Below, piece after piece: positions 1 to 64,000 of a stretch of DNA of 64,000 nt. Origin of the DNA: Elusimicrobia bacterium RIFOXYA2_FULL_47_53. Its GTDB lineage: Bacteria > Elusimicrobiota > Endomicrobiia > Endomicrobiales > XYA2-FULL-47-53. Location of the stretch: NCBI GenBank assembly GCA_001800315.1, contig MGVE01000006.1:234021-298020 (forward strand), in the 5' to 3' direction. Numbering within the stretch: position 1 is the first letter of the stretch; every line of letters starts with the position of its first letter. Under the pieces are notes generated by a model. That model ran no database searches and had not been told where the DNA came from. It saw only the letters and a list, made by a program, of their open reading frames with translations. A program made the translations under genes and the position numbers.

Positions 1-3000
1 TTAACAAAGTGCCAGTTCAAATAGGAATGAGACGAAACCTTGAAAAACAGAGAGGACACAAATTCAGGCAGGTTTTTTAACATTGAAATTATTGAAACCG
101 CCCCAAACGCGCGCCGGCCGGTTTTTTGCGTTTTTATTTCGCCGTCACCCGATTTCTTTTCCGGCTTAACCGCAGGCTCATCGGGTTCTTTAAGAGCTTC
201 AATGGTTGACGGTTTGGAAAAATAATCAAATAGAAACATATTCCAAATGGTTGAAAACACGAAGGCATGCAGGAATATCAGGACATTGGCCGAGTCAAAA
301 TACGGGAAATAGGTGCGCATTGCGTCGTCTAAGCTCCAGCCCACTGTCATCGCGGCAGTCCAGTACAAAGTGTTATAGCCCATGAGCCTGGCGTAGCGGT
401 TCCACAAATTTGACACCACATTCTTAACACCGGGTTTGTCGTATTCCCCTAAAAACAGCCCTCTTATGGATATTTTATGAATAGCGAGCTCCATGGTAAG
501 CACCCTTAAACCTGTGTTCACAAGCGGTGAGACAAAACCCACATCAAATATCACCCTCGCGAATATCCCCATCACCTCTCCCTGTCCTGCCAGAGCGGGA
601 GTAAAGTATCCGGCCATAAAGAATCCATAAAGGAAAATATACCGGTAATAGCTTGTAAGAAGGGATTTAAACGACCAGCGAATAATTTCTCTGAAGCCGC
701 CCGGGTCAGTTACTCCCCGTTTCATAAGATTAATCTTATTTGACAGTCCCTTGCCCTGGCTCAGCCTGGCCCTTGACATCCAGGAAGCTACAAACGCGGT
801 GGCAAACGCTATCGCGACTTTATAGATATGTCCGGCCGAACCGACTCCGTCGTAACCAAGATTTGAAAGCGCAAAATGAATAAACGGTATCGCGGCTGTC
901 GCGGGAATAACGAAGGCGAAATTGGTTCTTACTATTTTTGGGATAGCCCTTATCGCAGCGTATTTATTTTCCAGGGCGGCGGCGCGCTCGCTGAGCCATT
1001 TACCTGCCAAGATACTGCTGTTTAGCAACCAGCCTCCCGCTACCAATACCGCGAAGGGCGCCAAAAGGCCCGGGAAAGCGGGCAGGATATAGAAAATTGA
1101 AATACCTATATATAGAACTGTCAGCCAAAGGCCGAATTTATTTATTCCTCTTATTATCGCGGGCTTATATTCCGAAATACCGAAGGCCGCGCGCAGTGCT
1201 TTGCCGAAAACAAACCTGCCGATCGCGTAGGTGCTCGTCAAGGTGAGCGGTGTGTTGATTTTCTTTGGTAAAACTATGGTGAAAGCCGCTCCCTTATCTT
1301 TCACGCTATGAATGCTAATTGTCCCGTTCATACTTTCAACCATGTCTTTGCAAATAGCAAGGCCGTAACCGGAGAGCCCTCCCTCTTTACTTGTTTCTCC
1401 AGGATTAAACAACCTGTTATCTTTCAGAAGCTCTTCCGGAATGCCTGGCCCGTTATCAGAAAATACAATAATCCAATTATCATCGTCTTCTGAAACGCGA
1501 ATTTCACGCAGAGGTTTCCAGTCAGTTTGTGCGTGTTTCATTAAAAGATAAATTTCATAATCATAGGAAGCTTCCTGTGAATTTTTAAGCAGATTTTTAA
1601 ATATTCGCGATAATGCGCCTTTATTGCCCAATATTTCAGTCTTATCTCCTCCCCAATTAAACTCAAGTAAAGCATCCTCACGAGTTATTGAGCGGAGTTG
1701 TTGTTCAAACACCTCATTATTTATGGTTGTGAGTTCTCTGCTGTCCTCTATAATATTCTGCAATTCATCAACCATGTTCAGCAGATCATTGTCCTTTTCT
1801 GTTAGCCGCGCTTTAATATTATCCAGCTCCAGAACAAGTTCGCGCGCAAGAGAGTCTAACTGCTCCGAGATAATTCTTTCGTTACTCTGTTTGTTCTTAT
1901 CCTTAGCCTCCCAGATCTTATTTACATATGCGGCGCTCAATTCTTGAAACCGCCGCGGGTTTATTTTATTTTCACCGCGATTACTAACTTCTATGATTTT
2001 TTTCTTGAACTCCGGAATAAGAGCCAAATCATGTATCCGCATAGTGTGTTTAACAATATTTTTTCTTGTATCCAGTTCCAGGGCAGTCAATTTTGTTTCT
2101 AATTCATCTTTTTCAAACACGGGCTGTACATTGGCCTTGGATGAAACGGTTTTTTTGCTGTATATCGCGGGAAGCAATTCTAACAGCTGAGGTTCGCCTC
2201 TTTCTATTTCTTCAAGGATCGCGTACGCAACAACCTCGTCGGCATATCTTAAAAGGCTGTGTATCTCGCCGGCGTATCTTCTGTCGTTTCTTTCAACCCC
2301 CAATACTTCCCGCTGGTCAATTATGCGGATGTGTCCGTCATTAGAAATATGGTATTGAATGTCTCTGTCAAAATCCAGGCCCTTTGCATTTAACCGTGCC
2401 CTGGCTTCTTTGAGTTCCAGGTAAGTCTGCAAGGTAATGTTGTTCCTGCCGGCAAAAGGCATTTCACCCGGGACTATATCCATAACAATGTTAAGTTTGT
2501 CCTCGCTGTCGCGGTAAACGCCGTACACTTTCGGGCCTATGCCCAGCCGGTCCGCCGTGACCGCGCCCTTGTAATCCTGAAGAAATTCTTTTTCCAGTTT
2601 TCTGGGCGAATCTTTTCGCGTGAGCTTGCGCAGAGCAACCGGCGTACCGTCGTCAAGCCAGCCAACCCTGACCACGGCGTTACCGCCGCTGAAATGCGCG
2701 CTGCCAAGAATTATCTCTTTTCCCGGGAAATTGACATTTTCCAATAGCGGTAAGTTATCCGCGGTGAAATTCGTATCGCCGGTTTCCCGGGCCGCTCTTA
2801 ATCCGCCGACGGTTGAATAACCGACAGGGAGATCCTCGGAGCGGATAGCCATGGTGGGCAGATAAACAAAGTTATCGCGCCTTTTTCTTTCTATATAATT
2901 GAGTATACCCTCATCTTTTACGACCTTTTCCGTACTTTCAGCGGCTCTTTTTAAAAGGTGTTCTATCGCGGGCGGCATCTTTGTCCTGTACTCGCCAGTC

Positions 3001-6000
3001 TCCGCGACAGGAACAGAGGCGCCGTCGGCCACGCCTTCTTTCTGCCACAGCTCCAGCTCCCAGTCATAAGTTGAAGCGAATTTGCCGGCCATTACTTTTT
3101 CAAAAGCATTGTTTATTTCATCATTTAACAAATCAAGCTTGACGCCTCTTTCGCCGTTTCTCCATTGGCTGGTTATTTTTTCCCATACTGACCTGAAATT
3201 TTTGTTGAGCTTTTTTTCACTGATATCGGGGCCTATAACAATTACCTTTGAAGAGGCTGTCACAACATCTATGAATTTTTCAATTTTATTGTTTACGCTC
3301 AACGAAGCTTTCTGGAGATAGACATCAACCGGCGTGAGATAATCAACCCCTGTAATATCGCCCTTTTTAAGCGTTATGGAGCGCATTTTTGGTTTCTCTG
3401 CGCCGGGATAAGCCCACCAGAATTTCAGCACCGCGCTCCCGTCGGTATTTACAGAAATCGGAAGAATATCATTTTGTTTGACGCCTAAGGCCTTGAGTTC
3501 CAGGACTATAAGCTCCTCCATATATGAGTCAACAAGCTGTATGGGCCAGTAGCCGAGGTGATTTCTGTATTCATAGTAAGCGGCAGGATGGCTTTCATAA
3601 ACATCAAGCTCAATATCATCCCATTTCTCTATCAGAGCCTGCAGGCCATTTCCGTCATACCCCAACTTGTCAATAAATTCCATTTCCGTGGCATCCGCAA
3701 TGAACAGCGGGCTTGCTATATCCGGACCGGAGGCCGCGTATCTTAAAGAAATTCCTAAGCTCTTCGGATTTATTATTTCCTTGTTTTGCAGGTAATACTC
3801 CATTTGTTCCGGGCTTATAAGCCCGTTTTCAACAGCGGGTATTCTGTTGATAAAATCTTCATTTTCTGACATTTTGCCGCTGGAGGTTATTTCTTTTCCA
3901 AAAATCAGCGGCTTGCCGGCTTTGGTGCCGCTTCCAAATAATAAATTGTAAAGCGCGTGCGTTGAGGCGTTGGCAAGGTAGGCTATATAGGCGTTCTGCG
4001 TGAAGTGCCACGCGAGGTAGGTCGCTGTCCATATTGCGCCGGCTCCGGCAAGCCTCGGCCAGTCGGGTTTGCCCAGCAGGAAATTTATCAGTATCTGAAG
4101 TGTGTGCAAAACAATATCAGGCAGCCAGAAGGGGGCAAATTTCAGCTCTACCCACCGCTTCATTTGCGGTTCATTGGAAAGCGTTTCTTTGTATTGCGGA
4201 TTGCTCTTGCGGAAATTCTTGAAATACCATCTCCCTATTTTATAGGTGCTCGCATGCGTAAGCCGGGAACCATTTTCATCCGAACTAATTTCTTCGGTGC
4301 TGTGCACTTTCCCGGTAGATGAAACCCCGGCGTATAAACCAGATCTATCTGTATTCGGACTGCTGTGAACCGATTGTCTTGGCAAATCGGGCCATGGGAT
4401 GTCTTTAAATTCCGAGAATTCCGGGCCCGCCATAAACCTATTATTATCTGTTTTAATAATTCTGCCATCCTCTTCAAAAACCGCGAGGTTTTCTGACAGG
4501 GCGTTTACATCCGCCTCATAGCCAAATTTACCATTTACTATCTTTTGAATATCTGAAACGGTGAATGTTTTATCAATTAAATATAGACGCACCACTTCGC
4601 GAATCATGCCCCTGTAAATAATGCTCTTTAACTCATTCCCTCCCAAAGTGATTTTTTCGTCACTGATATATTTAAGGGTTTTTGTGAAATCGCCCAGCAA
4701 TCTTTCCCCAAACTTCATTGAAACGGCAGAGGTTATGGTTGCGCTTTTTCTTTCATTTTCACTCAGTTCAACCATCTCTTGTAGATAGTCAAGAAGGATT
4801 CGCGTCTGCTCGTCAATCAATTGCCTTATAAGCAGCTGTTCTTCGCTCTTTATTTCTCCGAATTTGGCTGAGCGGAAAATAATCTTCAATTCCCAGAAGA
4901 ACATCGCCTGGCTTTCTTCCCATTGCTTAATTAAATTTATGATTTCCGAAATGTCTTTGTCTTTGAAACTATATTCGTATGCGAGCCGATTGGGATCATA
5001 AGTATCTTTATCTATTAATCCCAAATCAATCAACTGCGCGGTGAACCTGCTTTGCGTCATCGGGATATACATTTTAAGCGGATAGGTTATGCGGCTATCC
5101 ATGCCCGTTTTTTTAAGAAATGATATATTTTCCTTAACCTCTTCTGTCGTAACCAATGGGTCTACCATTATAAATCCCGGCACAACATAAATACCCATGG
5201 ATTCTATTCGCGCAATTGCTTCTTCATTCTCTGCAACTGTGGCCGCCTTGCCGTAACGCTTTAGTTGTGCGGGCGACCCTGATTCAATGCCGATGAACAA
5301 CACCCTTAACCCGGCCGCGTAAAGTTTTTTATACGCGTTCAATCGCTTTTCATTTTCAAAATCCGAGTCATTCTGCCTGTACACATTGCGAACGCTTGCC
5401 GAGGTGCCGAAAATTAATCCCGGGTGAATGTTGCCTTTCTTTTTTTCATCAATGATTCTGTCGGCCAAATCAAGCACCCTTTCCACGCCGCCGGCAAATA
5501 GATCTTCATCAACAAAATTTATATTCCGCACCCCTAATTTGCTCGCTTCAATAATGTCCTCAATAATTGAATTGATGGGACGGCCTTTCCATCCTCCTTC
5601 CAAAAACGGTTTTCTGTCGCATATAGCGCAATTAAACGGGCACCCGCGGCTGGTTTCCATGTATACAACACCGCCTGAATTCACAACTGCCGGGAGTATA
5701 TCGGGCAAGGGTATGCCAATATTCTCTATGGAGTTGCTGCTGCGCGGCCCATTCCGCCTGATTCCGTTTTCGTCAATGTATGAAACATTATGAATTGCTG
5801 ATTTGGGTATATTCCCCTTCGCAAACTTTACGGTATCTATCATTGCTTCTTCGCCCATCCCAACGCAAACCATGACCTCGGGAAACTTTTCAAGAATGAA
5901 GTCAACATTATAAGAAGCGACAATGTTTCCAGCGATAACAATTGGCCTTTCGCTTTTTGGCAGAGAGTTGACATAAGCCATTACGGCGAATAATTCCCGC

Positions 6001-9000
6001 AATGATCCGAAACCTAAAGACAAGCCGAGAATTTTTGGTTTTTCCTGATTTATGCGTTCTATTATCTTTTGAACATCGCCTTCTTCAAGGTAATGAACCA
6101 TTGACACTTTAACAGAATCCTTGAAAGTATTTTTTAGTGTGCCGCCGAGCACGGCAATACTTAATGGATTGTCAATCTTGGATGTATCTCTTATTTTACT
6201 GAAGAATGAAAGTGTAACTTTCACTGATTCATTGTCAACCATGTTTATGTCAGAAGAATCCTCACCGACCGTCAGCGGCTTGATAGCTTTAGTGCCGCTT
6301 CCGAATAATAAATTGTATAGCGCGTGCGTTGAGGCGTTGGCGAGGTAGGCTATATACGCGTTTTGCGTGAAGTGCCACGCGAGGTAGGTCGCTGTCCATA
6401 TTGCGCCGGCTCCGGCAAGCCTCGGCCAGTCGGGTTTGCCCAGCAGGAAATTTATCAGTATCTGCAGTGTGTGCAAAACAATATCCGGCAGCCAGAAGGG
6501 GGCAAATTTCAGCTCTACCCACCGCTTCATTTGCGGTTCATTGGAAAGCATTTCTTTGTATTGCGGATTGCTCTTGCGGAAATTCTTGAAATACCATTTC
6601 CCTATTTTATAGGTGCTTTCAAGAGTCAGGTGAGTACCATTATTTATTTCATTAGCCCGCGGCGGCTCCGCAGGTTTTATGCCCCCGGTATTTTTATATG
6701 TGCTCGGATCGATATTTGCCAATATTTCAATTATAATTTCCCCGCCACCGCCGGATTTTGAATCTTGCCCGTTTTGTTTTCTTTCAGCGAACTCGGATTG
6801 TATCAACTCAACCCGTCCTAATACACCATGCGCATTCCAACGAATATTTCCCGTGACTCCTTCTCCTGTGACCAGCCTTTCTAATACTTTTATGCCTTCA
6901 GATACATCTTTGTTCCGCGTGGCCTCCAAGGAAACAACATCGCGTATCTTATCCATCGCTGTCTCGCGTAATTCTTCAGATATTTTTTCTTCTCGCGCAA
7001 GTCCTTCAAGTACTCGCAGGCCTTCATAAATGTCTTTGTCTTCCAAGCCTTTCGCTGAGATAGCTGTGCCAATGTTTTGGATTAGGACAAGACTATCAAT
7101 GAATGCTAAATCTTTGTCTCTTACCGCACGGGCAAGCACATCCAACCATCTATTGACATGCCCTGTTTGCGCGGCATTTTCAGACAAAACTTCGCCCAAA
7201 ACCTTGATTGATGTCCTTCGCAGCAATCCCGGCCCTGTTTTGTCCTTAAATATGTCTTCCATTAAAATTAAGGCTTTGTTTACGATTTCTTTGTTGACTG
7301 CACCACCGGCAAAATTTCCTATCGTTCTGAGTGCAGTAGCGCGCAATTCAACGGGCAGCATTATATCCCCAGGCAAATTAAAGAGAATATTTACCCCTTC
7401 AGAAACATCTTTGCCGAGCTCCGCCCGCTCGGACATGCTCACGCCTATATTTACGATCGCCATGCCTCTCAAATCATTGGACAAAAATTTATCTTCGTAT
7501 AAATCACGGAGAATATTTATTCCTTCGGAAACATCTTCTGTTCGCGTCCCCGCGCGGGTTATTATTTTTCTTATGCAACTCAGCATTCCTACGCGGGCTT
7601 CTAAAATAATTGTGGCATTATTTGTGTCCTTATTGCCCAGCAATTTCAGTATCTCGGAAACATCCTCGCCGCGCTCAGCCTTAATGGATATAACATCGCC
7701 TATCGCATTCCATGCCGTTTCGGCAAAATTCCTGTTCCTTTCTCTTCCTTCTTCACGCGCCAAATTTAACAGCATATTCAGCCATTTTGAAATATCTTCA
7801 CCCCGCTCAACCTTCGCGGAGAGAACATTCCCTACTGTTACTATTGCCGCGCTGCCAAAACTTCTGTCTTTTTCTTCTTTGCGTACCGCATCAAACAGCA
7901 TATCCAGCAATTTAGCGACATCCTCGCCGCGCTCATCTTTTGTGATAATAATCCGTTCTATAGCTTTATATAGCGCTATGTAAAATTGCTGCGTTTTTTT
8001 TCTGTTAAGCATATCAGGCAATTTCTCAAGGCTCAAATTTCCTTTTTCCCAGGCCTCGTAAAACTTGTTCTTCCCGTCCATATTTACCGCTCTCTCATTT
8101 AGTGCTTCCAATCCTTCGCTGATCTCCAGCTTCGTCTCGGTATTAAGACCTTTTATAATATCTGTCACCTTATCCTTTTGTCTGCCGACAGCAGAAATGC
8201 GGCCCAGCATTTCCTTAACCCGTTTTGCGTGTTTCTCCTCAACTACACCGTCCCATATATGCCGCCTCCCGCCGGAGGCCAGCCTTTTATAAACACCGAG
8301 TTTGCCGCGCAAAAAGTAATAGCTCTTTACTTCGTTTTCTATAGTTTTTCTGCTCCTCATATCGCTTTCGTCTATAGGTATAGCGTTCCGTCCGCTGTAA
8401 AGCAAAAGCCTCTTAAAGGACAATATCGCGGCGCGGTTTTCTCCAAAGACTGCCTTAAGCGCCCTGTCAAGATTGCTAAAATCTATTCTTTGCTCATATC
8501 CGCTCGCGAACACCGGCAGAACCACATCCTCCAGGCCGGTTACCCCTCCTTCCATTATCGCCCTTGTCAGACCGTCGCTTACCGTAAGCGCATCCCTTAT
8601 ATACTGCGCCCGCGCTCTATTATTCAACGGTAACGCTCTTACAGGCGTCATTAAAAACCGGCTCTCTATTGTGTTATGATCGCGGGAAAAATTAATTATG
8701 TTATGGTGATAAAATACTTTAGCGTCCATGTGGTTTTCTGTCACTACAAATAAGTATGGCAAGATTAACTGTCTGCCTCCTATTTCCTCGCCATTATGAG
8801 TATTAATGGCGCACAGATAACCGTCAAGAAACAATGCGATTGTATACAGGTTTCTCTTTTGTTCGGCCGTAATCTCGCTCTCATAGGCGCCACGGTCGCA
8901 ATGAATATGCATTGACGCATTATAATCGGCTCCAAGTTTTTTGAAAAATATTTTTAATCCGTTCCACGACTTTTGCTTTCCGTTGTCAATTAAATAATCT

Positions 9001-12000
9001 TCTTCTTCATCAGCGTTCATCTCTAATTCTATGCCGAATTTTCTCGTAATCCCGGGAATTGGCTCAAACTTAGTTTCACCCAGCAGGGGGCTTATCAGGT
9101 CATAGCGCTCTTTCAGCCGTTTATCGCCTTCTCCCTCAAACACTCCGCTTATCCATCTCAATTCCCCGGCGCATTCCTCAAACACTATCACCTTTTCCGC
9201 TATTTCCAGCAATTTTGACTTTGCCGCTTCGTCCCATTCCCGGCTTCTCCCTAATATCCGAACCAGCGATCTGAACTCAGGGACAAAATCTTTAAAATAT
9301 ATTTCCCTAAACGCCGCTATGCGCGCCCCCGGATGCTCAGCGTCACTCGTGTTTAAAGCCTTTAGATAATCCGTATAGCCGGCCACAGCCAAGTTTACTC
9401 TCGCGGAAAGTATTTCAAGCAGTTGATACCTTAATTCTTTCGCGAGCTTGTCCGCGCCGGAGGCATCCGCCCTGATAATAAATCGTGTAAACGCTTTTTG
9501 AGTTGCATCCCTTACCTCGCCTGCCCGATCATCTCCTTTCAGGACGCCGTTTATCATATTGGAGTACACAAACCCTGCGGCCCGGCGCGCCGAGACAGCC
9601 ATACGCCTCTTACTATTCCCGCCTAAGTTGTTGTAGCGTTTGCTAAACTTCTTGGCGTTAAATTCTTTCCCAAATATCATATCCCACAACAACCTGTATT
9701 CCGAATCCGCGCCTTTTTGCAAAGCGTAATCAGCGTATTCATCGTTTACCCGTCCGCGGCCGCGTTCGCCCCGCTCATCCTCCATCCTTACGCTTTCTAA
9801 ATATCGGTTCATCAATAGGGGCAGCTGCTCCGCACCCATGCTTGCTATCAGCACGCCGTTTTTATTGGCAAACTCCGTCCCAAGCTTTGTTTCGCCGCTA
9901 ACACCGTACCGCGCGCTCTCTTCCGCGCTGGCTCTTACAACCTCTGTTTCGGTTTTTTTTGATTCCTTTTGCGCCGGCAACACTATCGCGGCACGCTCCA
10001 GTTTATCCAGCAAATCAACCGCTCTTCCTATTCCTGCCGCGTCTTTTCCGTTTATTAACGCGACTATCGCCGCATCCGTAACCGGTATTATCCGGCGGTT
10101 ATCAACCGCGTCAGGCCTTACAAGTAAGCCTCCGGCTGAAGTTATCAGCGGATTTTTTTCGGTTGGAATTAAAATATTTTCATCTCCGGTTTCTGAAGGT
10201 TTTATTCCGAAGCCGTCTTCACCGACCGTCAGCGGTTTTCCGGCTTTAGTGCCGCTTCCGAATAATAAATTGTAAAGCGCGTGCGTTGAGGCGTTGGCAA
10301 GGTAAGCTATATACGCGTTTTGCGTGAAGTGCCACGCGAGGTAGGTCGCTGTCCATATTGCGCCGGCTCCGGCAAGCCTCGGCCAGTCGGGTTTACCCAG
10401 CAGGAAATTTATCAGTATCTGTAATGTGTGAAAAACAATATCCGGCAGCCAGAAGGGGGCAATGGTAAGCTCGGTCCAGCGGTCCATTACTTTTTCGTCG
10501 GTAACCAGCGCGGGCAGGGTTGACTTAGTTGTTTTGCCATCAAGGGTTTCTTCCTCCTGCTGAGGCTTGACTAAACCTTTTCTCAGCGCGAAATCCCGTC
10601 CCTTCAGGGAAGCTGCCAGCGCCGAAACCGTAAGCGCGCGAAAATCTTTACGGGCATCAATTAACGGGCTTGAGAAAAGCGGCGAAATTGCTATCTGCGA
10701 AACGCTTCCGTCAGCGCCCTGGTCTCTTTTTTCAATTACCGGGTACCCGACATTCCCGCCCGGAGTTACGCCAAGAGCGATTGAAGGGTAGAGGTCACGA
10801 AACTCGTCTCTCAGGACATATTTGCCTTCGGAATTTTTTACGGCGTATATCTTATATAGCCTGCCCAGCATGCCGGTTAATTTTATCTGGCCGTTCTCTT
10901 CGGCCACTTCACCGAGAATGTCAGTAATTTCCCTGGCATTCTGTCCTGAAATCCTTGATCTTGAACTGTAAGCTTTGTCCGGTTTAAGGGCCCAGGCGCC
11001 GTTTCTGTTTCGTCTGGAAATAAACTTGGTCGTCATCCCGCTGACATATAAATATATTTCGTTCTTTGCGCGGCCCTGCTGGCTGTCTATCATCTGCTGA
11101 AGCGGAACCAGCACGCTGCTCATAGCGGTAGCGCTGTTTCTGTCGGTAAAAAACGCCAGCCTGACTCCGCGGTTATAAAGCGCAGCAAGTACAACGGCCA
11201 TCTCATAGCGGTCTTCATAAAGATTTTCATAGACCGTCTTTTTCTGGCCGTTTACTATTACATCTTTCTTGCCCAAAATAGTGTCGTCAATATCCAGCGC
11301 GATAAATTTCGGCAGTTCTCCCGCGGGAAGGTTAAAGATCCTCTGAAGTTCTTTCTGAGCCGCGTCTATGCCGCTTCCGATGGCCACCGCCTCGGGAATT
11401 ACTCTGTGCTGGTCCTCGTCAACGGCAAGAACAGTAAGGCCGTCAATGCCGCACAAAATCCCGTCGCGCTCATTTATAGAATCCGTCTGGTTGCCTATGT
11501 ATATGCCGCCGGAAGCCCTGAACCCGGTTTTGCGCAGGTAATCCTTCATAGCGTCTTTTTTCGTGGGTACCGGAGCCCTGGAAATATCTATAGTGCTTCT
11601 GCCGCCCTCTCTGATTACTATATCCTGCCCGTTTATTCCCGCTGTCTGCTCGGCCCGCGGCCTTTTCGTTGAGGCGGAGGGAAGAAGGCCGGTTTCTATC
11701 CGGCTGAATATCTCGGCGAGACGGGGCAGCGAATAATGGTAGCTTTGCGCGGCCCTGCTTCCGTCGGAATCACGGGGCTGAAGGGACGCGGATATCTCGG
11801 CAAGCCTCTCCCCGACGGGGATTATGCTTTTTGCTTCTATAAACTCCCTGTCTTCCCGGCTGATCTCAAAAGTCCCCAGAGCGTGTTTGCCGGCTTCAAG
11901 CGGCCGCCTGGACGCGTCGGAGCGTATTTCCTCAATTTCTCTTGCCTCGCCCGAAATAAAATCGGCCAGCGCGGGATCGTCAACCGGGGCTTTATTAAAC

Positions 12001-15000
12001 ACCACATGCGTAACAATATCGCCGAAGGAATAATCGCTTTCAAGGGAATCATTTATGGAGCGTTCTATAGCCGTGATCAGAGTTTGAGGAGTGTGGTTAA
12101 GCGTCTCCATATCCTTTGTCGCGTTAAATATAAATATTATCTGAACCCCTCTCTCTCTTGCCTTTTTGAGCTCGCGCGCCACGCCGTCGGCCATCAGGTT
12201 TACGGCGATGCTTGTAAACGCGCTGCCCGGGCCTATGACAATCCTTTTCGCGTTTTGAATCATCGCCAGCGCCTTGGGGTTGGCCGGCATTTTAACAGGA
12301 TTGCCCGCGTTATCGTAAAACGCGACTTTTTCTATATAACTGGCAGGATGGTAACCGGCCGTAATATCTTCCTGGCCTGTCAGCAGGCCGCCGTCAGACA
12401 GGAGAGCCGTGAAACTTGCATCCCTGTATGTCGCGGGGCTTGCCGGAACCGATACCGAACCGCTCCCGGTAATACGCATCGCGCGCTCAAGCGCCCTGTT
12501 GTATCTTGACGGCACTACCCAGCCGGAAGGACAAGCGTTTTCCGCGTCCAGCGCCGCGAGGAAAATAATATTTTTTACGCTGTGTCCCCTGCCGGATATT
12601 CTTATTTTGCCTTTCCATTTATTATCGGCATTTTTAAAATAGGGCAGAAGCCTGTTATAGAATGCCTCTAATTCCGTTTCGCCAACCTTTCCCTTAAATC
12701 TCTCCGCGGCCTGAACCTTCGCGCTGTCAAGCAGTTGAACGAAACTCCGGGCTTCAAACGAGCGGGCATTGAGGAACCAGCGCTTCCATTCTTCGGCAAC
12801 ACCGCCTGTTATAGCGCTCATTACATCGCCGGGATGGGGAATGGTCGCGGCACGGACAGCCTCCCTGGCCGGCCTGCGGGCCGGCTTACCGGCGGCCCAG
12901 TAAAAGGCGATATCGTCCATTATGTCTTTGGAACTGCCGCCATTATCCATGTAGCTGGTTATTGACCGGATCCCGTCTTTGAAGCGGCCTTTGAACAGCT
13001 CCACAATTTTGCCGGAACCCGTCCCGCCGCCAATGATGAGGACTTCGGCAGGCGCGTCAAGAGGAGATTCGCGCGTAAAAGCGTTTTTAATCCAGCCCAG
13101 GGTTTCTTGCCCGGATTCATTAATATTTATGATAAAGTGCGGAATGGAAAGCGATAAATAGGCGGCGACAAGCGTTGCTGTAAGGGGAAGGCTGAACACA
13201 TAGAAAGAATAAAAAATGGTAAGCGAGGCGAGAACGGCGATAACCTGCAGGCCGTAGGCCTGTCTGTCGCTTAAATCGTCTCTCGCGGCATGGATAAAAA
13301 GGTCGGGTACAAAAAGCGGCGCGAAAACAAGCTCTATTAGCCTGTTTATTACGGGATGGTCAATAGCGAAGGTGGGCGCTTGGCCGAAAAGCAGCTGAAC
13401 GCCGCCAAAGAAGCCCCTGAATGTTGACCTGGTCTGCGGCGCAGTAAGCATTTCCTCATCCGCCAAAGCTTTCTTATCGCGCAAACGCGCCTCTTCCTCT
13501 TTGCGTGAAAGCATATCTTCATCCTGGGCCGTGATCTCCATTAGAATACTATAGGCGCGTTTGATTATCGCAAGCGCCTCGTCTTCGCTGATTCCGGCGG
13601 AATTCGCCGCTTCCTGCGCCGTATACCCTTTTGTGAGAACCTTTTCAACCACTAAGCGATCCGCCGCCTCAAGCCTGCCGAGCAGAACCCGAATCTCGTC
13701 GTTTTCCTCAACCGCCAGGGAGTAATCGCTATCGTCATAGGTCATTCTCTCAAGCTTCGTCGGGCCCTCGCCGTCTTTTGAAGATATTTTTTCATCAAGG
13801 GATTTTTCCTTAAATCTCGCGCGGTTCAGCTCTCTGGCGGCGAGGTCTAAAGCGGCTCCAAGCTCTCCCTGAACATATTTTTCAAAACTGATATTGCCGA
13901 ACAACCCGTCGGCTATATATCTGTCAATCAGATCGTAAAGCGCGAGCAGCCCTTCGCTTATCAGCTCATCCTGGCTGAACAGATCGTACCTGGCGTAGTT
14001 ATTAACGACTATATTTCTCACAAGCCAGATGTAATTTCCTATTATATGTTTCCTGGCCTCGGCCTTGCGGTCCGCGTTATTTTTCAGGCCCAGAATTCTG
14101 AACATTTCATTTTCAACGGCCCTGTCTATCTCGGGTTTGATAAAAATCTGGCCGGGGGTGGCCTCGGTTCCCGCGGTTCTTGCCATGCTCAATTCGGCAA
14201 GATGCCTGGCCGCGCCGTAAACATTTGTCGTTTTGTCGGCCTTTTTCATCAGGGCTTTCGCTTTCTTAAGGGCGTCCTTGTAACGGCCGCTTTTGTAAAG
14301 TTTGTTGACGGTTTCGTACAGTTCCCACCCTTTGCATTCATTCATGAGCCGTTTGGACATCTCGGCAAGGTAGGGATCCCTGTTCTGACGGAAACTTTTC
14401 AGCTGCGCCGTCGCCTCGCCGAACCGTTTTTGAACCATAAGGGAAAGCGCGGACTCAAGCTTTACGGAAGCGCGGCTGTCGGAAATCCTGGCGGAAACCA
14501 CGGCTGTCAGTGGGTAGTCGTTTTTCGCGGTTTTTTTCAGATGAGTGAATAATTCCATGGCTTCCGCGAAATGTCCCGCGGCAAAAAGGCTTTCCGCCAT
14601 TCGGTACTGCGAATTGAAAACTTCATCCTGCTCGGAGCTCAGGCCGGCGGTTCTTTCCGCTGCGATAATACCGTTTATCCTTTCTAAATAATTCTGGGCT
14701 TTATACGCGAGGTTCTGTTCGGCGAGGTTCGCCGAGGGAAGTGACCTGCCTCTTACCACGATATAGGCAAATTTCCTGCGGGCCGCGCGGTCCTCGCCTT
14801 TGATAAATAATTCCACCGCGCTGTCATAGAGTTTCTGAAGATAAGAGGCACGCCTTGCCTGAGCGGCCGGCGACTTCTTCCTCATCTGATTTTTAATATC
14901 GTTGTTCAGCAATATTTCCAGCGGCTGGCCGTTGACATCAAATATGGGCTCGCCATCTTTGTCTTTTAAGTATTTAACGCTCACCGGGCGGCCGTTCTCA

Positions 15001-18000
15001 ATGTATATCTCGGTTTCGGCGTTAGGGTAAAGGTCTAAGTCAAGAAAGCGCTCGTTCCCGAAACTGATGGCTCCGGTTTTGTCTGTTATAAACTGTCTGA
15101 TGGTATGGCCTGATAGTTTTGCGAGATCCGCCGGGTTCAATTTCTCAAACCATTTAACAGGCCGGCCCGTGGCGTTTTCGTAAACAAGCGCGAGCTTTTT
15201 GGAGGCCAGCACTTTCCCGTCTGACAGGATTTTTACCTCGGAGGGCAGGCCCCCGACAAGCTCAAGCTCCGCGTCGCGTTCCGGATAATTGGCAAAAGAA
15301 ATCACGGCATTGTCTATCCATATCAGGGAGTCTTTGCCGGTCTTTATATTGCGAATAGTGCATTTTTCAAGCCCGAGCCTCGCGGCGCGCGATAATTCAT
15401 CCACCGATTCAACAAGCCTGCCGGTTTCGTCGTAAACAAGCGCGAGAGCCTTATTTTCCGTCACTTTCCCGTTCTCAACGGTCCTTACGCCCGTGACAAC
15501 TCCTTTTCGCACATCCAGCTCGGCGTAAATACCGCCTTTTTGGGTTTTGCAGATATATTTTCCGCCGATCTGAATCACCCTGTTTTCCGGAACAAAGAAA
15601 TCTGTTATTGTATGATTATTAAGCTTAGACAGTTCTTCGGGGCTGAGTTTTTCAAATGAGCCGGTTACTTGACCGGTTTCGGCGCTGCGTATAATTTTGT
15701 ACTTTATTTCCTCGTCAAGCCTGCCGTTTTTATAGGCCCGGGCAGCGACAACCACGCCATCCCGTATATCCGCCTCAGCTTCCAGGTCAGGTTCCCGTCC
15801 CACATGATAAGACTTTTCCATGAAGTTCAGCAGCATATTGCCGTCGGTGTGCAGATTTTTCACGGTAGCGTTTTTAAGGGTTCTCAACTTCGCGAGAGCG
15901 GGCTTTTCGGCAGACATGATTATTTTCCCGCTTTGATTGTCGTGAATCGTAATAAGTTTTTTCTCTTCCGAAACTCTGCCGTCCTTTATAGACCTCAGCG
16001 CAACCGCGACGCCGTCTTTAAAATCTATCTCTACCTCGCTGAACGGCTCCTCGCCGATTCTTGCTATGTAGCCGCCCAATACCGCGGCGTTGTCTTTGTT
16101 GGTTCTGTATTTTTTTACTGTGTGGTTTGTAAACTGAGCCACATCGCCTTTGGAGATGAAATCCCTGAACGACTTAACCAGGCGGCCGGTACTATTGTCA
16201 TAAACCAGCGTGAACGGATAGCTTTCCGCCACCCTGCCGTCCACTATTACCCTGAGCTCGGTTACAACGCCGTCAACAACATCAATCTCGGCCAGGCCGT
16301 CCGGATTCTGCGCTATGCCGAGCCTTAATTTGCCCCCTTCTATCACGACTCGTCCGTTAGAATAGATCCGCAGATTTTTAACCGTGTGTTTTTTTAATTT
16401 TTTGAGTGCTTCGTAGGTGAGCCTATCAATCCTGCGCTCCGAGGAGGGATTATTTGTTTCAAACACGGCAAGGCCCCCCTCTTCCTCTTCTGCGGCGCCA
16501 GCGGTAAGCGCTTCCCCCTGAAGGGCGTATAAATTATAAATATTGTGAGCGGCGGCATTTGCGAAGTAAGCTGAAACCAGGGTTGTAAAAATCGGCAGGT
16601 TAAGCAGGTAGAACGAAACCAACAGCATCGCGGAGGTAGCAATAGCAATAGCTTTAAGGCCCGAGATCTGGCTGTCGCTTAAATCGTCTCTCGCGGCATG
16701 GATAAAGAGGTCGGGTACGAAAAGCGGCGCGAAGACAAGCTCTATTAGCCTGTTTATTACGGGATGATCAATACCGAAGGTGGGCGCCTGGCCGAAAAGC
16801 AGCTGAGCGCCGCCGGCAAGCCCTCTTGCAAGCGAATAGGTGCCGGGCACAGTGAGTGTTTCGCCATCGCGCAGCTCGCCGCGGGTTATTTCTTCAATAT
16901 TTGCGATTTCGCGCTTCTGCGGGTCACTGGAATTGGCATCCACGAACCATTTTAGCCGCTCAAATTCATTTTTTGTGAGCACGGCCTTCGCGAACTCAAA
17001 TGCCATTTCCCTGTTTCCGCTAAAATACTTTTCGGCGAATTCCTGTTCAGCGGGAAGCCGCGAAGAAAGAAACTCTTTCATTGACAGTATTTCGTCCCGC
17101 AAAAGCCTTATGCCTTTTTCAAGCATCTGCCGGTGGGTATCCCTGAATCTGAGCTCTTCATCTCCGAGCAGCATCAGTTCCGTCAGCCCGATGCGATATT
17201 TTGACTGACTCGCCAAATCAAGCATTCCCTGAAAACCGGACATTTTGTCCTGCAGATTCAAAAGAGTATTAATTTTATTATCAAGTTTATTACTCTCTCT
17301 TTTCTGCAACCTGTCGGCAATAGCTGTCCCTACACTTTCTGAGAGATAGGGAAGCCAGTACAAAAACATCAGGCCCGCGAAAAAAGCAACCAGCTGCAGA
17401 GGAGTGGAAACACGCAGCCAATGGTTGTATAACCACGGAAACGCGGTGACCATAACAACCAGAACGATGTTTTTAAACATCCTTATAACAAATTCCGTTT
17501 CCGCGAATCCTTTGTTGTTTGATAATATCTCTCCGAGACCGGCCGCGTTGAAACCGAAGGCTTTTCTCACTCGTCCTTCTTTGACGAGTTCCTCAAACCA
17601 TTGAGAAACCAGATCTTTATCAACAGTTTCTATGTTTTTTAATATGCCGTACAGTTCAGCCTCTTCTCTTTCAAGGCGCGGCACAAGGTATTCAAGCATT
17701 TTTGGCACGAGCAGCGGCTGGAAGCGCGGGTCCACGCCGGCCTCTTCCATTGAAACCACGAGCTGAATTACCGCGTCGCAGAGTATTCGCTCGGCATACA
17801 TGTGTGCTGAATCACCAAGGCCTCGTTCTAAAGTTAAATCAGGCGCGGGAATAAAAAAACTATCCGGATTGTCCAGGAGGCTGATAACCGGAACTCCGAG
17901 CAGAATTGCGACTTCATTATTTAATTGCTCTTCCTGACCGCTGGAAGCGGTTTTCATCTCAATTTTTTTGCGTTCCGCGGCATACCACGAATCCGACGCG

Positions 18001-21000
18001 GCTTTTGCCACCGGCCCCTCAGCCACCTCATCAAACGCCAGTATTTCGCTGGGCGTAAGTTCCGGCTTTAACTGCCCGTCCGGTTTAACCCCCTGGACGC
18101 TGTCTATTACTTCGTGACTATTGAAGTCGTAAGGGAAAATGTCTTCCCTGATGATTTTTAACGCCTTTTCGGCCTCAGGCATTTCGGCGAGTTTTTCAAA
18201 AAGCGCTTCGTTGGCTCGGTATTTAAGGTAAATGTATTCCGCGGCTCGTTTTGTCATGCCAGACGAGGGCTTTTCGCTGAGAAGAAACATTCTGTCGTAA
18301 AGTTCTCCGCGCACCTTGTCCCACAGGCCTTTTGGTGGCCTGACTATATTGTTTTCTTTTTTAAGTTTGAGATATGAAAACAGATGGCCGACCTCGGATG
18401 GAAGAAAAAGCAGGTTATGAGTCATACGCACTTTATGCAAAGATAAGCCGCTTTCAAAAAACGCGCTTAACCAGTTATTGTCTGCCTCAAACCGTGATCT
18501 TGCCTGCTGATCATAAAAATGATGTTTCTCTACTAAATCGGGGTGCAGCATTTTAAGCATATAAGAAGGGATTTTGCTCAGCAGCCTGGCGTAAACGAGG
18601 CCCTGCAGGAAATTCTTAAAGTTATGCAGGTCAATGTGCTGGTCATCAAAGATATCCACTATCTTCGCGACTTCGTATTCGGCGCTTGTGGAATACGCCC
18701 CCGCCCTTATCTCGGGGATTGAGGCGTAAATCAATACGATCTGATAGGGCACATCGGCCCACGAGATATCCGCCGCGGGAGGAGGGATATTTCTTTTCAT
18801 CATCTCCTCTCTTATAAGAGGAGCGAGATAGCCCTCTGTCCATTTTTTAAACGCATCTTCTTCCGAGCATGTGAAAAGAGCGGAAAGCATATACGCGTTC
18901 GTTTTAGGAGTAAAACCGAACTTTTGCGCGGCGGTTTTGTAAATTACAAGAAGAGACTGGGAAATAGACGCCACCCGGGCTCTCTTTTCTCCGACAAATA
19001 ATTTGTTCGTATCAATCCATCTTTTCATCCCGAGAACAAGGTATTTCTCATTTTCAGTCAGCTTCATTGACTCAAAAAACCATCTGAGGGTAAGGTCATA
19101 TTTATTGCCCTGGATAAGCGGTTTGAGTCCGAGCGGCAAATTTCTTTTTCTTATCTCCGAGCGAATCTCCCGGATTCTGAGAGCCAGCTTGTCCCCGGAG
19201 AACCCCGCGGCAGACGGAATTGAATATTTAATATCTGAAAGCAATATGTCAATTGACGGTTTTTTCCGGGCAGACTCTTTTAAGAAATTTCTAAAAACCC
19301 GCCCGTCGGCCTCCGCCAATATTTTCAGCATCGCATTAAGCTTAATGAATTTGCCGGCATCCTCTTTCCGAAGCATTTCCGCTACTGCGGGATAGGCCTC
19401 GGCAAGAATAGCCATTTCTGCTGAAGGCAATGCCCCAATAGTATCTGACATCTCGCGCAGATACTCTGATGTTTCCTCAAAGGTCAAGCCGTTGCCGCGC
19501 ATAATGGAGGCGCTCTTTGATGCCGCGTTGAGGAATATTTCCCTTTCCTGCGCTAATTCTTCTCCTGCGCCGAGCGGAGAAATATCAAGTATTTCGGCCC
19601 AGCCAGCCACATCCTCGCCGTTAAAATGTCCCTCTGTTAAATCAAAAATTTCGTTTAAATATATTTTTGTGTCGGGAGAATTGGCTTTAATCATCTCGGA
19701 CAGCTTATTAACGAATTCCGCTTTTGAAAGATTCCAATTATTTTCCGCCTCTTTAAGCGTTTCACCTGGATCAAGCTTCTTTTTATATTCAATAAGCGAG
19801 TTCTCGGCCTGCGGGTTTAAAAGAAGGTACGCGTTTCTAAGGGCGGTGGCGATAGCGCCGGATGCTATCCCGAGAGAAAAAGCTGAAAGCAATAATACCG
19901 GTGCTGATTCCTGCGGAGCCGAGAAAAAAACGCTCCAGCTAAAGCCGGCGGCCGCCACAAGCAGCTCAAAGAAGCGGCTGCGGAAATACCGGTCGTACCT
20001 GCGTTTCCTGTACTGTTCCGGATTTCGGAACCGTTCAATAAAATCCGAGATGCCGAACAGTTTTGTTTCTTGATCGCGGGGTTGAATTCTAAATTCGTTT
20101 CGCGCGGAGGATTTTTTCGCGTCTTCGCTGCCGCGCGCCCTTGCGGCATCCCCGGTGAAAGGAGCCGCGCTGTCAATAAGTTCTCTCAGGCTGACCTCGT
20201 CGCCCCTGTCGCCTATAATTTCCGCGTATTTTATAAGCAGCATGTCAATCTTGACGCTGTTTCTTCTTTTCCACTCCTCGCTGCCGCCTATCTCTTCAAT
20301 GACCTTCTTTGTGTCCACTTCTCTGTAATCATAGCGGTTCTTTATTAAAAACATAAACAAGCCGCTTTCAATCTCATCGGCATGCTCATCATCTGTCGCG
20401 GTTAAAAATGCTTTTAAATATTGTTCGGCCGCCTCGCGGTATTTCCGCGTATTCTGATAGACGATGGCCAGCGACTCGTAAGCATAGGCTATTTTAGCGT
20501 GGCCGGTCCGGAGCGCGGCCTTCAGCAAAAACAGGGCGCCGTCATAATTTTTCTGCCTCATGTAGCTTTCCGAGAGCCCCAGCCGCGCGTCAAAATTTTC
20601 CGGATATAACCTTAGTGTTTTTTCAAACAGCGGAATCGCTTTTTCGGGTTGTCCGGATTCATTATAGAAATCCCCGGCCGCGTTTATGTACATTGGATCG
20701 GTGGGAACCAGTTCAAGGCATTTCAGCAGGCTTTGCTCCGCCTTATCGTTTCTTCCCAATTCTATATTGCAGAGGCCTTCCCAATAATAATTGTCGGGGT
20801 CATCAGGTCCCAGCTTAATGGACTCTTTAATATAGGCAAGCGCCGCCTCGTGGTCGCCGAGGTCGTAATATTCGGCCGCTATTCTTGTCATAAGCGATGA
20901 TGCGGCATGCTTCTCGTCAAAAACATTCAGGTAAGAATATCCGGCGAGCGGTTTTCTGCTTAAGTAGCGCTCAAGAGGGGTATCGGGATCCCTGTTAAAG

Positions 21001-24000
21001 CTCATATTTAACACTATGGGACCGACCTTCCGCATGGCAAAATCAAACGCCAGGATGTACTCTCCGGCCATAAGCCCAAGAAAAACATGCTGCGGGACGC
21101 CGATATGCACTATTTTGACCGCGTCGGGCAGGGGCAGAGACTTCAGCAGTTCCCAAAGCGCGTACGCAATTACCGTGCAGTCCCCTTCGCTCAAAATATT
21201 GACAAACTGCTCGGGTACGAGATTTTGAATTAATTTTTTCCTGGCCGCTTCCGAAATGAAATAGTTCTGGAACGCGTCAAATGTCTTTCCGTATCTGTTT
21301 TTTGCCTCCGGCCCGTATTGCGCAAAAGTGACAAATTTATCTATAAGCACCAGCAATGTTTCAAGCCCGTATCTGCCTCCGATAAACTCTTTCATCAGCG
21401 CCGCGGTTTCTGAAATATTTGCAGTGTTGAGCCGTCCAAGTTCACTCATCAGTTGACGGTTTTTAAGCTGATGGACTCTGTAAAGGTTTTCGTCCCATCT
21501 GCCGGGCACCCTGCCCGAAACGGTTTCCGCCGCTCCGCTCCAGAAAAAGGTGAATGCGTCGGCGCCTTCGGGGAGCGCTGCCGTGAACTCAGTCATGTTT
21601 TTTGAAAGAAGCGGCACAAGAAATGTTTTAGCGGTTTGTCCTGTTTCCGGTGACGGGGTTTGGGTGGCCCAGACAAAACCCGGGCCTCCCACTGAAACGC
21701 TGTCGGCAATTCTCGCGCGGTTCTCAAAAGTCCAGGAAAGGTTATTGTTGCCGCGGCTCCCGGCTTGCGTTGAGTCTATCTGGTATTTTCCGTAAAGCCT
21801 GGCGGCGGCGTATGAAAATATCCTGGCGGTATCTTTTTGCCTTACGGGCTGAACGGTGAAAAGACGCCCGGGGCCGGTTTCCTTTTCAAATTCTCCGGAG
21901 GCTATTTTGCCAACGGACACGGGAACGGTATTCTCGGGAAGATAGCCCCCCAGCGGAGTTATTTTTGTGTCTCTAAAATCGCCTATATGAGAAACTACGC
22001 TGACAGCCATGCCTCTGCCGTTTAAATGCGCGGTGAGCCTGCCCAGAATACCGTCTTTATCAATCGGTTCCTGGCTCTGGTTTATTAACTCAAAAGACTG
22101 TTGTGAGGGCGCGAAAATTTCTCTGCCGGAGTTGAGGGCGAAGTACAGCCTTCCCAGCAGATGAATCTCGTCGTTTCTATTCAGGTCTTCCGCGAGCGGG
22201 CCGATAATTTTTTTATAAAACCATTCTTTGCCGGAGCTTGAATGAAGCACCAGATTGCCGCCCGATCTCAGGAGTTCTTTTATGGATTTTATCTGGGTTT
22301 TGCCGAGCAGTCCGTTGTCGTCCGTTATACTTTCTATATCCGCCGAGAGAAGCGGCACGGCCCTTTCGTTAATAGCTTTTTCAAGCCTCAGGGAGAACTC
22401 GCCCGCCTCGGGCCCGCTTATGGCCCCGCCCTTGGCCCTAAAACCGATTGACTGGAATATGGCCGCGGCCGCTGTTATCGCCGCCGCGAGCGTAATGGCT
22501 GCCGGTGAAATCATAAATTCCAGCAGCGGGAACAGGTTTGACACAACGCTCTGCGGGCCGCCGGGCATTAAGGCGCCGAGTTCCGGCGAAATTCCAACGA
22601 GCGATGCCGCAAAGAAGAAGACGGGCGCTAAATGCGCCGATAAAGTTATACCGGACGGCTTACCGGCTTTCCCGGCCCCGTCCGCGGGTTTGGCGGCATC
22701 CAGGGCTGCTGTTTCCAGCTTTGGCTTTCCGGCGGGGCGCTTTCTTCCGAGAATGTTAGCGTATTTTTCTTTCTCTCTGTCTTTATACTTTTGCGCGGGC
22801 CCGCCGCTGTCAAGCAGATCCAGCTCGGCGTCTTTTCCCGACAGCATATAATACAGCTCGTTAACATCCTGTCCGAGCCTGGCATGGTTTTCCAGCAGAA
22901 AATTTACGGCATTTTCCAGCTCGCGCCCTTCATAGCCGGCCTGCTCGCAAAGCCTCTGCAGGGTGTCGCTGTCAAGGGACTTAAAATTTTCAATACTTTC
23001 TCTCAGATAGGTTTCATTTAAGGACTCGGCCTGCGTAAGCCCGGCTCCAAGGCCGTATTTTTCAAACATCAACAGAAAATACGCGCGTACCGTCGCGTAA
23101 TCCGTCTGTTTCATCAGCGCGACTAACGCTCTGTAATCTTCCGACCAGTCGCTGCTAAGTGGTTTAACGGTTTTTGCCGTACTGAAGACGCTGTGGTACA
23201 GGAACAATGAGTAAAAACGGTTAATTCCACCCCCTCTGTTGTCAAACAAATAGAAAGGGAGGACTTCGTCGTTGTCAATGGTAACCGGCAGGTCTCCGGC
23301 AAACGCTATATTACCATAGTGCTGATCCCACTTTCGCAGAAGAATATTTGTCACAAAATTCGCGTTAAAGGCCCTGGCCCTGTCCCGCACCGCGAGTTTT
23401 GAGGCATCAATGTTTGAGGGAACCACTAACCGGGTAAGATAATATCTGTAGAGCTCGTCTTTGTTGATGAAATCTACGCCTTTTAATTCCTGCGGCGAGA
23501 GGAACCTGATCTCCGCCATGTTGGACCTGCCTTGAGAGATAAGCCAGGCCAGCATCTCGTGAGACGGAGTATCCTTGATTTTTCGGTCCGGGGCATTCCG
23601 GTCCCGAGCGAATATATCCTGTTTTTTTACTATCCAGTAAATGCCGTCTTCGTCCTTTATTAAACCCTCATGAAAAACATCGCGCGGGATAAGTTCAACT
23701 ATATTTGTTTCCCTGACAATTCCGGGCTTAACCTTGCCGGCACTCAGTATGCCCCCGGAAAAATCACCGATATACTCCGAATAACCCGCGGTAAGCGTTG
23801 TCATTAATTCGTTGATAAGCCTGTCGCTTTCGCCGAAAGAGGCGGCGCTGTATGAATGAACCGCCGCCGCTTGCTCTGTTTCATTCGCCGCCGGCTCCTG
23901 CCCGTACGCCCCGAAACCGGCGATAATGCCGCCGAAAAGATCCGCCAGCAAAAGAACTTTGAGCCATTCCTCCTGTCCGGCTTTTTCGTGAATATTTATA

Positions 24001-26228
24001 TTTCGTTTTTCCCGTTCACTGATAATAGCCTGCGCGAAATCCGGGAAGCGCGCCAAAATCTCCTTCTCAATGCCGTCAATCTTCTCTTGCGCGCTTAATG
24101 CCGGATCGGATACAATTTCGTAAATTAAACCATTGCCGGTTAAAATGTTGTTTGCCGCGGCAAACTCAAACAGCTCCCTTGCTATGGAATAGATATCGCC
24201 AAAAACTATTCTTGAAATAAATCCGGCGGCATCAAGCAGTTCGTAAACCGCCGCCTTGGCCTCCGCCACGAGCCCCGCGGGCTGGCTTACAATCTCTCCG
24301 GTTATTTCGCCGCTCCCCAACTTTATGACTGTGCCGTTCTCAAAAGTTAATTCTCCGCGGCTTGTGTTATAGCTTGCTTTTTCTCCGAAGGCCTCTTCTA
24401 TTTCGCGTATCAGTCTGGTTTTCTCGGATATACCAGCGCCTTTTATTTTATTATCCAGGGCTTTTATCGTAAGCTCAAACAATTTAGGCGCGGAACTCTG
24501 CGAGGCGAGAGCCAGGGCCAGTTGTTCCGCCGGAGACGCCGCCGCGTTTATCATGTCTCCGCCGGCTTTCGCGCTCCGCTCCAGGGAATGAGTTTCACCG
24601 TTAATCTCAAGGGCCTGCCGCATGGCAAGCCGCGCGTAAACTCTGGCCGCGGTTTTATCTTCTTTTGTGGCGCCCGGCGTGATATTTATGTACGAAATAT
24701 TTCTTTCTCTGAGCAGTTCATTGAGCCCCCGGGTATGGAAACCTCCGGTAATAACGGCAATGATTTTTGTATTTTTCAATTTGTTTACGAGTTCGGCTTC
24801 CCGGTATAAAGCTCCCCGCGCCGCGCCGCTCGCCGCGGCCTGCGTTTTCCGCTCGCCGCGGAGTTCTTCAATATTATTCAGGAAACGGGTATTTCTGCCT
24901 TCGTTTGTTCCGTAGAATTCATTGAGCAGGGCAAAATCCTTTTCCAGCGCTCCGATTTTGTCGTCGTAAGCGTATTTCAGCCATACGGTTTTAAATTTTG
25001 CGAACCTGGACTTGAAGTATTCATAGTCCTGCGCGGTAATGCTGTTTAAAAGAAATCCTTTGAAATACGGGAAGAAATCGGCGAGGAAAGCGACCTCAAG
25101 CCCGCTTCTGTCGCCGGCGAGCGCCACCCTTATATCTTCCGTCAGCCTTCTTTCTTCCTCAATAATTTTTAAGGGATTTATCGCGCGGTTATTCTCTATA
25201 TAACGGAAAAACCCGCAAAGTTCCGGGAAGCGCGACTCAACCCAATCCTGATAAGGCGCCCCGGCGGAGGCGCCGGGTTTTTTAGCCAGCTGAGCCAGGT
25301 AAACATACAGTTCGTCCACCTTTGAAAAATTGCCGGTTTTCTCAAGCAACGAGTTATACAGATTAAAGCTGATCCTTGATTTTAATTCCTGGATGAACTG
25401 CTGCATCTGGCCCGAAACTTTTCCGTAATTTAACTTTTTGCCCTGCCTTATCAGCGAGGCGTAAGCCGCCAGGCCGGGGAATTCTTCGGTTTTGATGGAA
25501 AGCGGGCTTTGGTAATCCCCGGGGTTTTCGTTTATTCTATCGGCATACGCAAAAAGCCTTTTATAGTATTCGGCGGCCTCTATTTTTCCCTTCTTATAGT
25601 CCTCTATCAGCCGGTTAAATTTCCGGCTTTCCGGGCTCATGTATTTGGCCTGCATGAAACCAAGCTCTTTTCCCAGCGCCCCGGCGGCTTTTTCAAAATG
25701 CTCCTTCTTTTCAAGTATGAGCCCCAGCCTGGCGATATTCTGCCTGTGGATCTCTTTGTCTTCAATGCCCGTCAGAATATCGGGTTTATAGGCGGTTATG
25801 GAGAAATACTCTCCGCCGGTCAGGCTTCCGTTTTCCAGCAGGTTTTCCACGAGCTCTTTTTTTATCGCTCCGTCTTTTATTCCCGCTATGCGGGCGGTGC
25901 TGATCCTGCCGTAGCCGCCCTCCACATACACATTGGCGAGTCCGAATTTTCCGTCCAGCTCGGACAATATTCTTGAGATATTTCTCTGCACCTCGGCATG
26001 GCAGTGCAGGTCCTGAATATTTACAACCGTCAGGCTGTCGGCGCCGGCGTCTTCGGGAGCCCAGAATTCGGTTATCCTGCCCGCCGTGTGCGCGATAATG
26101 ATGTCTTCCAGCGCGCGAGCCTGCGGCCCCGCGCCGCCGCTGATTTGTACGGCGGCCTGGATGGGCTCGGCCATCACGAAGGAGAACAGAAAGCTTGATA
26201 ATGAGATGAGCGCTATGATTTTTTTCAT
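1..26228 (-). CDS. Giant multidomain exported or membrane-anchored protein, C-terminus outside window
   Basis: One open frame of at least 8,742 codons starts at the ATG at 26226-26228 and runs off the left edge. I checked the frame at the signal peptide and at domain motifs near 23327, 21182, 20591, 13970, 13043, 11288, 8897, 5618, 4259 and 1457; every codon falls in the same phase, so there is no net frameshift. The protein begins with a Sec signal peptide and then alternates soluble domains with hydrophobic hairpin modules. Domains are listed separately. Stretches near 2740-3890, 9080-10200 and 17560-19790 are mostly helical and I assign no family. No Shine-Dalgarno is visible before the ATG. 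Giant genes of this type are known from Omnitrophota; the cellular role is unknown. The mixture of cytosolic-type enzyme domains behind a signal peptide suggests either a multi-pass scaffold or a polyprotein that is processed. Continuity is very well supported, function is not. Confidence 0.93.
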   Translation of the reverse strand, partial: MKKIIALISLSSFLFSFVMAEPIQAAVQISGGAGPQARALEDIIIAHTAGRITEFWAPEDAGADSLTVVNIQDLHCHAEVQRNISRILSELDGKFGLANVYVEGGYGRISTARIAGIKDGAIKKELVENLLENGSLTGGEYFSITAYKPDILTGIEDKEIHRQNIARLGLILEKKEHFEKAAGALGKELGFMQAKYMSPESRKFNRLIEDYKKGKIEAAEYYKRLFAYADRINENPGDYQSPLSIKTEEFPGLAAYASLIRQGKKLNYGKVSGQMQQFIQELKSRISFNLYNSLLEKTGNFSKVDELYVYLAQLAKKPGASAGAPYQDWVESRFPELCGFFRYIENNRAINPLKIIEEERRLTEDIRVALAGDRSGLEVAFLADFFPYFKGFLLNSITAQDYEYFKSRFAKFKTVWLKYAYDDKIGALEKDFALLNEFYGTNEGRNTRFLNNIEELRGERKTQAAASGAARGALYREAELVNKLKNTKIIAVITGGFHTRGLNELLRERNISYINITPGATKEDKTAARVYARLAMRQALEINGETHSLERSAKAGGDMINAAASPAEQLALALASQSSAPKLFELTIKALDNKIKGAGISEKTRLIREIEEAFGEKASYNTSRGELTFENGTVIKLGSGEITGEIVSQPAGLVAEAKAAVYELLDAAGFISRIVFGDIYSIARELFEFAAANNILTGNGLIYEIVSDPALSAQEKIDGIEKEILARFPDFAQAIISEREKRNINIHEKAGQEEWLKVLLLADLFGGIIAGFGAYGQEPAANETEQAAAVHSYSAASFGESDRLINELMTTLTAGYSEYIGDFSGGILSAGKVKPGIVRETNIVELIPRDVFHEGLIKDEDGIYWIVKKQDIFARDRNAPDRKIKDTPSHEMLAWLISQGRSNMAEIRFLSPQELKGVDFINKDELYRYYLTRLVVPSNIDASKLAVRDRARAFNANFVTNILLRKWDQHYGNIAFAGDLPVTIDNDEVLPFYLFDNRGGGINRFYSLFLYHSVFSTAKTVKPLSSDWSEDYRALVALMKQTDYATVRAYFLLMFEKYGLGAGLTQAESLNETYLRESIENFKSLDSDTLQRLCEQAGYEGRELENAVNFLLENHARLGQDVNELYYMLSGKDAELDLLDSGGPAQKYKDREKEKYANILGRKRPAGKPKLETAALDAAKPADGAGKAGKPSGITLSAHLAPVFFFAASLVGISPELGALMPGGPQSVVSNLFPLLEFMISPAAITLAAAITAAAAIFQSIGFRAKGGAISGPEAGEFSLRLEKAINERAVPLLSADIESITDDNGLLGKTQIKSIKELLRSGGNLVLHSSSGKEWFYKKIIGPLAEDLNRNDEIHLLGRLYFALNSGREIFAPSQQSFELINQSQEPIDKDGILGRLTAHLNGRGMAVSVVSHIGDFRDTKITPLGGYLPENTVPVSVGKIASGEFEKETGPGRLFTVQPVRQKDTARIFSYAAARLYGKYQIDSTQAGSRGNNNLSWTFENRARIADSVSVGGPGFVWATQTPSPETGQTAKTFLVPLLSKNMTEFTAALPEGADAFTFFWSGAAETVSGRVPGRWDENLYRVHQLKNRQLMSELGRLNTANISETAALMKEFIGGRYGLETLLVLIDKFVTFAQYGPEAKNRYGKTFDAFQNYFISEAARKKLIQNLVPEQFVNILSEGDCTVIAYALWELLKSLPLPDAVKIVHIGVPQHVFLGLMAGEYILAFDFAMRKVGPIVLNMSFNRDPDTPLERYLSRKPLAGYSYLNVFDEKHAASSLMTRIAAEYYDLGDHEAALAYIKESIKLGPDDPDNYYWEGLCNIELGRNDKAEQSLLKCLELVPTDPMYINAAGDFYNESGQPEKAIPLFEKTLRLYPENFDARLGLSESYMRQKNYDGALFLLKAALRTGHAKIAYAYESLAIVYQNTRKYREAAEQYLKAFLTATDDEHADEIESGLFMFLIKNRYDYREVDTKKVIEEIGGSEEWKRRNSVKIDMLLIKYAEIIGDRGDEVSLRELIDSAAPFTGDAARARGSEDAKKSSARNEFRIQPRDQETKLFGISDFIERFRNPEQYRKRRYDRYFRSRFFELLVAAAGFSWSVFFSAPQESAPVLLLSAFSLGIASGAIATALRNAYLLLNPQAENSLIEYKKKLDPGETLKEAENNWNLSKAEFVNKLSEMIKANSPDTKIYLNEIFDLTEGHFNGEDVAGWAEILDISPLGAGEELAQEREIFLNAASKSASIMRGNGLTFEETSEYLREMSDTIGALPSAEMAILAEAYPAVAEMLRKEDAGKFIKLNAMLKILAEADGRVFRNFLKESARKKPSIDILLSDIKYSIPSAAGFSGDKLALRIREIRSEIRKRNLPLGLKPLIQGNKYDLTLRWFFESMKLTENEKYLVLGMKRWIDTNKLFVGEKRARVASISQSLLVIYKTAAQKFGFTPKTNAYMLSALFTCSEEDAFKKWTEGYLAPLIREEMMKRNIPPPAADISWADVPYQIVLIYASIPEIRAGAYSTSAEYEVAKIVDIFDDQHIDLHNFKNFLQGLVYARLLSKIPSYMLKMLHPDLVEKHHFYDQQARSRFEADNNWLSAFFESGLSLHKVRMTHNLLFLPSEVGHLFSYLKLKKENNIVRPPKGLWDKVRGELYDRMFLLSEKPSSGMTKRAAEYIYLKYRANEALFEKLAEMPEAEKALKIIREDIFPYDFNSHEVIDSVQGVKPDGQLKPELTPSEILAFDEVAEGPVAKAASDSWYAAERKKIEMKTASSGQEEQLNNEVAILLGVPVISLLDNPDSFFIPAPDLTLERGLGDSAHMYAERILCDAVIQLVVSMEEAGVDPRFQPLLVPKMLEYLVPRLEREEAELYGILKNIETVDKDLVSQWFEELVKEGRVRKAFGFNAAGLGEILSNNKGFAETEFVIRMFKNIVLVVMVTAFPWLYNHWLRVSTPLQLVAFFAGLMFLYWLPYLSESVGTAIADRLQKRESNKLDNKINTLLNLQDKMSGFQGMLDLASQSKYRIGLTELMLLGDEELRFRDTHRQMLEKGIRLLRDEILSMKEFLSSRLPAEQEFAEKYFSGNREMAFEFAKAVLTKNEFERLKWFVDANSSDPQKREIANIEEITRGELRDGETLTVPGTYSLARGLAGGAQLLFGQAPTFGIDHPVINRLIELVFAPLFVPDLFIHAARDDLSDSQISGLKAIAIATSAMLLVSFYLLNLPIFTTLVSAYFANAAAHNIYNLYALQGEALTAGAAEEEEGGLAVFETNNPSSERRIDRLTYEALKKLKKHTVKNLRIYSNGRVVIEGGKLRLGIAQNPDGLAEIDVVDGVVTELRVIVDGRVAESYPFTLVYDNSTGRLVKSFRDFISKGDVAQFTNHTVKKYRTNKDNAAVLGGYIARIGEEPFSEVEIDFKDGVAVALRSIKDGRVSEEKKLITIHDNQSGKIIMSAEKPALAKLRTLKNATVKNLHTDGNMLLNFMEKSYHVGREPDLEAEADIRDGVVVAARAYKNGRLDEEIKYKIIRSAETGQVTGSFEKLSPEELSKLNNHTITDFFVPENRVIQIGGKYICKTQKGGIYAELDVRKGVVTGVRTVENGKVTENKALALVYDETGRLVESVDELSRAARLGLEKCTIRNIKTGKDSLIWIDNAVISFANYPERDAELELVGGLPSEVKILSDGKVLASKKLALVYENATGRPVKWFEKLNPADLAKLSGHTIRQFITDKTGAISFGNERFLDLDLYPNAETEIYIENGRPVSVKYLKDKDGEPIFDVNGQPLEILLNNDIKNQMRKKSPAAQARRASYLQKLYDSAVELFIKGEDRAARRKFAYIVVRGRSLPSANLAEQNLAYKAQNYLERINGIIAAERTAGLSSEQDEVFNSQYRMAESLFAAGHFAEAMELFTHLKKTAKNDYPLTAVVSARISDSRASVKLESALSLMVQKRFGEATAQLKSFRQNRDPYLAEMSKRLMNECKGWELYETVNKLYKSGRYKDALKKAKALMKKADKTTNVYGAARHLAELSMARTAGTEATPGQIFIKPEIDRAVENEMFRILGLKNNADRKAEARKHIIGNYIWLVRNIVVNNYARYDLFSQDELISEGLLALYDLIDRYIADGLFGNISFEKYVQGELGAALDLAARELNRARFKEKSLDEKISSKDGEGPTKLERMTYDDSDYSLAVEENDEIRVLLGRLEAADRLVVEKVLTKGYTAQEAANSAGISEDEALAIIKRAYSILMEITAQDEDMLSRKEEEARLRDKKALADEEMLTAPQTRSTFRGFFGGVQLLFGQAPTFAIDHPVINRLIELVFAPLFVPDLFIHAARDDLSDRQAYGLQVIAVLASLTIFYSFYVFSLPLTATLVAAYLSLSIPHFIININESGQETLGWIKNAFTRESPLDAPAEVLIIGGGTGSGKIVELFKGRFKDGIRSITSYMDNGGSSKDIMDDIAFYWAAGKPARRPAREAVRAATIPHPGDVMSAITGGVAEEWKRWFLNARSFEARSFVQLLDSAKVQAAERFKGKVGETELEAFYNRLLPYFKNADNKWKGKIRISGRGHSVKNIIFLAALDAENACPSGWVVPSRYNRALERAMRITGSGSVSVPASPATYRDASFTALLSDGGLLTGQEDITAGYHPASYIEKVAFYDNAGNPVKMPANPKALAMIQNAKRIVIGPGSAFTSIAVNLMADGVARELKKARERGVQIIFIFNATKDMETLNHTPQTLITAIERSINDSLESDYSFGDIVTHVVFNKAPVDDPALADFISGEAREIEEIRSDASRRPLEAGKHALGTFEISREDREFIEAKSIIPVGERLAEISASLQPRDSDGSRAAQSYHYSLPRLAEIFSRIETGLLPSASTKRPRAEQTAGINGQDIVIREGGRSTIDISRAPVPTKKDAMKDYLRKTGFRASGGIYIGNQTDSINERDGILCGIDGLTVLAVDEDQHRVIPEAVAIGSGIDAAQKELQRIFNLPAGELPKFIALDIDDTILGKKDVIVNGQKKTVYENLYEDRYEMAVVLAALYNRGVRLAFFTDRNSATAMSSVLVPLQQMIDSQQGRAKNEIYLYVSGMTTKFISRRNRNGAWALKPDKAYSSRSRISGQNAREITDILGEVAEENGQIKLTGMLGRLYKIYAVKNSEGKYVLRDEFRDLYPSIALGVTPGGNVGYPVIEKRDQGADGSVSQIAISPLFSSPLIDARKDFRALTVSALAASLKGRDFALRKGLVKPQQEEETLDGKTTKSTLPALVTDEKVMDRWTELTIAPFWLPDIVFHTLQILINFLLGKPDWPRLAGAGAIWTATYLAWHFTQNAYIAYLANASTHALYNLLFGSGTKAGKPLTVGEDGFGIKPSETGDENILIPTEKNPLITSAGGLLVRPDAVDNRRIIPVTDAAIVALINGKDAAGIGRAVDLLDKLERAAIVLPAQKESKKTETEVVRASAEESARYGVSGETKLGTEFANKNGVLIASMGAEQLPLLMNRYLESVRMEDERGERGRGRVNDEYADYALQKGADSEYRLLWDMIFGKEFNAKKFSKRYNNLGGNSKRRMAVSARRAAGFVYSNMINGVLKGDDRAGEVRDATQKAFTRFIIRADASGADKLAKELRYQLLEILSARVNLAVAGYTDYLKALNTSDAEHPGARIAAFREIYFKDFVPEFRSLVRILGRSREWDEAAKSKLLEIAEKVIVFEECAGELRWISGVFEGEGDKRLKERYDLISPLLGETKFEPIPGITRKFGIELEMNADEEEDYLIDNGKQKSWNGLKIFFKKLGADYNASMHIHCDRGAYESEITAEQKRNLYTIALFLDGYLCAINTHNGEEIGGRQLILPYLFVVTENHMDAKVFYHHNIINFSRDHNTIESRFLMTPVRALPLNNRARAQYIRDALTVSDGLTRAIMEGGVTGLEDVVLPVFASGYEQRIDFSNLDRALKAVFGENRAAILSFKRLLLYSGRNAIPIDESDMRSRKTIENEVKSYYFLRGKLGVYKRLASGGRRHIWDGVVEEKHAKRVKEMLGRISAVGRQKDKVTDIIKGLNTETKLEISEGLEALNERAVNMDGKNKFYEAWEKGNLSLEKLPDMLNRKKTQQFYIALYKAIERIIITKDERGEDVAKLLDMLFDAVRKEEKDRSFGSAAIVTVGNVLSAKVERGEDISKWLNMLLNLAREEGRERNRNFAETAWNAIGDVISIKAERGEDVSEILKLLGNKDTNNATIILEARVGMLSCIRKIITRAGTRTEDVSEGINILRDLYEDKFLSNDLRGMAIVNIGVSMSERAELGKDVSEGVNILFNLPGDIMLPVELRATALRTIGNFAGGAVNKEIVNKALILMEDIFKDKTGPGLLRRTSIKVLGEVLSENAAQTGHVNRWLDVLARAVRDKDLAFIDSLVLIQNIGTAISAKGLEDKDIYEGLRVLEGLAREEKISEELRETAMDKIRDVVSLEATRNKDVSEGIKVLERLVTGEGVTGNIRWNAHGVLGRVELIQSEFAERKQNGQDSKSGGGGEIIIEILANIDPSTYKNTGGIKPAEPPRANEINNGTHLTLESTYKIGKWYFKNFRKSNPQYKEMLSNEPQMKRWVELKFAPFWLPDIVLHTLQILINFLLGKPDWPRLAGAGAIWTATYLAWHFTQNAYIAYLANASTHALYNLLFGSGTKAIKPLTVGEDSSDINMVDNESVKVTLSFFSKIRDTSKIDNPLSIAVLGGTLKNTFKDSVKVSMVHYLEEGDVQKIIERINQEKPKILGLSLGFGSLRELFAVMAYVNSLPKSERPIVIAGNIVASYNVDFILEKFPEVMVCVGMGEEAMIDTVKFAKGNIPKSAIHNVSYIDENGIRRNGPRSSNSIENIGIPLPDILPAVVNSGGVVYMETSRGCPFNCAICDRKPFLEGGWKGRPINSIIEDIIEASKLGVRNINFVDEDLFAGGVERVLDLADRIIDEKKKGNIHPGLIFGTSASVRNVYRQNDSDFENEKRLNAYKKLYAAGLRVLFIGIESGSPAQLKRYGKAATVAENEEAIARIESMGIYVVPGFIMVDPLVTTEEVKENISFLKKTGMDSRITYPLKMYIPMTQSRFTAQLIDLGLIDKDTYDPNRLAYEYSFKDKDISEIINLIKQWEESQAMFFWELKIIFRSAKFGEIKSEEQLLIRQLIDEQTRILLDYLQEMVELSENERKSATITSAVSMKFGERLLGDFTKTLKYISDEKITLGGNELKSIIYRGMIREVVRLYLIDKTFTVSDIQKIVNGKFGYEADVNALSENLAVFEEDGRIIKTDNNRFMAGPEFSEFKDIPWPDLPRQSVHSSPNTDRSGLYAGVSSTGKVHSTEEISSDENGSRLTHASTYKIGRWYFKNFRKSNPQYKETLSNEPQMKRWVELKFAPFWLPDIVLHTLQILINFLLGKPDWPRLAGAGAIWTATYLAWHFTQNAYIAYLANASTHALYNLLFGSGTKAGKPLIFGKEITSSGKMSENEDFINRIPAVENGLISPEQMEYYLQNKEIINPKSLGISLRYAASGPDIASPLFIADATEMEFIDKLGYDGNGLQALIEKWDDIELDVYESHPAAYYEYRNHLGYWPIQLVDSYMEELIVLELKALGVKQNDILPISVNTDGSAVLKFWWAYPGAEKPKMRSITLKKGDITGVDYLTPVDVYLQKASLSVNNKIEKFIDVVTASSKVIVIGPDISEKKLNKNFRSVWEKITSQWRNGERGVKLDLLNDEINNAFEKVMAGKFASTYDWELELWQKEGVADGASVPVAETGEYRTKMPPAIEHLLKRAAESTEKVVKDEGILNYIERKRRDNFVYLPTMAIRSEDLPVGYSTVGGLRAARETGDTNFTADNLPLLENVNFPGKEIILGSAHFSGGNAVVRVGWLDDGTPVALRKLTRKDSPRKLEKEFLQDYKGAVTADRLGIGPKVYGVYRDSEDKLNIVMDIVPGEMPFAGRNNITLQTYLELKEARARLNAKGLDFDRDIQYHISNDGHIRIIDQREVLGVERNDRRYAGEIHSLLRYADEVVAYAILEEIERGEPQLLELLPAIYSKKTVSSKANVQPVFEKDELETKLTALELDTRKNIVKHTMRIHDLALIPEFKKKIIEVSNRGENKINPRRFQELSAAYVNKIWEAKDKNKQSNERIISEQLDSLARELVLELDNIKARLTEKDNDLLNMVDELQNIIEDSRELTTINNEVFEQQLRSITREDALLEFNWGGDKTEILGNKGALSRIFKNLLKNSQEASYDYEIYLLMKHAQTDWKPLREIRVSEDDDNWIIVFSDNGPGIPEELLKDNRLFNPGETSKEGGLSGYGLAICKDMVESMNGTISIHSVKDKGAAFTIVLPKKINTPLTLTSTYAIGRFVFGKALRAAFGISEYKPAIIRGINKFGLWLTVLYIGISIFYILPAFPGLLAPFAVLVAGGWLLNSSILAGKWLSERAAALENKYAAIRAIPKIVRTNFAFVIPATAAIPFIHFALSNLGYDGVGSAGHIYKVAIAFATAFVASWMSRARLSQGKGLSNKINLMKRGVTDPGGFREIIRWSFKSLLTSYYRYIFLYGFFMAGYFTPALAGQGEVMGIFARVIFDVGFVSPLVNTGLRVLTMELAIHKISIRGLFLGEYDKPGVKNVVSNLWNRYARLMGYNTLYWTAAMTVGWSLDDAMRTYFPYFDSANVLIFLHAFVFSTIWNMFLFDYFSKPSTIEALKEPDEPAVKPEKKSGDGEIKTQKTGRRAFGAVSIISMLKNLPEFVSSLFFKVSSHSYLNWHFV
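230..1245 (-). other. Multi-pass membrane domain of the giant protein
   Basis: About seven to nine hydrophobic helices directly follow the HATPase domain. Examples are LYIGISIFYILPAFPGLL, FVIPATAAIPFIHFAL, IYKVAIAFATAFVASWM and LIFLHAFVFSTIWNMFLF. The start (STYAIGRFVFGKAL) resembles the opening of the repeated A/B modules. The window ends soon after, in a Lys/Pro-rich linker. Confidence 0.7.
1265..1700 (-). other. Histidine-kinase HATPase domain of the giant protein
   Basis: The N box FKNLLKNSQEA, G1 box FSDNGPGIPEELL and G2 box GGLSGYGLAICKDMVESMNG are all intact and correctly spaced, ending in FTIVLPKK. A clear H box is not seen in the helical region just before it. This is an ATP-binding GHKL domain able to act as a kinase if a phospho-acceptor exists elsewhere in the chain. 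Confidence 0.85.
2260..2740 (-). other. Protein-kinase-like fold in the giant protein
   Basis: SAHFSGGNAVVRVGW, then TPVALRKLT (candidate ATP-binding Lys), LNIVMDIVPGE (hinge-like) and HISNDGHIRIIDQ (possible D-x-x at the end of the catalytic loop). The arrangement resembles aminoglycoside-phosphotransferase or kinase folds, but the HxD catalytic motif is not clear. It could be a pseudokinase. Confidence 0.4.
3890..4262 (-). repeat. Repeated membrane module, type A, copy 3
   Basis: Opens with the motif STYKIGRWYFKNF and then follows the same order of segments as copy 2. It separates the radical SAM domain from an unassigned 1.1-kb stretch (2740-3890) and the kinase-like domain. Confidence 0.92.
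4980..6180 (-). other. Cobalamin-binding-type radical SAM domain of the giant protein
   Basis: YMETSRGCPFNCAIC carries the CxxxCxxC cluster motif (Cys 6863, 6867 and 6870 of the giant protein). Before it is a Rossmann-like region with ILGLSLGFGSLRELF and VIAGNIVASYNVDFILEKFP, ending VCVGMGEEAM, as in the B12-binding part of BchE/HpnP-like enzymes. After it come INFVDEDLF, LFIGIESGSPAQL and VVPGFIMV, typical of the radical SAM barrel. The enzyme appears complete. Radical SAM enzymes work in the cytoplasm, which conflicts with simple export of this chain. Confidence 0.85.
6262..6640 (-). repeat. Repeated membrane module, type A, copy 2
   Basis: Contains STYKIGKWYFKNFRKSNPQ, RWVELKFAPFWLPDIV, GKPDWPRLAGAG, LAWHFTQNAYIAY and ASTHALYNLLFG. 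By eye it differs from copy 3 at only about eight positions over roughly 310 bp, so the two were duplicated or converted recently. Confidence 0.92.
6780..8090 (-). repeat. HEAT-like repeats in the giant protein
   Basis: About nine helical units of 40-50 residues each carry a motif like '(G/E)(K/R)DVSEG(I/V)xIL' followed by '(D)LR(G/A/E)xAxxxIG'. Examples are TRNKDVSEGIKVLERL and AELGKDVSEGVNILFNL. This periodicity is that of HEAT or armadillo-type solenoids, which act as scaffolds. Confidence 0.7.
8600..9070 (-). other. Amidoligase-like domain of the giant protein
   Basis: RKFGIELEMNADEE (near residue 5730), SMHIHCDRG (about 5775) and NTIESRFLMTP (about 5850) reproduce the amidoligase (glutamine-synthetase-fold) series: G(V/I)E(L/I)E, then H-x-H, then an IE.R motif. 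Such enzymes make amide bonds on peptides or cell-wall precursors. The call is by motif only. The stretch upstream (9080-10200) is helical and unassigned. Confidence 0.5.
10210..10500 (-). repeat. Repeated membrane module, type A, copy 1
   Basis: Encodes APFWLPDIVFHTLQIL, GKPDWPRLAGAGAIW, LAWHFTQNAYIAYLANAS and THALYNLLFGSGTKAGKP. DNA from about 10225 to 10465 is nearly identical to the copies at 6262-6640 and 3890-4262. Upstream of that the sequence diverges. Confidence 0.9.
10560..11320 (-). other. HAD-like phosphatase domain of the giant protein
   Basis: KFIALDIDDTILGKK (first Asp at residue 4979) is HAD motif I, DxDxT. It is followed about 40 residues later by VRLAFFTDRNS, matching motif II. 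Later basic residues could provide motif III. It lies right after the CofD/YvcK-like domain, so the two may act on related phosphorylated substrates; that link is inference. Confidence 0.65.
11760..13050 (-). other. CofD/YvcK-like domain of the giant protein
   Basis: Starts at residue 4396 with VLIIGGGTGSGKIVELF. Next come SYMDNGGSSKDIMDDI and PGDVMSAI, and near 12235 IVIGPGSAFTSIAVNLMADGV. This is the signature series of the CofD/YvcK family: glycine-rich loop, (D/N)GGSS, PGD and GPGSLxTS. The family contains 2-phospho-lactate transferase and the YvcK cell-shape/gluconeogenesis factor, which binds UDP-sugars. All glycine motifs are kept; the usual D of DGGSS is N. Confidence 0.75.
13150..13450 (-). 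repeat. Repeated membrane module, type B, copy 2
   Basis: Second copy of the B module (FAIDHPVINRLIELVFAP, VPDLFIHAARDD, two hydrophobic helices). The first half is almost identical in DNA to copy 1 and the second half has diverged. It sits between the sigma-like and CofD/YvcK-like domains. Confidence 0.85.
13530..14100 (-). other. Sigma-70-like segment in the giant protein
   Basis: Residues about 4044-4234. The stretch RNIVVNNYARYDLFSQDELISEGLLALYDLIDRY, then FGNISFEKYVQGELG, follows the sigma-70 region 2 pattern (dL-xxEG-xxAL-xAxxxF-xxxGxxFxxYA). About 90 residues later comes a helix-turn-helix (ADRLVVEKVLTKGYTAQEAA, then GISEDEALAIIKRA) in the place of region 4. Both halves are present in the expected order and spacing. 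Whether it binds RNA polymerase is unknown; in an exported chain it may be a domesticated fold. Confidence 0.6.
14260..14930 (-). other. TPR-like helical segment in the giant protein
   Basis: Pairs of amphipathic helices with motifs such as AESLFAAGHFAEAMELF and LYKSGRYKDALKKAKAL, which match degenerate TPR units. They link the beta-type repeats to the sigma-like domain. Confidence 0.55.
14950..16440 (-). repeat. Six tandem beta-type repeats in the giant protein
   Basis: Six units of about 83-87 codons begin near 16394, 16132, 15870, 15612, 15358 and 15108 (spacing 250-262 bp). Each has the pattern HT(V/I)xx(F/L), an (I/V)GGxY-like turn, AExDxxxGVVxxxR, DGRVxE and LVYDxxTGR(L/V)VxS. The strand-turn pattern and conserved 'DG' and 'TGR' turns suggest a beta-solenoid or MORN-like surface. 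I recognise no named family. Such arrays usually form binding or spacer regions. Confidence 0.8.
16505..16865 (-). repeat. Repeated membrane module, type B, copy 1
   Basis: The module opens with a TYSLARG motif, then FGIDHPVINRLIELVFAP, VPDLFIHAARDD, two hydrophobic helices and AYFANAAAHNIYNL. It is nearly identical in DNA to 13150-13450 over about 145 bp (16672-16816 against 13264-13408). It also shares the core 'ELxFAPxxxPDxxxH' and 'Y(F/L)ANAxxHxxYNL' with the three type A modules. Confidence 0.85.
17300..17510 (-). other. Membrane hairpin in the giant protein
   Basis: Two hydrophobic segments (IVLVVMVTAFPWLY and LQLVAFFAGLMFLYWLPYL) separate a long helical region of unknown family (17560-19790) from the repeated B-type module that follows. 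Confidence 0.6.
19800..19990 (-). other. Membrane hairpin in the giant protein
   Basis: An Arg-rich lead-in is followed by two hydrophobic helices (FFELLVAAAGFSWSVFF and a second beginning APVLLLSAFSLGIASGAIA). A short turn separates them, so the hairpin would return the chain to the same side of the membrane. Confidence 0.6.
20380..20940 (-). repeat. TPR array in the giant protein
   Basis: About five consecutive 34-residue helix-turn-helix units with the TPR pattern: small residues at positions 8 and 20 and a Pro near position 32. Examples are the motifs LGRNDKAEQSLLKCLEL and PEKAIPLFEKTLRLYP. TPRs mediate protein-protein contacts. They directly follow the transglutaminase-like core. Confidence 0.85.
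20990..21240 (-). other. Transglutaminase-like Cys/His/Asp core in the giant protein
   Basis: The segment SEGDCTVIAYALWELL has Cys at residue 1684. It is followed by PQHVFLGL with His at 1714 and ILAFDFA with Asp near 1725. This order and spacing (Cys at the start of a helix, His on a strand, Asp on the next strand) is that of transglutaminase-like cysteine proteases or acyltransferases. All three candidate catalytic residues are present, so it could be active. Confidence 0.55.
22430..22650 (-). other. Membrane hairpin in the giant protein
   Basis: Two hydrophobic stretches, one containing APVFFFAASLVGI and the other alanine-rich (AAITLAAAITAAAAI), follow a Pro/Lys/Ala-rich linker. They would anchor the chain in the membrane after the kinase-like domain. 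Confidence 0.6.
22900..23760 (-). other. PI3/PI4-kinase-like domain of the giant protein
   Basis: Residues about 824-1110. The stretch ILLRKWDQHYGNIAF (Trp-Asp near residue 968) followed by VTIDNDEVLP resembles the catalytic loop (D-x-x-x-x-N) and the metal-binding Asp of phosphatidylinositol-kinase-like and HipA-like enzymes. An upstream WIVKK could supply the ATP-binding lysine. Substrate unknown; the family call is by eye. Confidence 0.5.
24660..26110 (-). other. TraB/ChaN-like N-terminal domain of the giant protein
   Basis: Residues about 40-520. An N-terminal QDLHCH motif (His75 and His77) is followed by an EGGYG turn near residue 108, and a GGFHTRGL motif sits near residue 490. A metal-binding His pair at the start with a late G-x-H motif is the layout of the TraB/PrgY, ChaN and erythromycin-esterase-like superfamily, in which these residues line an active or haem/metal site. 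The assignment rests on motif spacing only. The middle is long and helical. Confidence 0.5.
26154..26228 (-). other. Signal peptide of the giant protein
   Basis: Residues 1-25 have a KK n-region, a hydrophobic core (IIALISLSSFLFSFVMA) and a small-residue cleavage region ending PIQA just before AVQ. This is a standard Sec signal peptide, so at least the N-terminal domain should be exported or periplasmic. Confidence 0.85.
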
Positions 26229-26250
26229 GATTATTTTTTTAAAACATTAT

Positions 26251-26289
26251 TCTGAAAAAAGAAAAACCCGGTTTTTATCAAACCGGGTT
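26251..26289 (-). terminator. Intrinsic terminator or attenuator hairpin before the giant gene
   Basis: A perfect 10-bp stem (26265-26274 with 26280-26289, loop of 5) is followed on the minus strand by a T-rich run. It overlaps the stop codon of the upstream small gene and ends about 20 bases before the giant ATG. It may end the small transcript or act as an attenuator for the giant gene. Confidence 0.8.
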
Positions 26290-26771
26290 CATCTGCGGCT
26301 AAACGAAAAAAAAGCGTACGCGTCCGCGGGCAGATTACCCCTGCGGAGCATAACAAAATAGATTAGCAAAAACACAAATGCAAAACCGGGCGGGGCGTGA
26401 GCGCGCGGCGTGCCCGGCGCGAAACCTCGTAAAGCCGTAAAGGCGCCGGCATTTTCGCCGGAAGTCTCTTGCTGAATCAGTTTGAAATAGCTGGAAGACG
26501 GCGCGGCCAGAGAATATTTAGAGGCTTTGCCGAAATCGTTGGAGTTTGAGGCTTTGCCCGGCTGCCTGAACTCCGGGAAAAGAGGAGCCCCGGATTTTAT
26601 TAAGCCTTCAACCATCCTGCCAGGAAGGTCGGCTAAAGCCGAGAGCCTGTGAAGCCCGGACTCTATCTGAGGCTGGGCCGGCACACTAAAAACAGGGCGC
26701 GCCGCAAAAAACCCCGCAAGGCTGTTTAGCAGTATAAATATAGGTATTGATAACAGGAAAAACTTTCTCAA
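26289..26771 (-). CDS. Small secreted/membrane protein upstream of the giant gene
   Basis: 160 codons from a TTG start with AGGG about nine bases upstream. No ATG or GTG is available before the preceding in-frame stop. The product has an N-terminal signal or anchor (FFLLSIPIFILLNSLAGFF), a low-complexity Pro/Ser/Ala-rich middle, and a hydrophobic C-terminal segment (FAFVFLLIYFVML) with a basic tail. I recognise no family. It is the only gene between the giant ORF and the rpmH promoter and points the same way as the giant gene, 60 bp ahead of it. It may be a partner or simply a leader cistron. A hydrophobic segment plus basic tail recalls sorting signals, but no known motif is clear. Confidence 0.5.
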   Translation of the reverse strand: MRKFFLLSIPIFILLNSLAGFFAARPVFSVPAQPQIESGLHRLSALADLPGRMVEGLIKSGAPLFPEFRQPGKASNSNDFGKASKYSLAAPSSSYFKLIQQETSGENAGAFTALRGFAPGTPRAHAPPGFAFVFLLIYFVMLRRGNLPADAYAFFSFSRR

Positions 26772-26899
26772 GCGCGTAACCCTGTTTAAAATTTTAACTA
26801 CCGCTATATTTTTGCTTTATTTTCTTATTATTTCAAGTGTTTTTTAATATATTTTTCGGCCTTCAGGCAGGAAGGCCCGCCTGCTGCCTGCCGTTTTGA

Positions 26900-26928
26900 T
26901 TGACAGTTCGCGGCATTTTAGGTATAAT
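26900..26928 (+). promoter_or_regulatory. Consensus sigma-70 promoter for rpmH operon
   Basis: TTGACA at 26900-26905 and TATAAT at 26923-26928 are separated by exactly 17 bp. The rpmH start lies 41 bases after the -10 box. Both boxes are perfect. Confidence 0.92.
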
Positions 26929-26969
26929 CGGTGTGCGGTAAAAATATTTATCAACAAGCGAGGAAAATT

Positions 26970-27107
26970 ATGACAAAACGCACTTATCAGCCAAACAGAA
27001 GGCGCAGAAAAAAGAAAATCGGATTCCTGGCCCGCATGTCCACAAAGGGCGGCAGAAATGTTTTGAGCCGTCGGCGCAAAAAGGGCCGCAAAACCCTTAG
27101 CGCATAA
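26970..27107 (+). CDS. rpmH: Ribosomal protein bL34
   Basis: Encodes 45 residues, [16 protein letters not shown] and then a Lys/Arg-rich tail including [15 protein letters not shown], the expected length and sequence of bL34, a small protein of the large ribosomal subunit. The start has a GAGG-type ribosome binding site eight bases upstream. It is the first gene of the classical rpmH-rnpA-yidD-yidC-jag-mnmE block and follows a consensus promoter. It is adjacent to rnpA with a 23-bp gap. No oddities. Confidence 0.97.
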
Positions 27108-27130
27108 TAACCCTTGCGGGAAATGTTTCC

Positions 27131-27505
27131 ATGCCTGCCGAAAAAAAATTAAGATATACTTTTTCTTTCCTTGAAAAAATACACTCACAGAAAGATTTTG
27201 AGCAGGCGTTAAAAAAAGGCCGGAGGCTGGCGCATCCGGCGATTTTAATTTATGCCTATGGCAATCCCGCCAACCGCCAGGCCAGGCGGCTGGCTCTTAT
27301 AACAAGCCGCAAGGTCGGCATAGCCGCTGACAGAAACCGGGTTAAGCGCCGTTTAAGGGAAATATTCCGGTTAAACAAACATTTTATCAAGCCTGGAACC
27401 GACCTTCTCTTTGTGCCCAAATCGGGAGCGGTCGGCATGAGTTATAAAGAGCTTGAGGCCGTGGTTTTATCACTGATTACAAAAGCCGGCGCGATGACGG
27501 AATAA
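27131..27505 (+). CDS. rnpA: Ribonuclease P protein component
   Basis: 124 residues. It binds the RNase P RNA and helps 5' maturation of tRNA precursors in the cytoplasm. The family signature is clear: the RNR motif in GIAADRNRVKRRLREIFR (residues 64-81), preceded by the beta-sheet core ALITSRKVG and followed by GTDLLFVPKSGA. The length is normal. It lies directly downstream of rpmH, as in most bacteria, and reads on towards yidD. Confidence 0.96.
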   Translation: MPAEKKLRYTFSFLEKIHSQKDFEQALKKGRRLAHPAILIYAYGNPANRQARRLALITSRKVGIAADRNRVKRRLREIFRLNKHFIKPGTDLLFVPKSGAVGMSYKELEAVVLSLITKAGAMTE

Positions 27506-27521
27506 ATCGGCCGCTCGGTTA

Positions 27522-27550
27522 TTGGATCGGCGTTGTTCGCGGGCTATAAT
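27522..27550 (+). promoter_or_regulatory. Promoter just before yidD, likely leaderless
   Basis: TTGGAT (27522-27527), 17-bp spacer and TATAAT (27545-27550). The yidD ATG is at 27559, eight bases after the -10, so a transcript from here would begin at or next to the start codon. Confidence 0.7.
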
Positions 27551-27558
27551 CTAAATAT

Positions 27559-27786
27559 ATGAAGCATCTCATTATTTTTCTGATTCGCGTATACCAGCAG
27601 TTCTCACGATATTCCCTGCCCAGATGCAGATTTCATCCCACTTGCTCCCAATACACGGCTGAGGCGGTGCAGGCTCACGGGACATTCGCGGGCCTGTGGC
27701 TCGGAATTAAAAGGGTGGCCAGGTGCCATCCGTTTAACCCCGGCGGCGTTGACCCTGTCCCAGGCAGAAAATCCGGCGTCAAATAG
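27559..27786 (+). CDS. yidD: Membrane protein insertion efficiency factor YidD
   Basis: 75 residues. YidD is a small, membrane-associated basic protein that assists YidC-dependent insertion. The family hallmarks are present: amphipathic start [29 protein letters not shown] with its conserved cysteines, [15 protein letters not shown] and D-P-V-P. It is transcribed in line with rnpA and yidC. A strong promoter sits eight bases before the ATG and no Shine-Dalgarno is visible, so at least part of its mRNA is probably leaderless. Confidence 0.96.
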
Positions 27787-27850
27787 CCGGGCCGGCGGCG
27801 GATTTTAATAGATAAAAAATCTTCAAAAATAATTATAAACGGAGCAGTAT

Positions 27851-29383
27851 ATGGACAAGAACACAATTTACGCGGTAGTGCTTTCAATGGGGTTTTTAGT
27901 GGCATGGTGGTTTTTCTTCCAGCCGAAACCTCAACAGATTGTAACCCGGACACCGGGAACCGAGGCCGTCGCGCCGGCAGTAAGGACTCCGGAGCTCAAG
28001 CACCCCGGGCCGTTAACCTCAAAAAGCAAAGACATTCAGGAAAAAGAAATAATCGTTGAAACAAACAGCTATAAGGCTGTTTTCACTACCCGCGGAGCCG
28101 CGGTTAAACACTGGTTTGTTAAAGAACATAACGGTTCGGTGGTGGACCTTGTTATGGCCGACTCAACCCCGCTGGCCACATTCCCGGGTTTAAATTACAC
28201 GACCGCCGGCGCTAAAGACGGGAAAATAGTTTTTACGGCCCAGCCGGACCGCGGGCTTAAGGTTATTAAAACTTATGAGTTGTCCGACAATTACCTCCAT
28301 AATCTTACCATTAAAACTATCGCTTCTTCGCGGGAGATGCCCGCTACCGAGCTTATATGGGACGGCGGTATCAGCACCGACGACCGGGAGAAACAGGAGA
28401 ACCCGAAACTCATAAGGGTCCTCGGTTTTACCAGCGCCAAGCCCAACGAAATAGAAGTATTAAAAAAAGCCGGCGATTTTGCCGCGGCTTCCTATAAATG
28501 GTTCGCGGTGGACAACCGCTATTTTCTATCGGCTTTTATTATGGACAAAGACGGCGGCTTTGAATCGGCCAATGTCACCAGAGAAAAGGGCAAACAGCCT
28601 GTTCTCACCCTTAACGGCAGAAAAACTCCCGCCGGGACAGAACAGACCTGCTCGCTTTCGTTTTATCTCGGCCCAAAAGGGCACGCCCACTTAAAATCCA
28701 TCGGGCTTGAACTGGAAGAAGCCGTTGATTTTGGCTGGTTTGGCTTCCTTGGAAAACTCGTTCTTAAAGCCCTGACATTTTTATACGGCATAACGCAAAA
28801 TTACGGCTGGGCCATAGTTATTCTGACTATCGGCCTTCAGCTGATCGTGCTGCCGCTTTCGCTTAAGAGCTTCCAGGCCTCTATAGCGATGAAAAAACTT
28901 CAGCCGCACATTAAAGAGCTGCAGGTGAAATTCAAAGGCGAACCCCAGCGCCTGAACGCCGAAATGATGAATCTCTATAAGACAAAAAAAGTTAATCCTC
29001 TCGGAGGATGCCTGCCTATGCTTTTGCAGCTTCCGATATTCTGGGCGCTTTTCACGACTCTGCGCAACGCCTACGAACTGCGCGGCGCCAGCTGGCTGCT
29101 CTGGGTTAAAGACCTTTCCGCGCCCGACACTTTAATAAGGATCGCGGGCCTGCCTATAAACATTCTGCCGCTTGTAATGGGAGCCGGCATGTTTTTACAG
29201 CAGAAGATGATGGGCGTTTCAACGGATCCGGCCCAGGAAAAAATGATGTATCTTATGCCGATTATTTTCACCTTCATATTCTGGAATTTCCCGTCCGGCC
29301 TTGTGCTCTACTGGCTGATAAACAATATATTGTCCTTAAGCGAGCAGTACTACCTGATGAAGAAAGATGCGGCAACGGCCTGA
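27851..29383 (+). CDS. yidC: Membrane protein insertase YidC
   Basis: 510 residues. It inserts and folds inner-membrane proteins with or without SecYEG. It is the Gram-negative long type: one N-terminal transmembrane helix (residues about 5-23), a large periplasmic beta domain (about 55-300), then the conserved five-helix core beginning near FLYGITQNYGWAIVIL. Core signatures include LQPHIKELQVKF, NPLGGCLPMLLQLPIF and FPSGLVLYWLINN. The periplasmic domain implies a diderm cell. Start ATG has GGAG about eight bases upstream. Followed by jag, with which it is commonly paired. Confidence 0.97.
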   Translation: MDKNTIYAVVLSMGFLVAWWFFFQPKPQQIVTRTPGTEAVAPAVRTPELKHPGPLTSKSKDIQEKEIIVETNSYKAVFTTRGAAVKHWFVKEHNGSVVDLVMADSTPLATFPGLNYTTAGAKDGKIVFTAQPDRGLKVIKTYELSDNYLHNLTIKTIASSREMPATELIWDGGISTDDREKQENPKLIRVLGFTSAKPNEIEVLKKAGDFAAASYKWFAVDNRYFLSAFIMDKDGGFESANVTREKGKQPVLTLNGRKTPAGTEQTCSLSFYLGPKGHAHLKSIGLELEEAVDFGWFGFLGKLVLKALTFLYGITQNYGWAIVILTIGLQLIVLPLSLKSFQASIAMKKLQPHIKELQVKFKGEPQRLNAEMMNLYKTKKVNPLGGCLPMLLQLPIFWALFTTLRNAYELRGASWLLWVKDLSAPDTLIRIAGLPINILPLVMGAGMFLQQKMMGVSTDPAQEKMMYLMPIIFTFIFWNFPSGLVLYWLINNILSLSEQYYLMKKDAATA

Positions 29384-29439
29384 AAGATTAACATTACTGT
29401 GCCCGCGGCTGAAAAGCCGTTTCGGGCGGGAGGAATAAG

Positions 29440-30081
29440 ATGTCAGAAATTGAAATTGAAGCAAAAACCGTAGAGGAAGCTATTCAGGAAGGCTTAAAGC
29501 AGCTGGATTGTTCCCGCGATAAAGTTGAAATAAAGATACTCAACGAAGGCGCGAGCGGCCTGTTCGGGCTTATGGGCAACAAACCCGCAAAAGTGCGCAT
29601 GGCGACCAAAGACGGCTCGGCCTCCGATTTGGGTCTTGCGCAGGAAAGCGTAAAAAAGATATTAAATGACCTGCTGAAAATGATGTCAATAAATTATACC
29701 GCGATTACGGTTTCGCTGATGGGCGGCAGGGTGCTTGCCGATATAAAGTCCCCTGACAGCAGTATAATAATCGGTAAAAACGGCCAGGCGCTGGAAGCGC
29801 TTGAAAGCATAGTAAACCTTATACTCAACCGCGACGAGAAAACGCGGGTCAAGGTTTCCATTGACTCCGAGGGATACCGGCTCCGCCAGGAAGAGCGCCT
29901 CCAGGAACTCGCGCGCCAGGCCGCAGACCAGGTCAAAAAAAGCGGCAAAACTTTCAATTTTGATCCCATGCCCGCGAGAGACAGGCGGATAATTCACCTC
30001 GCTCTTAAATCCGACTCCGCTCTTGAGACACTTTCGGAAGGCGAGGGGATGTTCCGCAAGGTAGTTGTAAAACTTAAATAG
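29440..30081 (+). CDS. jag: Jag/KhpB RNA-binding protein
   Basis: 213 residues with the three Jag parts in order. The Jag_N domain (residues 3-50) carries KTVEEAIQEGLKQL and GASGLFGLMG. The KH domain (about 75-145) carries the GxxG loop SSIIIGKNGQALEAL. The R3H domain (about 150-213) carries ARDRRIIHLAL and ends in VVVKLK. Jag/KhpB binds RNA and affects cell elongation and division in other bacteria. A strong GGGAGGAATA site precedes the ATG. A GC-rich hairpin lies in the 56-bp gap after yidC. Position between yidC and mnmE is conserved. Confidence 0.95.
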   Translation: MSEIEIEAKTVEEAIQEGLKQLDCSRDKVEIKILNEGASGLFGLMGNKPAKVRMATKDGSASDLGLAQESVKKILNDLLKMMSINYTAITVSLMGGRVLADIKSPDSSIIIGKNGQALEALESIVNLILNRDEKTRVKVSIDSEGYRLRQEERLQELARQAADQVKKSGKTFNFDPMPARDRRIIHLALKSDSALETLSEGEGMFRKVVVKLK

Positions 30082-30130
30082 CTCTTAAGCTTGTTTTTGT
30101 ATTTTTCTCACGGCTTATGAGCTTAAGAGC
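30081..30130. promoter_or_regulatory. Ten-bp inverted repeat between jag and mnmE
   Basis: GCTCTTAAGC at 30081-30090 and its perfect complement GCTTAAGAGC at 30121-30130 are separated by a T-rich 30-base loop. It starts at the jag stop. It could be a weak terminator, a processing site or an operator. Confidence 0.5.
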
Positions 30131-30145
30131 CAAAGAGCTGACACT

Positions 30146-31546
30146 ATGTATTCACCGCTTGACACTATCGCCGCTATTTCCACTCCCAGAGGGCACGGCG
30201 GCATAGGAATTATCAGGCTTAGCGGCCCGCTTGCCCTTGAAATCTCGTCTAAAATATTCTTCCCGTCAAGCAAATCCTCCTTAGAAAATATTAAGCCGAA
30301 TGTTCTGGTTCACGGCTGGGCCCGCGACGAAAAAAACCGCCCGGTAGACGAGGTTATGCGCGTTTTTATGCGCGCGCCGCACTCTTACACCGCCGAGGAT
30401 ATAGTGGAGCTTTCGGCTCACGGCGGAGCCGCGGTGCTGGATAAACTGCTCGGCCTTTGCCTGAAATACGGCGCCAGGCTCGCGGCCCCAGGAGAGTTTA
30501 CCTTAAGAGCCTTTGTGAACGGACGCATGGATCTTTCCCGCGCCGAGGCCGTAGCTGATATTATCACCGGCAAAACCGAGCTTGCCGCGCGTGCCGCGGC
30601 CGTTCAGCTTACCGGCGCCTTTTACGAAAAATTAAATACTTTCAAAAATTTCCTTCTGGAGTTTCTTTCGCGGCTTGAAGCTTCCATTGACCACCCCGAC
30701 GAGGATATCCGCTTCTGGGAAGCGTCTTCGGTAAAAGAAAATCTTTTGGCGATTATCGGCGCTATGGAAGGGCTGCTTGCGGGAGCTCAAAAGGGCAGGC
30801 TGCTGCGGGAAGGCATGAGAATAGCGGTAATTGGAAGGCCCAACTCGGGAAAATCCTCAGTTTTAAACGCGCTTCTTCAGCGAGAACGCGCGATAGTTTC
30901 GGATATTCCCGGCACGACTCGCGACACCATAGAGGAGTCCGTTGATATCTGCGGCATTCCGGCGATTATTGTTGATACGGCCGGTCTGCGCAGCCATACT
31001 CTTGACCCGATAGAGAAAATCGGCCACGCCAGAACCGTTGAGAACATTAAAAACGCCGATATGATATTCTGGATCTTTGACGCTGCCGACAGTATTGGGG
31101 AATCGGAACGGCATATAGCCGGCATTTTAAATGAAATGAACGCGGCACGCAAAACCGTGCCCGTATTAAATAAGATTGACCTTGCGCCCAGGCTTGAAGA
31201 GGGCGCTATAAACGGCCTGGTTGAAGGCCTGCGCGGGCCTGTAAGGATCTCGGCCCTTAAAGCCGTTTCTCTGGAAAGCCTGGAGCAGGCCGTCGCGGAT
31301 TTTTCGGGCATAAACACGCTTTCTTTAGACGAACCCGTGCTGACAAACAGCAGGCACTCTGACATATTAAAACGCGCTAAAAACAGCTGCGAAGAGGCTT
31401 TACAATCGGTTAGCGGGGGCGAAAGCGACGAGTTCACCGCGTTCCATGTCCGCGAGGCCTTAAATATAATCGGCGAACTGACGGGCGAAACCTCCACCGA
31501 AGATATTCTGGAGAATATATTCTCAAAGTTTTGCATAGGAAAATAG
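30146..31546 (+). CDS. mnmE: tRNA uridine-5-carboxymethylaminomethyl GTPase MnmE
   Basis: 466 residues. With MnmG it modifies the wobble uridine of certain tRNAs. The N-terminal tetrahydrofolate-binding domain begins DTIAAISTPRGHGGIGIIRLSG. The G domain (about 220-380) has GRPNSGKSS (P loop), DIPGTTRDT (switch I), DTAGLR (switch II) and NKID. The C-terminal CIGK holds the catalytic cysteine. Length is normal. mnmG is not in this window. It ends 16 bases before rsmA, so the two are probably cotranscribed. Confidence 0.97.
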   Translation: MYSPLDTIAAISTPRGHGGIGIIRLSGPLALEISSKIFFPSSKSSLENIKPNVLVHGWARDEKNRPVDEVMRVFMRAPHSYTAEDIVELSAHGGAAVLDKLLGLCLKYGARLAAPGEFTLRAFVNGRMDLSRAEAVADIITGKTELAARAAAVQLTGAFYEKLNTFKNFLLEFLSRLEASIDHPDEDIRFWEASSVKENLLAIIGAMEGLLAGAQKGRLLREGMRIAVIGRPNSGKSSVLNALLQRERAIVSDIPGTTRDTIEESVDICGIPAIIVDTAGLRSHTLDPIEKIGHARTVENIKNADMIFWIFDAADSIGESERHIAGILNEMNAARKTVPVLNKIDLAPRLEEGAINGLVEGLRGPVRISALKAVSLESLEQAVADFSGINTLSLDEPVLTNSRHSDILKRAKNSCEEALQSVSGGESDEFTAFHVREALNIIGELTGETSTEDILENIFSKFCIGK

Positions 31547-31562
31547 CCAAACGGAATAATTT

Positions 31563-32363
31563 ATGAGACAACCTCACGGACAAAATTTTCTTACCGACAG
31601 GTTTATGGCTGCCAGAATCGTTGAGGCGGCTGATATCGGCCCCGGAGACACCGTGCTTGAGATTGGGCCGGGCCGAGGCATTCTCACGGAAGAACTGGTT
31701 AAAGTTTCATCAAACCTGACCTGTATTGAAATTGACTCTGAACTTGCCTTAAAACTTCGCGCTAAATTTCAAAATCTTTCTAATGTAAAAATCATTAACC
31801 AGGATTTTCTTAAATTTGACTTTGCTTCTCTTGAGGGCTCTTCGGGAAAAAAGATTAAGATTGTAGCCAATCTGCCCTATAATGTGGCTACCGCTATTGT
31901 TGAAAAGGTCATTCCCTGTAATAACTGGGAAAGCGCGGTATTAATGGTTCAAAAAGAGGCCGCGCTGAGGGTTTTAGCGGCACCGGGCGCCGGCGAATAC
32001 GGTTATTTTTCCGTCTTCTGCTCCTATTACTGCGAAAGCCGAAAGCTTTTTAATGTTGATCCGGGGGCCTTTTATCCAAAGCCTAAAGTTGATTCAACTG
32101 TAATAAAATTAACTAATATTTTCCCTCCCGCGGCCCCTCCCGGGCTTTTTGAACTGGTTAAATCAGCGTTTTCCCAGCGCAGAAAGACGATTTTAAACTC
32201 TATTTCTTCATCCCTTTCCTGTCCAAAACAGGAAGTTGCCCTCATTTTGGAGCGCTCCGCTATCAACCCTTCCTTAAGGCCTGAGCGGTTAAATTTGTCA
32301 GAATATAAAAGCTTGACATTACTCTTAGGAAAGTATATAATTCCTAAAGGTAAAACCGCTTAA
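31563..32363 (+). CDS. rsmA: 16S rRNA dimethyladenosine transferase
   Basis: 266 residues. KsgA/RsmA dimethylates two adjacent adenines near the 3' end of 16S rRNA during small-subunit maturation. Motifs: N-terminal QNFLTD, SAM-binding LEIGPGRGILTEEL, and the catalytic VANLPYNVATAIV (NLPY). The C-terminal helical domain carries AFSQRRKTILNS. The start is 16 bases after mnmE. The 3' end of the gene contains a perfect promoter reading into dnaA. Confidence 0.96.
   Translation: MRQPHGQNFLTDRFMAARIVEAADIGPGDTVLEIGPGRGILTEELVKVSSNLTCIEIDSELALKLRAKFQNLSNVKIINQDFLKFDFASLEGSSGKKIKIVANLPYNVATAIVEKVIPCNNWESAVLMVQKEAALRVLAAPGAGEYGYFSVFCSYYCESRKLFNVDPGAFYPKPKVDSTVIKLTNIFPPAAPPGLFELVKSAFSQRRKTILNSISSSLSCPKQEVALILERSAINPSLRPERLNLSEYKSLTLLLGKYIIPKGKTA
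32313..32341 (+). promoter_or_regulatory. Consensus promoter for dnaA inside rsmA
   Basis: TTGACA (32313-32318), 17-bp spacer and TATAAT (32336-32341) lie in the last codons of rsmA. The paired DnaA boxes about 80 bases downstream fall in the 5' leader, fitting dnaA autoregulation. Confidence 0.9.
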
Positions 32364-32421
32364 AAATAACAAAATATGGTAAAAGAAACCATATATTCGG
32401 TAAAAAAGTAATGCACAATAC

Positions 32422-32441
32422 TTATCCACAGTTGTGGATAA
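32422..32441. promoter_or_regulatory. Inverted pair of consensus DnaA boxes
   Basis: TTATCCACA at 32422-32430 and its complement TGTGGATAA at 32433-32441 form a near-perfect palindrome in the dnaA leader. A third consensus box (TGTGGATAA, 32492-32500) lies inside the dnaA coding start. These are expected DnaA binding sites for autoregulation and origin function. Confidence 0.9.
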
Positions 32442-32459
32442 ACCTGGGGAAACTATTCA

Positions 32460-33824
32460 ATGCTTAGTCATGAAGATGTCTGGAAACAAGTTGTGGATAA
32501 CCTGCGCCAGCAGGTGGTAGCCGAGACTTTCACGCTTTGGATCCAGCCTCTAAAACCGATATCTCTTGCCGATGAAAAACTTGTTTTGCAGGTCCCCAAT
32601 AAATATTTTTCGGACTGGATAAAAAATCATCAGCAGGAAAATATAGAAAAAATACTGAAAGATGTCGTCGGACAAAATATAAAAATTGAATATCAGGAAG
32701 CGCAGGACCTCACCTCCATATTAAAAAAAGTGGAAGATATTCAAAGCCCCGACGACGCTCCGATTTCCGTGAAAGCTCCGGGCGACGACCATTTAAACTC
32801 AAAGTATACTTTTGACCGTTTTGTCGTGGGAGCCTCCAACCGTTTCGCTCATGCCTCCTGCGAGGCGGTCGCAAAAGACCCGGGCCGGCAGTTTAATCCG
32901 CTTTTTATATACGGAGGGGTGGGCCTCGGGAAAACTCATTTGCTCCATGCTATCGGCAACCATATCAAGAAAAATAACCCCTCTCTCCGGGTTCTCTATG
33001 TTTCCAGCGGCCAGTTTATAAACGAGTTCATTGATTCCCTCAGATTTGAGAAACCCGCTTCTTTTCGCAATAAATACAGAAACTTGGACTGCCTTCTCAT
33101 TGACGATATCCAGTTTTTGATCGGCAAGCAGAGCTCGCAGGAAGAGTTTTTCTTTACCTTTAACACCCTTTACGATTCAAAGAAGCAGGTGGTTATAACT
33201 TCCGACAGGCCCCCCAAGGAACTGCCTACTTTAGAGCCGAGGCTTATTTCACGGTTTGAGTGGGGCGTAATTGCCGACATTCAGCCGCCGGATTTGGAAA
33301 CCAGAATAGCCATCCTGCGCAAGAAAGCCGAGGAAGAGCGCCTTTACATACCTGATGATGTTGTCTTATATATAGCCACCCAGATAAAGTCCAATATCCG
33401 CGAGCTGGAAGGTTCTCTTTTAAGGATAACAGCTTTTTCGGCTTTCACCGGCACGCCCCTGACGGTTGATTCCGTCCAGAAAATATTAAAAGATGTGGTC
33501 CGGCCCCCCGAGGACACGGCACCGATTACTATAGACCGAATTCAGAAAGTTGTCGCCAAACACTTTAATCTTGAAGTAAAAGATATGAAATCAAAACGGC
33601 GCACCGATGCCGTGGCTTTCCCGCGCCAGATAGCCATGTATCTGGCCAGGACGCTCACAGACGAATTTTCAACCACTGAGATAGGCGAAGCTTTTGGCGG
33701 CAAGGACCATACGACGGTTATGCATGCCTGCAATAAAATTAAGGCCAAGATGTCTTCGGACCCGTATTTTGTGGCAAAAGTGAACCAGATCAGCCAGGAA
33801 ATACGCGCGGGCAAGGAAGAATAA
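32460..33824 (+). CDS. dnaA: Chromosomal replication initiator DnaA
   Basis: 454 residues. It opens the replication origin in an ATP-dependent way. Domain I (residues 1-80, helical) begins SHEDVWKQVVDNL. The AAA+ domain III has YGGVGLGKTHLLHAIGNH (Walker A) and CLLIDDIQFL (Walker B), with ISRFEWG as sensor region. Domain IV has the DNA-binding signature GGKDHTTVMHAC. Length is normal. The promoter lies inside rsmA and DnaA boxes are in the leader. It is followed by a 249-bp gap with origin features and then dnaN. Confidence 0.98.
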   Translation: MLSHEDVWKQVVDNLRQQVVAETFTLWIQPLKPISLADEKLVLQVPNKYFSDWIKNHQQENIEKILKDVVGQNIKIEYQEAQDLTSILKKVEDIQSPDDAPISVKAPGDDHLNSKYTFDRFVVGASNRFAHASCEAVAKDPGRQFNPLFIYGGVGLGKTHLLHAIGNHIKKNNPSLRVLYVSSGQFINEFIDSLRFEKPASFRNKYRNLDCLLIDDIQFLIGKQSSQEEFFFTFNTLYDSKKQVVITSDRPPKELPTLEPRLISRFEWGVIADIQPPDLETRIAILRKKAEEERLYIPDDVVLYIATQIKSNIRELEGSLLRITAFSAFTGTPLTVDSVQKILKDVVRPPEDTAPITIDRIQKVVAKHFNLEVKDMKSKRRTDAVAFPRQIAMYLARTLTDEFSTTEIGEAFGGKDHTTVMHACNKIKAKMSSDPYFVAKVNQISQEIRAGKEE

Positions 33825-33837
33825 TTCTTCGCGCGCG

Positions 33838-34073
33838 GATGAAAATATTTTTTTGTATGAAAGCCTGATAACTTTGAGATGTTGTTGAAAACCGCTTTTT
33901 CTGTTGATAGTGTTGATAACTTCATAATGTTTTCCACTTGAATCTCTACTTTAACTATCGCTCTATTCGGCTGTCTTTGCGGGCTACTTTATTTGTTTTG
34001 AAAAGTTTTACAGGTTATCAGGCCGCCTACTACTACCACTACTAGTTTTCTATTCTATATATGGAGGCATTAG
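33838..34073. other. Candidate oriC unwinding region between dnaA and dnaN
   Basis: The gap holds a DnaA-box variant (TGTTGATAA, 33911-33919) and a pair of inverted TTATCAGGC sites (complement at 33863-33871, direct at 34015-34023). The last is followed by a GC-rich GGCCGCC, then the triplet series CCTACTACTACCACTACTAG (34026-34045) and an AT-rich run to 34061. Box, GC cluster, trinucleotide repeats and AT stretch is the arrangement of the bacterial origin unwinding system (DnaA-trios). This follows the Bacillus subtilis pattern; activity is inferred. Confidence 0.75.
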
Positions 34074-35180
34074 ATGAAAGTAATTTGTGGAAAAGAAGAA
34101 CTTTTAAGAGGAACGCAGATTGTCCAGACCATAGTTTCGCCGAGAAGCACTCTTCCTATTCTTTCAAATTTTCTTTTTGAAACCGAGGGAGATAAAATAA
34201 AACTTTCATCAACCGATCTTGAGGTCGGGGTTTCCTGTTATATAAAAGCTGAAATAGTAAAAGAGGGCAATATAACCATTCCCGCCAAAAGGTTCGGCGA
34301 TATAATTAGAGAGCTTCCTGAAAATCAGGATATAGAAATAAGAGCCGACGAGACAAACCAGATAAGCATTAAGAGCGGAAAATCGCATTTTGTACTTATG
34401 GGGCTTCCAAAAAGCGATTATCCGGTTCTTCCCACTTTTCCAGAAGACAAAGTTTTCACGATACCCCGCCAGGAGCTTAAAACAATGCTGCGCAGAAGCG
34501 TTTTCGCGGTTTCCACCGACGAAACAAGGTATGTTTTAAACGGGGTTTACCTGATAACAGAAGAAGGGTCGTTAAAGCTTGTGTCAACGGACGGCAGAAG
34601 GCTGGCTTTTGTTTCCAGGCAGGGGCTGGATAAAAAGCTGGCGTACCACGCGATAATACCCACGAAGGCCGTAAACGAGGTCCAGCGGGTCCTCTCGGCG
34701 CAGGAGGGAGACGAGGAAACAAAAATAGGAGTCACGGAAAATCAGATAGCCTTTAAGATAGACTCGGTAACCATAATTTCCAGATTAATTGACGGTGTTT
34801 TCCCGAACTATGACCAAGTGATTCCAAAGAAACACGAAAGGCAGATAAAACTTAAAGTCAAAGAACTGCTTTCCTGCGTGCGCCAGATGTCTCTTTTAAC
34901 CTCGGACAAGTCTTCCATAGTAAAATTTACTTTCGGCAAAAATATCCTTAGAATCTCGGCTTCGGCCCAGGGCCTCGGCTCCGGCGAAGTGGAGATGGAT
35001 GTTGACCACCCCGGCACAAACCTGGAAATCGCTTTTAACCCGGCGTTTCTTATAGATGTCCTTAAGAATGTGGATGAAGACGAAATCTACATGGAACTTT
35101 CAAACGCGCTTACCCCGGCGCTTATCAGGCCGGTGAAAGATAAAGATTATATCTGCGTAGTCATGCCCATGAGAGTATAG
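34074..35180 (+). CDS. dnaN: DNA polymerase III sliding clamp, beta subunit
   Basis: 368 residues. It forms the ring that holds the replicase on DNA. Three repeated clamp domains are seen, with IVSPRSTLPILSNFL in domain 1, the central DETRYVLNGVYL in domain 2 and the C-terminal MPMRV, which matches the canonical 'MPMR(L/V)' end. The length is typical. It has a GGAGG site seven bases upstream. Standard position after dnaA and oriC. recF does not follow; the next gene is dciA. Confidence 0.97.
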   Translation: MKVICGKEELLRGTQIVQTIVSPRSTLPILSNFLFETEGDKIKLSSTDLEVGVSCYIKAEIVKEGNITIPAKRFGDIIRELPENQDIEIRADETNQISIKSGKSHFVLMGLPKSDYPVLPTFPEDKVFTIPRQELKTMLRRSVFAVSTDETRYVLNGVYLITEEGSLKLVSTDGRRLAFVSRQGLDKKLAYHAIIPTKAVNEVQRVLSAQEGDEETKIGVTENQIAFKIDSVTIISRLIDGVFPNYDQVIPKKHERQIKLKVKELLSCVRQMSLLTSDKSSIVKFTFGKNILRISASAQGLGSGEVEMDVDHPGTNLEIAFNPAFLIDVLKNVDEDEIYMELSNALTPALIRPVKDKDYICVVMPMRV

Positions 35181-35254
35181 TAAATAAGCTCACGGGTTCT
35201 TGGGTTGTCAGGCCGCTCATAAAGAGCCTGCGCGCCAATAAACAGGTTTAGGCT

Positions 35255-35539
35255 ATGGCATTAGTGTTTGCCGGAAATATTCTTGACGCAATAAAAAAAC
35301 AGCTCGGCTTAGACGAGAAAATTCATGTTATTATGCAGGCCTGGGAAAAAGAGCTTGGCGCCATGTCAAAAGACGCGGAGCTGGTGGCCGTGCATAAAGG
35401 GACTCTTTTAGTTGAGGTCGCCTCAAGCGCGCACTTTCAGGAGCTTTCCTTAAGAAAGCGGGAGCTCATCAACAAGCTTAACCAGTATTTCGGAAAAGAA
35501 AAATTCGTTAAAGCGATAAAAATAAAATTAAAAACCTAA
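35255..35539 (+). CDS. dciA: DciA-type (DUF721) helicase-loading factor
   Basis: 94 residues in the DUF721 family. The central strand-rich stretch GTLLVEVASSAHFQELSLRKRELINKLN is the family core (KH-like fold), preceded by a helix with MQAWEKELG. DciA is the ancestral loader of the replicative helicase DnaB in bacteria without DnaC/DnaI. In many genomes the order is dnaN-recF-dciA-gyrB; here recF is absent. It lies 16 bases ahead of gyrB, so it is in the same operon. Confidence 0.85.
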   Translation: MALVFAGNILDAIKKQLGLDEKIHVIMQAWEKELGAMSKDAELVAVHKGTLLVEVASSAHFQELSLRKRELINKLNQYFGKEKFVKAIKIKLKT

Positions 35540-35555
35540 TCGGAGGCATTTTTAA

Positions 35556-38012
<2,457 letters not shown>

Positions 38013-38045
38013 ACAATATTTATCTCAGGGAAAGGAAACCAAAAA

Positions 38046-40652
38046 ATGCCAGAAGACAAAGAGAAAAAATCAAAAAAATCCAAAGAGAAAGAAGAAGAGG
38101 CGTCGCTGCCCGCGGAGCAAAGCCCCGCGGCTCCCGGCGCGCCGGCTCAGGGCGGCGCCGACAAAGCGCCCGCGCTCCCGGAAGTCCCGCTTGACCCTAA
38201 TGTAATACCGCGCGACATTGAGGATGAAATGAAGACATCCTACATTGATTACGCCATGAGCGTAATCGTGGGCCGCGCCCTGCCTGATGTCCGCGACGGA
38301 CTTAAGCCCGTTCACAGAAGAATCCTGTTTGCCATGAAGGAAATGGGCTTAAAGCACAATACGGCCTATAAAAAGAGCGCCAGGGTCGTCGGAGATGTTT
38401 TGGGCAAGTACCATCCTCACGGCGACAGTTCGGTTTATGACGCCATGGTCCGTATGGTGCAGGATTTCTCCCTGCGCTACCCCATGGTTGACGGCCAGGG
38501 CAACTTCGGCTCCATAGACGGAGATTCCCCGGCGGCCATGCGTTACACCGAGGTGCGCCTTGCTTCCATAGCCGATGAAATGCTTGCCGATATAGACAAA
38601 GACACGGTGGATTTCGTTCCCAACTACGACGGTTCGCTTTCCGAGCCGGCTATACTCCCCGCGAAAATTCCAAACCTTCTGGTAAACGGTTCCTCCGGTA
38701 TCGCGGTCGGCATGGCCACGAATATACCCACCCACAACATTTCCGAAATTATTGACGGCACCGTGGCTTATATTGACAACCCGGATATAGAGATAGCGGA
38801 GCTCGGCAAGATTATTAAAGGCCCGGATTTCCCCACCGCGGGCATTATCACCGGCAAAAGCGGCATAAAAGAATACTTTGAAACCGGCCGCGGTTCCATA
38901 AAGATACGCGCGAAAGCCGAGATAGAAGAGATGAAAGGCAACAGGGAAGCGATAATAATCCGCGAGCTTCCTTACCAGGTCAACAAAGCCCAGCTGCTTG
39001 AGACGATAGCCGGGCTGGTCCGTGACAAAAAAATAGAGGACATTTCGGACCTGCGCGACGAGTCGGACAGAGACGGCATAAGAGTTGTCATAGAAATAAA
39101 ACGCGACGGCAACGCCCAGATAGTTTTAAACCAGCTGTTTAAACACACTCAGATGCAGATATCCTTCGGTGTTATAATGCTCGCGCTTGTCAACAACAAA
39201 CCGCGCGTGCTTAATATTAAGGAAATGCTGCATTATTTTGTTGAGCACAGAAAAGTCATTGTGGTGCGCCGCACGAAATTTGAGCTTGCAAAAGCCGAGG
39301 CGAGAGCGCATATACTTGAAGGTTTAAGGATAGCCCTTGACCACCTTGACGCTATAATCAAAACAATCAAAGAGTCCAAAGATGTGGAGACCGCGAGAAC
39401 AAAATTGATGGAAAGGTTTAAGCTCTCCAAGATTCAGTCCCAGGCCATTCTGGATATGAAGCTTCAGCAGCTGACCGGCCTGGAAAGAAAGAAAATAGAG
39501 GATGAATACCTTGAGGTAATAAAAACCATAGGCCGCCTGAAAGCTATTTTGGCCGACCCGAAAAAAGTCCTCGGCATTATTAAAGAAGAGCTTGCTTACC
39601 TTAAAGAAAAGTACGGCGACGAACGCCGCACCAAGATCGTGGCCCAGGCCATTGAGCTTGATATTGAAGACCTTATTCAGGAGGAGGAAGTCGTAGTCAC
39701 GCTTTCGCACGCGGGTTACATTAAACGCCTGCCCTCCACAACCTATAAGGCCCAGCGGCGCGGCGGCAAAGGCGTGGCCGGCGTCACGACCAGGGAAGAA
39801 GATTTCATTGAATCGCTGTTTGTGACAAACACGCACTCGTCCCTGTTGCTGTTTACCAACAAGGGCCGCGTTTACTGGATCAGAGTTTACGAGATACCCG
39901 AGGGCGGAAGAGCCGCCAAGGGCAAGGCCATAGTCAACCTCGTTCAGCTTTCGTCCGAGGAGAAGATAACGGCCGCCATACCTATCCGCTCCTTTGAGGA
40001 AGAGAAAGAAAGCTATCTGTTAATGGGCACGAGAATGGGCACGGTCAAGAAAACGCCCCTCTCCGAGTTCGCCAATCCCAGAAAGGGCGGCATTATTGCC
40101 ATCGGGCTTGATGACGGCGATGTGCTGATAGATGTTAAGCACACGGACGGCAAGATGCAGCTTGTGACCGCGACCAAAGAGGGCCTGGCGATCAGATTTA
40201 AAGAGGCGGAGGTAAGGCCCATAGGCCGTTCCGGCAAAGGCGTAAGAGCGATAAGGCTTGACGACAAAGATATAGTGGTCGGCATGGAAACCGTCACGCC
40301 CAAGGATGTGCTTCTGATAGCGACCGAGAACGGATACGGCAAGCGCACCGACATTGAGGATTACAGGGTTCAGGCGCGCGGCGGCAAGGGCGTCATTAAC
40401 ATAAAAACAACCGACAGGAACGGCAAAGTTGTCGGCATCAAGAAAGCCAACGACGGCGACGAACTCATGCTTATGACGGAAAAAGGCATGACCATACGAC
40501 AGCCCGTAAAAGACATATCCATAATAGGCCGCAACGCCCAGGGCGTGCGCCTCTTAAGGCTTGACGAGGCTGATAAGCTGGCCTGCATAGCTACCGTGGC
40601 CAAGGAAGAAGAAGTGGTCCAGGAAGAAGGCGGGCAGCCCGAGAAGAAATAA
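38046..40652 (+). CDS. gyrA: DNA gyrase subunit A
   Basis: 868 residues. Catalytic breakage-reunion subunit. A charged, low-complexity N-terminal extension of about 50 residues (Lys/Glu then Pro/Ala) precedes the conserved core [19 protein letters not shown]. The active-site tyrosine is in [10 protein letters not shown]. The C-terminal beta-pinwheel contains the gyrase-specific GyrA box QRRGGKG, so this is gyrase and not topoisomerase IV. The C-terminal tail is acidic. The next gene's GTG begins three bases after the stop, implying coupled translation. Confidence 0.97.
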
Positions 40653-40655
40653 AGC

Positions 40656-41069
40656 GTGAAGAAATACTCCGTATTTTCTCACACAGCGGATATAGGAATA
40701 AAAGGAGCCGGCAGAAATTTAGCCGGCCTTTTTATTTGCCTGGCAAAAGCGCTCGCCACACTGTTAAAAACTGAGCAAAACAAGAATAAGCCGGTCACGG
40801 CCAGGATAAAATTATCCGCCCCGGACACCGAGACTCTGCTTGTGGCATGGCTTAACGAGATAATATATTTAAACTCCAAAAAAAGAGCGGTTTTTGACAA
40901 ATTCAAAATATTAGAGATTTCGCCCGGTTTTTTGAAAGCCGAAATTTACGGAAAAAAGATTATAGCGGGAGCCAGGCCGCCGCGCGAGATTAAGGCCGCG
41001 ACCTTTCACAAACTTAAAATATTAAAATCAGCCGCGGGATTTTCAGCGAAAGTAATACTTGATATTTAA
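40656..41069 (+). CDS. Archease
   Basis: 137 residues from a GTG start three bases after gyrA. Archease activates the tRNA/RNA ligase RtcB by promoting its guanylylation. Family motifs: SHTADIGIKGAG at the N-terminus, LLVAWLNEIIYLNS in the middle, and REIKAATFHKLKI near the end with the conserved acidic C-terminus (ILDI). Its partner RtcB is in this window at 50262-51683 but not adjacent. It is followed by a 363-bp gap without a gene that contains the left 194-bp repeat. Confidence 0.92.
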   Translation: MKKYSVFSHTADIGIKGAGRNLAGLFICLAKALATLLKTEQNKNKPVTARIKLSAPDTETLLVAWLNEIIYLNSKKRAVFDKFKILEISPGFLKAEIYGKKIIAGARPPREIKAATFHKLKILKSAAGFSAKVILDI

Positions 41070-41079
41070 AATTTTGTTT

Positions 41080-41273
41080 AAGGCTTTACGCCCTAACAAC
41101 CGATCTAAGGTTTCTTTGAGTGCGCAAAGAAACCTTAACCAAGAAACGCACCCCTATGGCTATTTCGCTTCGCAATTTTCGGAAGCTGCGGAACTCGCCC
41201 TAAAAAAGCGGGCTCAGACAGTCCTCGCTTCCTTCCCCAAAAATACGCTCGCTCATTACCAGCCATAATGGGG
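41080..41273 (+). repeat. 194-bp interspersed repeat, left copy
   Basis: The inverse complement occurs at 44843-45036 with the same length and only scattered changes. It contains a 12-bp perfect hairpin (41107-41118 with 41125-41136, loop AGTGCG). A short ORF across it is a by-product; I see no protein evidence. The rest of the gap to the next gene (41274-41432) holds only a TATAAT (41407-41412). Confidence 0.9.
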
Positions 41274-41432
41274 AAGTAACTTCAAAAGGTGCGCTCACTG
41301 ACCAATGGGCTTATGGACAAATGAATGCCTTTAGCGGTTTAGTCGTGGACTCTATGACTCAAGAACCCCTTTTGGTTTTCTGCTTTAAGGTTTCGGCTTT
41401 TTTTGGTATAATTTGCCGTCACTTAAAATACT

Positions 41433-42503
41433 ATGCACGACTACGCGGGCTCCTTTCATGTCCATACCAGTTATTCCTTTGACGGCAACACGGGCGTTGA
41501 GGAAATAATTAAAGCCGCTTCAAAAAGCGGGGTGGATTTCCTGGTGATAACCGATCATTTCAGGTTGGACGCCAAGCTTGACGGCTGGGAAGGCTGGCAT
41601 AACGGGGTGCTGGTGCTTGTGGGCGAGGAGATATCCCCAAGGCATAACCATTACCTCGCGCTGGGAATTGAAAAGCCGCTGGTTTTCTGGAAAAAATCTT
41701 CCAAGCCGCAGGATTATATAGACGCGGTCAATAACGCGGGCGGTTTTGGGCTGATAGCCCATCCCGACCACACCGGAGCTCCGAAGCACGGCGTCAAAAG
41801 CTACGCCTGGAACGACTGGTCCGTAAAGGGATACAGCGGCATCAGTATCTGGGATATGATGACGGACTGGCAGGAGAAGCTAAGATCTCCGATTAAATCC
41901 GTTTTTTCGCTTCTTTTCCCTGCCTGGGCTCTAAGCGGGCCGAAAGAAATTACGCTTAAAAGATGGGACGAGCTTAACAGGTTCGGCAGAATTCTCGGCT
42001 ACGGCGAAATTGACAACCACAACACCATAAGAAAGTATCCGGGTTTTAAAATAAGGATATTTCCCTTTGAGGTCGCGTTTAAGACGATAAAAACAAGGAT
42101 CGTTTTAAACGAGCCCTTAAGCCGGGATTTTGATACCGCGAAACGGCAGGTTTTTTCGGCGTTAAAAGCACAGAGCGCCTATGTCAGCCAGGAAAGCTGG
42201 AACAGCGCGAAAGGTTTTAATTTTGAGATAAGCAGCGGCGCCGCGAAGGCCGGCATAGGGGGCGGGCTTGAGCTGGAAGGCAGCGCAGCGGTTTCTATAA
42301 GCCTGCCTAAAAAAGGAAAGATAAGGCTTGTTGCCGACGGCCGGGTAGTTGCGGAAAAAACATCGGATAGGCTTGAATTTACGGCGAGCAAGCCCGGCCT
42401 TTACAGGGTTGAAGCCTGGCAGAGAATATTCGGAGTTTATAAACCCTGGATATTTTCCAATCACATCAGGCTTTCGGTGAATACGCTAAAAAAGGAAAAT
42501 TAA
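41433..42503 (+). CDS. PHP-domain metallo-phosphoesterase
   Basis: 356 residues. The N-terminal half is a PHP domain: SFHVHTSYSFDG (HxH), VITDHFRLD (DH), GEEIS (E), LIAHPDH (HPDH) and a late GYGEIDNHN motif that supplies the last ligands. PHP proteins hydrolyse phosphate esters such as those on nucleotides or histidinol phosphate, using two or three metal ions; the substrate here is not clear. The C-terminal 110 residues look beta-rich (immunoglobulin-like). A TATAAT lies 20 bases upstream. Its TAA directly abuts the folD ATG. Confidence 0.88.
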   Translation: MHDYAGSFHVHTSYSFDGNTGVEEIIKAASKSGVDFLVITDHFRLDAKLDGWEGWHNGVLVLVGEEISPRHNHYLALGIEKPLVFWKKSSKPQDYIDAVNNAGGFGLIAHPDHTGAPKHGVKSYAWNDWSVKGYSGISIWDMMTDWQEKLRSPIKSVFSLLFPAWALSGPKEITLKRWDELNRFGRILGYGEIDNHNTIRKYPGFKIRIFPFEVAFKTIKTRIVLNEPLSRDFDTAKRQVFSALKAQSAYVSQESWNSAKGFNFEISSGAAKAGIGGGLELEGSAAVSISLPKKGKIRLVADGRVVAEKTSDRLEFTASKPGLYRVEAWQRIFGVYKPWIFSNHIRLSVNTLKKEN

Positions 42504-43385
42504 ATGAGCGCCATACTTATTGACGGAAAAAAAATCGCGTTAGAAATCAGGCAGGAAATAAAGGCAAAGGTTGATGAACTCAAAAAGCAGGGCGTGGAAC
42601 CGGGCCTGGCGACTATTCTTGTGGGGGAGGATCCGGCGAGCCATGTCTATGTCTCCTCTAAAATCAAGGCCTGCAAAGACCTGGACATAAACTCCTATCA
42701 CAGTCCGCTTCCCGCTACGGCGAGCGAAAACGACATAATTAATTTGATCAATAAGCTGAACTCCGACCCCAAAGTGCACGGCATTCTTCTGCAGCTGCCT
42801 CTGCCCAAAGGCCTTTCTTCGGACCGCTGTATACAGGCCATAGCGCCCAGAAAAGATATTGACGGCCTGCACCCCTACAACATCGGCGAGATGACGGCCG
42901 CCAAATCCTGGCGAGAAATCACCGAAAAAGAACTGCTTTTGCCCTGCACGCCGCACGGAGTTATTTTAATGCTCCAGAAAATGAATATCCCTATTGAGGG
43001 CCAGAACGCGGTTGTCGTGGGGCGTTCAAATCTTGGCGGCAAGCCGGTCGCTACTATGCTGCTTGCCAACAACGCCACGGTCACGATAGCCCATTCTAAA
43101 ACAAAAGATCTCGCGGGCGTCTGCCGGCAGGCCGATATCCTTGTCGTAGTGCTCGGCAAGCCCAAATTCATCACCCGCGACTTCGTAAAAAAAGGCGCCA
43201 CCGTCATTGATGTGGGGATAAACCGCACCGGCGACGGCATCTGCGGCGATGTTGACTTTGACGGAGTAAAGGAAATCGCCGGTTACATTACGCCCGTGCC
43301 GGGAGGCGTCGGCGCTACCACCATAACCATGCTTATGCAGAATACCGTTAAGGCCGCAAGGAAACAGAGCCTTGCGGCTCTCTGA
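42504..43385 (+). CDS. folD: Methylenetetrahydrofolate dehydrogenase/cyclohydrolase FolD
   Basis: 293 residues. The bifunctional enzyme interconverts methylene-, methenyl- and formyl-tetrahydrofolate, feeding one-carbon units to purine and methionine synthesis. Motifs: GLATILVGEDPASHVYVSSK near residue 34 with the catalytic Lys in the following helix, GILLQLPLP, PRKDIDGLHPYN, the Rossmann region VVVGRSNLGGKPV and the C-terminal PGGVGATTITML. It starts immediately after the PHP gene stop. metH lies 1.7 kb away on the other strand. Confidence 0.97.
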   Translation: MSAILIDGKKIALEIRQEIKAKVDELKKQGVEPGLATILVGEDPASHVYVSSKIKACKDLDINSYHSPLPATASENDIINLINKLNSDPKVHGILLQLPLPKGLSSDRCIQAIAPRKDIDGLHPYNIGEMTAAKSWREITEKELLLPCTPHGVILMLQKMNIPIEGQNAVVVGRSNLGGKPVATMLLANNATVTIAHSKTKDLAGVCRQADILVVVLGKPKFITRDFVKKGATVIDVGINRTGDGICGDVDFDGVKEIAGYITPVPGGVGATTITMLMQNTVKAARKQSLAAL

Positions 43386-43406
43386 GCCGGGAATTGCCGG
43401 CGAAAA

Positions 43407-43435
43407 TTGAAAACGCAAAGCAAAACATATATAAT
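43407..43435 (+). promoter_or_regulatory. Promoter for the 43444 gene pair, likely leaderless
   Basis: TTGAAA (43407-43412), 17-bp spacer and TATAAT (43430-43435). The ATG is at 43444, eight bases after the -10 box, so the transcript would begin at the start codon. Confidence 0.8.
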
Positions 43436-43443
43436 TAGCCTCT

Positions 43444-43983
43444 ATGAACGAAATTATTCTCAAGCCCCGGAAGTTCTCAATCAACATACTAAGAGATCTT
43501 GAGCGCGCCGGCCTGATAGCCCTGTTTAATCCGACTCCGCGCGCGCTTGCCCTGCCTGCGGGAAAAAGCGGGTTTGTGGAAACGATATACAAAACCTCGC
43601 CGGCGTCCGGGCCGCAAAAGCTTATATGTGTGGGCAAAAACGATACCGATATCCGTCTTACAACGCATCCGGATAACGAGGAGATAATTTTATTAAATCA
43701 GTCCGCCCGTAAATATAAGCCGCTCTACCTTGTGCTCGGGCTTTTAAAAGAAAAAGAATTTGAGAGAAAATCTTGCTCCGGCAGGCTGTCTGTTAAGGAT
43801 TTCGCCGCGATAGAGCTTGAATATAACACGCCGTTTAGCGTTTTTACTTTGCTTAAAGGCACGGTACATTGCGAGGTGACAAAGCCGGGCAGAGGCCGTC
43901 ATCCCGTGTTTTTCGTCACCGAGCCGGCCGATATGAAAATGAAATGCATTGAAACGCGCGGAATTGAATTGAGGTTAGAATGA
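43444..43983 (+). CDS. Hypothetical protein, possible cupin-like fold
   Basis: 179 residues, no recognised family. The first 80 residues are mixed alpha/beta and mention-worthy only for a GKNDTDIR stretch. The C-terminal part (about 120-179) is strand-rich with LEYNTPFSVFTLLKGTVHCEV, which recalls a cupin barrel, but the metal-binding His pattern is not evident. The stop overlaps the start of the next gene (ATGA), so the two are translationally coupled. A strong promoter lies eight bases before the ATG. Confidence 0.7.
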   Translation: MNEIILKPRKFSINILRDLERAGLIALFNPTPRALALPAGKSGFVETIYKTSPASGPQKLICVGKNDTDIRLTTHPDNEEIILLNQSARKYKPLYLVLGLLKEKEFERKSCSGRLSVKDFAAIELEYNTPFSVFTLLKGTVHCEVTKPGRGRHPVFFVTEPADMKMKCIETRGIELRLE

Positions 43984-44771
43984 TTACTGCACTTGTAACG
44001 CTGCTTGTTCCCCTTATCGCGGGGCTTGTATACTTTGTTATGGCCGCCGAGATCCAGCGGGTAAGCAAATTCAGAAAAATAATGTTCGGCGAGATAGGCT
44101 ATAAAAAGGTCTTTCTGGCGTTTCTGCTTTTCGGCGTGTATTTCGCGACGCGTCCTCTGCAGAATCTTCTCGGGCCTCATCCCTGGCCGATGATAGTAAA
44201 CTGCATGAGGCAGGTTTTCCTTATGGCCATTATATCGCCCTCCATACTTGTGGGAATTCTGCACTGGGTGCCGAGCGAAAAAGGCACCCCGAAATCCGTC
44301 GTTGTCGCGGCTTACGGAGCAGGCGCTATGGCGGCGCTGATATTCGTGCTTATTAATTTTATCGCTATAGACGGTTCAAAGGTGCTTGCTACGATAGGCG
44401 GGATAAATATTTACGACGCTTCGTGGTTTTCAAGCGGGCCTCAGCGCCCCGAGCTTGTTATAGTGCACCTTGTTTCCCAGCTTATTTCCCCCGTGGGATT
44501 TTTCCTTCTCTCCGCGGCTTATGTAAGGCACAGAAGGTACAATTATCCGCTGAGCGAGGTGTACAATTTAATGCCGCTTAAGTGGAAACACCTTGAAATA
44601 AGCCTTTTGATTTTCGCGTTTTCTCTGGTCTTCGCGGGTCTTGCCGCGTTTCTGGGCCAGTATTACACTTATCTTTGGGTGATATATTTTTCGGCCGCCA
44701 TTATAGCCGGGCTGATTGAACTTAAGGGAATCAAGATTCCCCCGAGAGAAGACCCGCAGGATCTCCAATAG
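43980..44771 (+). CDS. Hypothetical seven-helix membrane protein
   Basis: 263 residues. About seven hydrophobic segments can be seen, starting with the N-terminal LVTLLVPLIAGLVYFVMAA and ending with the pair in the last 50 residues (SLLIFAFSLVFAGLAAFLG and WVIYFSAAIIAGLIEL). Short basic loops lie between. I recognise no family. It overlaps the preceding 179-residue gene by four bases and so probably works with it. Together they occupy the interior of the region bounded by the 194-bp inverted repeats. Confidence 0.75.
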   Translation: MITALVTLLVPLIAGLVYFVMAAEIQRVSKFRKIMFGEIGYKKVFLAFLLFGVYFATRPLQNLLGPHPWPMIVNCMRQVFLMAIISPSILVGILHWVPSEKGTPKSVVVAAYGAGAMAALIFVLINFIAIDGSKVLATIGGINIYDASWFSSGPQRPELVIVHLVSQLISPVGFFLLSAAYVRHRRYNYPLSEVYNLMPLKWKHLEISLLIFAFSLVFAGLAAFLGQYYTYLWVIYFSAAIIAGLIELKGIKIPPREDPQDLQ

Positions 44772-44842
44772 TTATTATTTGAGGAATCATTTCCGCTGTA
44801 ATTTTAATATTTTGACTGAATTAATTTTATGGGTTTGCGATG

Positions 44843-45036
44843 CCCCATTATGGCTGGTAATGAGCGAGCGTATTTTTGGGGAAGTAAGCGAGGACTGTCT
44901 GAGCCCGCTTCATCAGGGCGAGTTCCGCAGCTTCCAAAAATCGCGAAGCGAAATAGCCATAGGGGTGCGTTTCTTTGTTAAGTTTTCTTTGCGCACTCAA
45001 AGAAAACTTAAATCGGTTGTTAAGGCGTAAAGCCTT
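44843..45036 (-). repeat. 194-bp interspersed repeat, right copy (inverted)
   Basis: Inverse complement of 41080-41273. Its hairpin (44980-44991 with 44998-45009) differs from the left copy by a coupled change on both stem sides that keeps pairing, while the six-base loop is identical. It lies between the membrane-protein gene and the end of metH. Confidence 0.9.
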
Positions 45037-45111
45037 GTAATAAGAAAGATATTAAAGTCTTTTGATGTGGCCGGGTAGCTTTGCAGAGGTGTAATACTTT
45101 TTATTGAGTTC

Positions 45112-47517
45112 TTATTTAATAATATGTTTCGCGAGTTTGGCGGCTTCTACGGCGTCTTTGGCATAGCCATCGGCGCCGATTTCTTTCGCGAATTTTTCGG
45201 TAACCGGAGCCCCGCCTACTATAACTTTCGTTTTAATGCCCGAGGCGTTTCTTGCCTTAACCACCTCTTCCATCTCAAGCATTGTGGTAGTCATAAGAGC
45301 CGAAAGCCCAATAAGCCCCGCGTTTTCGGTTCTGGCCTTTTCAACGATTTCTTTCGCTTCCACATTTTTTCCGAGGTCTATAATTTCCCAGCCGTGGCTT
45401 TCCAGCACCGCGGCAACTATATTTTTGCCGATATCGTGCACATCTCCTTTTACCGTGGCAAGCACCATTTTGCCGGAAGAAAATCCGCCGCCGGACTTTA
45501 GCAGAGGCTTGATAATGCCGAAGGCCAGCTGTGCCGCTTCCGCCGACAATATTACCTGGGGAAGAAAATATTCTTTTTTAGCGAACTTTTCGCCCACGCT
45601 GTTAAGGCCTTTTAAAATTATGTCGTTGGCGGCCGCGAGCGGCGGCATTCCCAGAGAAAGCACCTGTTTGACGAGCGCGGGAGTTTCTTCGCGGTTGCCT
45701 TCAACTATGGCTTCGTAAAGCTTTTCCTGCGGGGAAACTTCTCTGCCTGCCGGCGCAGGAACCTTTTTCGGGGCGCCCGAATATTTCGCTATGTAGGCCG
45801 CTCCGTTGGGATCGTTGCCTTCAAGCAGGTTTTTTGCCAGCTCGTCAGAGATCTTCCAGTCTTCATGCGGATTCAGGATCGCCATATCCAGCCCGGCTGT
45901 TTCGCAGAGTTTTAAAAAGGTGGAATTTAATACCTGCCGGACGGGAAGGCCGAACGAGACATTTGAAACCCCCAGCACGGTTTTGACTTTCGGCCATTTC
46001 TTTTTTGAAAGCCTTATAGCTTCTATGGTTTCTTTTATCTGGGGAGCCATGGCGCTCGCCGCCAGAGTCAGATAATCAATTATAATATCTTCTTCCCTGA
46101 TGCCGTATTTTTTCGCCTCGCCAATTATCCGTTCCGCTATTATCAGGCGCTCCGCCGCGTTTTTTGGTATTCCTTTGTCGTCTATCGCAAGGCCTATAAG
46201 CGCCGCGCCGTATCTGGCGGCAAGAGGCATTATCTCGTCCATTTTTTTCTGTTCGCCGTTGACCGAGTTTATTATGGGACGGCCGGCGCAGGCCTTAAGG
46301 CCCGCTTCAAGCGCTTTGGCCGAGCTTGAGTCAAGGCAGAGAGGCGCCGCGACCACTTCCTGGATTTCCTCCACGGCTTTTTCCATCAGGGCCGTTTCGT
46401 CTGCTCCCGGAAGGCCGAGGTTTATGTCAAGAATATGCGCGCCGGATTTTACCTGCTCCTGCGCTTCTTTTCTTATAGTTGAAAAATTTCCCGCGAGCAG
46501 TTCTTCCTGAAACTTTTTGCGGTTTGTGGGGTTTATGCGCTCGCCGATTTTGATAACCGGCTTCTGGGCGTTTAAATCAAGCGCTCTGGTGCGCGAAGAG
46601 ATATAGAAATGTTTATTTATTTTTCTTGCCGCGGGTTTTTTGCCTTTCAGTTCCAACGAAAGAGCCTTAATAAATTCCGGCGTCGTGCCGCAACAGCCGC
46701 CGAGCAGGTTTATTCCGGATTCATAGGCGGCCTTTGAGGCGTCGGCAAATTCTCCGGCGGTGCCCGGGAAAACCGTCTGGCGGTTGACGAGCTTGGGCAT
46801 GCCCGCGTTGGGTTTAAAGGAAACCGGCAGTGAGGTGTTTGAGGAAAGCAGCCTGCCCAGCTCCAGCAGGTCTTTAGGGCCTACGGAGCAGTTCATGCCC
46901 ACAGCGTCGGCGCTGAGCGATTCGGCTATAGAGAGAAACGAAAGCACATCGGTGCCGGTTACCGTTGAGCCGTCGGCTGTAAATGTCATCTGGACGATCA
47001 CCGGGCCGTCAAAATTGTCCTTGCAGGCCAGTAGCGCGGCGCGGACTTCTTTTATCTCGGCCATGGTTTCAATGAAAAGCATGTCAGGCTTAGCGGCCGC
47101 GAGGGCTTTTACCTGTTCGGCGAAACAATCGTAGGCCTGGGTGAATGAAATAGCGCCCAGCGGCGCTATGTAGGAGCCGACGGGGCCTATGTCTCCGGCC
47201 ACGAAAGCATTGTATTTAGAGGCGACTTCTCTGGCAAGTTTTATGCCGGACTGGTTTATCTCAACTATTTTTGACTGCAGGTTGTAATCGGCGAGCTTGC
47301 GGGAATTGGCTCCGAAAGTATTGGCGATAACCACTTCGGCGCCGGCTTCCAGGTAATCTCTGTGGATCTCGGCAACGCGTTGCGGGTATTTTATGTTAAG
47401 TTCCTCGGGCGAGCCAATATCGTCAAGAAAACCGCGTTTCTGCAGTTCGGTTCCCATGGCGCCGTCAAGGATAAGTATTTTTTCGGAAAGCAGGGACCTG
47501 AATTGTTCTTTATTCAT
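45112..47517 (-). CDS. metH: Cobalamin-dependent methionine synthase without reactivation domain
   Basis: 801 residues. It transfers a methyl group from methyl-tetrahydrofolate to homocysteine via cobalamin. Domains in order: homocysteine-binding barrel (1-300; GAMGTELQKRGF, VGMNCSVGP and the zinc motif LGGCCGTTP), folate-binding barrel (about 320-600; ERINPTNRKKF), the helical cap and the B12-binding domain with GDVHDIGKNIV (about 690) carrying the cobalt-ligating His. The usual fourth, SAM-binding activation domain is missing; a separate gene three bases upstream supplies it. folD is nearby. Confidence 0.95.
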   Translation of the reverse strand: MNKEQFRSLLSEKILILDGAMGTELQKRGFLDDIGSPEELNIKYPQRVAEIHRDYLEAGAEVVIANTFGANSRKLADYNLQSKIVEINQSGIKLAREVASKYNAFVAGDIGPVGSYIAPLGAISFTQAYDCFAEQVKALAAAKPDMLFIETMAEIKEVRAALLACKDNFDGPVIVQMTFTADGSTVTGTDVLSFLSIAESLSADAVGMNCSVGPKDLLELGRLLSSNTSLPVSFKPNAGMPKLVNRQTVFPGTAGEFADASKAAYESGINLLGGCCGTTPEFIKALSLELKGKKPAARKINKHFYISSRTRALDLNAQKPVIKIGERINPTNRKKFQEELLAGNFSTIRKEAQEQVKSGAHILDINLGLPGADETALMEKAVEEIQEVVAAPLCLDSSSAKALEAGLKACAGRPIINSVNGEQKKMDEIMPLAARYGAALIGLAIDDKGIPKNAAERLIIAERIIGEAKKYGIREEDIIIDYLTLAASAMAPQIKETIEAIRLSKKKWPKVKTVLGVSNVSFGLPVRQVLNSTFLKLCETAGLDMAILNPHEDWKISDELAKNLLEGNDPNGAAYIAKYSGAPKKVPAPAGREVSPQEKLYEAIVEGNREETPALVKQVLSLGMPPLAAANDIILKGLNSVGEKFAKKEYFLPQVILSAEAAQLAFGIIKPLLKSGGGFSSGKMVLATVKGDVHDIGKNIVAAVLESHGWEIIDLGKNVEAKEIVEKARTENAGLIGLSALMTTTMLEMEEVVKARNASGIKTKVIVGGAPVTEKFAKEIGADGYAKDAVEAAKLAKHIIK

Positions 47518-47520
47518 AAA

Positions 47521-48141
47521 TTATTCCTTATTTTTTATTCCTATTATCGCTGATACGGATTTTTCCGGAAGCATCTGAAAATTATCGGTCAGCTTAATGC
47601 CGATCTGTCCGGCGCCGAGCCAGGCAAGAAAATCTTTCTGGCCCGAAAGGTGCCAGTCGCCGTAGCCGGGAGAAAAGCGCATGGTTGTAACCATCCCGTT
47701 TCTGGCGGCATCTTCTTTAACCTGCGCGTTTGTCAGCTCGGCGAGCTCTTCGGCGACAACGGAGCCTATGGCGTCAAGCACCAGAGCTCTTACCGTATTT
47801 TTCTGGGCCAGAAGAACCCTTATCTTTTCTTCCAGGTGGTATCCCAGGGTTACGGCAAACCCGCAGGCCGATTCGCAGTCGCTTAGAAGTTCGGAGATCC
47901 TGATGCTTTTAATGGCAAGGCCGGGTTCCAAGTTTACGGTAACCGGTTCGTGGCGGCTGATTTTTGAATATGCCACAACCTGTTTGGGCGAAATTATGCG
48001 CCTGGAGAGGTCAATCTCGTCTTTGATCATGGCTTTTGTCCTGACATCAAGATGAGTTTTGCCGCTCGCGTATCCGAGCCGCGCGAGAACTTTTTCAAAC
48101 GAAGGTGTTATGGAAGCGAACTGGTCCGGGTTTATCTGCAG
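47521..48141 (-). CDS. Stand-alone MetH activation domain protein, probable CTG start
   Basis: Carries the MetH activation-domain signature MRFSPGYGDWHLSGQ, then GIKLTDNFQMLPEKSVSAIIG, which binds SAM during reductive reactivation of cobalamin. The first ATG is at 48030 (169 residues), but the frame stays open upstream and encodes FEKVLARLGYASG, the conserved beginning of this family. The only plausible start there is CTG at 48139-48141, six bases after GAGGT (48148-48152), giving 206 residues. I therefore place the start there. The stop is three bases from the metH ATG. The ATG alternative is less likely because it cuts the domain. Confidence 0.8.
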   Translation of the reverse strand: MQINPDQFASITPSFEKVLARLGYASGKTHLDVRTKAMIKDEIDLSRRIISPKQVVAYSKISRHEPVTVNLEPGLAIKSIRISELLSDCESACGFAVTLGYHLEEKIRVLLAQKNTVRALVLDAIGSVVAEELAELTNAQVKEDAARNGMVTTMRFSPGYGDWHLSGQKDFLAWLGAGQIGIKLTDNFQMLPEKSVSAIIGIKNKE

Positions 48142-48238
48142 AAAAATACCTCAAAGGCCGTCAGCCGGCCTATTATTTTAGTCCGGTCTCAGAGAGAAAT
48201 ATACCAAATATCCCGCTTATTTTCAAGCAGAAATATGG

Positions 48239-48244
48239 TATAAT
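48239..48244 (+). promoter_or_regulatory. TATAAT -10 box for rmuC
   Basis: Perfect -10 nine bases before the rmuC ATG (48254). No clear -35 or Shine-Dalgarno is seen, so the mRNA is probably leaderless or nearly so. Confidence 0.6.
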
Positions 48245-48253
48245 TACCTCACA

Positions 48254-49348
48254 ATGATTATTTACGCGCTTTTGGGTATTATTGTTATTCTTTTAGCGGC
48301 GCTTGCGCTGGTTTTTTTAAGAAAACCCGCTGACAGCGGCCAGCCGCTCATGCTTATGCAGCAGCAGCTGGAGGGCCTCAGGGCCCAGCTTTCGGACAGC
48401 CTAAATAAGAATACGGAAAGCCTCAACAGGCAGTTAAATTCCATTACCGAGCAGGTCAACGGACAGCTGAGCACGGTTACGGCCAGAATGGTTGACTCGC
48501 AGAAAATCGTTGGCGACAGGCTTGATAACGCGGCGCGGGTAGTGGCCGATGTGCAGAAGAGCCTCGGCAGTCTGGGCCAGGCCACCGACCGCATTTACGA
48601 GGTCGGAAAAGATATCGCCAGCCTCCAGGAGATTCTCAAGGCCCCCAAACTGCGCGGCACGCTCGGCGAGCTGTTTCTGGGAGACCTGCTTTCCCAGATG
48701 CTCGTTGACGGGAACTACACTCTTCAGCACAGGTTTAAGAGCGGCGAGACGGTAGACGCCGTCATAAATATCGGAAAATATTCCGTGCCGGTTGACTCTA
48801 AGTTCCCCCTTGAGAATTTCAGGCGCATAGTTGAAGCTCAGAATGACGCCGACAAGAAAGCCGCGAGGAAGAAATTTGTCACGGATGTCAAAAAGCACAT
48901 TGACGCGATTTCAACAAAATACATACTCCCCGACGAGGGCACCTTTGATTTCGCGCTTATGTATATTCCCGCCGAGAATGTGTATTATGAAACCATAATC
49001 AGGGACGAAAATTCCGGCGAAGCCGAAAGCATTTCCACCTACGCTCTGTCAAAGAAGGTTATACCCGTCTCGCCCAATTCATTTTACGCTTACCTGCAGG
49101 CCATAATCCTGGGGCTTCGCGGAATGAAGATTGAAAAGAGCGCCCAGGAGATAATTAAACAGCTCGCGAGGCTAAAGGGCGACTTTGAAAGGTTTAATAA
49201 AGAGTTTGAGATACTCGGCGGGCATATAACAAACATTAAAAATAAGTACGACGAGGCCGCCAAGCGGCTCGGCAACTTCAACGACAAGCTGACAGGTACC
49301 GGCGAGAGCGACCTGGAAAAACTTCCTGTTTCCGGCACAGGAATTTGA
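48254..49348 (+). CDS. rmuC: RmuC-family DNA recombination protein
   Basis: 364 residues. RmuC limits inversions at short repeats in E. coli and contains a nuclease-like fold. An N-terminal transmembrane helix (LLGIIVILLAALALVFL) is followed by a long coiled coil (about 35-130), then the conserved catalytic-like core: LRGTLGELFLGDLLSQML, VPVDSKFPLENFRR and the late PVSPNSFYAYLQAI. Length is a little short but complete. Divergent from the metH pair, with only about 110 bp between. Confidence 0.92.
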   Translation: MIIYALLGIIVILLAALALVFLRKPADSGQPLMLMQQQLEGLRAQLSDSLNKNTESLNRQLNSITEQVNGQLSTVTARMVDSQKIVGDRLDNAARVVADVQKSLGSLGQATDRIYEVGKDIASLQEILKAPKLRGTLGELFLGDLLSQMLVDGNYTLQHRFKSGETVDAVINIGKYSVPVDSKFPLENFRRIVEAQNDADKKAARKKFVTDVKKHIDAISTKYILPDEGTFDFALMYIPAENVYYETIIRDENSGEAESISTYALSKKVIPVSPNSFYAYLQAIILGLRGMKIEKSAQEIIKQLARLKGDFERFNKEFEILGGHITNIKNKYDEAAKRLGNFNDKLTGTGESDLEKLPVSGTGI

Positions 49349-49717
49349 GAAAAAATCTAATATTTTTAGATACGAAATGTAACAGCAGGTCCCCGCAAAT
49401 CTAAAATCGTTACCCACCACTACATTTTCCTTCGTAACACAGCAGGTCACTTATGGCTATTTATAGGTGGTTTTGGCTGTATTACACTCAACTTTACGCT
49501 TTTTTACCCTACGAGTAATTTATACCATAGGTAAAAACACACGCGAGTATATTTGACAATGATAGAACATTCCTTAAAGAATTGATTTAGAGAGAATGCG
49601 ACCGTCACACCCCTTCCACGCTCATCCAATGTCCTCAAGAATCCTGACATACCGCTTCTTTATCGCATATTCCTTTTAGACCGAAATTGTGGTATAATAG
49701 GCAAAAGTTACATATTA
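49349..49717. other. Gene-free stretch before the tRNA-Glu locus
   Basis: I find no coding evidence here. It holds two imperfect copies of a 'GTAACA(CA)GCAGGTC' motif (about 49379 and 49434) and a perfect TATAAT at 49693-49698, which is placed to drive the tRNA locus. The remainder looks like degenerate sequence. Confidence 0.5.
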
Positions 49718-49742
49718 AGCTGCCGCCATCGTCTAGGGGTTT
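49718..49742 (+). pseudogene. Truncated 5' copy of tRNA-Glu
   Basis: 25 bp identical to 49906-49930 (three upstream bases plus the acceptor strand, D-stem and start of the D-loop). It breaks off in the D-loop. It sits 20 bases after a TATAAT, so it occupies the original tRNA position behind the promoter. Confidence 0.9.
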
Positions 49743-49905
49743 CCCGCCACTAAGTCGTTGGCGGGTTCGCCAAAGTCTCAGTGGCGAAAGGACATCTTGA
49801 TTGAAGTGGTCGCTGTTGCGACGAACAGAAGCAACGAGCCCTCGGGCGATTCCGCAAAAGTAGTGGGAACACCGGCAAATTTTATTTACATAATTGATAA
49901 CTTTC
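49743..49905 (+). other. 163-bp insertion between partial and intact tRNA-Glu
   Basis: Non-coding, containing two adjacent small hairpins based on CCGCCACT/GGCGGG and GCCAAAG-type stems. It separates the truncated and the intact tRNA. A reading frame crosses it into the tRNA, but its end is only translated tRNA sequence. Confidence 0.6.
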
Positions 49906-49909
49906 AGCT

Positions 49910-49986
49910 GCCGCCATCGTCTAGGGGTTTAGGACATCGCCCTCTCAAGGCGGAGATCGGGGGTTCAAATCCCCCTGGCGGCGCCA
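49910..49986 (+). tRNA. tRNA-Glu(CUC)
   Basis: 77 bases with an encoded CCA. Acceptor GCCGCCA pairs with TGGCGGC, D-stem GTCT...GGAC, anticodon loop CTCTCAA (anticodon CTC) closed by CGCC/GGCG, and T-arm GGGGG-TTCAAAT-CCCCC. All arms fold. It aligns base for base with the general pattern of bacterial tRNA-Glu. Confidence 0.97.
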
Positions 49987-50027
49987 ATTTTACCCTCTGA
50001 GCAAAATAATGCAGAGGGTATTTTTAT
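49967..50027 (+). repeat. 61-bp direct repeat, copy 1 (tRNA 3' end plus terminator)
   Basis: Runs from the T-loop of tRNA-Glu through CCA and a downstream terminator (TACCCTCTG...CAGAGGGTA then T-run, about 49991-50026). Copy 2 is at 50136-50196, exactly 169 bp later. Confidence 0.93.
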
Positions 50028-50135
50028 CAGCAGACAAAAGAATAGGGATTTGAAGCCGACCCGAGCGCTGCCGGTGGCAGAAGAAGCGAGGGCGGCGGGA
50101 CGCGGGTGAGCGAGCGAAAGAGAGCGATGGAGCGG
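50028..50135 (+). mobile_element. 108-bp GC-rich insertion after tRNA-Glu
   Basis: Lies between the 61-bp direct repeats. From 50045 it begins GGGATTTGAAGCCGACCCGAG, shared with the element at tRNA-Ser (55857) apart from one base, and it ends next to AAATCCC. GGGATTTGAA is the complement of the tRNA T-arm TTCAAATCCC, so the unit is bounded by inverted T-arm sequence. No ORF. Mobility is inference. Confidence 0.55.
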
Positions 50136-50196
50136 AAATCCCCCTGGCGGCGCCAATTTTACCCTCTGAGCAAAATAATGCAGAGGGTATTTTTAT
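50136..50196 (+). repeat. 61-bp direct repeat, copy 2
   Basis: Perfect by eye against 49967-50027: tRNA-Glu 3' end from the T-loop, CCA and the terminator hairpin. It is a non-functional tRNA tail. Confidence 0.93.
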
Positions 50197-50249
50197 TGGC
50201 AGGATAGTTAGCCCTACATGAGATGTTTTATTCTTAATTTCAAAAGATA

Positions 50250-50255
50250 TATAAT
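50250..50255 (+). promoter_or_regulatory. TATAAT -10 box for rtcB, leaderless
   Basis: The -10 box ends six bases before the rtcB ATG (50262). The expected transcript start would therefore be the ATG itself. No Shine-Dalgarno is present. Confidence 0.65.
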
Positions 50256-50261
50256 CTATTT

Positions 50262-51683
50262 ATGAACATAAGAAAAATAAACGAATTCACTTTTGAAATA
50301 CCCAAAACCGGCAGTATGCGCGTTCCGGGAATAATTTTTGCTTCGGAGCGGATGATAAATCATGCCGTAAAAGAAAAGGCCGCCGAGCAGGTCGCCAATG
50401 TAGCGTCCATGCCGGGAATTGTCGGCAGGTCAATGGCGATGCCGGACATCCACTGGGGCTACGGTTTTCCCATAGGCGGCGTAGCGGCCTTTGATGAAAA
50501 TGAGGGCGTGATCTCCCCCGGCGGCATTGGCTATGATATTAACTGCGGCGTAAGGCTTCTGCGCACAAACCTTAAAAGAGAAGATGTCGCGACCGCCTTA
50601 GACATATTATTGCCCGCGCTTTTTTCAAATATTCCCTCGGGGGTGGGTTCCACCGGAAAGCTTAACATCCCCTCCGCGGAAGTTGAAAAGGTGCTTGAGA
50701 AAGGCGCGGCCTGGGCCGTTTCCAAAGGTTTCGGCGAAAAAACTGACCTTGAAAATACCGAGGAAAACGGGACCTACCGCGGAGCCGACCCTTCGGCGTT
50801 AAGCAACAGAGCGGTGGAGCGCGGTAGAGAACAGCTTGGCACGCTTGGCGCCGGGAACCATTTTCTTGAAATTCAGGAGGTTGCTGTCATTTACGACAAG
50901 GCCGCGGCCGAAGCCTATGGGCTTTTTGAAGGACAGATAACCGTTATGATTCATACCGGTTCGCGCGGGCTCGGCTATCAGGTCTGCGACGATTTTCTCG
51001 CGCTTATGCAGAGTGCGCAGAGAAAATACGGAATTGTTTTGCCCGACCGCCAGCTTGCCTGCGCGCCGATAGGATCCGCCGAAGGAAGGCGGTATTTTTC
51101 CGCGATGGCCGCTGCCGCGAATTACGCCTGGGCCAACAGGCAGATCATTACGCACTGGGCCAGAGAAACTTTTATGAAGGTTTTAAGCCTTTCTCCCCGG
51201 GAACTGGGAATAGATGTCGTATACGATGTGGCGCATAATATAGGTAAATTTGAGGAGCACGGCGGAAGAAAACTGTTTGTTCACAGGAAGGGCGCGACCC
51301 GCGCTTTCGGGCCCGGCGAAAAGGGAGTTCCCGAAAGGTATTCTAAGGCCGGCCAGCCGGTATTAGTCCCCGGCACCATGGGAACGGAATCTTTTGTGCT
51401 TTGCGGCACAAGGGCCGCGATGGATAAAACCTTCGGTTCCACATGCCATGGCGCCGGCAGGGTGATGAGCCGGACGCAGAGCATAAAGACGGTAAACGGC
51501 CGCGAGCTCGTGAAAAAACTTAAAGAAAATGGTATAAATGTATTATCCGATTCATATAAGACGCTGGCGGAGGAAGCGCCGGGCGCTTATAAAGTAGTTG
51601 GAGATGTCGTTGCCGTATGTGAGGCCGCCGGAATTTCCAGGAAGGTGGCGAAACTAAAACCCCTCGGGGTTATTAAAGGATGA
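50262..51683 (+). CDS. rtcB: RNA-splicing ligase RtcB
   Basis: 473 residues. It joins 2',3'-cyclic phosphate or 3'-phosphate ends to 5'-OH ends using GTP and Mn. Metal-site motifs are present: MPDIHWGYGFPIGG, SPGGIGYDINCGVRLLRT (conserved Cys), GTLGAGNHFLEIQ, MIHTGSRGLGYQ and the C-terminal HGAGRVMSR with the guanylylated-His region. Its activator archease is encoded at 40656-41069. The stop overlaps the start of a transposase-like gene by four bases. Probably leaderless. Confidence 0.96.
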   Translation: MNIRKINEFTFEIPKTGSMRVPGIIFASERMINHAVKEKAAEQVANVASMPGIVGRSMAMPDIHWGYGFPIGGVAAFDENEGVISPGGIGYDINCGVRLLRTNLKREDVATALDILLPALFSNIPSGVGSTGKLNIPSAEVEKVLEKGAAWAVSKGFGEKTDLENTEENGTYRGADPSALSNRAVERGREQLGTLGAGNHFLEIQEVAVIYDKAAAEAYGLFEGQITVMIHTGSRGLGYQVCDDFLALMQSAQRKYGIVLPDRQLACAPIGSAEGRRYFSAMAAAANYAWANRQIITHWARETFMKVLSLSPRELGIDVVYDVAHNIGKFEEHGGRKLFVHRKGATRAFGPGEKGVPERYSKAGQPVLVPGTMGTESFVLCGTRAAMDKTFGSTCHGAGRVMSRTQSIKTVNGRELVKKLKENGINVLSDSYKTLAEEAPGAYKVVGDVVAVCEAAGISRKVAKLKPLGVIKG

Positions 51684-52114
51684 AGTTCAGGAAAAATACC
51701 AGGCTGAAGAGTTATGATTATTCTTCTGACGGATTTTACTTTGTAACTGTTTGCACTTATTGCAGAAAGCCTTATCTTGAGAAAGTTGCAGTGAAAGAAG
51801 TTGCTGAGCTTGCTCAGCTTGGCAATCTGCCCGGAGTGCATGTTGATTATTTTGTTGTAATGCCGACACACATTCACTTTATTTTGCGACTGGATAGTTC
51901 AAAATATACGCTTTTTCAGATTGTCAGAGGATTTAAGTCAAAAACTACCGTGTTTGTTAATAAGACAGCCGAGCAAGCTCGGCGGCTACATAGGCTTTGG
52001 CAGCCCAATTACTACGAACATGTTATCAGGTCAGAAAAAGCATTGCTGAATATCCGCAGATACATTGAGAATAATCTGGAAACCGAAAAACTGAATTGGA
52101 AAACATTGGATTAA
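51680..52114 (+). CDS. REP-associated tyrosine transposase (RAYT, Y1 family)
   Basis: 144 residues, HUH single-strand transposase. MPTHIHFIL holds the HUH metal site (HIH), and YYEHVIRSEKALLNIRRYIENN holds the catalytic tyrosine in the last helix. The start FYFVTVCTYCRKPYLEKV is typical. RAYTs are usually single-copy, domesticated and linked to REP palindromes. Its ATG overlaps the rtcB stop (ATGA), so it is translated together with rtcB. The gene contains two 16-base palindromes (see separate entries). It looks intact, although shorter than many family members. Confidence 0.9.
   Translation: MKFRKNTRLKSYDYSSDGFYFVTVCTYCRKPYLEKVAVKEVAELAQLGNLPGVHVDYFVVMPTHIHFILRLDSSKYTLFQIVRGFKSKTTVFVNKTAEQARRLHRLWQPNYYEHVIRSEKALLNIRRYIENNLETEKLNWKTLD
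51803..51818. repeat. REP-like palindrome A inside the RAYT gene
   Basis: GCTGAGC-TT-GCTCAGC, perfect 7-bp stem with a two-base loop. Same form as palindrome B at 51968-51983. Confidence 0.65.
51968..51983. repeat. REP-like palindrome B inside the RAYT gene
   Basis: GCCGAGC-AA-GCTCGGC, perfect 7-bp stem with a two-base loop. Differs from palindrome A by a paired T/A-to-C/G change in the stem. Confidence 0.65.
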
Positions 52115-52140
52115 CATTATTTTAAACAGGAAGGAAGAAA

Positions 52141-53418
52141 ATGCTTGACATTAAATTAATCAGGGAAAACGCGGAAAAAGTAAAGCTGGGCCTTAAAAAA
52201 CGAAATTTTGAAATTCAGCTTGAGGAGCTTTTAGGCTGGGATTCCGAACGCAGGCAGATAATTTCCGACATGGAAAAACTGCAGGAAAAAAGAAACAAGT
52301 CGGCCGAGGAGGTCGGCAAGCTTAAGCGCTCCGGTCAGGAACCCGCGCCGGGACTCCTTGAAGAGATGAACAAGGTGCGCGACCAGATCCAGGAGAGAGA
52401 AAGGTTTCTGGTTGTCATAGAGCAGAAAATTGAAGATTTCCTGCTAAGGGTCCCCAATATCCCCGATGACAGCGTTACCGTTGGAAAGGATGCCGCTGAA
52501 AACAAGGTGGTCCGGCAGTTCGGTGAACAGAAAAAGTTTTCTTTTAAGCCCCGTCCCCACTGGGAGATAGGAGAGAATACGGGCATAATAGATTTTGAGG
52601 CCGCTTCAAAGATTTCCGGCTCGCGCTTCGCGCTGCTCAAAGGCCAGGGCTGCGCGCTTGAAAGGGCTCTTATAAGCTTTATGCTTGAGACGCACCTTTC
52701 AAGGGGCTATACCGAGGTTTTTACCCCGTTTCTTGTGAACCGCGAATCAATGCGCGGCACGGGCCAGCTGCCAAAATTTGAGGAAGAGCTTTTTAAGTGC
52801 AAGGACGATGAGTTATATCTGATACCGACCGCCGAGGTGCCCGTGACCAATATTCACCGCGGCGATATGCTGGAGGAAAAAGACCTTCCAAAAAAATATG
52901 TTTCTTATTCGGCGTGTTTCAGGCGCGAGGCAGGTTCTTACGGCAAGGACACCAAGGGCCTTATCAGGAACCACCAGTTCAATAAAGTTGAGATTGTTAA
53001 ACTCGTTAAACCCGAGACATCGGCGGCAGAACTGGAGTCTCTCCTTAACGACGCCGAGGAAGTGTTGAAAAGGCTGGGCCTTACTTACAGGGTGCTGGAG
53101 CTTTGCACGGGAGATATCGGTTTTTCCTCGTCCAAAACCTACGATCTTGAAGTCTGGATGCCGGGAGAAAACATGTGGCGCGAGATCTCGTCGTGTTCTA
53201 ATTTTAAGGATTTCCAGGCCAGGCGGATGAACACCAAAGTAAAGTATTCCGACAAGAAAAAGGATTTCGTGCACACGCTTAACGGTTCGGGAGTGGCGGT
53301 TGGAAGGACATTCGCCGCGATCCTTGAGAATTACCAGGAAAGCGACGGGAGCATCACAATTCCAGAGGCGCTGAAAGGTTACATGAAGGTTGATAAAATT
53401 GAAGCGCGGAAAAAATAA
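52141..53418 (+). CDS. serS: Seryl-tRNA synthetase
   Basis: 425 residues. Charges tRNA-Ser with serine. The N-terminal coiled-coil arm (about 30-105) binds the long variable arm of tRNA-Ser. The class II core has motif 2 [20 protein letters not shown], with [12 protein letters not shown], and motif 3 [19 protein letters not shown]. The start [13 protein letters not shown] is canonical. An AGGAAGG site precedes the ATG. It is followed 14 bases later by a HAMP-like membrane gene. A tRNA-Ser gene lies 2.3 kb downstream. Confidence 0.97.
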
Positions 53419-53432
53419 GAAAGGGGTCCGGC

Positions 53433-53951
53433 ATGGGAAGAAAGCTGATATTTTCAAATTACATCGTTGACAAAGAGTTTCAGTATTCTTTTATTCTAAG
53501 GAATATTCTTTTCCTTGTTTTTACTCTTGTTTTTCTCGGGGCTTTGATAGTTGGGTGGAACGCCATAAAATTCAAGCAGGGATTTCTTTTAAAACTTCCT
53601 CCCGCCGAGCAGGTCGCGCAATGGGCGGTGGAAAACGGAGTATCGTCGGAGAGCGCCGAGTACACAAACCAATTTATACTCCAGGCAAAGCCCTACACTT
53701 TTGTTGATCTTATCTGGCGCCCCGTGATAGTGGTTTTGGCCGCGGACATTATTTTTCTTATTATTTACGGGTTGTATTACTCTAAAAAAATAGCCGGGCC
53801 TGTTTACAGGCTTAAACAAGCAATGCGGGACAAGATTGAGGGCAGGAAAACAGAGCGCTTGATTTACAGAAAAAGTGACCCCTTCCATGAGCTTGAAGAA
53901 CTCGCGAACAAAGCCCTGGAGCTTGAAAATAATCACGCCAATGCCAAGTAG
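53433..53951 (+). CDS. Membrane protein with HAMP-like domain
   Basis: 172 residues. Two transmembrane helices (residues about 23-43, ILFLVFTLVFLGALIVG, and about 92-114, IVVLAADIIFLIIYGLYYS) enclose a periplasmic loop of about 45 residues. Then comes a HAMP-like linker: KKIAGPVYRLKQAM and DPFHELEELANKAL, ending in a short coiled coil. It lacks any output domain, so it may modulate a partner histidine kinase or receptor. It is probably cotranscribed with serS; a terminator follows at 54013. Confidence 0.75.
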   Translation: MGRKLIFSNYIVDKEFQYSFILRNILFLVFTLVFLGALIVGWNAIKFKQGFLLKLPPAEQVAQWAVENGVSSESAEYTNQFILQAKPYTFVDLIWRPVIVVLAADIIFLIIYGLYYSKKIAGPVYRLKQAMRDKIEGRKTERLIYRKSDPFHELEELANKALELENNHANAK

Positions 53952-54012
53952 TTGAATATACTGCTATTCGGTTTTTGTTTTACGCCCCACCCCCATGTGT
54001 GTGCGAAAGAGT

Positions 54013-54038
54013 AGGGCCGTCCAAATGGACGGTCTTTT
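54013..54038 (+). terminator. Intrinsic terminator after the serS operon
   Basis: Stem GCCGTCC/GGACGGT with loop AAAT, followed by TCTTTTTT. Plus-strand orientation. The following gap (54039-54184) shows no other gene. Confidence 0.88.
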
Positions 54039-54184
54039 TTATTTAATACGGAAAGGATGATTGGCGTATCAATTTTGCTGAAGGAGGGTATTGGAATGCT
54101 AAACAAAGCGTGTTTGGCCGCACGCACGCGTACATATTTAAACTACCACTTGCAAACTGTACATATATTTGCTATCCTCCTGGC

Positions 54185-55354
54185 ATGATAATTAAACGAA
54201 ATATCTCAGAAGAGCTGCTGAAACTTGGCAGGCAATATCCGATTATTACGGTTGTCGGGCCCCGCCAATCTGGCAAAACAACGCTCGTGAAGAGTGTTTT
54301 TCCAAAGAAACCATATTATTCTTTTGAAGATCCCGACACAAGAAGAATTGCGCTTAGCGATGCCAGGTCATTTTTGAAAAAAATTCATGCCGGCGCGATT
54401 TTGGACGAGATTCAGCGGGCTCCTGAAATATTGTCGTACCTGCAGGGAGAAGTTGACGCCGACAGAAGGCCCGGCAGATTCGTGTTGACGGGAAGCCAGC
54501 AGTTAAATCTATTGGAAAATGTCACACAGTCCCTCGCAGGCAGAACCGCTCTGCTGAAGCTTTTGCCATATTCAATCGCGGAATTGCGTAAAGCGGCTCC
54601 TAAGCCTCTTGGCGCGGATGATTACATCTATCAGGGATTTTATCCCGGTTTATATTCTCAGAAGTTAAATCCTACCAAGGCATATCGGAATTATTATGAA
54701 ACTTATATTGAGCGTGATTTGCGGCAGCTGATGCACATTAAAGACCTTCACCTGTTTCAAAAGTTCGTCAGATTGTGCGCCGGGAGAATAGGCAATATTT
54801 TCGTAGCCAGTCATTTGGCTGCCGAGGTCGGCGTTTCAGTGCCTACCATTCAAAAGTGGGCCTCGCTGTTAGAGGCATCATTTGTCATATTTTTCTTACA
54901 GCCTTATTACGAAAACTTCGGAAAAAGGGTCATTAAGTCGCCGAAACTCTATTTTTATGATACGGGAGTTGCGTCCTACCTTCTGGGCATTGAAAATATA
55001 AATCAGGTTGAGCGGGATCCTCTGCGCGGCGCTCTTTTTGAAAATCTGGTCATTCTTGAAATGATCAAAGAACGCTACGATAAGGGTTTGGATCATAATC
55101 TTTATTTCTTCCGTGACAATCACCAAAATGAAGTTGATGTGGTTTACAAATACGGTTCCGAGCTGATTCCGATAGAAATAAAGTCTGCCGAAACATTTGA
55201 TGAAGGTTTTTTTAGGGGCTTGCATTACTTCTCAAAGATAAGTCCGCGAAAAGCAAAAAATGGTTTTCTTGTTTATGCGGGTACGGATGAGCATACATTG
55301 CACGATATAAAAGTGATTAATTACCACCATGTCTCGCGCGTTGTAAGCCGTTAG
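54185..55354 (+). CDS. AAA ATPase with DUF4143 domain
   Basis: 389 residues from the ATG at 54185. A longer frame begins at 54110, but its first 25 residues look non-native. Walker A is GPRQSGKTTL, Walker B GAILDEIQRAPE, and the arginine-bearing segment LTGSQQLNLL follows. The DUF4143 C-terminal region has a winged-helix part (HLAAEVGVSVPTIQKW) and a PD-(D/E)XK-like site (EVDVVYKYGSELIPIEIKS). Such proteins are widespread in accessory regions and their role is unclear, possibly toxin-antitoxin-like or defence-related. No convincing Shine-Dalgarno. Confidence 0.85.
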   Translation: MIIKRNISEELLKLGRQYPIITVVGPRQSGKTTLVKSVFPKKPYYSFEDPDTRRIALSDARSFLKKIHAGAILDEIQRAPEILSYLQGEVDADRRPGRFVLTGSQQLNLLENVTQSLAGRTALLKLLPYSIAELRKAAPKPLGADDYIYQGFYPGLYSQKLNPTKAYRNYYETYIERDLRQLMHIKDLHLFQKFVRLCAGRIGNIFVASHLAAEVGVSVPTIQKWASLLEASFVIFFLQPYYENFGKRVIKSPKLYFYDTGVASYLLGIENINQVERDPLRGALFENLVILEMIKERYDKGLDHNLYFFRDNHQNEVDVVYKYGSELIPIEIKSAETFDEGFFRGLHYFSKISPRKAKNGFLVYAGTDEHTLHDIKVINYHHVSRVVSR

Positions 55355-55445
55355 GTTCAAAATATGACGAGATACAGTATTTAGTTGAATAAAAGCGTGG
55401 TGTTTTAAAACAGTATTTGTGTTATTGTGAAGTTCAAAAAAATGA

Positions 55446-55451
55446 TATAAT
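55446..55451 (+). promoter_or_regulatory. TATAAT -10 box upstream of the tRNA-Ser locus
   Basis: Perfect -10 preceded by TTATTG at 55422-55427 (18-bp spacer). It lies before the first copy of the tRNA-Ser leader, as at the tRNA-Glu locus. Confidence 0.55.
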
Positions 55452-55468
55452 ACCATTGAAAAGTCATC

Positions 55469-55587
55469 TATAAACAGGCTGGTGAGCACCCCGGGTGAAG
55501 GTGCGGAGACGGAGTCTCCGAAAAAGAGCCGGTTTGCAGAAAGAAGAATAAAGCAATACGAGAATAGATGGAAGGATGGCCGAGTGG
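55469..55587 (+). repeat. 119-bp direct repeat, copy 1: leader plus truncated tRNA-Ser
   Basis: Nearly identical to 55648-55766, offset 179 bp. It comprises about 100 bp of leader (with a GGAGAC/GTCTCC palindrome) and the first 18 bases of tRNA-Ser, breaking off in the D-loop at GAGTGG. Confidence 0.93.
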
Positions 55588-55647
55588 GCCGCAGCGCGAC
55601 GAGTAGGAGCGCAGGGTTGCGGCGGGTGCGAGAGAACAAAGAGAATT
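55588..55647 (+). mobile_element. 60-bp GC-rich insertion in the D-loop of truncated tRNA-Ser
   Basis: Begins GCCGCAGCGCGACGAGTAGG and separates the two 119-bp direct repeats. No coding content. It marks the same D-loop break as at tRNA-Glu. Calling it mobile is inference. Confidence 0.45.
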
Positions 55648-55766
55648 TATAAACAGGCTGGTGAGCACCCCGGGTGAAGGCGCGGAGACGGAGTCTCCGA
55701 ATAAGAGCCGGTTTGCAGAAAGAAGAATAAAGCAATACGAGAATAGATGGAAGGATGGCCGAGTGG
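55648..55766 (+). repeat. 119-bp direct repeat, copy 2
   Basis: The intact copy, running into the functional tRNA-Ser at 55749. Confidence 0.93.
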
Positions 55767-55835
55767 TTTAAGGCGCTGGTCTTGAAAACCAGTTTAGGGT
55801 TTACCCTAACGGGGGTTCAAATCCCTCTCCTTCCG
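55749..55835 (+). tRNA. tRNA-Ser(UGA)
   Basis: 87 bases, class II. Acceptor GGAAGGA pairs with TCCTTCC and the discriminator is G. D-arm GCCGAGTGG...GGC, anticodon loop CTTGAAA (anticodon TGA) closed by CTGGT/ACCAG, a long variable arm (TTAGGG/CCCTAA) and T-arm GGGGG-TTCAAAT-CCCTC. CCA is not encoded, in contrast to the tRNA-Glu. Confidence 0.96.
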
Positions 55836-55838
55836 TAT

Positions 55839-55950
55839 ATGTTTATTAAATAGATTGGGATTTGAAGCCAACCCGAGCCCGCCATTGGTTCAGTGGCGGG
55901 AGGGGGGGCCGGCGACGGAGGAACCCTCCGAAAGGAGGGTGGGTGAGGAG
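55839..55950 (+). mobile_element. 112-bp GC-rich insertion after tRNA-Ser
   Basis: From 55857 it begins GGGATTTGAAGCCAACCCGAG, one base different from the element at 50045. It contains internal hairpins (CCGCCA/TGGCGG and CCCTCC-GAAA-GGAGGG). It ends at a second copy of the tRNA 3' tail. No ORF. Confidence 0.55.
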
Positions 55951-55970
55951 AAATCCCTCTCCTTCCGTAT
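55951..55970 (+). repeat. Copy of tRNA-Ser 3' tail
   Basis: AAATCCCTCTCCTTCCGTAT matches 55819-55838 exactly: T-loop to discriminator plus three bases. A third, 13-base copy (AAATCCCTCTCCT) starts at 56123 after another GC-rich segment (56008-56122). Confidence 0.9.
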
Positions 55971-56008
55971 TTTTTGTCAGGGCACCAAGTGCCCAGACAA
56001 AAAATATG
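55969..56008. terminator. Large T/A-bounded hairpin after the tRNA-Ser tail copy
   Basis: ATTTTTTGTC-A-GGGCA / TGCCC-A-GACAAAAAAT, symmetrical, so it could terminate transcription from either side. A hairpin of the same design lies at the right window edge (63952-63990). Confidence 0.7.
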
Positions 56009-56386
56009 AAAAGCGGTTGGGGTAAGAACCCCGCGACGCGAAGCGACGCAGGGTCACGACCGAGCGAAATGGCTTGCCGGACGGTGTGCAGATGCAAGCC
56101 AGCGAGGAAGTCCCCTTGCGGGAAATCCCTCTCCTGTGGGCGCTCACATCTCGCGCCCGTTGCAGGATACCAACCGTTGAAAATACAGTGTGTTTTGACA
56201 TATAGTAAAAAACGGCATTTCCCCAGCTTCTGCTATATTCCTGCGCCGGGGGCCGATGTTTTAAAATAACCATTCCAAAATCACTCCCAGATCTGTTGCT
56301 CTCCTCCGCAGTACTATGCCACGAAATTATTTTCAAAACCGGAACGATTAATTTTATTCTGCAATCAACTTTTTTGTGCAAAGTTA

Positions 56387-56426
56387 TTGACAAAAAGATA
56401 CTTATTGTATAATATATGTTACATAT
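56387..56426 (+). promoter_or_regulatory. Promoter and operator of the MNT/HEPN pair
   Basis: TTGACA at 56387-56392 with a TAATAT/TATAAT -10 at 56408-56415. The -10 overlaps a perfect inverted repeat ATATGT-T-ACATAT (56414-56426). A palindrome over the -10 fits autorepression by the HTH-bearing first gene. The gap upstream (56136-56386) shows no gene. Confidence 0.7.
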
Positions 56427-56452
56427 GGAACAAATATTATACAGAGGGCATC

Positions 56453-57070
56453 ATGCGGTTTAAAAATTATCTTGATACGATATTCTCACAGCCGACAAAA
56501 GTAAGGCTGTTGAGATTCCTTTTTGAAACGAGGCCAGAAATGACCGGACGGGAACTCGCGCGTTTTGCCAAAATATCGCACATGCAAGTTTACCGAAACC
56601 TTGATGACCTGAAGGCTCACGGGATAGTGACTAAAAAGCGCGTAGGCGGCGCGTTCGTGTTTTCCCTAAACGAGAAGAATGTGCTGGTAAAGGAAGTGCT
56701 AAGTACGCTCTTTCAGAAAGAAGGGAGGCTGCTGGAAGATGTATTGAAGGCAATTTTGCAGAAAAAAGCCGGCGATATGTTGTCTGTAGTAGTATTTGGG
56801 AGCGCGGCAAAAGGCGAGGAAAGGCCGGCAAGCGATGTGGATATTTTTATCCTTACCAAGAACGAGAGTAACAGCAATTTGGTAAACAACTTCCTTTCCG
56901 ATGCCGATATAAGGTTCAATGAACAAACGGGAAACCGCCTGTCGCCTATCGTTATGACTATCAATGAATTGAAAGAAAAAAATATGACCAATAAAACGCT
57001 GATTGCAAGGGTGCTATCCGGTAAAGTTATTTTCGGTAAATCCCCGGGGGAGTTCATCAATGGTAGGTAG
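56453..57070 (+). CDS. HTH-MNT nucleotidyltransferase antitoxin
   Basis: 205 residues from the ATG at 56453 (AGAGGG just upstream); a longer frame from 56387 would begin inside the promoter. Residues 1-85 form a winged helix (MTGRELARFAKISHMQVYRNLDDLKAHGIVTKK). Residues about 105-205 form a minimal nucleotidyltransferase with VVVFGSAAKGEERPASDVDIFIL, the GSxxxG and SDxD catalytic motif. In MNT/HEPN modules the MNT protein neutralises the HEPN toxin, often by AMPylation. Overlaps the next gene by 11 bases. Confidence 0.88.
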   Translation: MRFKNYLDTIFSQPTKVRLLRFLFETRPEMTGRELARFAKISHMQVYRNLDDLKAHGIVTKKRVGGAFVFSLNEKNVLVKEVLSTLFQKEGRLLEDVLKAILQKKAGDMLSVVVFGSAAKGEERPASDVDIFILTKNESNSNLVNNFLSDADIRFNEQTGNRLSPIVMTINELKEKNMTNKTLIARVLSGKVIFGKSPGEFINGR

Positions 57071-57467
57071 AAGGCCGCGCAAAGGAAGGGACAAATCGTC
57101 GTATATTAACTATTTAAAGAAAGCACGGCAGTTTAGCGAGGTTATGACACAGTGCTATCATGAACATAATTATGATGCCGCCGCGTTAAACGGAATACAT
57201 GCGATAATTTCCGGGATTGACGCGGTCCTTATTTTCCGTCATGGTGTAGTCAGTTCCAGCCAGAACCATGAGGACGCGGTCGGGCTATTGATTGAACTTA
57301 TACCTGACGGCACGGCCCAGGCAAAACACGCCCTGGCAGTCATAAGGAAAAAATCGCTGGTTGAATACATGGATACTTTGTGTAGCGCTTCTGACGCTTT
57401 AGAGATCATGAAACATACAGAAAGATTTCTTGACTGGGTAAAGACAAAACTTCCCTCTAATGCGTAG
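57060..57467 (+). CDS. HEPN-domain toxin
   Basis: 135 residues starting at ATG 57060 inside the end of the MNT gene. All-helical HEPN layout: INYLKKARQFSEVMTQCYHEHNYDAAALNGIHAIISGIDAVL, then the 'R...SSSQNHEDAV' segment where HEPN ribonucleases carry their Arg/His active site. It resembles the SAV_6107-like HEPN group. The R-x(4-6)-H spacing is not canonical (nine between R and the last H), so nuclease activity is uncertain. Cotranscribed with the MNT gene; a 154-bp gap follows. Confidence 0.78.
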   Translation: MVGRRPRKGRDKSSYINYLKKARQFSEVMTQCYHEHNYDAAALNGIHAIISGIDAVLIFRHGVVSSSQNHEDAVGLLIELIPDGTAQAKHALAVIRKKSLVEYMDTLCSASDALEIMKHTERFLDWVKTKLPSNA

Positions 57468-57621
57468 TCAGTTCTTTAAGGATATAATGATAAAATTAAA
57501 TGTCAGTGTTAGGTAGAGTCATCGGCGCCGTTTGATGTTGTTGTGCCATGGTTTTCTCAAAGATATCTTTTAATTGATTGGGAATATAGGAGGCCGATTG
57601 TCCTGCATTAAAGATACCTTT

Positions 57622-58683
57622 ATGGAATATTCCATAATGACCACGAATCGCTGCAACCTGCGCTGTTCGTACTGCATAAACAGTTCCCGCCGTTCACACA
57701 ACAATTCAAAGTCAGCCGATGCAGATAAGATAATCGCTCACATAATAAAAGACTCCGCGGAAAATTCCTATGATCCTGTGGTAATAACTTTTTATGGAGG
57801 AGAGCCGCTTTTAGAGCAGGGGCTGATTGAAAAAATAATGTCCGAAACCGCCGGCCTTAACCCCCATTATAATATTTTTACTAACGGAACCCTTGTCTCG
57901 CGGGATAACCTGGCAATTTTGAACAAAATGAATTTGATTTCCATTTCCATTGACGGGGAAAAGGAAAAACACGATGCCACCAGAGGAAAAGGCAGTTTTG
58001 ATAAAACCATGCGCGGTTACAGGTCGGTTAAAAAGGATTTGAAGTCCTCCACGCTGGCATTTATTACGGCAACCCCAAAAACCAGAATATTTGATTCGGT
58101 TATGGGCGTAATAAATGAGTTTGACAATGTCTTCTGGTTTCTTGAGAACTCAAACCGCGCCTCCGGTTTAGATGGTTTTCTGAAAGATTATAGCGCCGGG
58201 TTAGACGGGCTGTTGGCTTTCTGGATGGAAAATCTTCGGGCAGGCAGGATATACAACCTCGTGCCCTTTCAGGGGCTCTACGATATTATTGAGCAGAAAC
58301 ATATTTATACGGGCCTTCCGTGCGGAATCGGGGATAACTTTCAGGCGATAGCCATAGACGGTTCGGTATATTCCTGCGAAGATTCGTACCACAACAGAAT
58401 CGGAGACATATATTCCTCCGTTGATATAGGCAAAGCGCGCGAGAAATATTCCTTTTCCGTTTGCGGAGAGTGCGAGATAAAAAGCATATGCGCCGGCCGC
58501 TGCGTAATCCCGCACATGAATTATGACGCTTCTAAAGTCAGGTTTTACTGCGAGTGTTCAAAACTTTTGATAGGTAAGTTCAGGAGAGTATTGCCAGAGA
58601 TCAAAGCTCTGGTCAGGGTCGGAATTATTGACGAGCACGGGCTGATTAATCATATAGCCCGTTTCACCGATGTAATTCCTTAG
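57622..58683 (+). CDS. Radical SAM/SPASM-type maturase
   Basis: 353 residues from ATG 57622; the frame extends upstream but MEYSIMTTNRCNLRCSYC is the natural beginning. CNLRCSYC is the CxxxCxxC cluster motif (residues about 11-18). TFYGGEPLL and ISIDGEKEKHDATRG are typical. The C-terminal part has CGIGDNFQAIAIDGSVYSCED and CGECEIKSICAGRC, a SPASM-like region for auxiliary FeS clusters. Relatives mature sulfatases or modify ribosomal peptides. No precursor peptide gene is visible within 150 bp. Start could also be Met at 57637. Confidence 0.88.
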   Translation: MEYSIMTTNRCNLRCSYCINSSRRSHNNSKSADADKIIAHIIKDSAENSYDPVVITFYGGEPLLEQGLIEKIMSETAGLNPHYNIFTNGTLVSRDNLAILNKMNLISISIDGEKEKHDATRGKGSFDKTMRGYRSVKKDLKSSTLAFITATPKTRIFDSVMGVINEFDNVFWFLENSNRASGLDGFLKDYSAGLDGLLAFWMENLRAGRIYNLVPFQGLYDIIEQKHIYTGLPCGIGDNFQAIAIDGSVYSCEDSYHNRIGDIYSSVDIGKAREKYSFSVCGECEIKSICAGRCVIPHMNYDASKVRFYCECSKLLIGKFRRVLPEIKALVRVGIIDEHGLINHIARFTDVIP

Positions 58684-58690
58684 GCTAGGG

Positions 58691-59431
58691 TTAAAGAGTT
58701 TTTGAGAACCAGTTTTCTATCGCTGAAAGAAGTATTTTGAAGTAGCCTTGCAGCATGTATTCGGCGTGAGAACCGGTTTTGACGATCAGGAGTTTTTTCC
58801 TTGATTTGGTGCTATCATAAAGCGCCTGGGAGTGCCAGGGCTTTACAAGCCAGTCTTTGTCTCCGGTAATGTAGAGCACGCTCGCCTTTAATTTCGGCGC
58901 CGAATCCACGGGCCTTGTTTTGGCAAGCCAGAAGGGCCCCGGTTTAACCCCTTTCCCGATTTTACCGTCTTTTAAAAACAGCGCGTAGAAAATATCTTTC
59001 TCGGCGTCAGGCTCAAATATTTTGTAGTCAACTTTAGACACATCCGACGGCGAACTCACGCACACGAGCGATTTGACGGTTTTAGGATCCAGAGCCATTG
59101 TGTTTATCGCTATGCTTCCGCCGAGCGAAAACCCGACAACCCCTATTTTTTTATATCTTTCCTTTAGATGCTCAATAACAACCTGAAGATCCAGCGATTC
59201 TTTGCTTGTCAGCGTAAATACGCCGCCGCTCTCGCCGTGGCCCCTGAAATCAAACAAAAACACATCGTATTTTTTTATAAGGCTGTCTTTGAGCTTTTGC
59301 AAAAGCAGGGAGTTTTTTGAATTGTAAAAACCGTGGGCTATGATGACGGCCTTTTTGTGGCCGTTAAGATAGTGGTTTGTTGAAATAAATATTCCATCCT
59401 GAGTTTTCAGGTATCCTGAAATAAGTTCCAT
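58691..59431 (-). CDS. Alpha/beta hydrolase
   Basis: 246 residues. Catalytic elements: AHGFYNSKNS (oxyanion region), DFRGHGESGG, nucleophile elbow GFSLGGS, the acid in ITGDKDWLVKP and His in KTGSHAEYML. No signal peptide. Substrate unknown; the fold is that of serine aminopeptidase/acylglycerol-lipase-type enzymes. A TATAAA lies eight bases before the ATG, with TTGCCT 16 bp further up, so the transcript may be leaderless. Convergent with the radical SAM gene, seven bases apart. Confidence 0.9.
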   Translation of the reverse strand: MELISGYLKTQDGIFISTNHYLNGHKKAVIIAHGFYNSKNSLLLQKLKDSLIKKYDVFLFDFRGHGESGGVFTLTSKESLDLQVVIEHLKERYKKIGVVGFSLGGSIAINTMALDPKTVKSLVCVSSPSDVSKVDYKIFEPDAEKDIFYALFLKDGKIGKGVKPGPFWLAKTRPVDSAPKLKASVLYITGDKDWLVKPWHSQALYDSTKSRKKLLIVKTGSHAEYMLQGYFKILLSAIENWFSKTL

Positions 59432-59828
59432 GGGTTAATTTTATATCTTTTAGGCGTATTTAGGCAAGTGGGAATACCGTACGGTAGCAATCCTCAGATA
59501 GAGCTCGGGGCCTGCCGGTGTTGATTTTACCGGACAGGTAAAGTCACCCTGACGAAGCGAAGGGGCTCGTTTTTCATCCAGTGACGAGATTCTTCTCTCC
59601 CTTCGGGAGATCAGAAGGACCGCGCCGCCCTACCGGAGGGACCGTACTTCCAAATATCCGGCAAGTCAGTTATATGTAAAAAGTCATTGACTATTAAACA
59701 AATATTGGCAATAATATCAGCGCGGTCATATAGAGGCAAATGGCTATTGATTTACGCCGTGGTATAGAGTAAATCTTTACGGCAAAATACGCTGTAATTT
59801 TAACGCAATTTGTTTCACCGGTGATTTT
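59432..59828. other. Gene-free stretch with short palindromes
   Basis: No coding evidence. It holds the hydrolase promoter and several palindromic pieces: TACCGTACGGTA (about 59476), a GCCGGT...ACCGG pair (about 59515-59545) and TCTCCC-TTC-GGGAGA (about 59597). The segment around 59549-59600 looks like a degenerate intergenic repeat. Confidence 0.5.
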
Positions 59829-60692
59829 ATGGAAAACATTCTTGTTGTTGACGATGAAGCCGAAATCTGGAAAATCTGTCAGCACACTCTTGAGCGAAAG
59901 GGCTACATGGTTCACACCGCCCCAAGCGCGGACCACGCCCTGGAACTTTTTAAAAGTGTCGTGTTTGACATAGCTTTTGTGGATTTACGCATGCCCGGGC
60001 GAATGGACGGAATAGAGCTTTTAAAATACATCCGCGAGAACCACCCGGACACCAAGGCTATAGTTGTGACAGCCGAGGATGCCATACGCACGGCCATTGA
60101 ATGCCTCAGGGTTGGCGCCTTTGATTATATTTTAAAACCTTTTCAGCTTAGCGAACTGCTGAATTCAGCTAAACTCGCCTGGAATTACTCCTGCTCCCGG
60201 GGAAATAAATGTGTTGAGAACAGCGAATATTTAAAATTATATCCCGGCAGCGGAGAGGAGAGCGTTTCAAGCGAAGAAATGCTTAAATCCATACTTGACA
60301 TGGCCGTCAAGGAGCTGAAAGCCGACGAAGGCTCCATTCACATGTATTTACCGCGGAAGAAAACGCTGAAATTGCTTGTCGCGACGGGAACTGAAGCCGA
60401 GCGGGAAAACGAGATTAAGCTTGGCGAGCGCGTCGTGAGCTGGGTCGCGAAAAACAGGGAACCTCTTCTTATTCACGACGAAATGCAGGACTTCCCACAG
60501 TTTAAGGAACTAACGATAAGCAGCGAGTTGTCATCGTCTATAATTATTCCGCTTATCAGGCATGAAACTTTTTTAGGCGAAATATGCTTAAGCCGGCTCT
60601 CAACGCGTACCAATAAACGGTTTACCAAAGACGACCTGCTCTCGTTGCAGCGCTTCGCCATACACACTTCCCTTGTCATGCTGCTGCAATAA
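59829..60692 (+). CDS. Response regulator with GAF domain
   Basis: 287 residues. The REC domain (1-120) has ILVVDDEAE, phospho-acceptor Asp in AFVDLRMPG, Thr in VVVTAED and Lys in ILKPFQ. A linker is followed by a GAF domain (about 155-285): DEGSIHMYLPRKKTLKLLVATG, then SSSIIIPLIRHETFLGEICLSR. No DNA-binding output, so it probably signals by protein contact or senses a small ligand. It converges on the histidine-kinase gene, 28 bases away, and is the likely partner. Confidence 0.92.
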   Translation: MENILVVDDEAEIWKICQHTLERKGYMVHTAPSADHALELFKSVVFDIAFVDLRMPGRMDGIELLKYIRENHPDTKAIVVTAEDAIRTAIECLRVGAFDYILKPFQLSELLNSAKLAWNYSCSRGNKCVENSEYLKLYPGSGEESVSSEEMLKSILDMAVKELKADEGSIHMYLPRKKTLKLLVATGTEAERENEIKLGERVVSWVAKNREPLLIHDEMQDFPQFKELTISSELSSSIIIPLIRHETFLGEICLSRLSTRTNKRFTKDDLLSLQRFAIHTSLVMLLQ

Positions 60693-60720
60693 TTGCCCGC
60701 CGCTTTTTTTGCGAATAATC

Positions 60721-62031
60721 TTATAAGGTGAGTTCTTTTACCGGGGAGTGTTTTGGAAGCAGAAAGCTCATTTCAGAGCCTTTGCCGGGCTCGCTCTTTA
60801 TATGGAGCTCCGTTTTATGCGAGTCCAGGATACTTTTTACAATTCCCATCCCAAGGCCCATGCCCTGTTTTTTAGTCGTGAAAAAGTTTTCAAAAGTATT
60901 TTTTAATACCGTCAGATCCATCCCTTTGCCGTTATCCTTAACCGTTGATTTAATATATTCCCCGGAATCTTCCATTGTTACCTCTATAATTCCCTTCTGG
61001 CTTCCCATCCCCTGAATGGCATCGGCCGCGTTCTTCAAAAGGTTATAGAAAACCTGCAGGATTTCTTCCCTGCATCCGTAAACTGAAAATATCTTTGAGG
61101 TGTCGTAGTTTTTAACATAGTTTATGTATTTGTATAAAGGATCCATTTTCAGCACGGCTATGGAGATGTCCACCAGCTCATTTAAGGAAAGTTCGCCCTT
61201 CTCGCCGTCGCCCGGCTTGACGAACTTGCTTAATTTGTTAACCAGGTCGTTGAAGTGGTTCATAACCGAGCTCACGCTCTGCAGGTCCTCGCGGAGCTGC
61301 GGTTCCATTTTACCTTCTTTAAGAGAGATGGCGATAAACGCGTTTATGGCGGTAAGCGGGTTGCGTATTTCGTGAATCAACTGGGCCGACATGAACCCGA
61401 TGTGATAGGTGCTGTTTACCTTGGTTATCTGCTCTTTGTAGGCCTCGTTCTTTTCGTGCTCTTTAAAAAGCTGATCCTCAAGGTTGCGCACGATTATTTT
61501 CTCAAGGTAGCCGGCCATGAACAGAAACATCAGGACGCTGGCCATAAAGGCTATTATTGTCGCGGGGCTGTTATCATAAAGCATATATGTTGATATTGAC
61601 GGTTTTGTGATAACCCCGAAGTATTCCAGTCCTACGACGGAAAGATACACGCCTATTACCAGCGGCAGGTCCCAGCGGGTCGCTATGCCGAAAGTTATAT
61701 TTGAAATTAAAATCGCGGCGAATATCACGGTGTAGGGCGAAAGCACACCTCCCGTGGAATGTATTACCATGCCCATTAAGATAATATTGACATATCCCAT
61801 CAGCGCGAGCCCCGTCGGGCTGAGGCGCTTGAAGATAATATAAAAAAACAGATGCATAAGCGACGAGAAAAGCATGGCCCATAAAAACAGGGTGTCAAAA
61901 GGAAGTTTAAATAATATGTAGAAGACCACTCCGGTCAGCGAGGAGAGCGAAGTGAAGAGCAGCTGCACTTTCATTTTTTCGTTCAGCTGCATGTTTTTGG
62001 GGAATGAAAATATAAAAAATTTTGGGAACAT
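60721..62031 (-). CDS. Membrane sensor histidine kinase
   Basis: 436 residues. The chosen ATG at 62031 lies one base after the preceding stop, with GAGGG upstream; a TTG five codons earlier is less likely. About six transmembrane helices fill residues 20-180. Then HisKA has LIHEIRNPLTAINAFI (phospho-acceptor His), followed by HATPase with FYNLLKNAADAI (N), VKDNGKGMD (G1) and GLGMGIVKSIL (G2). It is the last gene of an operon of overlapping membrane-protein genes, so the sensor may report on their product or membrane state. Confidence 0.93.
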   Translation of the reverse strand: MFPKFFIFSFPKNMQLNEKMKVQLLFTSLSSLTGVVFYILFKLPFDTLFLWAMLFSSLMHLFFYIIFKRLSPTGLALMGYVNIILMGMVIHSTGGVLSPYTVIFAAILISNITFGIATRWDLPLVIGVYLSVVGLEYFGVITKPSISTYMLYDNSPATIIAFMASVLMFLFMAGYLEKIIVRNLEDQLFKEHEKNEAYKEQITKVNSTYHIGFMSAQLIHEIRNPLTAINAFIAISLKEGKMEPQLREDLQSVSSVMNHFNDLVNKLSKFVKPGDGEKGELSLNELVDISIAVLKMDPLYKYINYVKNYDTSKIFSVYGCREEILQVFYNLLKNAADAIQGMGSQKGIIEVTMEDSGEYIKSTVKDNGKGMDLTVLKNTFENFFTTKKQGMGLGMGIVKSILDSHKTELHIKSEPGKGSEMSFLLPKHSPVKELTL

Positions 62032-62032
62032 T

Positions 62033-62560
62033 TTATCTACCCTCAAAACCTTTCTGCCAGTAGCGCACGAATGTAGGAGCCACCATCATCAGCAGGCCGT
62101 ATCCCACCAGGGCCTCAAGCGGCATGCCAAAGACCGGTATGGTAATGCCGCTCCAGTTTAACAGCTCATAATGGTAATCCCAGACGCCGGTCCAGAGACC
62201 GATTTTCTCAAGCGGCAGGCCCACCATGGGAGCGGCGATGACATCGGTTATAAATATTCTTTTATCGTAGGGCAGAATCTGTTTTTGCTTAAAAAGCAGC
62301 ATGTAAAGTTTTTCTGACACAAAGACCGCGGTGGTGAACATGATGCCCCATCCAAGCACAATACCGGGCGGGATATCTTTGTACGCGGTTATTATAAAAT
62401 GATAGTCCCAGAGAGGTTCGGTCGCGAATTCTATGTAAGCGCCAATTATGGTGCCGGCGATAAGGTCGCCTATGACATTTCGCTTCGCGAGTTTCCAGAA
62501 CAAATAGGCCACGACCGGCGCCTGCAGGTACGACCAGACTTCCATAAACTTTAAAAGCAT
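62033..62560 (-). CDS. Small multi-pass membrane protein, paralogue 2
   Basis: 175 residues from ATG 62560, chosen because GGGGAG lies seven bases upstream and the paralogue begins the same way (MLLK-ME-WSY-Q). An ATG at 62587 overlaps the previous gene and would add nine residues. About five to six helices with acidic residues inside them (GAYIEFATEPLWDY, GLPLEKIGLWTGVWDYHYE, FGMPLEALVGYG). Roughly half identical to 62580-63101. The P-x-E motif and aromatic 'WxY' segments resemble the lycopene-cyclase-domain proteins further up the operon. Confidence 0.8.
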   Translation of the reverse strand: MLLKFMEVWSYLQAPVVAYLFWKLAKRNVIGDLIAGTIIGAYIEFATEPLWDYHFIITAYKDIPPGIVLGWGIMFTTAVFVSEKLYMLLFKQKQILPYDKRIFITDVIAAPMVGLPLEKIGLWTGVWDYHYELLNWSGITIPVFGMPLEALVGYGLLMMVAPTFVRYWQKGFEGR

Positions 62561-62579
62561 GATTTTCTCCCCATAAGTT

Positions 62580-63101
62580 TCATTCAAAACTGCTCTGCCA
62601 GTATCTTACGAAAGTCGGAGCGATAAGCATAAGCAGGCTATACCCTATCATAACTTCGTAGGGCATGTCAAAAACCGGAATTCTTGAGGGGCTCCAGTTT
62701 AAAATTTCGTAGTTATAGGTCCAGACCCCGGTTATAAGGCCCAATTTTTCAAAAGGAAGCCCAATTATTACCGCGGAAATCAGGTCAGTAATGAATATTC
62801 TTTTGTCCCGGGGTTTTCCCTGGGTCTGGCTGAAGAAAAGGAAATACAGCTTTTCCGATAGAAAAACCGCCAGCGTAAACATTACTCCCCAACCGAGCGG
62901 CACTCCGGGAGGGATGTCTTTGAAAATATTAAAACTGAAATTGTAATTCCAGAGCGCCTCGGTGGAATACTCCCAGAAGATTCCGATAATAGTTCCGGCA
63001 ATCATTTCGCCGAGAACATTTCTGCGCGCGAATCTTTTAAACAGCAGCCAGCACAGGGGCAGTTGGACATAGGACCAGATTTCCATAATTTTTAAGAGCA
63101 T
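62580..63101 (-). CDS. Small multi-pass membrane protein, paralogue 1
   Basis: 173 residues. Shares with the next gene the segments IAGTIIG, FKDIPPG, LGWGVMFT, DKRIFITD, IGLPFEKLGLITGVW, IPVFDMPYE and APTFVRYWQ. Its ATG shares its A with the stop codon of the upstream gene (TGATG), showing tight coupling. I know no exact family; a distant relation to carotenoid-cyclase-type membrane proteins is inferred from the intramembrane Glu and 'PxE' motifs. Confidence 0.8.
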   Translation of the reverse strand: MLLKIMEIWSYVQLPLCWLLFKRFARRNVLGEMIAGTIIGIFWEYSTEALWNYNFSFNIFKDIPPGVPLGWGVMFTLAVFLSEKLYFLFFSQTQGKPRDKRIFITDLISAVIIGLPFEKLGLITGVWTYNYEILNWSPSRIPVFDMPYEVMIGYSLLMLIAPTFVRYWQSSFE

Positions 63102-63517
63102 CAGGCGGCTCCTTTTTTGCGGGCGCGCTTTCGCAGGTAGTTATAAATAATAAGCATGGTAAAAACCACGAACAGCTGCGGAATCCAGTAATAGATAAGC
63201 GGTTCTTCAATCGGTATGCCCCATATTCTCGGGCCCAGTATACGGTTATCGTTATAAACCCAGTGGCCCCGGGTTATGCAGATATGCTCGGTAATGGTAA
63301 GCATAATTTCGGAAAAAATAATCATAGCCAACGCCGCGGTCCAGTTGATATATTTTCTGGTTTTGAAATAGACATAAACATAAATTATAAGAAAGGGCAG
63401 GGCGAGAATAAACCAGGCGGGCCATTTGGCTCCCCGCGCGTAACGGAAGACGCCCTTCAGGTCCCTCTTCATAAGAGGTTTTATTATCCAGACGAAAGCA
63501 GAAGAATTACCGGGCAT
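63101..63517 (-). CDS. Lycopene-cyclase-domain membrane protein
   Basis: 138 residues from ATG 63517 (GGAG six bases upstream); a longer frame from 63595 would lie inside the upstream gene. It shows the motif GHWVYNDNRILGPRIWG, then IPIEEPLIYYWIPQLFVV, which closely matches heterodimeric lycopene cyclase/CarR-type proteins, where the Glu pair is essential for ring formation. Three or four helices. Overlaps the preceding gene by 11 bases and the next by three. The product could make a cyclic carotenoid or have been co-opted. Confidence 0.82.
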   Translation of the reverse strand: MPGNSSAFVWIIKPLMKRDLKGVFRYARGAKWPAWFILALPFLIIYVYVYFKTRKYINWTAALAMIIFSEIMLTITEHICITRGHWVYNDNRILGPRIWGIPIEEPLIYYWIPQLFVVFTMLIIYNYLRKRARKKGAA

Positions 63518-63854
63518 ATTTTCTCCGGTGCCAGTATTTTCTGTCCAGGTAATCAAACAGCATATAGAGCATGGTATAGAAAACCGGGGCGCCAAACCAA
63601 AAAGCGAATTCTTCTATGGGCGCTCCGAAAATTGAGATTCCCAGCAGAGGGTCAAATTCTTCCGAGAAATTCCATATGTCCGCCCATAGATAAAGGTATT
63701 CGGCGGCAAAGGTGACAGGACACCAGATAAGCAGATTTATCCAGAAGGCTTTTTTCTGAAGGGAGTTTGTTTTTTTGCGCAGGAATAAATAGATAATGAC
63801 GGCGGGAAGCCAGAAAATCAATATGTCGGTTAAAAAATATCTCGGCACTTTCAC
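63507..63854 (-). CDS. Lycopene-cyclase-domain membrane protein, second half
   Basis: 115 residues from a GTG. A second GTG two codons in has better spacing to GGGGG and could be the true start. Contains WADIWNFSEEFDPLLG, then IFGAPIEEFAFWFGAP, again the lycopene-cyclase motif with P-I-E-E. In some bacteria and archaea two such short proteins together form the active cyclase. First gene of an operon of five overlapping genes reading to the histidine kinase at 60721. Confidence 0.8.
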   Translation of the reverse strand: MKVPRYFLTDILIFWLPAVIIYLFLRKKTNSLQKKAFWINLLIWCPVTFAAEYLYLWADIWNFSEEFDPLLGISIFGAPIEEFAFWFGAPVFYTMLYMLFDYLDRKYWHRRKYAR

Positions 63855-63928
63855 TACCCCCGAACTTTTGCAATCAAAATCGCCGTTGATATGGTAAATA
63901 CAATAACCCTGCCCGCCTACGCGGCGGC

Positions 63929-63950
63929 CGGTTCAAATCCATTCTATTCT
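63929..63950 (+). repeat. Possible tRNA T-arm fragment
   Basis: GGCCGGTTCAAATCCATTC resembles a T-arm start (GGTTCAAATCC) without the rest of a tRNA. The complement, GGATTTGAACCGGCC, also resembles the head of the small elements at 50045 and 55857. Too short to call firmly. Confidence 0.35.
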
Positions 63951-63951
63951 T

Positions 63952-63990
63952 TGATTTTTTGTATGGGCTTTTGCCCATTCAAAAAATCAA
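63952..63990. terminator. Large T/A-bounded hairpin at right edge
   Basis: TTGATTTTTTG-TA-TGGGC / GCCCA-TT-CAAAAAATCAA, with loop TTTT. Same design as the hairpin at 55969-56008. Could act as a bidirectional terminator. The rest of 63855-64000 has no gene. Confidence 0.7.
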
Positions 63991-64000
63991 CAGTTGCAGC

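Follow-up and report, generated by a model that had tools for sequence, protein, structure and literature searches.

The minus-strand giant ORF at the left end of this stretch of DNA from Elusimicrobia bacterium RIFOXYA2_FULL_47_53 is one complete gene with an uninterrupted frame. Our comparisons of predicted proteins and their neighbours show that it shares a head, a C-terminal tag and a small upstream gene with other giant genes, and that its middle combines duplicated hydrophobic modules with cargo that is shuffled and turned over.

Extent of the giant gene and its head domain

The window, by which we mean the whole 64,000-nucleotide stretch analysed (contig C6:234021-298020, in a genome of 2,413,529 bases in 20 contigs), holds residues 1-8742 of the predicted product at positions 1..26228 of the minus strand. 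From an ATG at window position 26228 the frame is open up to the left window edge and runs on through contig positions C6:232358-234022 to a TAA at 232358-232360, 1,663 bases beyond that edge, giving 9,296 sense codons, a length of 27.9 kb and a predicted product of ~1 MDa (an estimate at ~110 Da per residue). A sequence-only reading of the window had called a single giant ORF of at least 8,742 codons, and the frame turns out to be longer still. Nor did we find the frame-breaking stop or assembly error that the same reading had raised as a concern: there is no in-frame stop, the joined stretch contains no N, and a codon-usage model trained on eight neighbours (yidC, mnmE, ksgA, dnaA, dnaN, gyrB, gyrA and a metH-like gene) gave the giant frame the top score of all six frames in each of 92 windows (100 codons each), with no sign of an internal frameshift or of a stretch that is not coding. 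A chance or broken frame was rejected on this count. The dnaA, dnaN, gyrB and gyrA cluster at window positions 32460-40652 makes the gene origin-proximal, as had been proposed, and UvrD and amidase genes lie downstream of it.

The first 560 residues (24549..26228, minus strand) form the head, composed of a signal-peptide-like start and a conserved domain. Among 27 aligned heads the start is similar, with MKK followed by a hydrophobic stretch, and 21 columns are invariant, including H75, E103 and H498. The signal peptide claimed by the earlier reading is thus plausible as a prediction, and through it the head is predicted to lie outside the inner membrane. The head matched no Pfam family. A fold search gave moderate scores to an EreA/ChaN-like fold (EreC 6xcs, ChaN 2g5g, HopBA1 5t09), with no Foldseek match below E 0.001, and six of 12 rows that we set aside were helical bundles (TTYH2, ScdA and others). 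We predict an EreA/ChaN-like fold carrying the invariant His/Glu/His set; unlike the proteins of that fold, the head has a long helical middle, and complete head frames have so far always been the start of a long chain, although 11 database head proteins are 352-926 aa long and would be free-standing. Several of these 11 bear a partial label or come from short contigs; P0007 (635 aa, on contigs of up to 21.9 kb) and P0009 (909 aa, up to 19.5 kb) are candidates for a genuine short form.

A query with these 560 residues found four further places in the genome, each at the start of a giant frame (8,798, 4,774, 4,640 and 5,410 codons), and the five head giants together total 98.8 kb, or 4.1% of the genome. 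The gene had been singled out as exceptional for carrying enzyme domains at such a size; enzyme-type domains do lie within an uninterrupted giant gene, but it is not alone in its genome, which holds the four paralogues and a separate ORF of 17,343 codons, and Omnitrophota too have documented giant ORFs. We therefore rejected its description as a single exceptional gene.

Beyond this genome, the head is present in 52 of 149 relatives by single-sequence query, and an alignment query finds it in 70 of 340 phylum genomes. Judged by record titles, the named carriers belong to Elusimicrobia; the titles include Endomicrobiales, Endomicrobium and taxa named after rumen or termites. From named loci (80 kept of 206 confirmed), the head begins within the first 75 residues in 81 of 84 head frames, and all 19 head frames with a stop are at least 1,275 aa long. 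Weak matches reach two giants of Candidatus Omnitrophica, P0028 (E 4.0e-22) and P0029 (E 9.9e-20). At G030:C20:17195-18721, in a genus (g7) with many genomes that have no head at all, the head is broken by five stops.

Cargo domains, hydrophobic modules and their turnover

Above curated cut-offs, Pfam recognises four kinds of domain in the giant, CofD, TPR, Radical_SAM and HATPase_c; a B12-binding match fell below the Pfam cut-off, sigma-70-like and HAD-like stretches fell below that of NCBIfam, and seven further pieces had no Pfam match above cut-off. The earlier count of more than a dozen domain types therefore falls to about seven kinds with any profile support (Pfam, NCBIfam). In order along the protein, and all on the minus strand, these begin with TPR repeats (20394..20906, residues 1775-1945, Pfam), hydrophobic module A1 (16530..16919, residues 3104-3233) and an internal repeat array of ~85 residues per unit (14960..16430, residues 3267-3756) with no Pfam match above cut-off. 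The sigma-70-like stretch (13542..14060, residues 4057-4229; below curated cut-off), hydrophobic module A2 (13122..13505, residues 4242-4369; 60% protein identity to A1) and a CofD/YvcK-like cargo (11859..13079, residues 4384-4790; Pfam match at 4591-4757) follow, and then a weak HAD-like cargo (10602..11321, residues 4970-5209; 13.7 bits) and module B1 (10203..10508, residues 5241-5342). Beyond module B2 (6246..6551, residues 6560-6661; 87% DNA identity to B1) lies a B12-binding/radical-SAM cargo (5103..6143, residues 6696-7042; Pfam radical SAM match at 6857-7038), which is OxsB-like and aligned to OxsB across 347 residues, cysteines included. Module B3 (3876..4181, residues 7350-7451; 91% DNA identity to B2) and an HATPase_c cargo (1260..1619, residues 8204-8323) complete the series.

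The five hydrophobic modules (A1/A2 and B1/B2/B3) separate the cargo. B1, B2 and B3 share 85-92% identity as protein and 85-91% as DNA, and so are probably recent copies. Module B was found in 5 of 149 relatives, and we rejected it as a general feature of the family.

The further claim that active-site motifs are mostly intact holds in part. Taking CxxxCxxC, DxDxT, GGGTG, the G-box and the H-box as the presumed signatures of these cargo families, we found CxxxCxxC in the radical-SAM part, a DxDxT-type motif at residue 4975 of the HAD-like part, the GGGTG letters in CofD and the ATPase G-box letters in HATPase_c. No H-box could be aligned or recognised in the kinase-type part, and the radical-SAM-like part of a relative's giant (L272, G005:C6) is without CxxxCxxC.

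The paralogues carry other cargo: matches to starch synthase, HEAT, RAP and HD in the 5,410-aa giant (4,970 residues scanned), GGDEF in the 4,774-aa giant, nucleotidyltransferase, protein kinase and Kdo kinase in the 4,640-aa giant, and LysM, HEAT and starch synthase in the 8,798-aa giant. The RAP match (L009) scores 28.8 bits against a cut-off of 24.2; the RAP domain is known mainly from eukaryotes. Among 31 database head giants, the source labels include epimerase/phosphoglycerate mutase, phosphoglucomutase, AAA ATPase, TPR, HEAT, radical SAM, redoxin and SecA/glycosyltransferase, and further accession labels, by our understanding of them, suggest PGK, GPI, PFK, PEP synthase and enolase. A PEP synthase part was seen by alignment in P0026, where such parts are split up and in permuted order (mobile-domain-like at ~2110-2262, nucleotide-binding-like at 4446-4749).

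Comparison of related giants shows a family that keeps its head and changes its middle. G001, a genome of the same family, has a head frame of 2,515 codons, truncated at a contig edge, in which HAD (44%) precedes CofD (55%), opposite to their order in the window's giant, and L065 compacts head, cargo and tail into a frame of 1,788 aa. Three sister giants (L107, L110 and L111) are 60-98% similar per 100 residues up to ~2,680 and then drop, to at most 38% for L110/L111, at most 37% for L107/L111, and 5-62% for L107/L110, with related pieces at shifted places. dN/dS is below 1 in 10 of 10 pairs of five related giants (0.36-0.57, badly alignable parts included) and is 0.11-0.39 in the first 800 columns.

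Cargo families also stand alone elsewhere in the genome, with CofD on contig C11 and radical SAM on C11, C8 and C1, as might be expected if neighbouring genes had been fused by lost stops or contigs had been misjoined. We consider such a read-through relic or assembly artefact extremely improbable given the codon-usage result, the family tag that ends the frame 27.9 kb past the head, the recurrence of the same plan in other assemblies and dN/dS below 1 in related giants.

C-terminal tag, upstream gene and membrane topology

The tag, [LIVMF]x[AST][AGS], ends 47 of the 58 listed head frames and none of 388 other ORFs, and is spread over 16 of 24 tail groups; in the window's giant it reads VLLAA. 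That it stands in frame so far past the start is evidence that the frame has been kept as one unit. By the pattern used, it is absent from the most distant head giants (0/16, P0027-P0042). A tail domain begins in the window at 1..71 (minus strand, residues 8720-8742) and continues outside it to residue 9296, ending in VLLAA; with 25 of 99 genomes and 8 of 19 complete head frames carrying it, we rejected it as a general family feature.

As a putative C-terminal signal common to otherwise unrelated proteins, the tag is like a T9SS sorting domain or an ssrA degron. It differs from the former in that the last 100 residues of the giant match no T9SS or CTERM family in NCBIfam, only FakB1 weakly, so that the C-terminal sorting domain of T9SS cargo was not found. 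The tmRNA of this organism encodes the tag ANENLALAA, and an LAA ending occurs in the window's giant only, among the 58 listed head-frame ends; VLLAA thus fits an ssrA-type degron in this one giant and not in the family as listed. Tail-specific proteases read C-termini resembling hLxAA. This resemblance, and the domain-sized cargo units between linkers, would suit a long precursor from which separate proteins are cut, head and tag serving as signals for the processing; such a polyprotein seems to us decidedly unlikely, as the tag stands only at the terminus, no recurring cleavage motif was noticed and no protease family was found in the giant (Pfam and NCBIfam; for the C-terminal piece, among the best 25 of 77 NCBIfam families).

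Directly upstream of the giant on the same strand lies a small partner gene (26289..26771, minus strand; TTG start, 160 aa), whose product begins with a hydrophobic stretch, has a late hydrophobic segment with LRRGNLP behind it, and matches nothing in Pfam. All five head giants of this genome have such a gene; after the late segment the other four partners read LPRGSIDD (three) or RPRSAIDD (one). Applying a rule of 100-260 aa, an end at -200 to +240 nt from the frame start and two hydrophobic segments, we found a small signal-peptide/TM-type gene upstream of 50 in a set of 84 head genes, made up of the genome's own 5 and 79 at named loci; among control ORFs the count was 9 of 253. In an alignment of ten partners a single Arg is invariant, within a motif close to LLPRGxID, and identity to the window's partner is only 12-23%; a profile search added just two partners beyond the seed at E <0.001, and a database search with the profile returned three proteins, one being the window's own (in 21 contigs). 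The partners are thus alike in architecture, the ten aligned ones have the LPRGxID-like motif in common, and homology is not established for all. A search of 485 ORFs near heads for a shared secretion or protease neighbour brought out no common gene besides the small upstream ORFs, which are included in the widest clusters (9, 8 and 6 loci). A terminator-like hairpin with a T run (26255..26294, minus strand) lies between partner and giant (-20 kcal/mol, z -4.07 over 26229-26300), and suggests attenuation or a separate promoter.

By hydropathy only, the giant has 20 hydrophobic segments under a loose rule and 11 under a strict one. Hints as to which side of the membrane the cargo faces are contradictory, with charge and cysteine pointing opposite ways. 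Cysteine makes up 0.28% of 36 giants, compared with 0.84% in 65 ORFs without a hydrophobic start and 0.48% in 20 with one, which speaks for the outside; K+R is 13.4% in hairpin flanks and 9.4% in loops (37 hairpins), which, with the FeS motif, speaks for the inside. The charge bias, the kept FeS, HAD, CofD and ATPase motifs, and the largely central-metabolic cargo families of relatives (by Pfam labels, with accession meanings partly as we understand them) would agree with a membrane-tethered cytoplasmic scaffold, in which the head alone is outside and the hairpins hold a string of working enzymes at the inner membrane face. That arrangement is unlikely in our estimation: the set found in the window's giant is without pathway logic, the giants are cysteine-poor, the relative's radical-SAM part has no CxxxCxxC and cargo is swapped fast.

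Known systems and possible roles

Giant ORFs are known from these lineages. According to Seymour et al. 2023 (PMC10066038), they are common in Omnitrophota, with few annotated domains and unclear roles, and are poorly conserved and poorly understood; in Elusimicrobia they are likewise reported as common in PMC12057145, which cites the West-Roberts et al. 2023 preprint. The window's giant resembles them in its ORF of more than 20 kb, its several hydrophobic segments, its few annotated domains, the presence of several per genome, its Elusimicrobia/Endomicrobiales kin and a head weakly common to the two Candidatus Omnitrophica giants; the present set differs in being united by head, C-terminal tag and upstream gene, and in its enzyme-type cargo. 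Our literature search found no description of head, tag or upstream gene, with an earlier account in the West-Roberts preprint possible, and a paper on Endomicrobia genomes (PMC11257099) made no mention of the terms searched.

We give about even chances to the product being an envelope-anchored carrier with swappable enzyme-derived cargo, which may face either side of the membrane. The signal peptide is predicted to place the head outside the inner membrane, and ten to twenty hydrophobic segments to stitch the chain into it; the small signal-peptide/TM-type protein could act in the membrane as a partner to receive or anchor the head, and the hLxAA peptide could be read by a factor for sorting, processing or quality control that lets complete chains through. 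Cargo would be exchanged by recombination and might be presented to adjacent prey or host cells or transferred into them. In favour of the carrier are the four same-head paralogues, all giants, the occurrence of the head in relatives and across the phylum, the position of the head at the frame start and the long complete frames, together with the enrichment of the tag (47/58 against 0/388) and of the upstream gene (50/84 against 9/253). The HAD/CofD swap in G001, L065, the breakpoint at ~2,680, dN/dS below 1 and low cysteine point the same way, as does the 3-fold higher level of giant-ORF peptides in prey-attached cells of V. archaeovorus (Omnitrophota), given in PMC10066038.

In having a constant exported N-terminus and exchangeable downstream modules, the carrier would be like polymorphic toxin systems, as partly outlined in PMC3482391 and as we understand their general plan. 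It differs from them in that its end, with tail and tag, is conserved and not a variable toxin domain, no toxin family was found in the giant (Pfam), and UvrD and amidase genes lie beside that end in place of a small immunity gene.

Omnitrophota giants have been proposed as coats or adhesins (PMC10066038), and the absence of some catalytic motifs (the H-box, and CxxxCxxC in the G005 copy) would fit degraded enzyme folds serving as spacers, as in other giant surface proteins. For the window's giant we find this very unlikely: it has no adhesion family at the thresholds used (Pfam), and the adhesin-like giant of this genome is the 17,343-codon ORF. The latter, at C6:90170-142201 outside the window, is headless and was not hit by the head query; a Big_7 match lies in its first 5,000 residues, its K+R is 5.7%, its C-terminus is weakly like T9SS/FlgD-type domains (L010, L020, L021), and it looks adhesin-like from these predictions.

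A bolder version of the carrier, possible but doubtful, is a dedicated Elusimicrobiota system in which partner, exported head and hLxAA tag form a chassis, copies of cytosolic enzymes are spliced in and delivered across the envelope to prey or host, and the head reaches into Omnitrophota. If true, giant genes would be a modular export platform. The common head, end and upstream gene are handles for finding giants systematically, for testing if each is produced as one chain and for tracing the machinery that handles them.

Elsewhere in the window, at 45112-47517, is a MetH-like protein of 801 aa whose match to the methionine synthase model (1,182 positions) is confined to positions 2-855.
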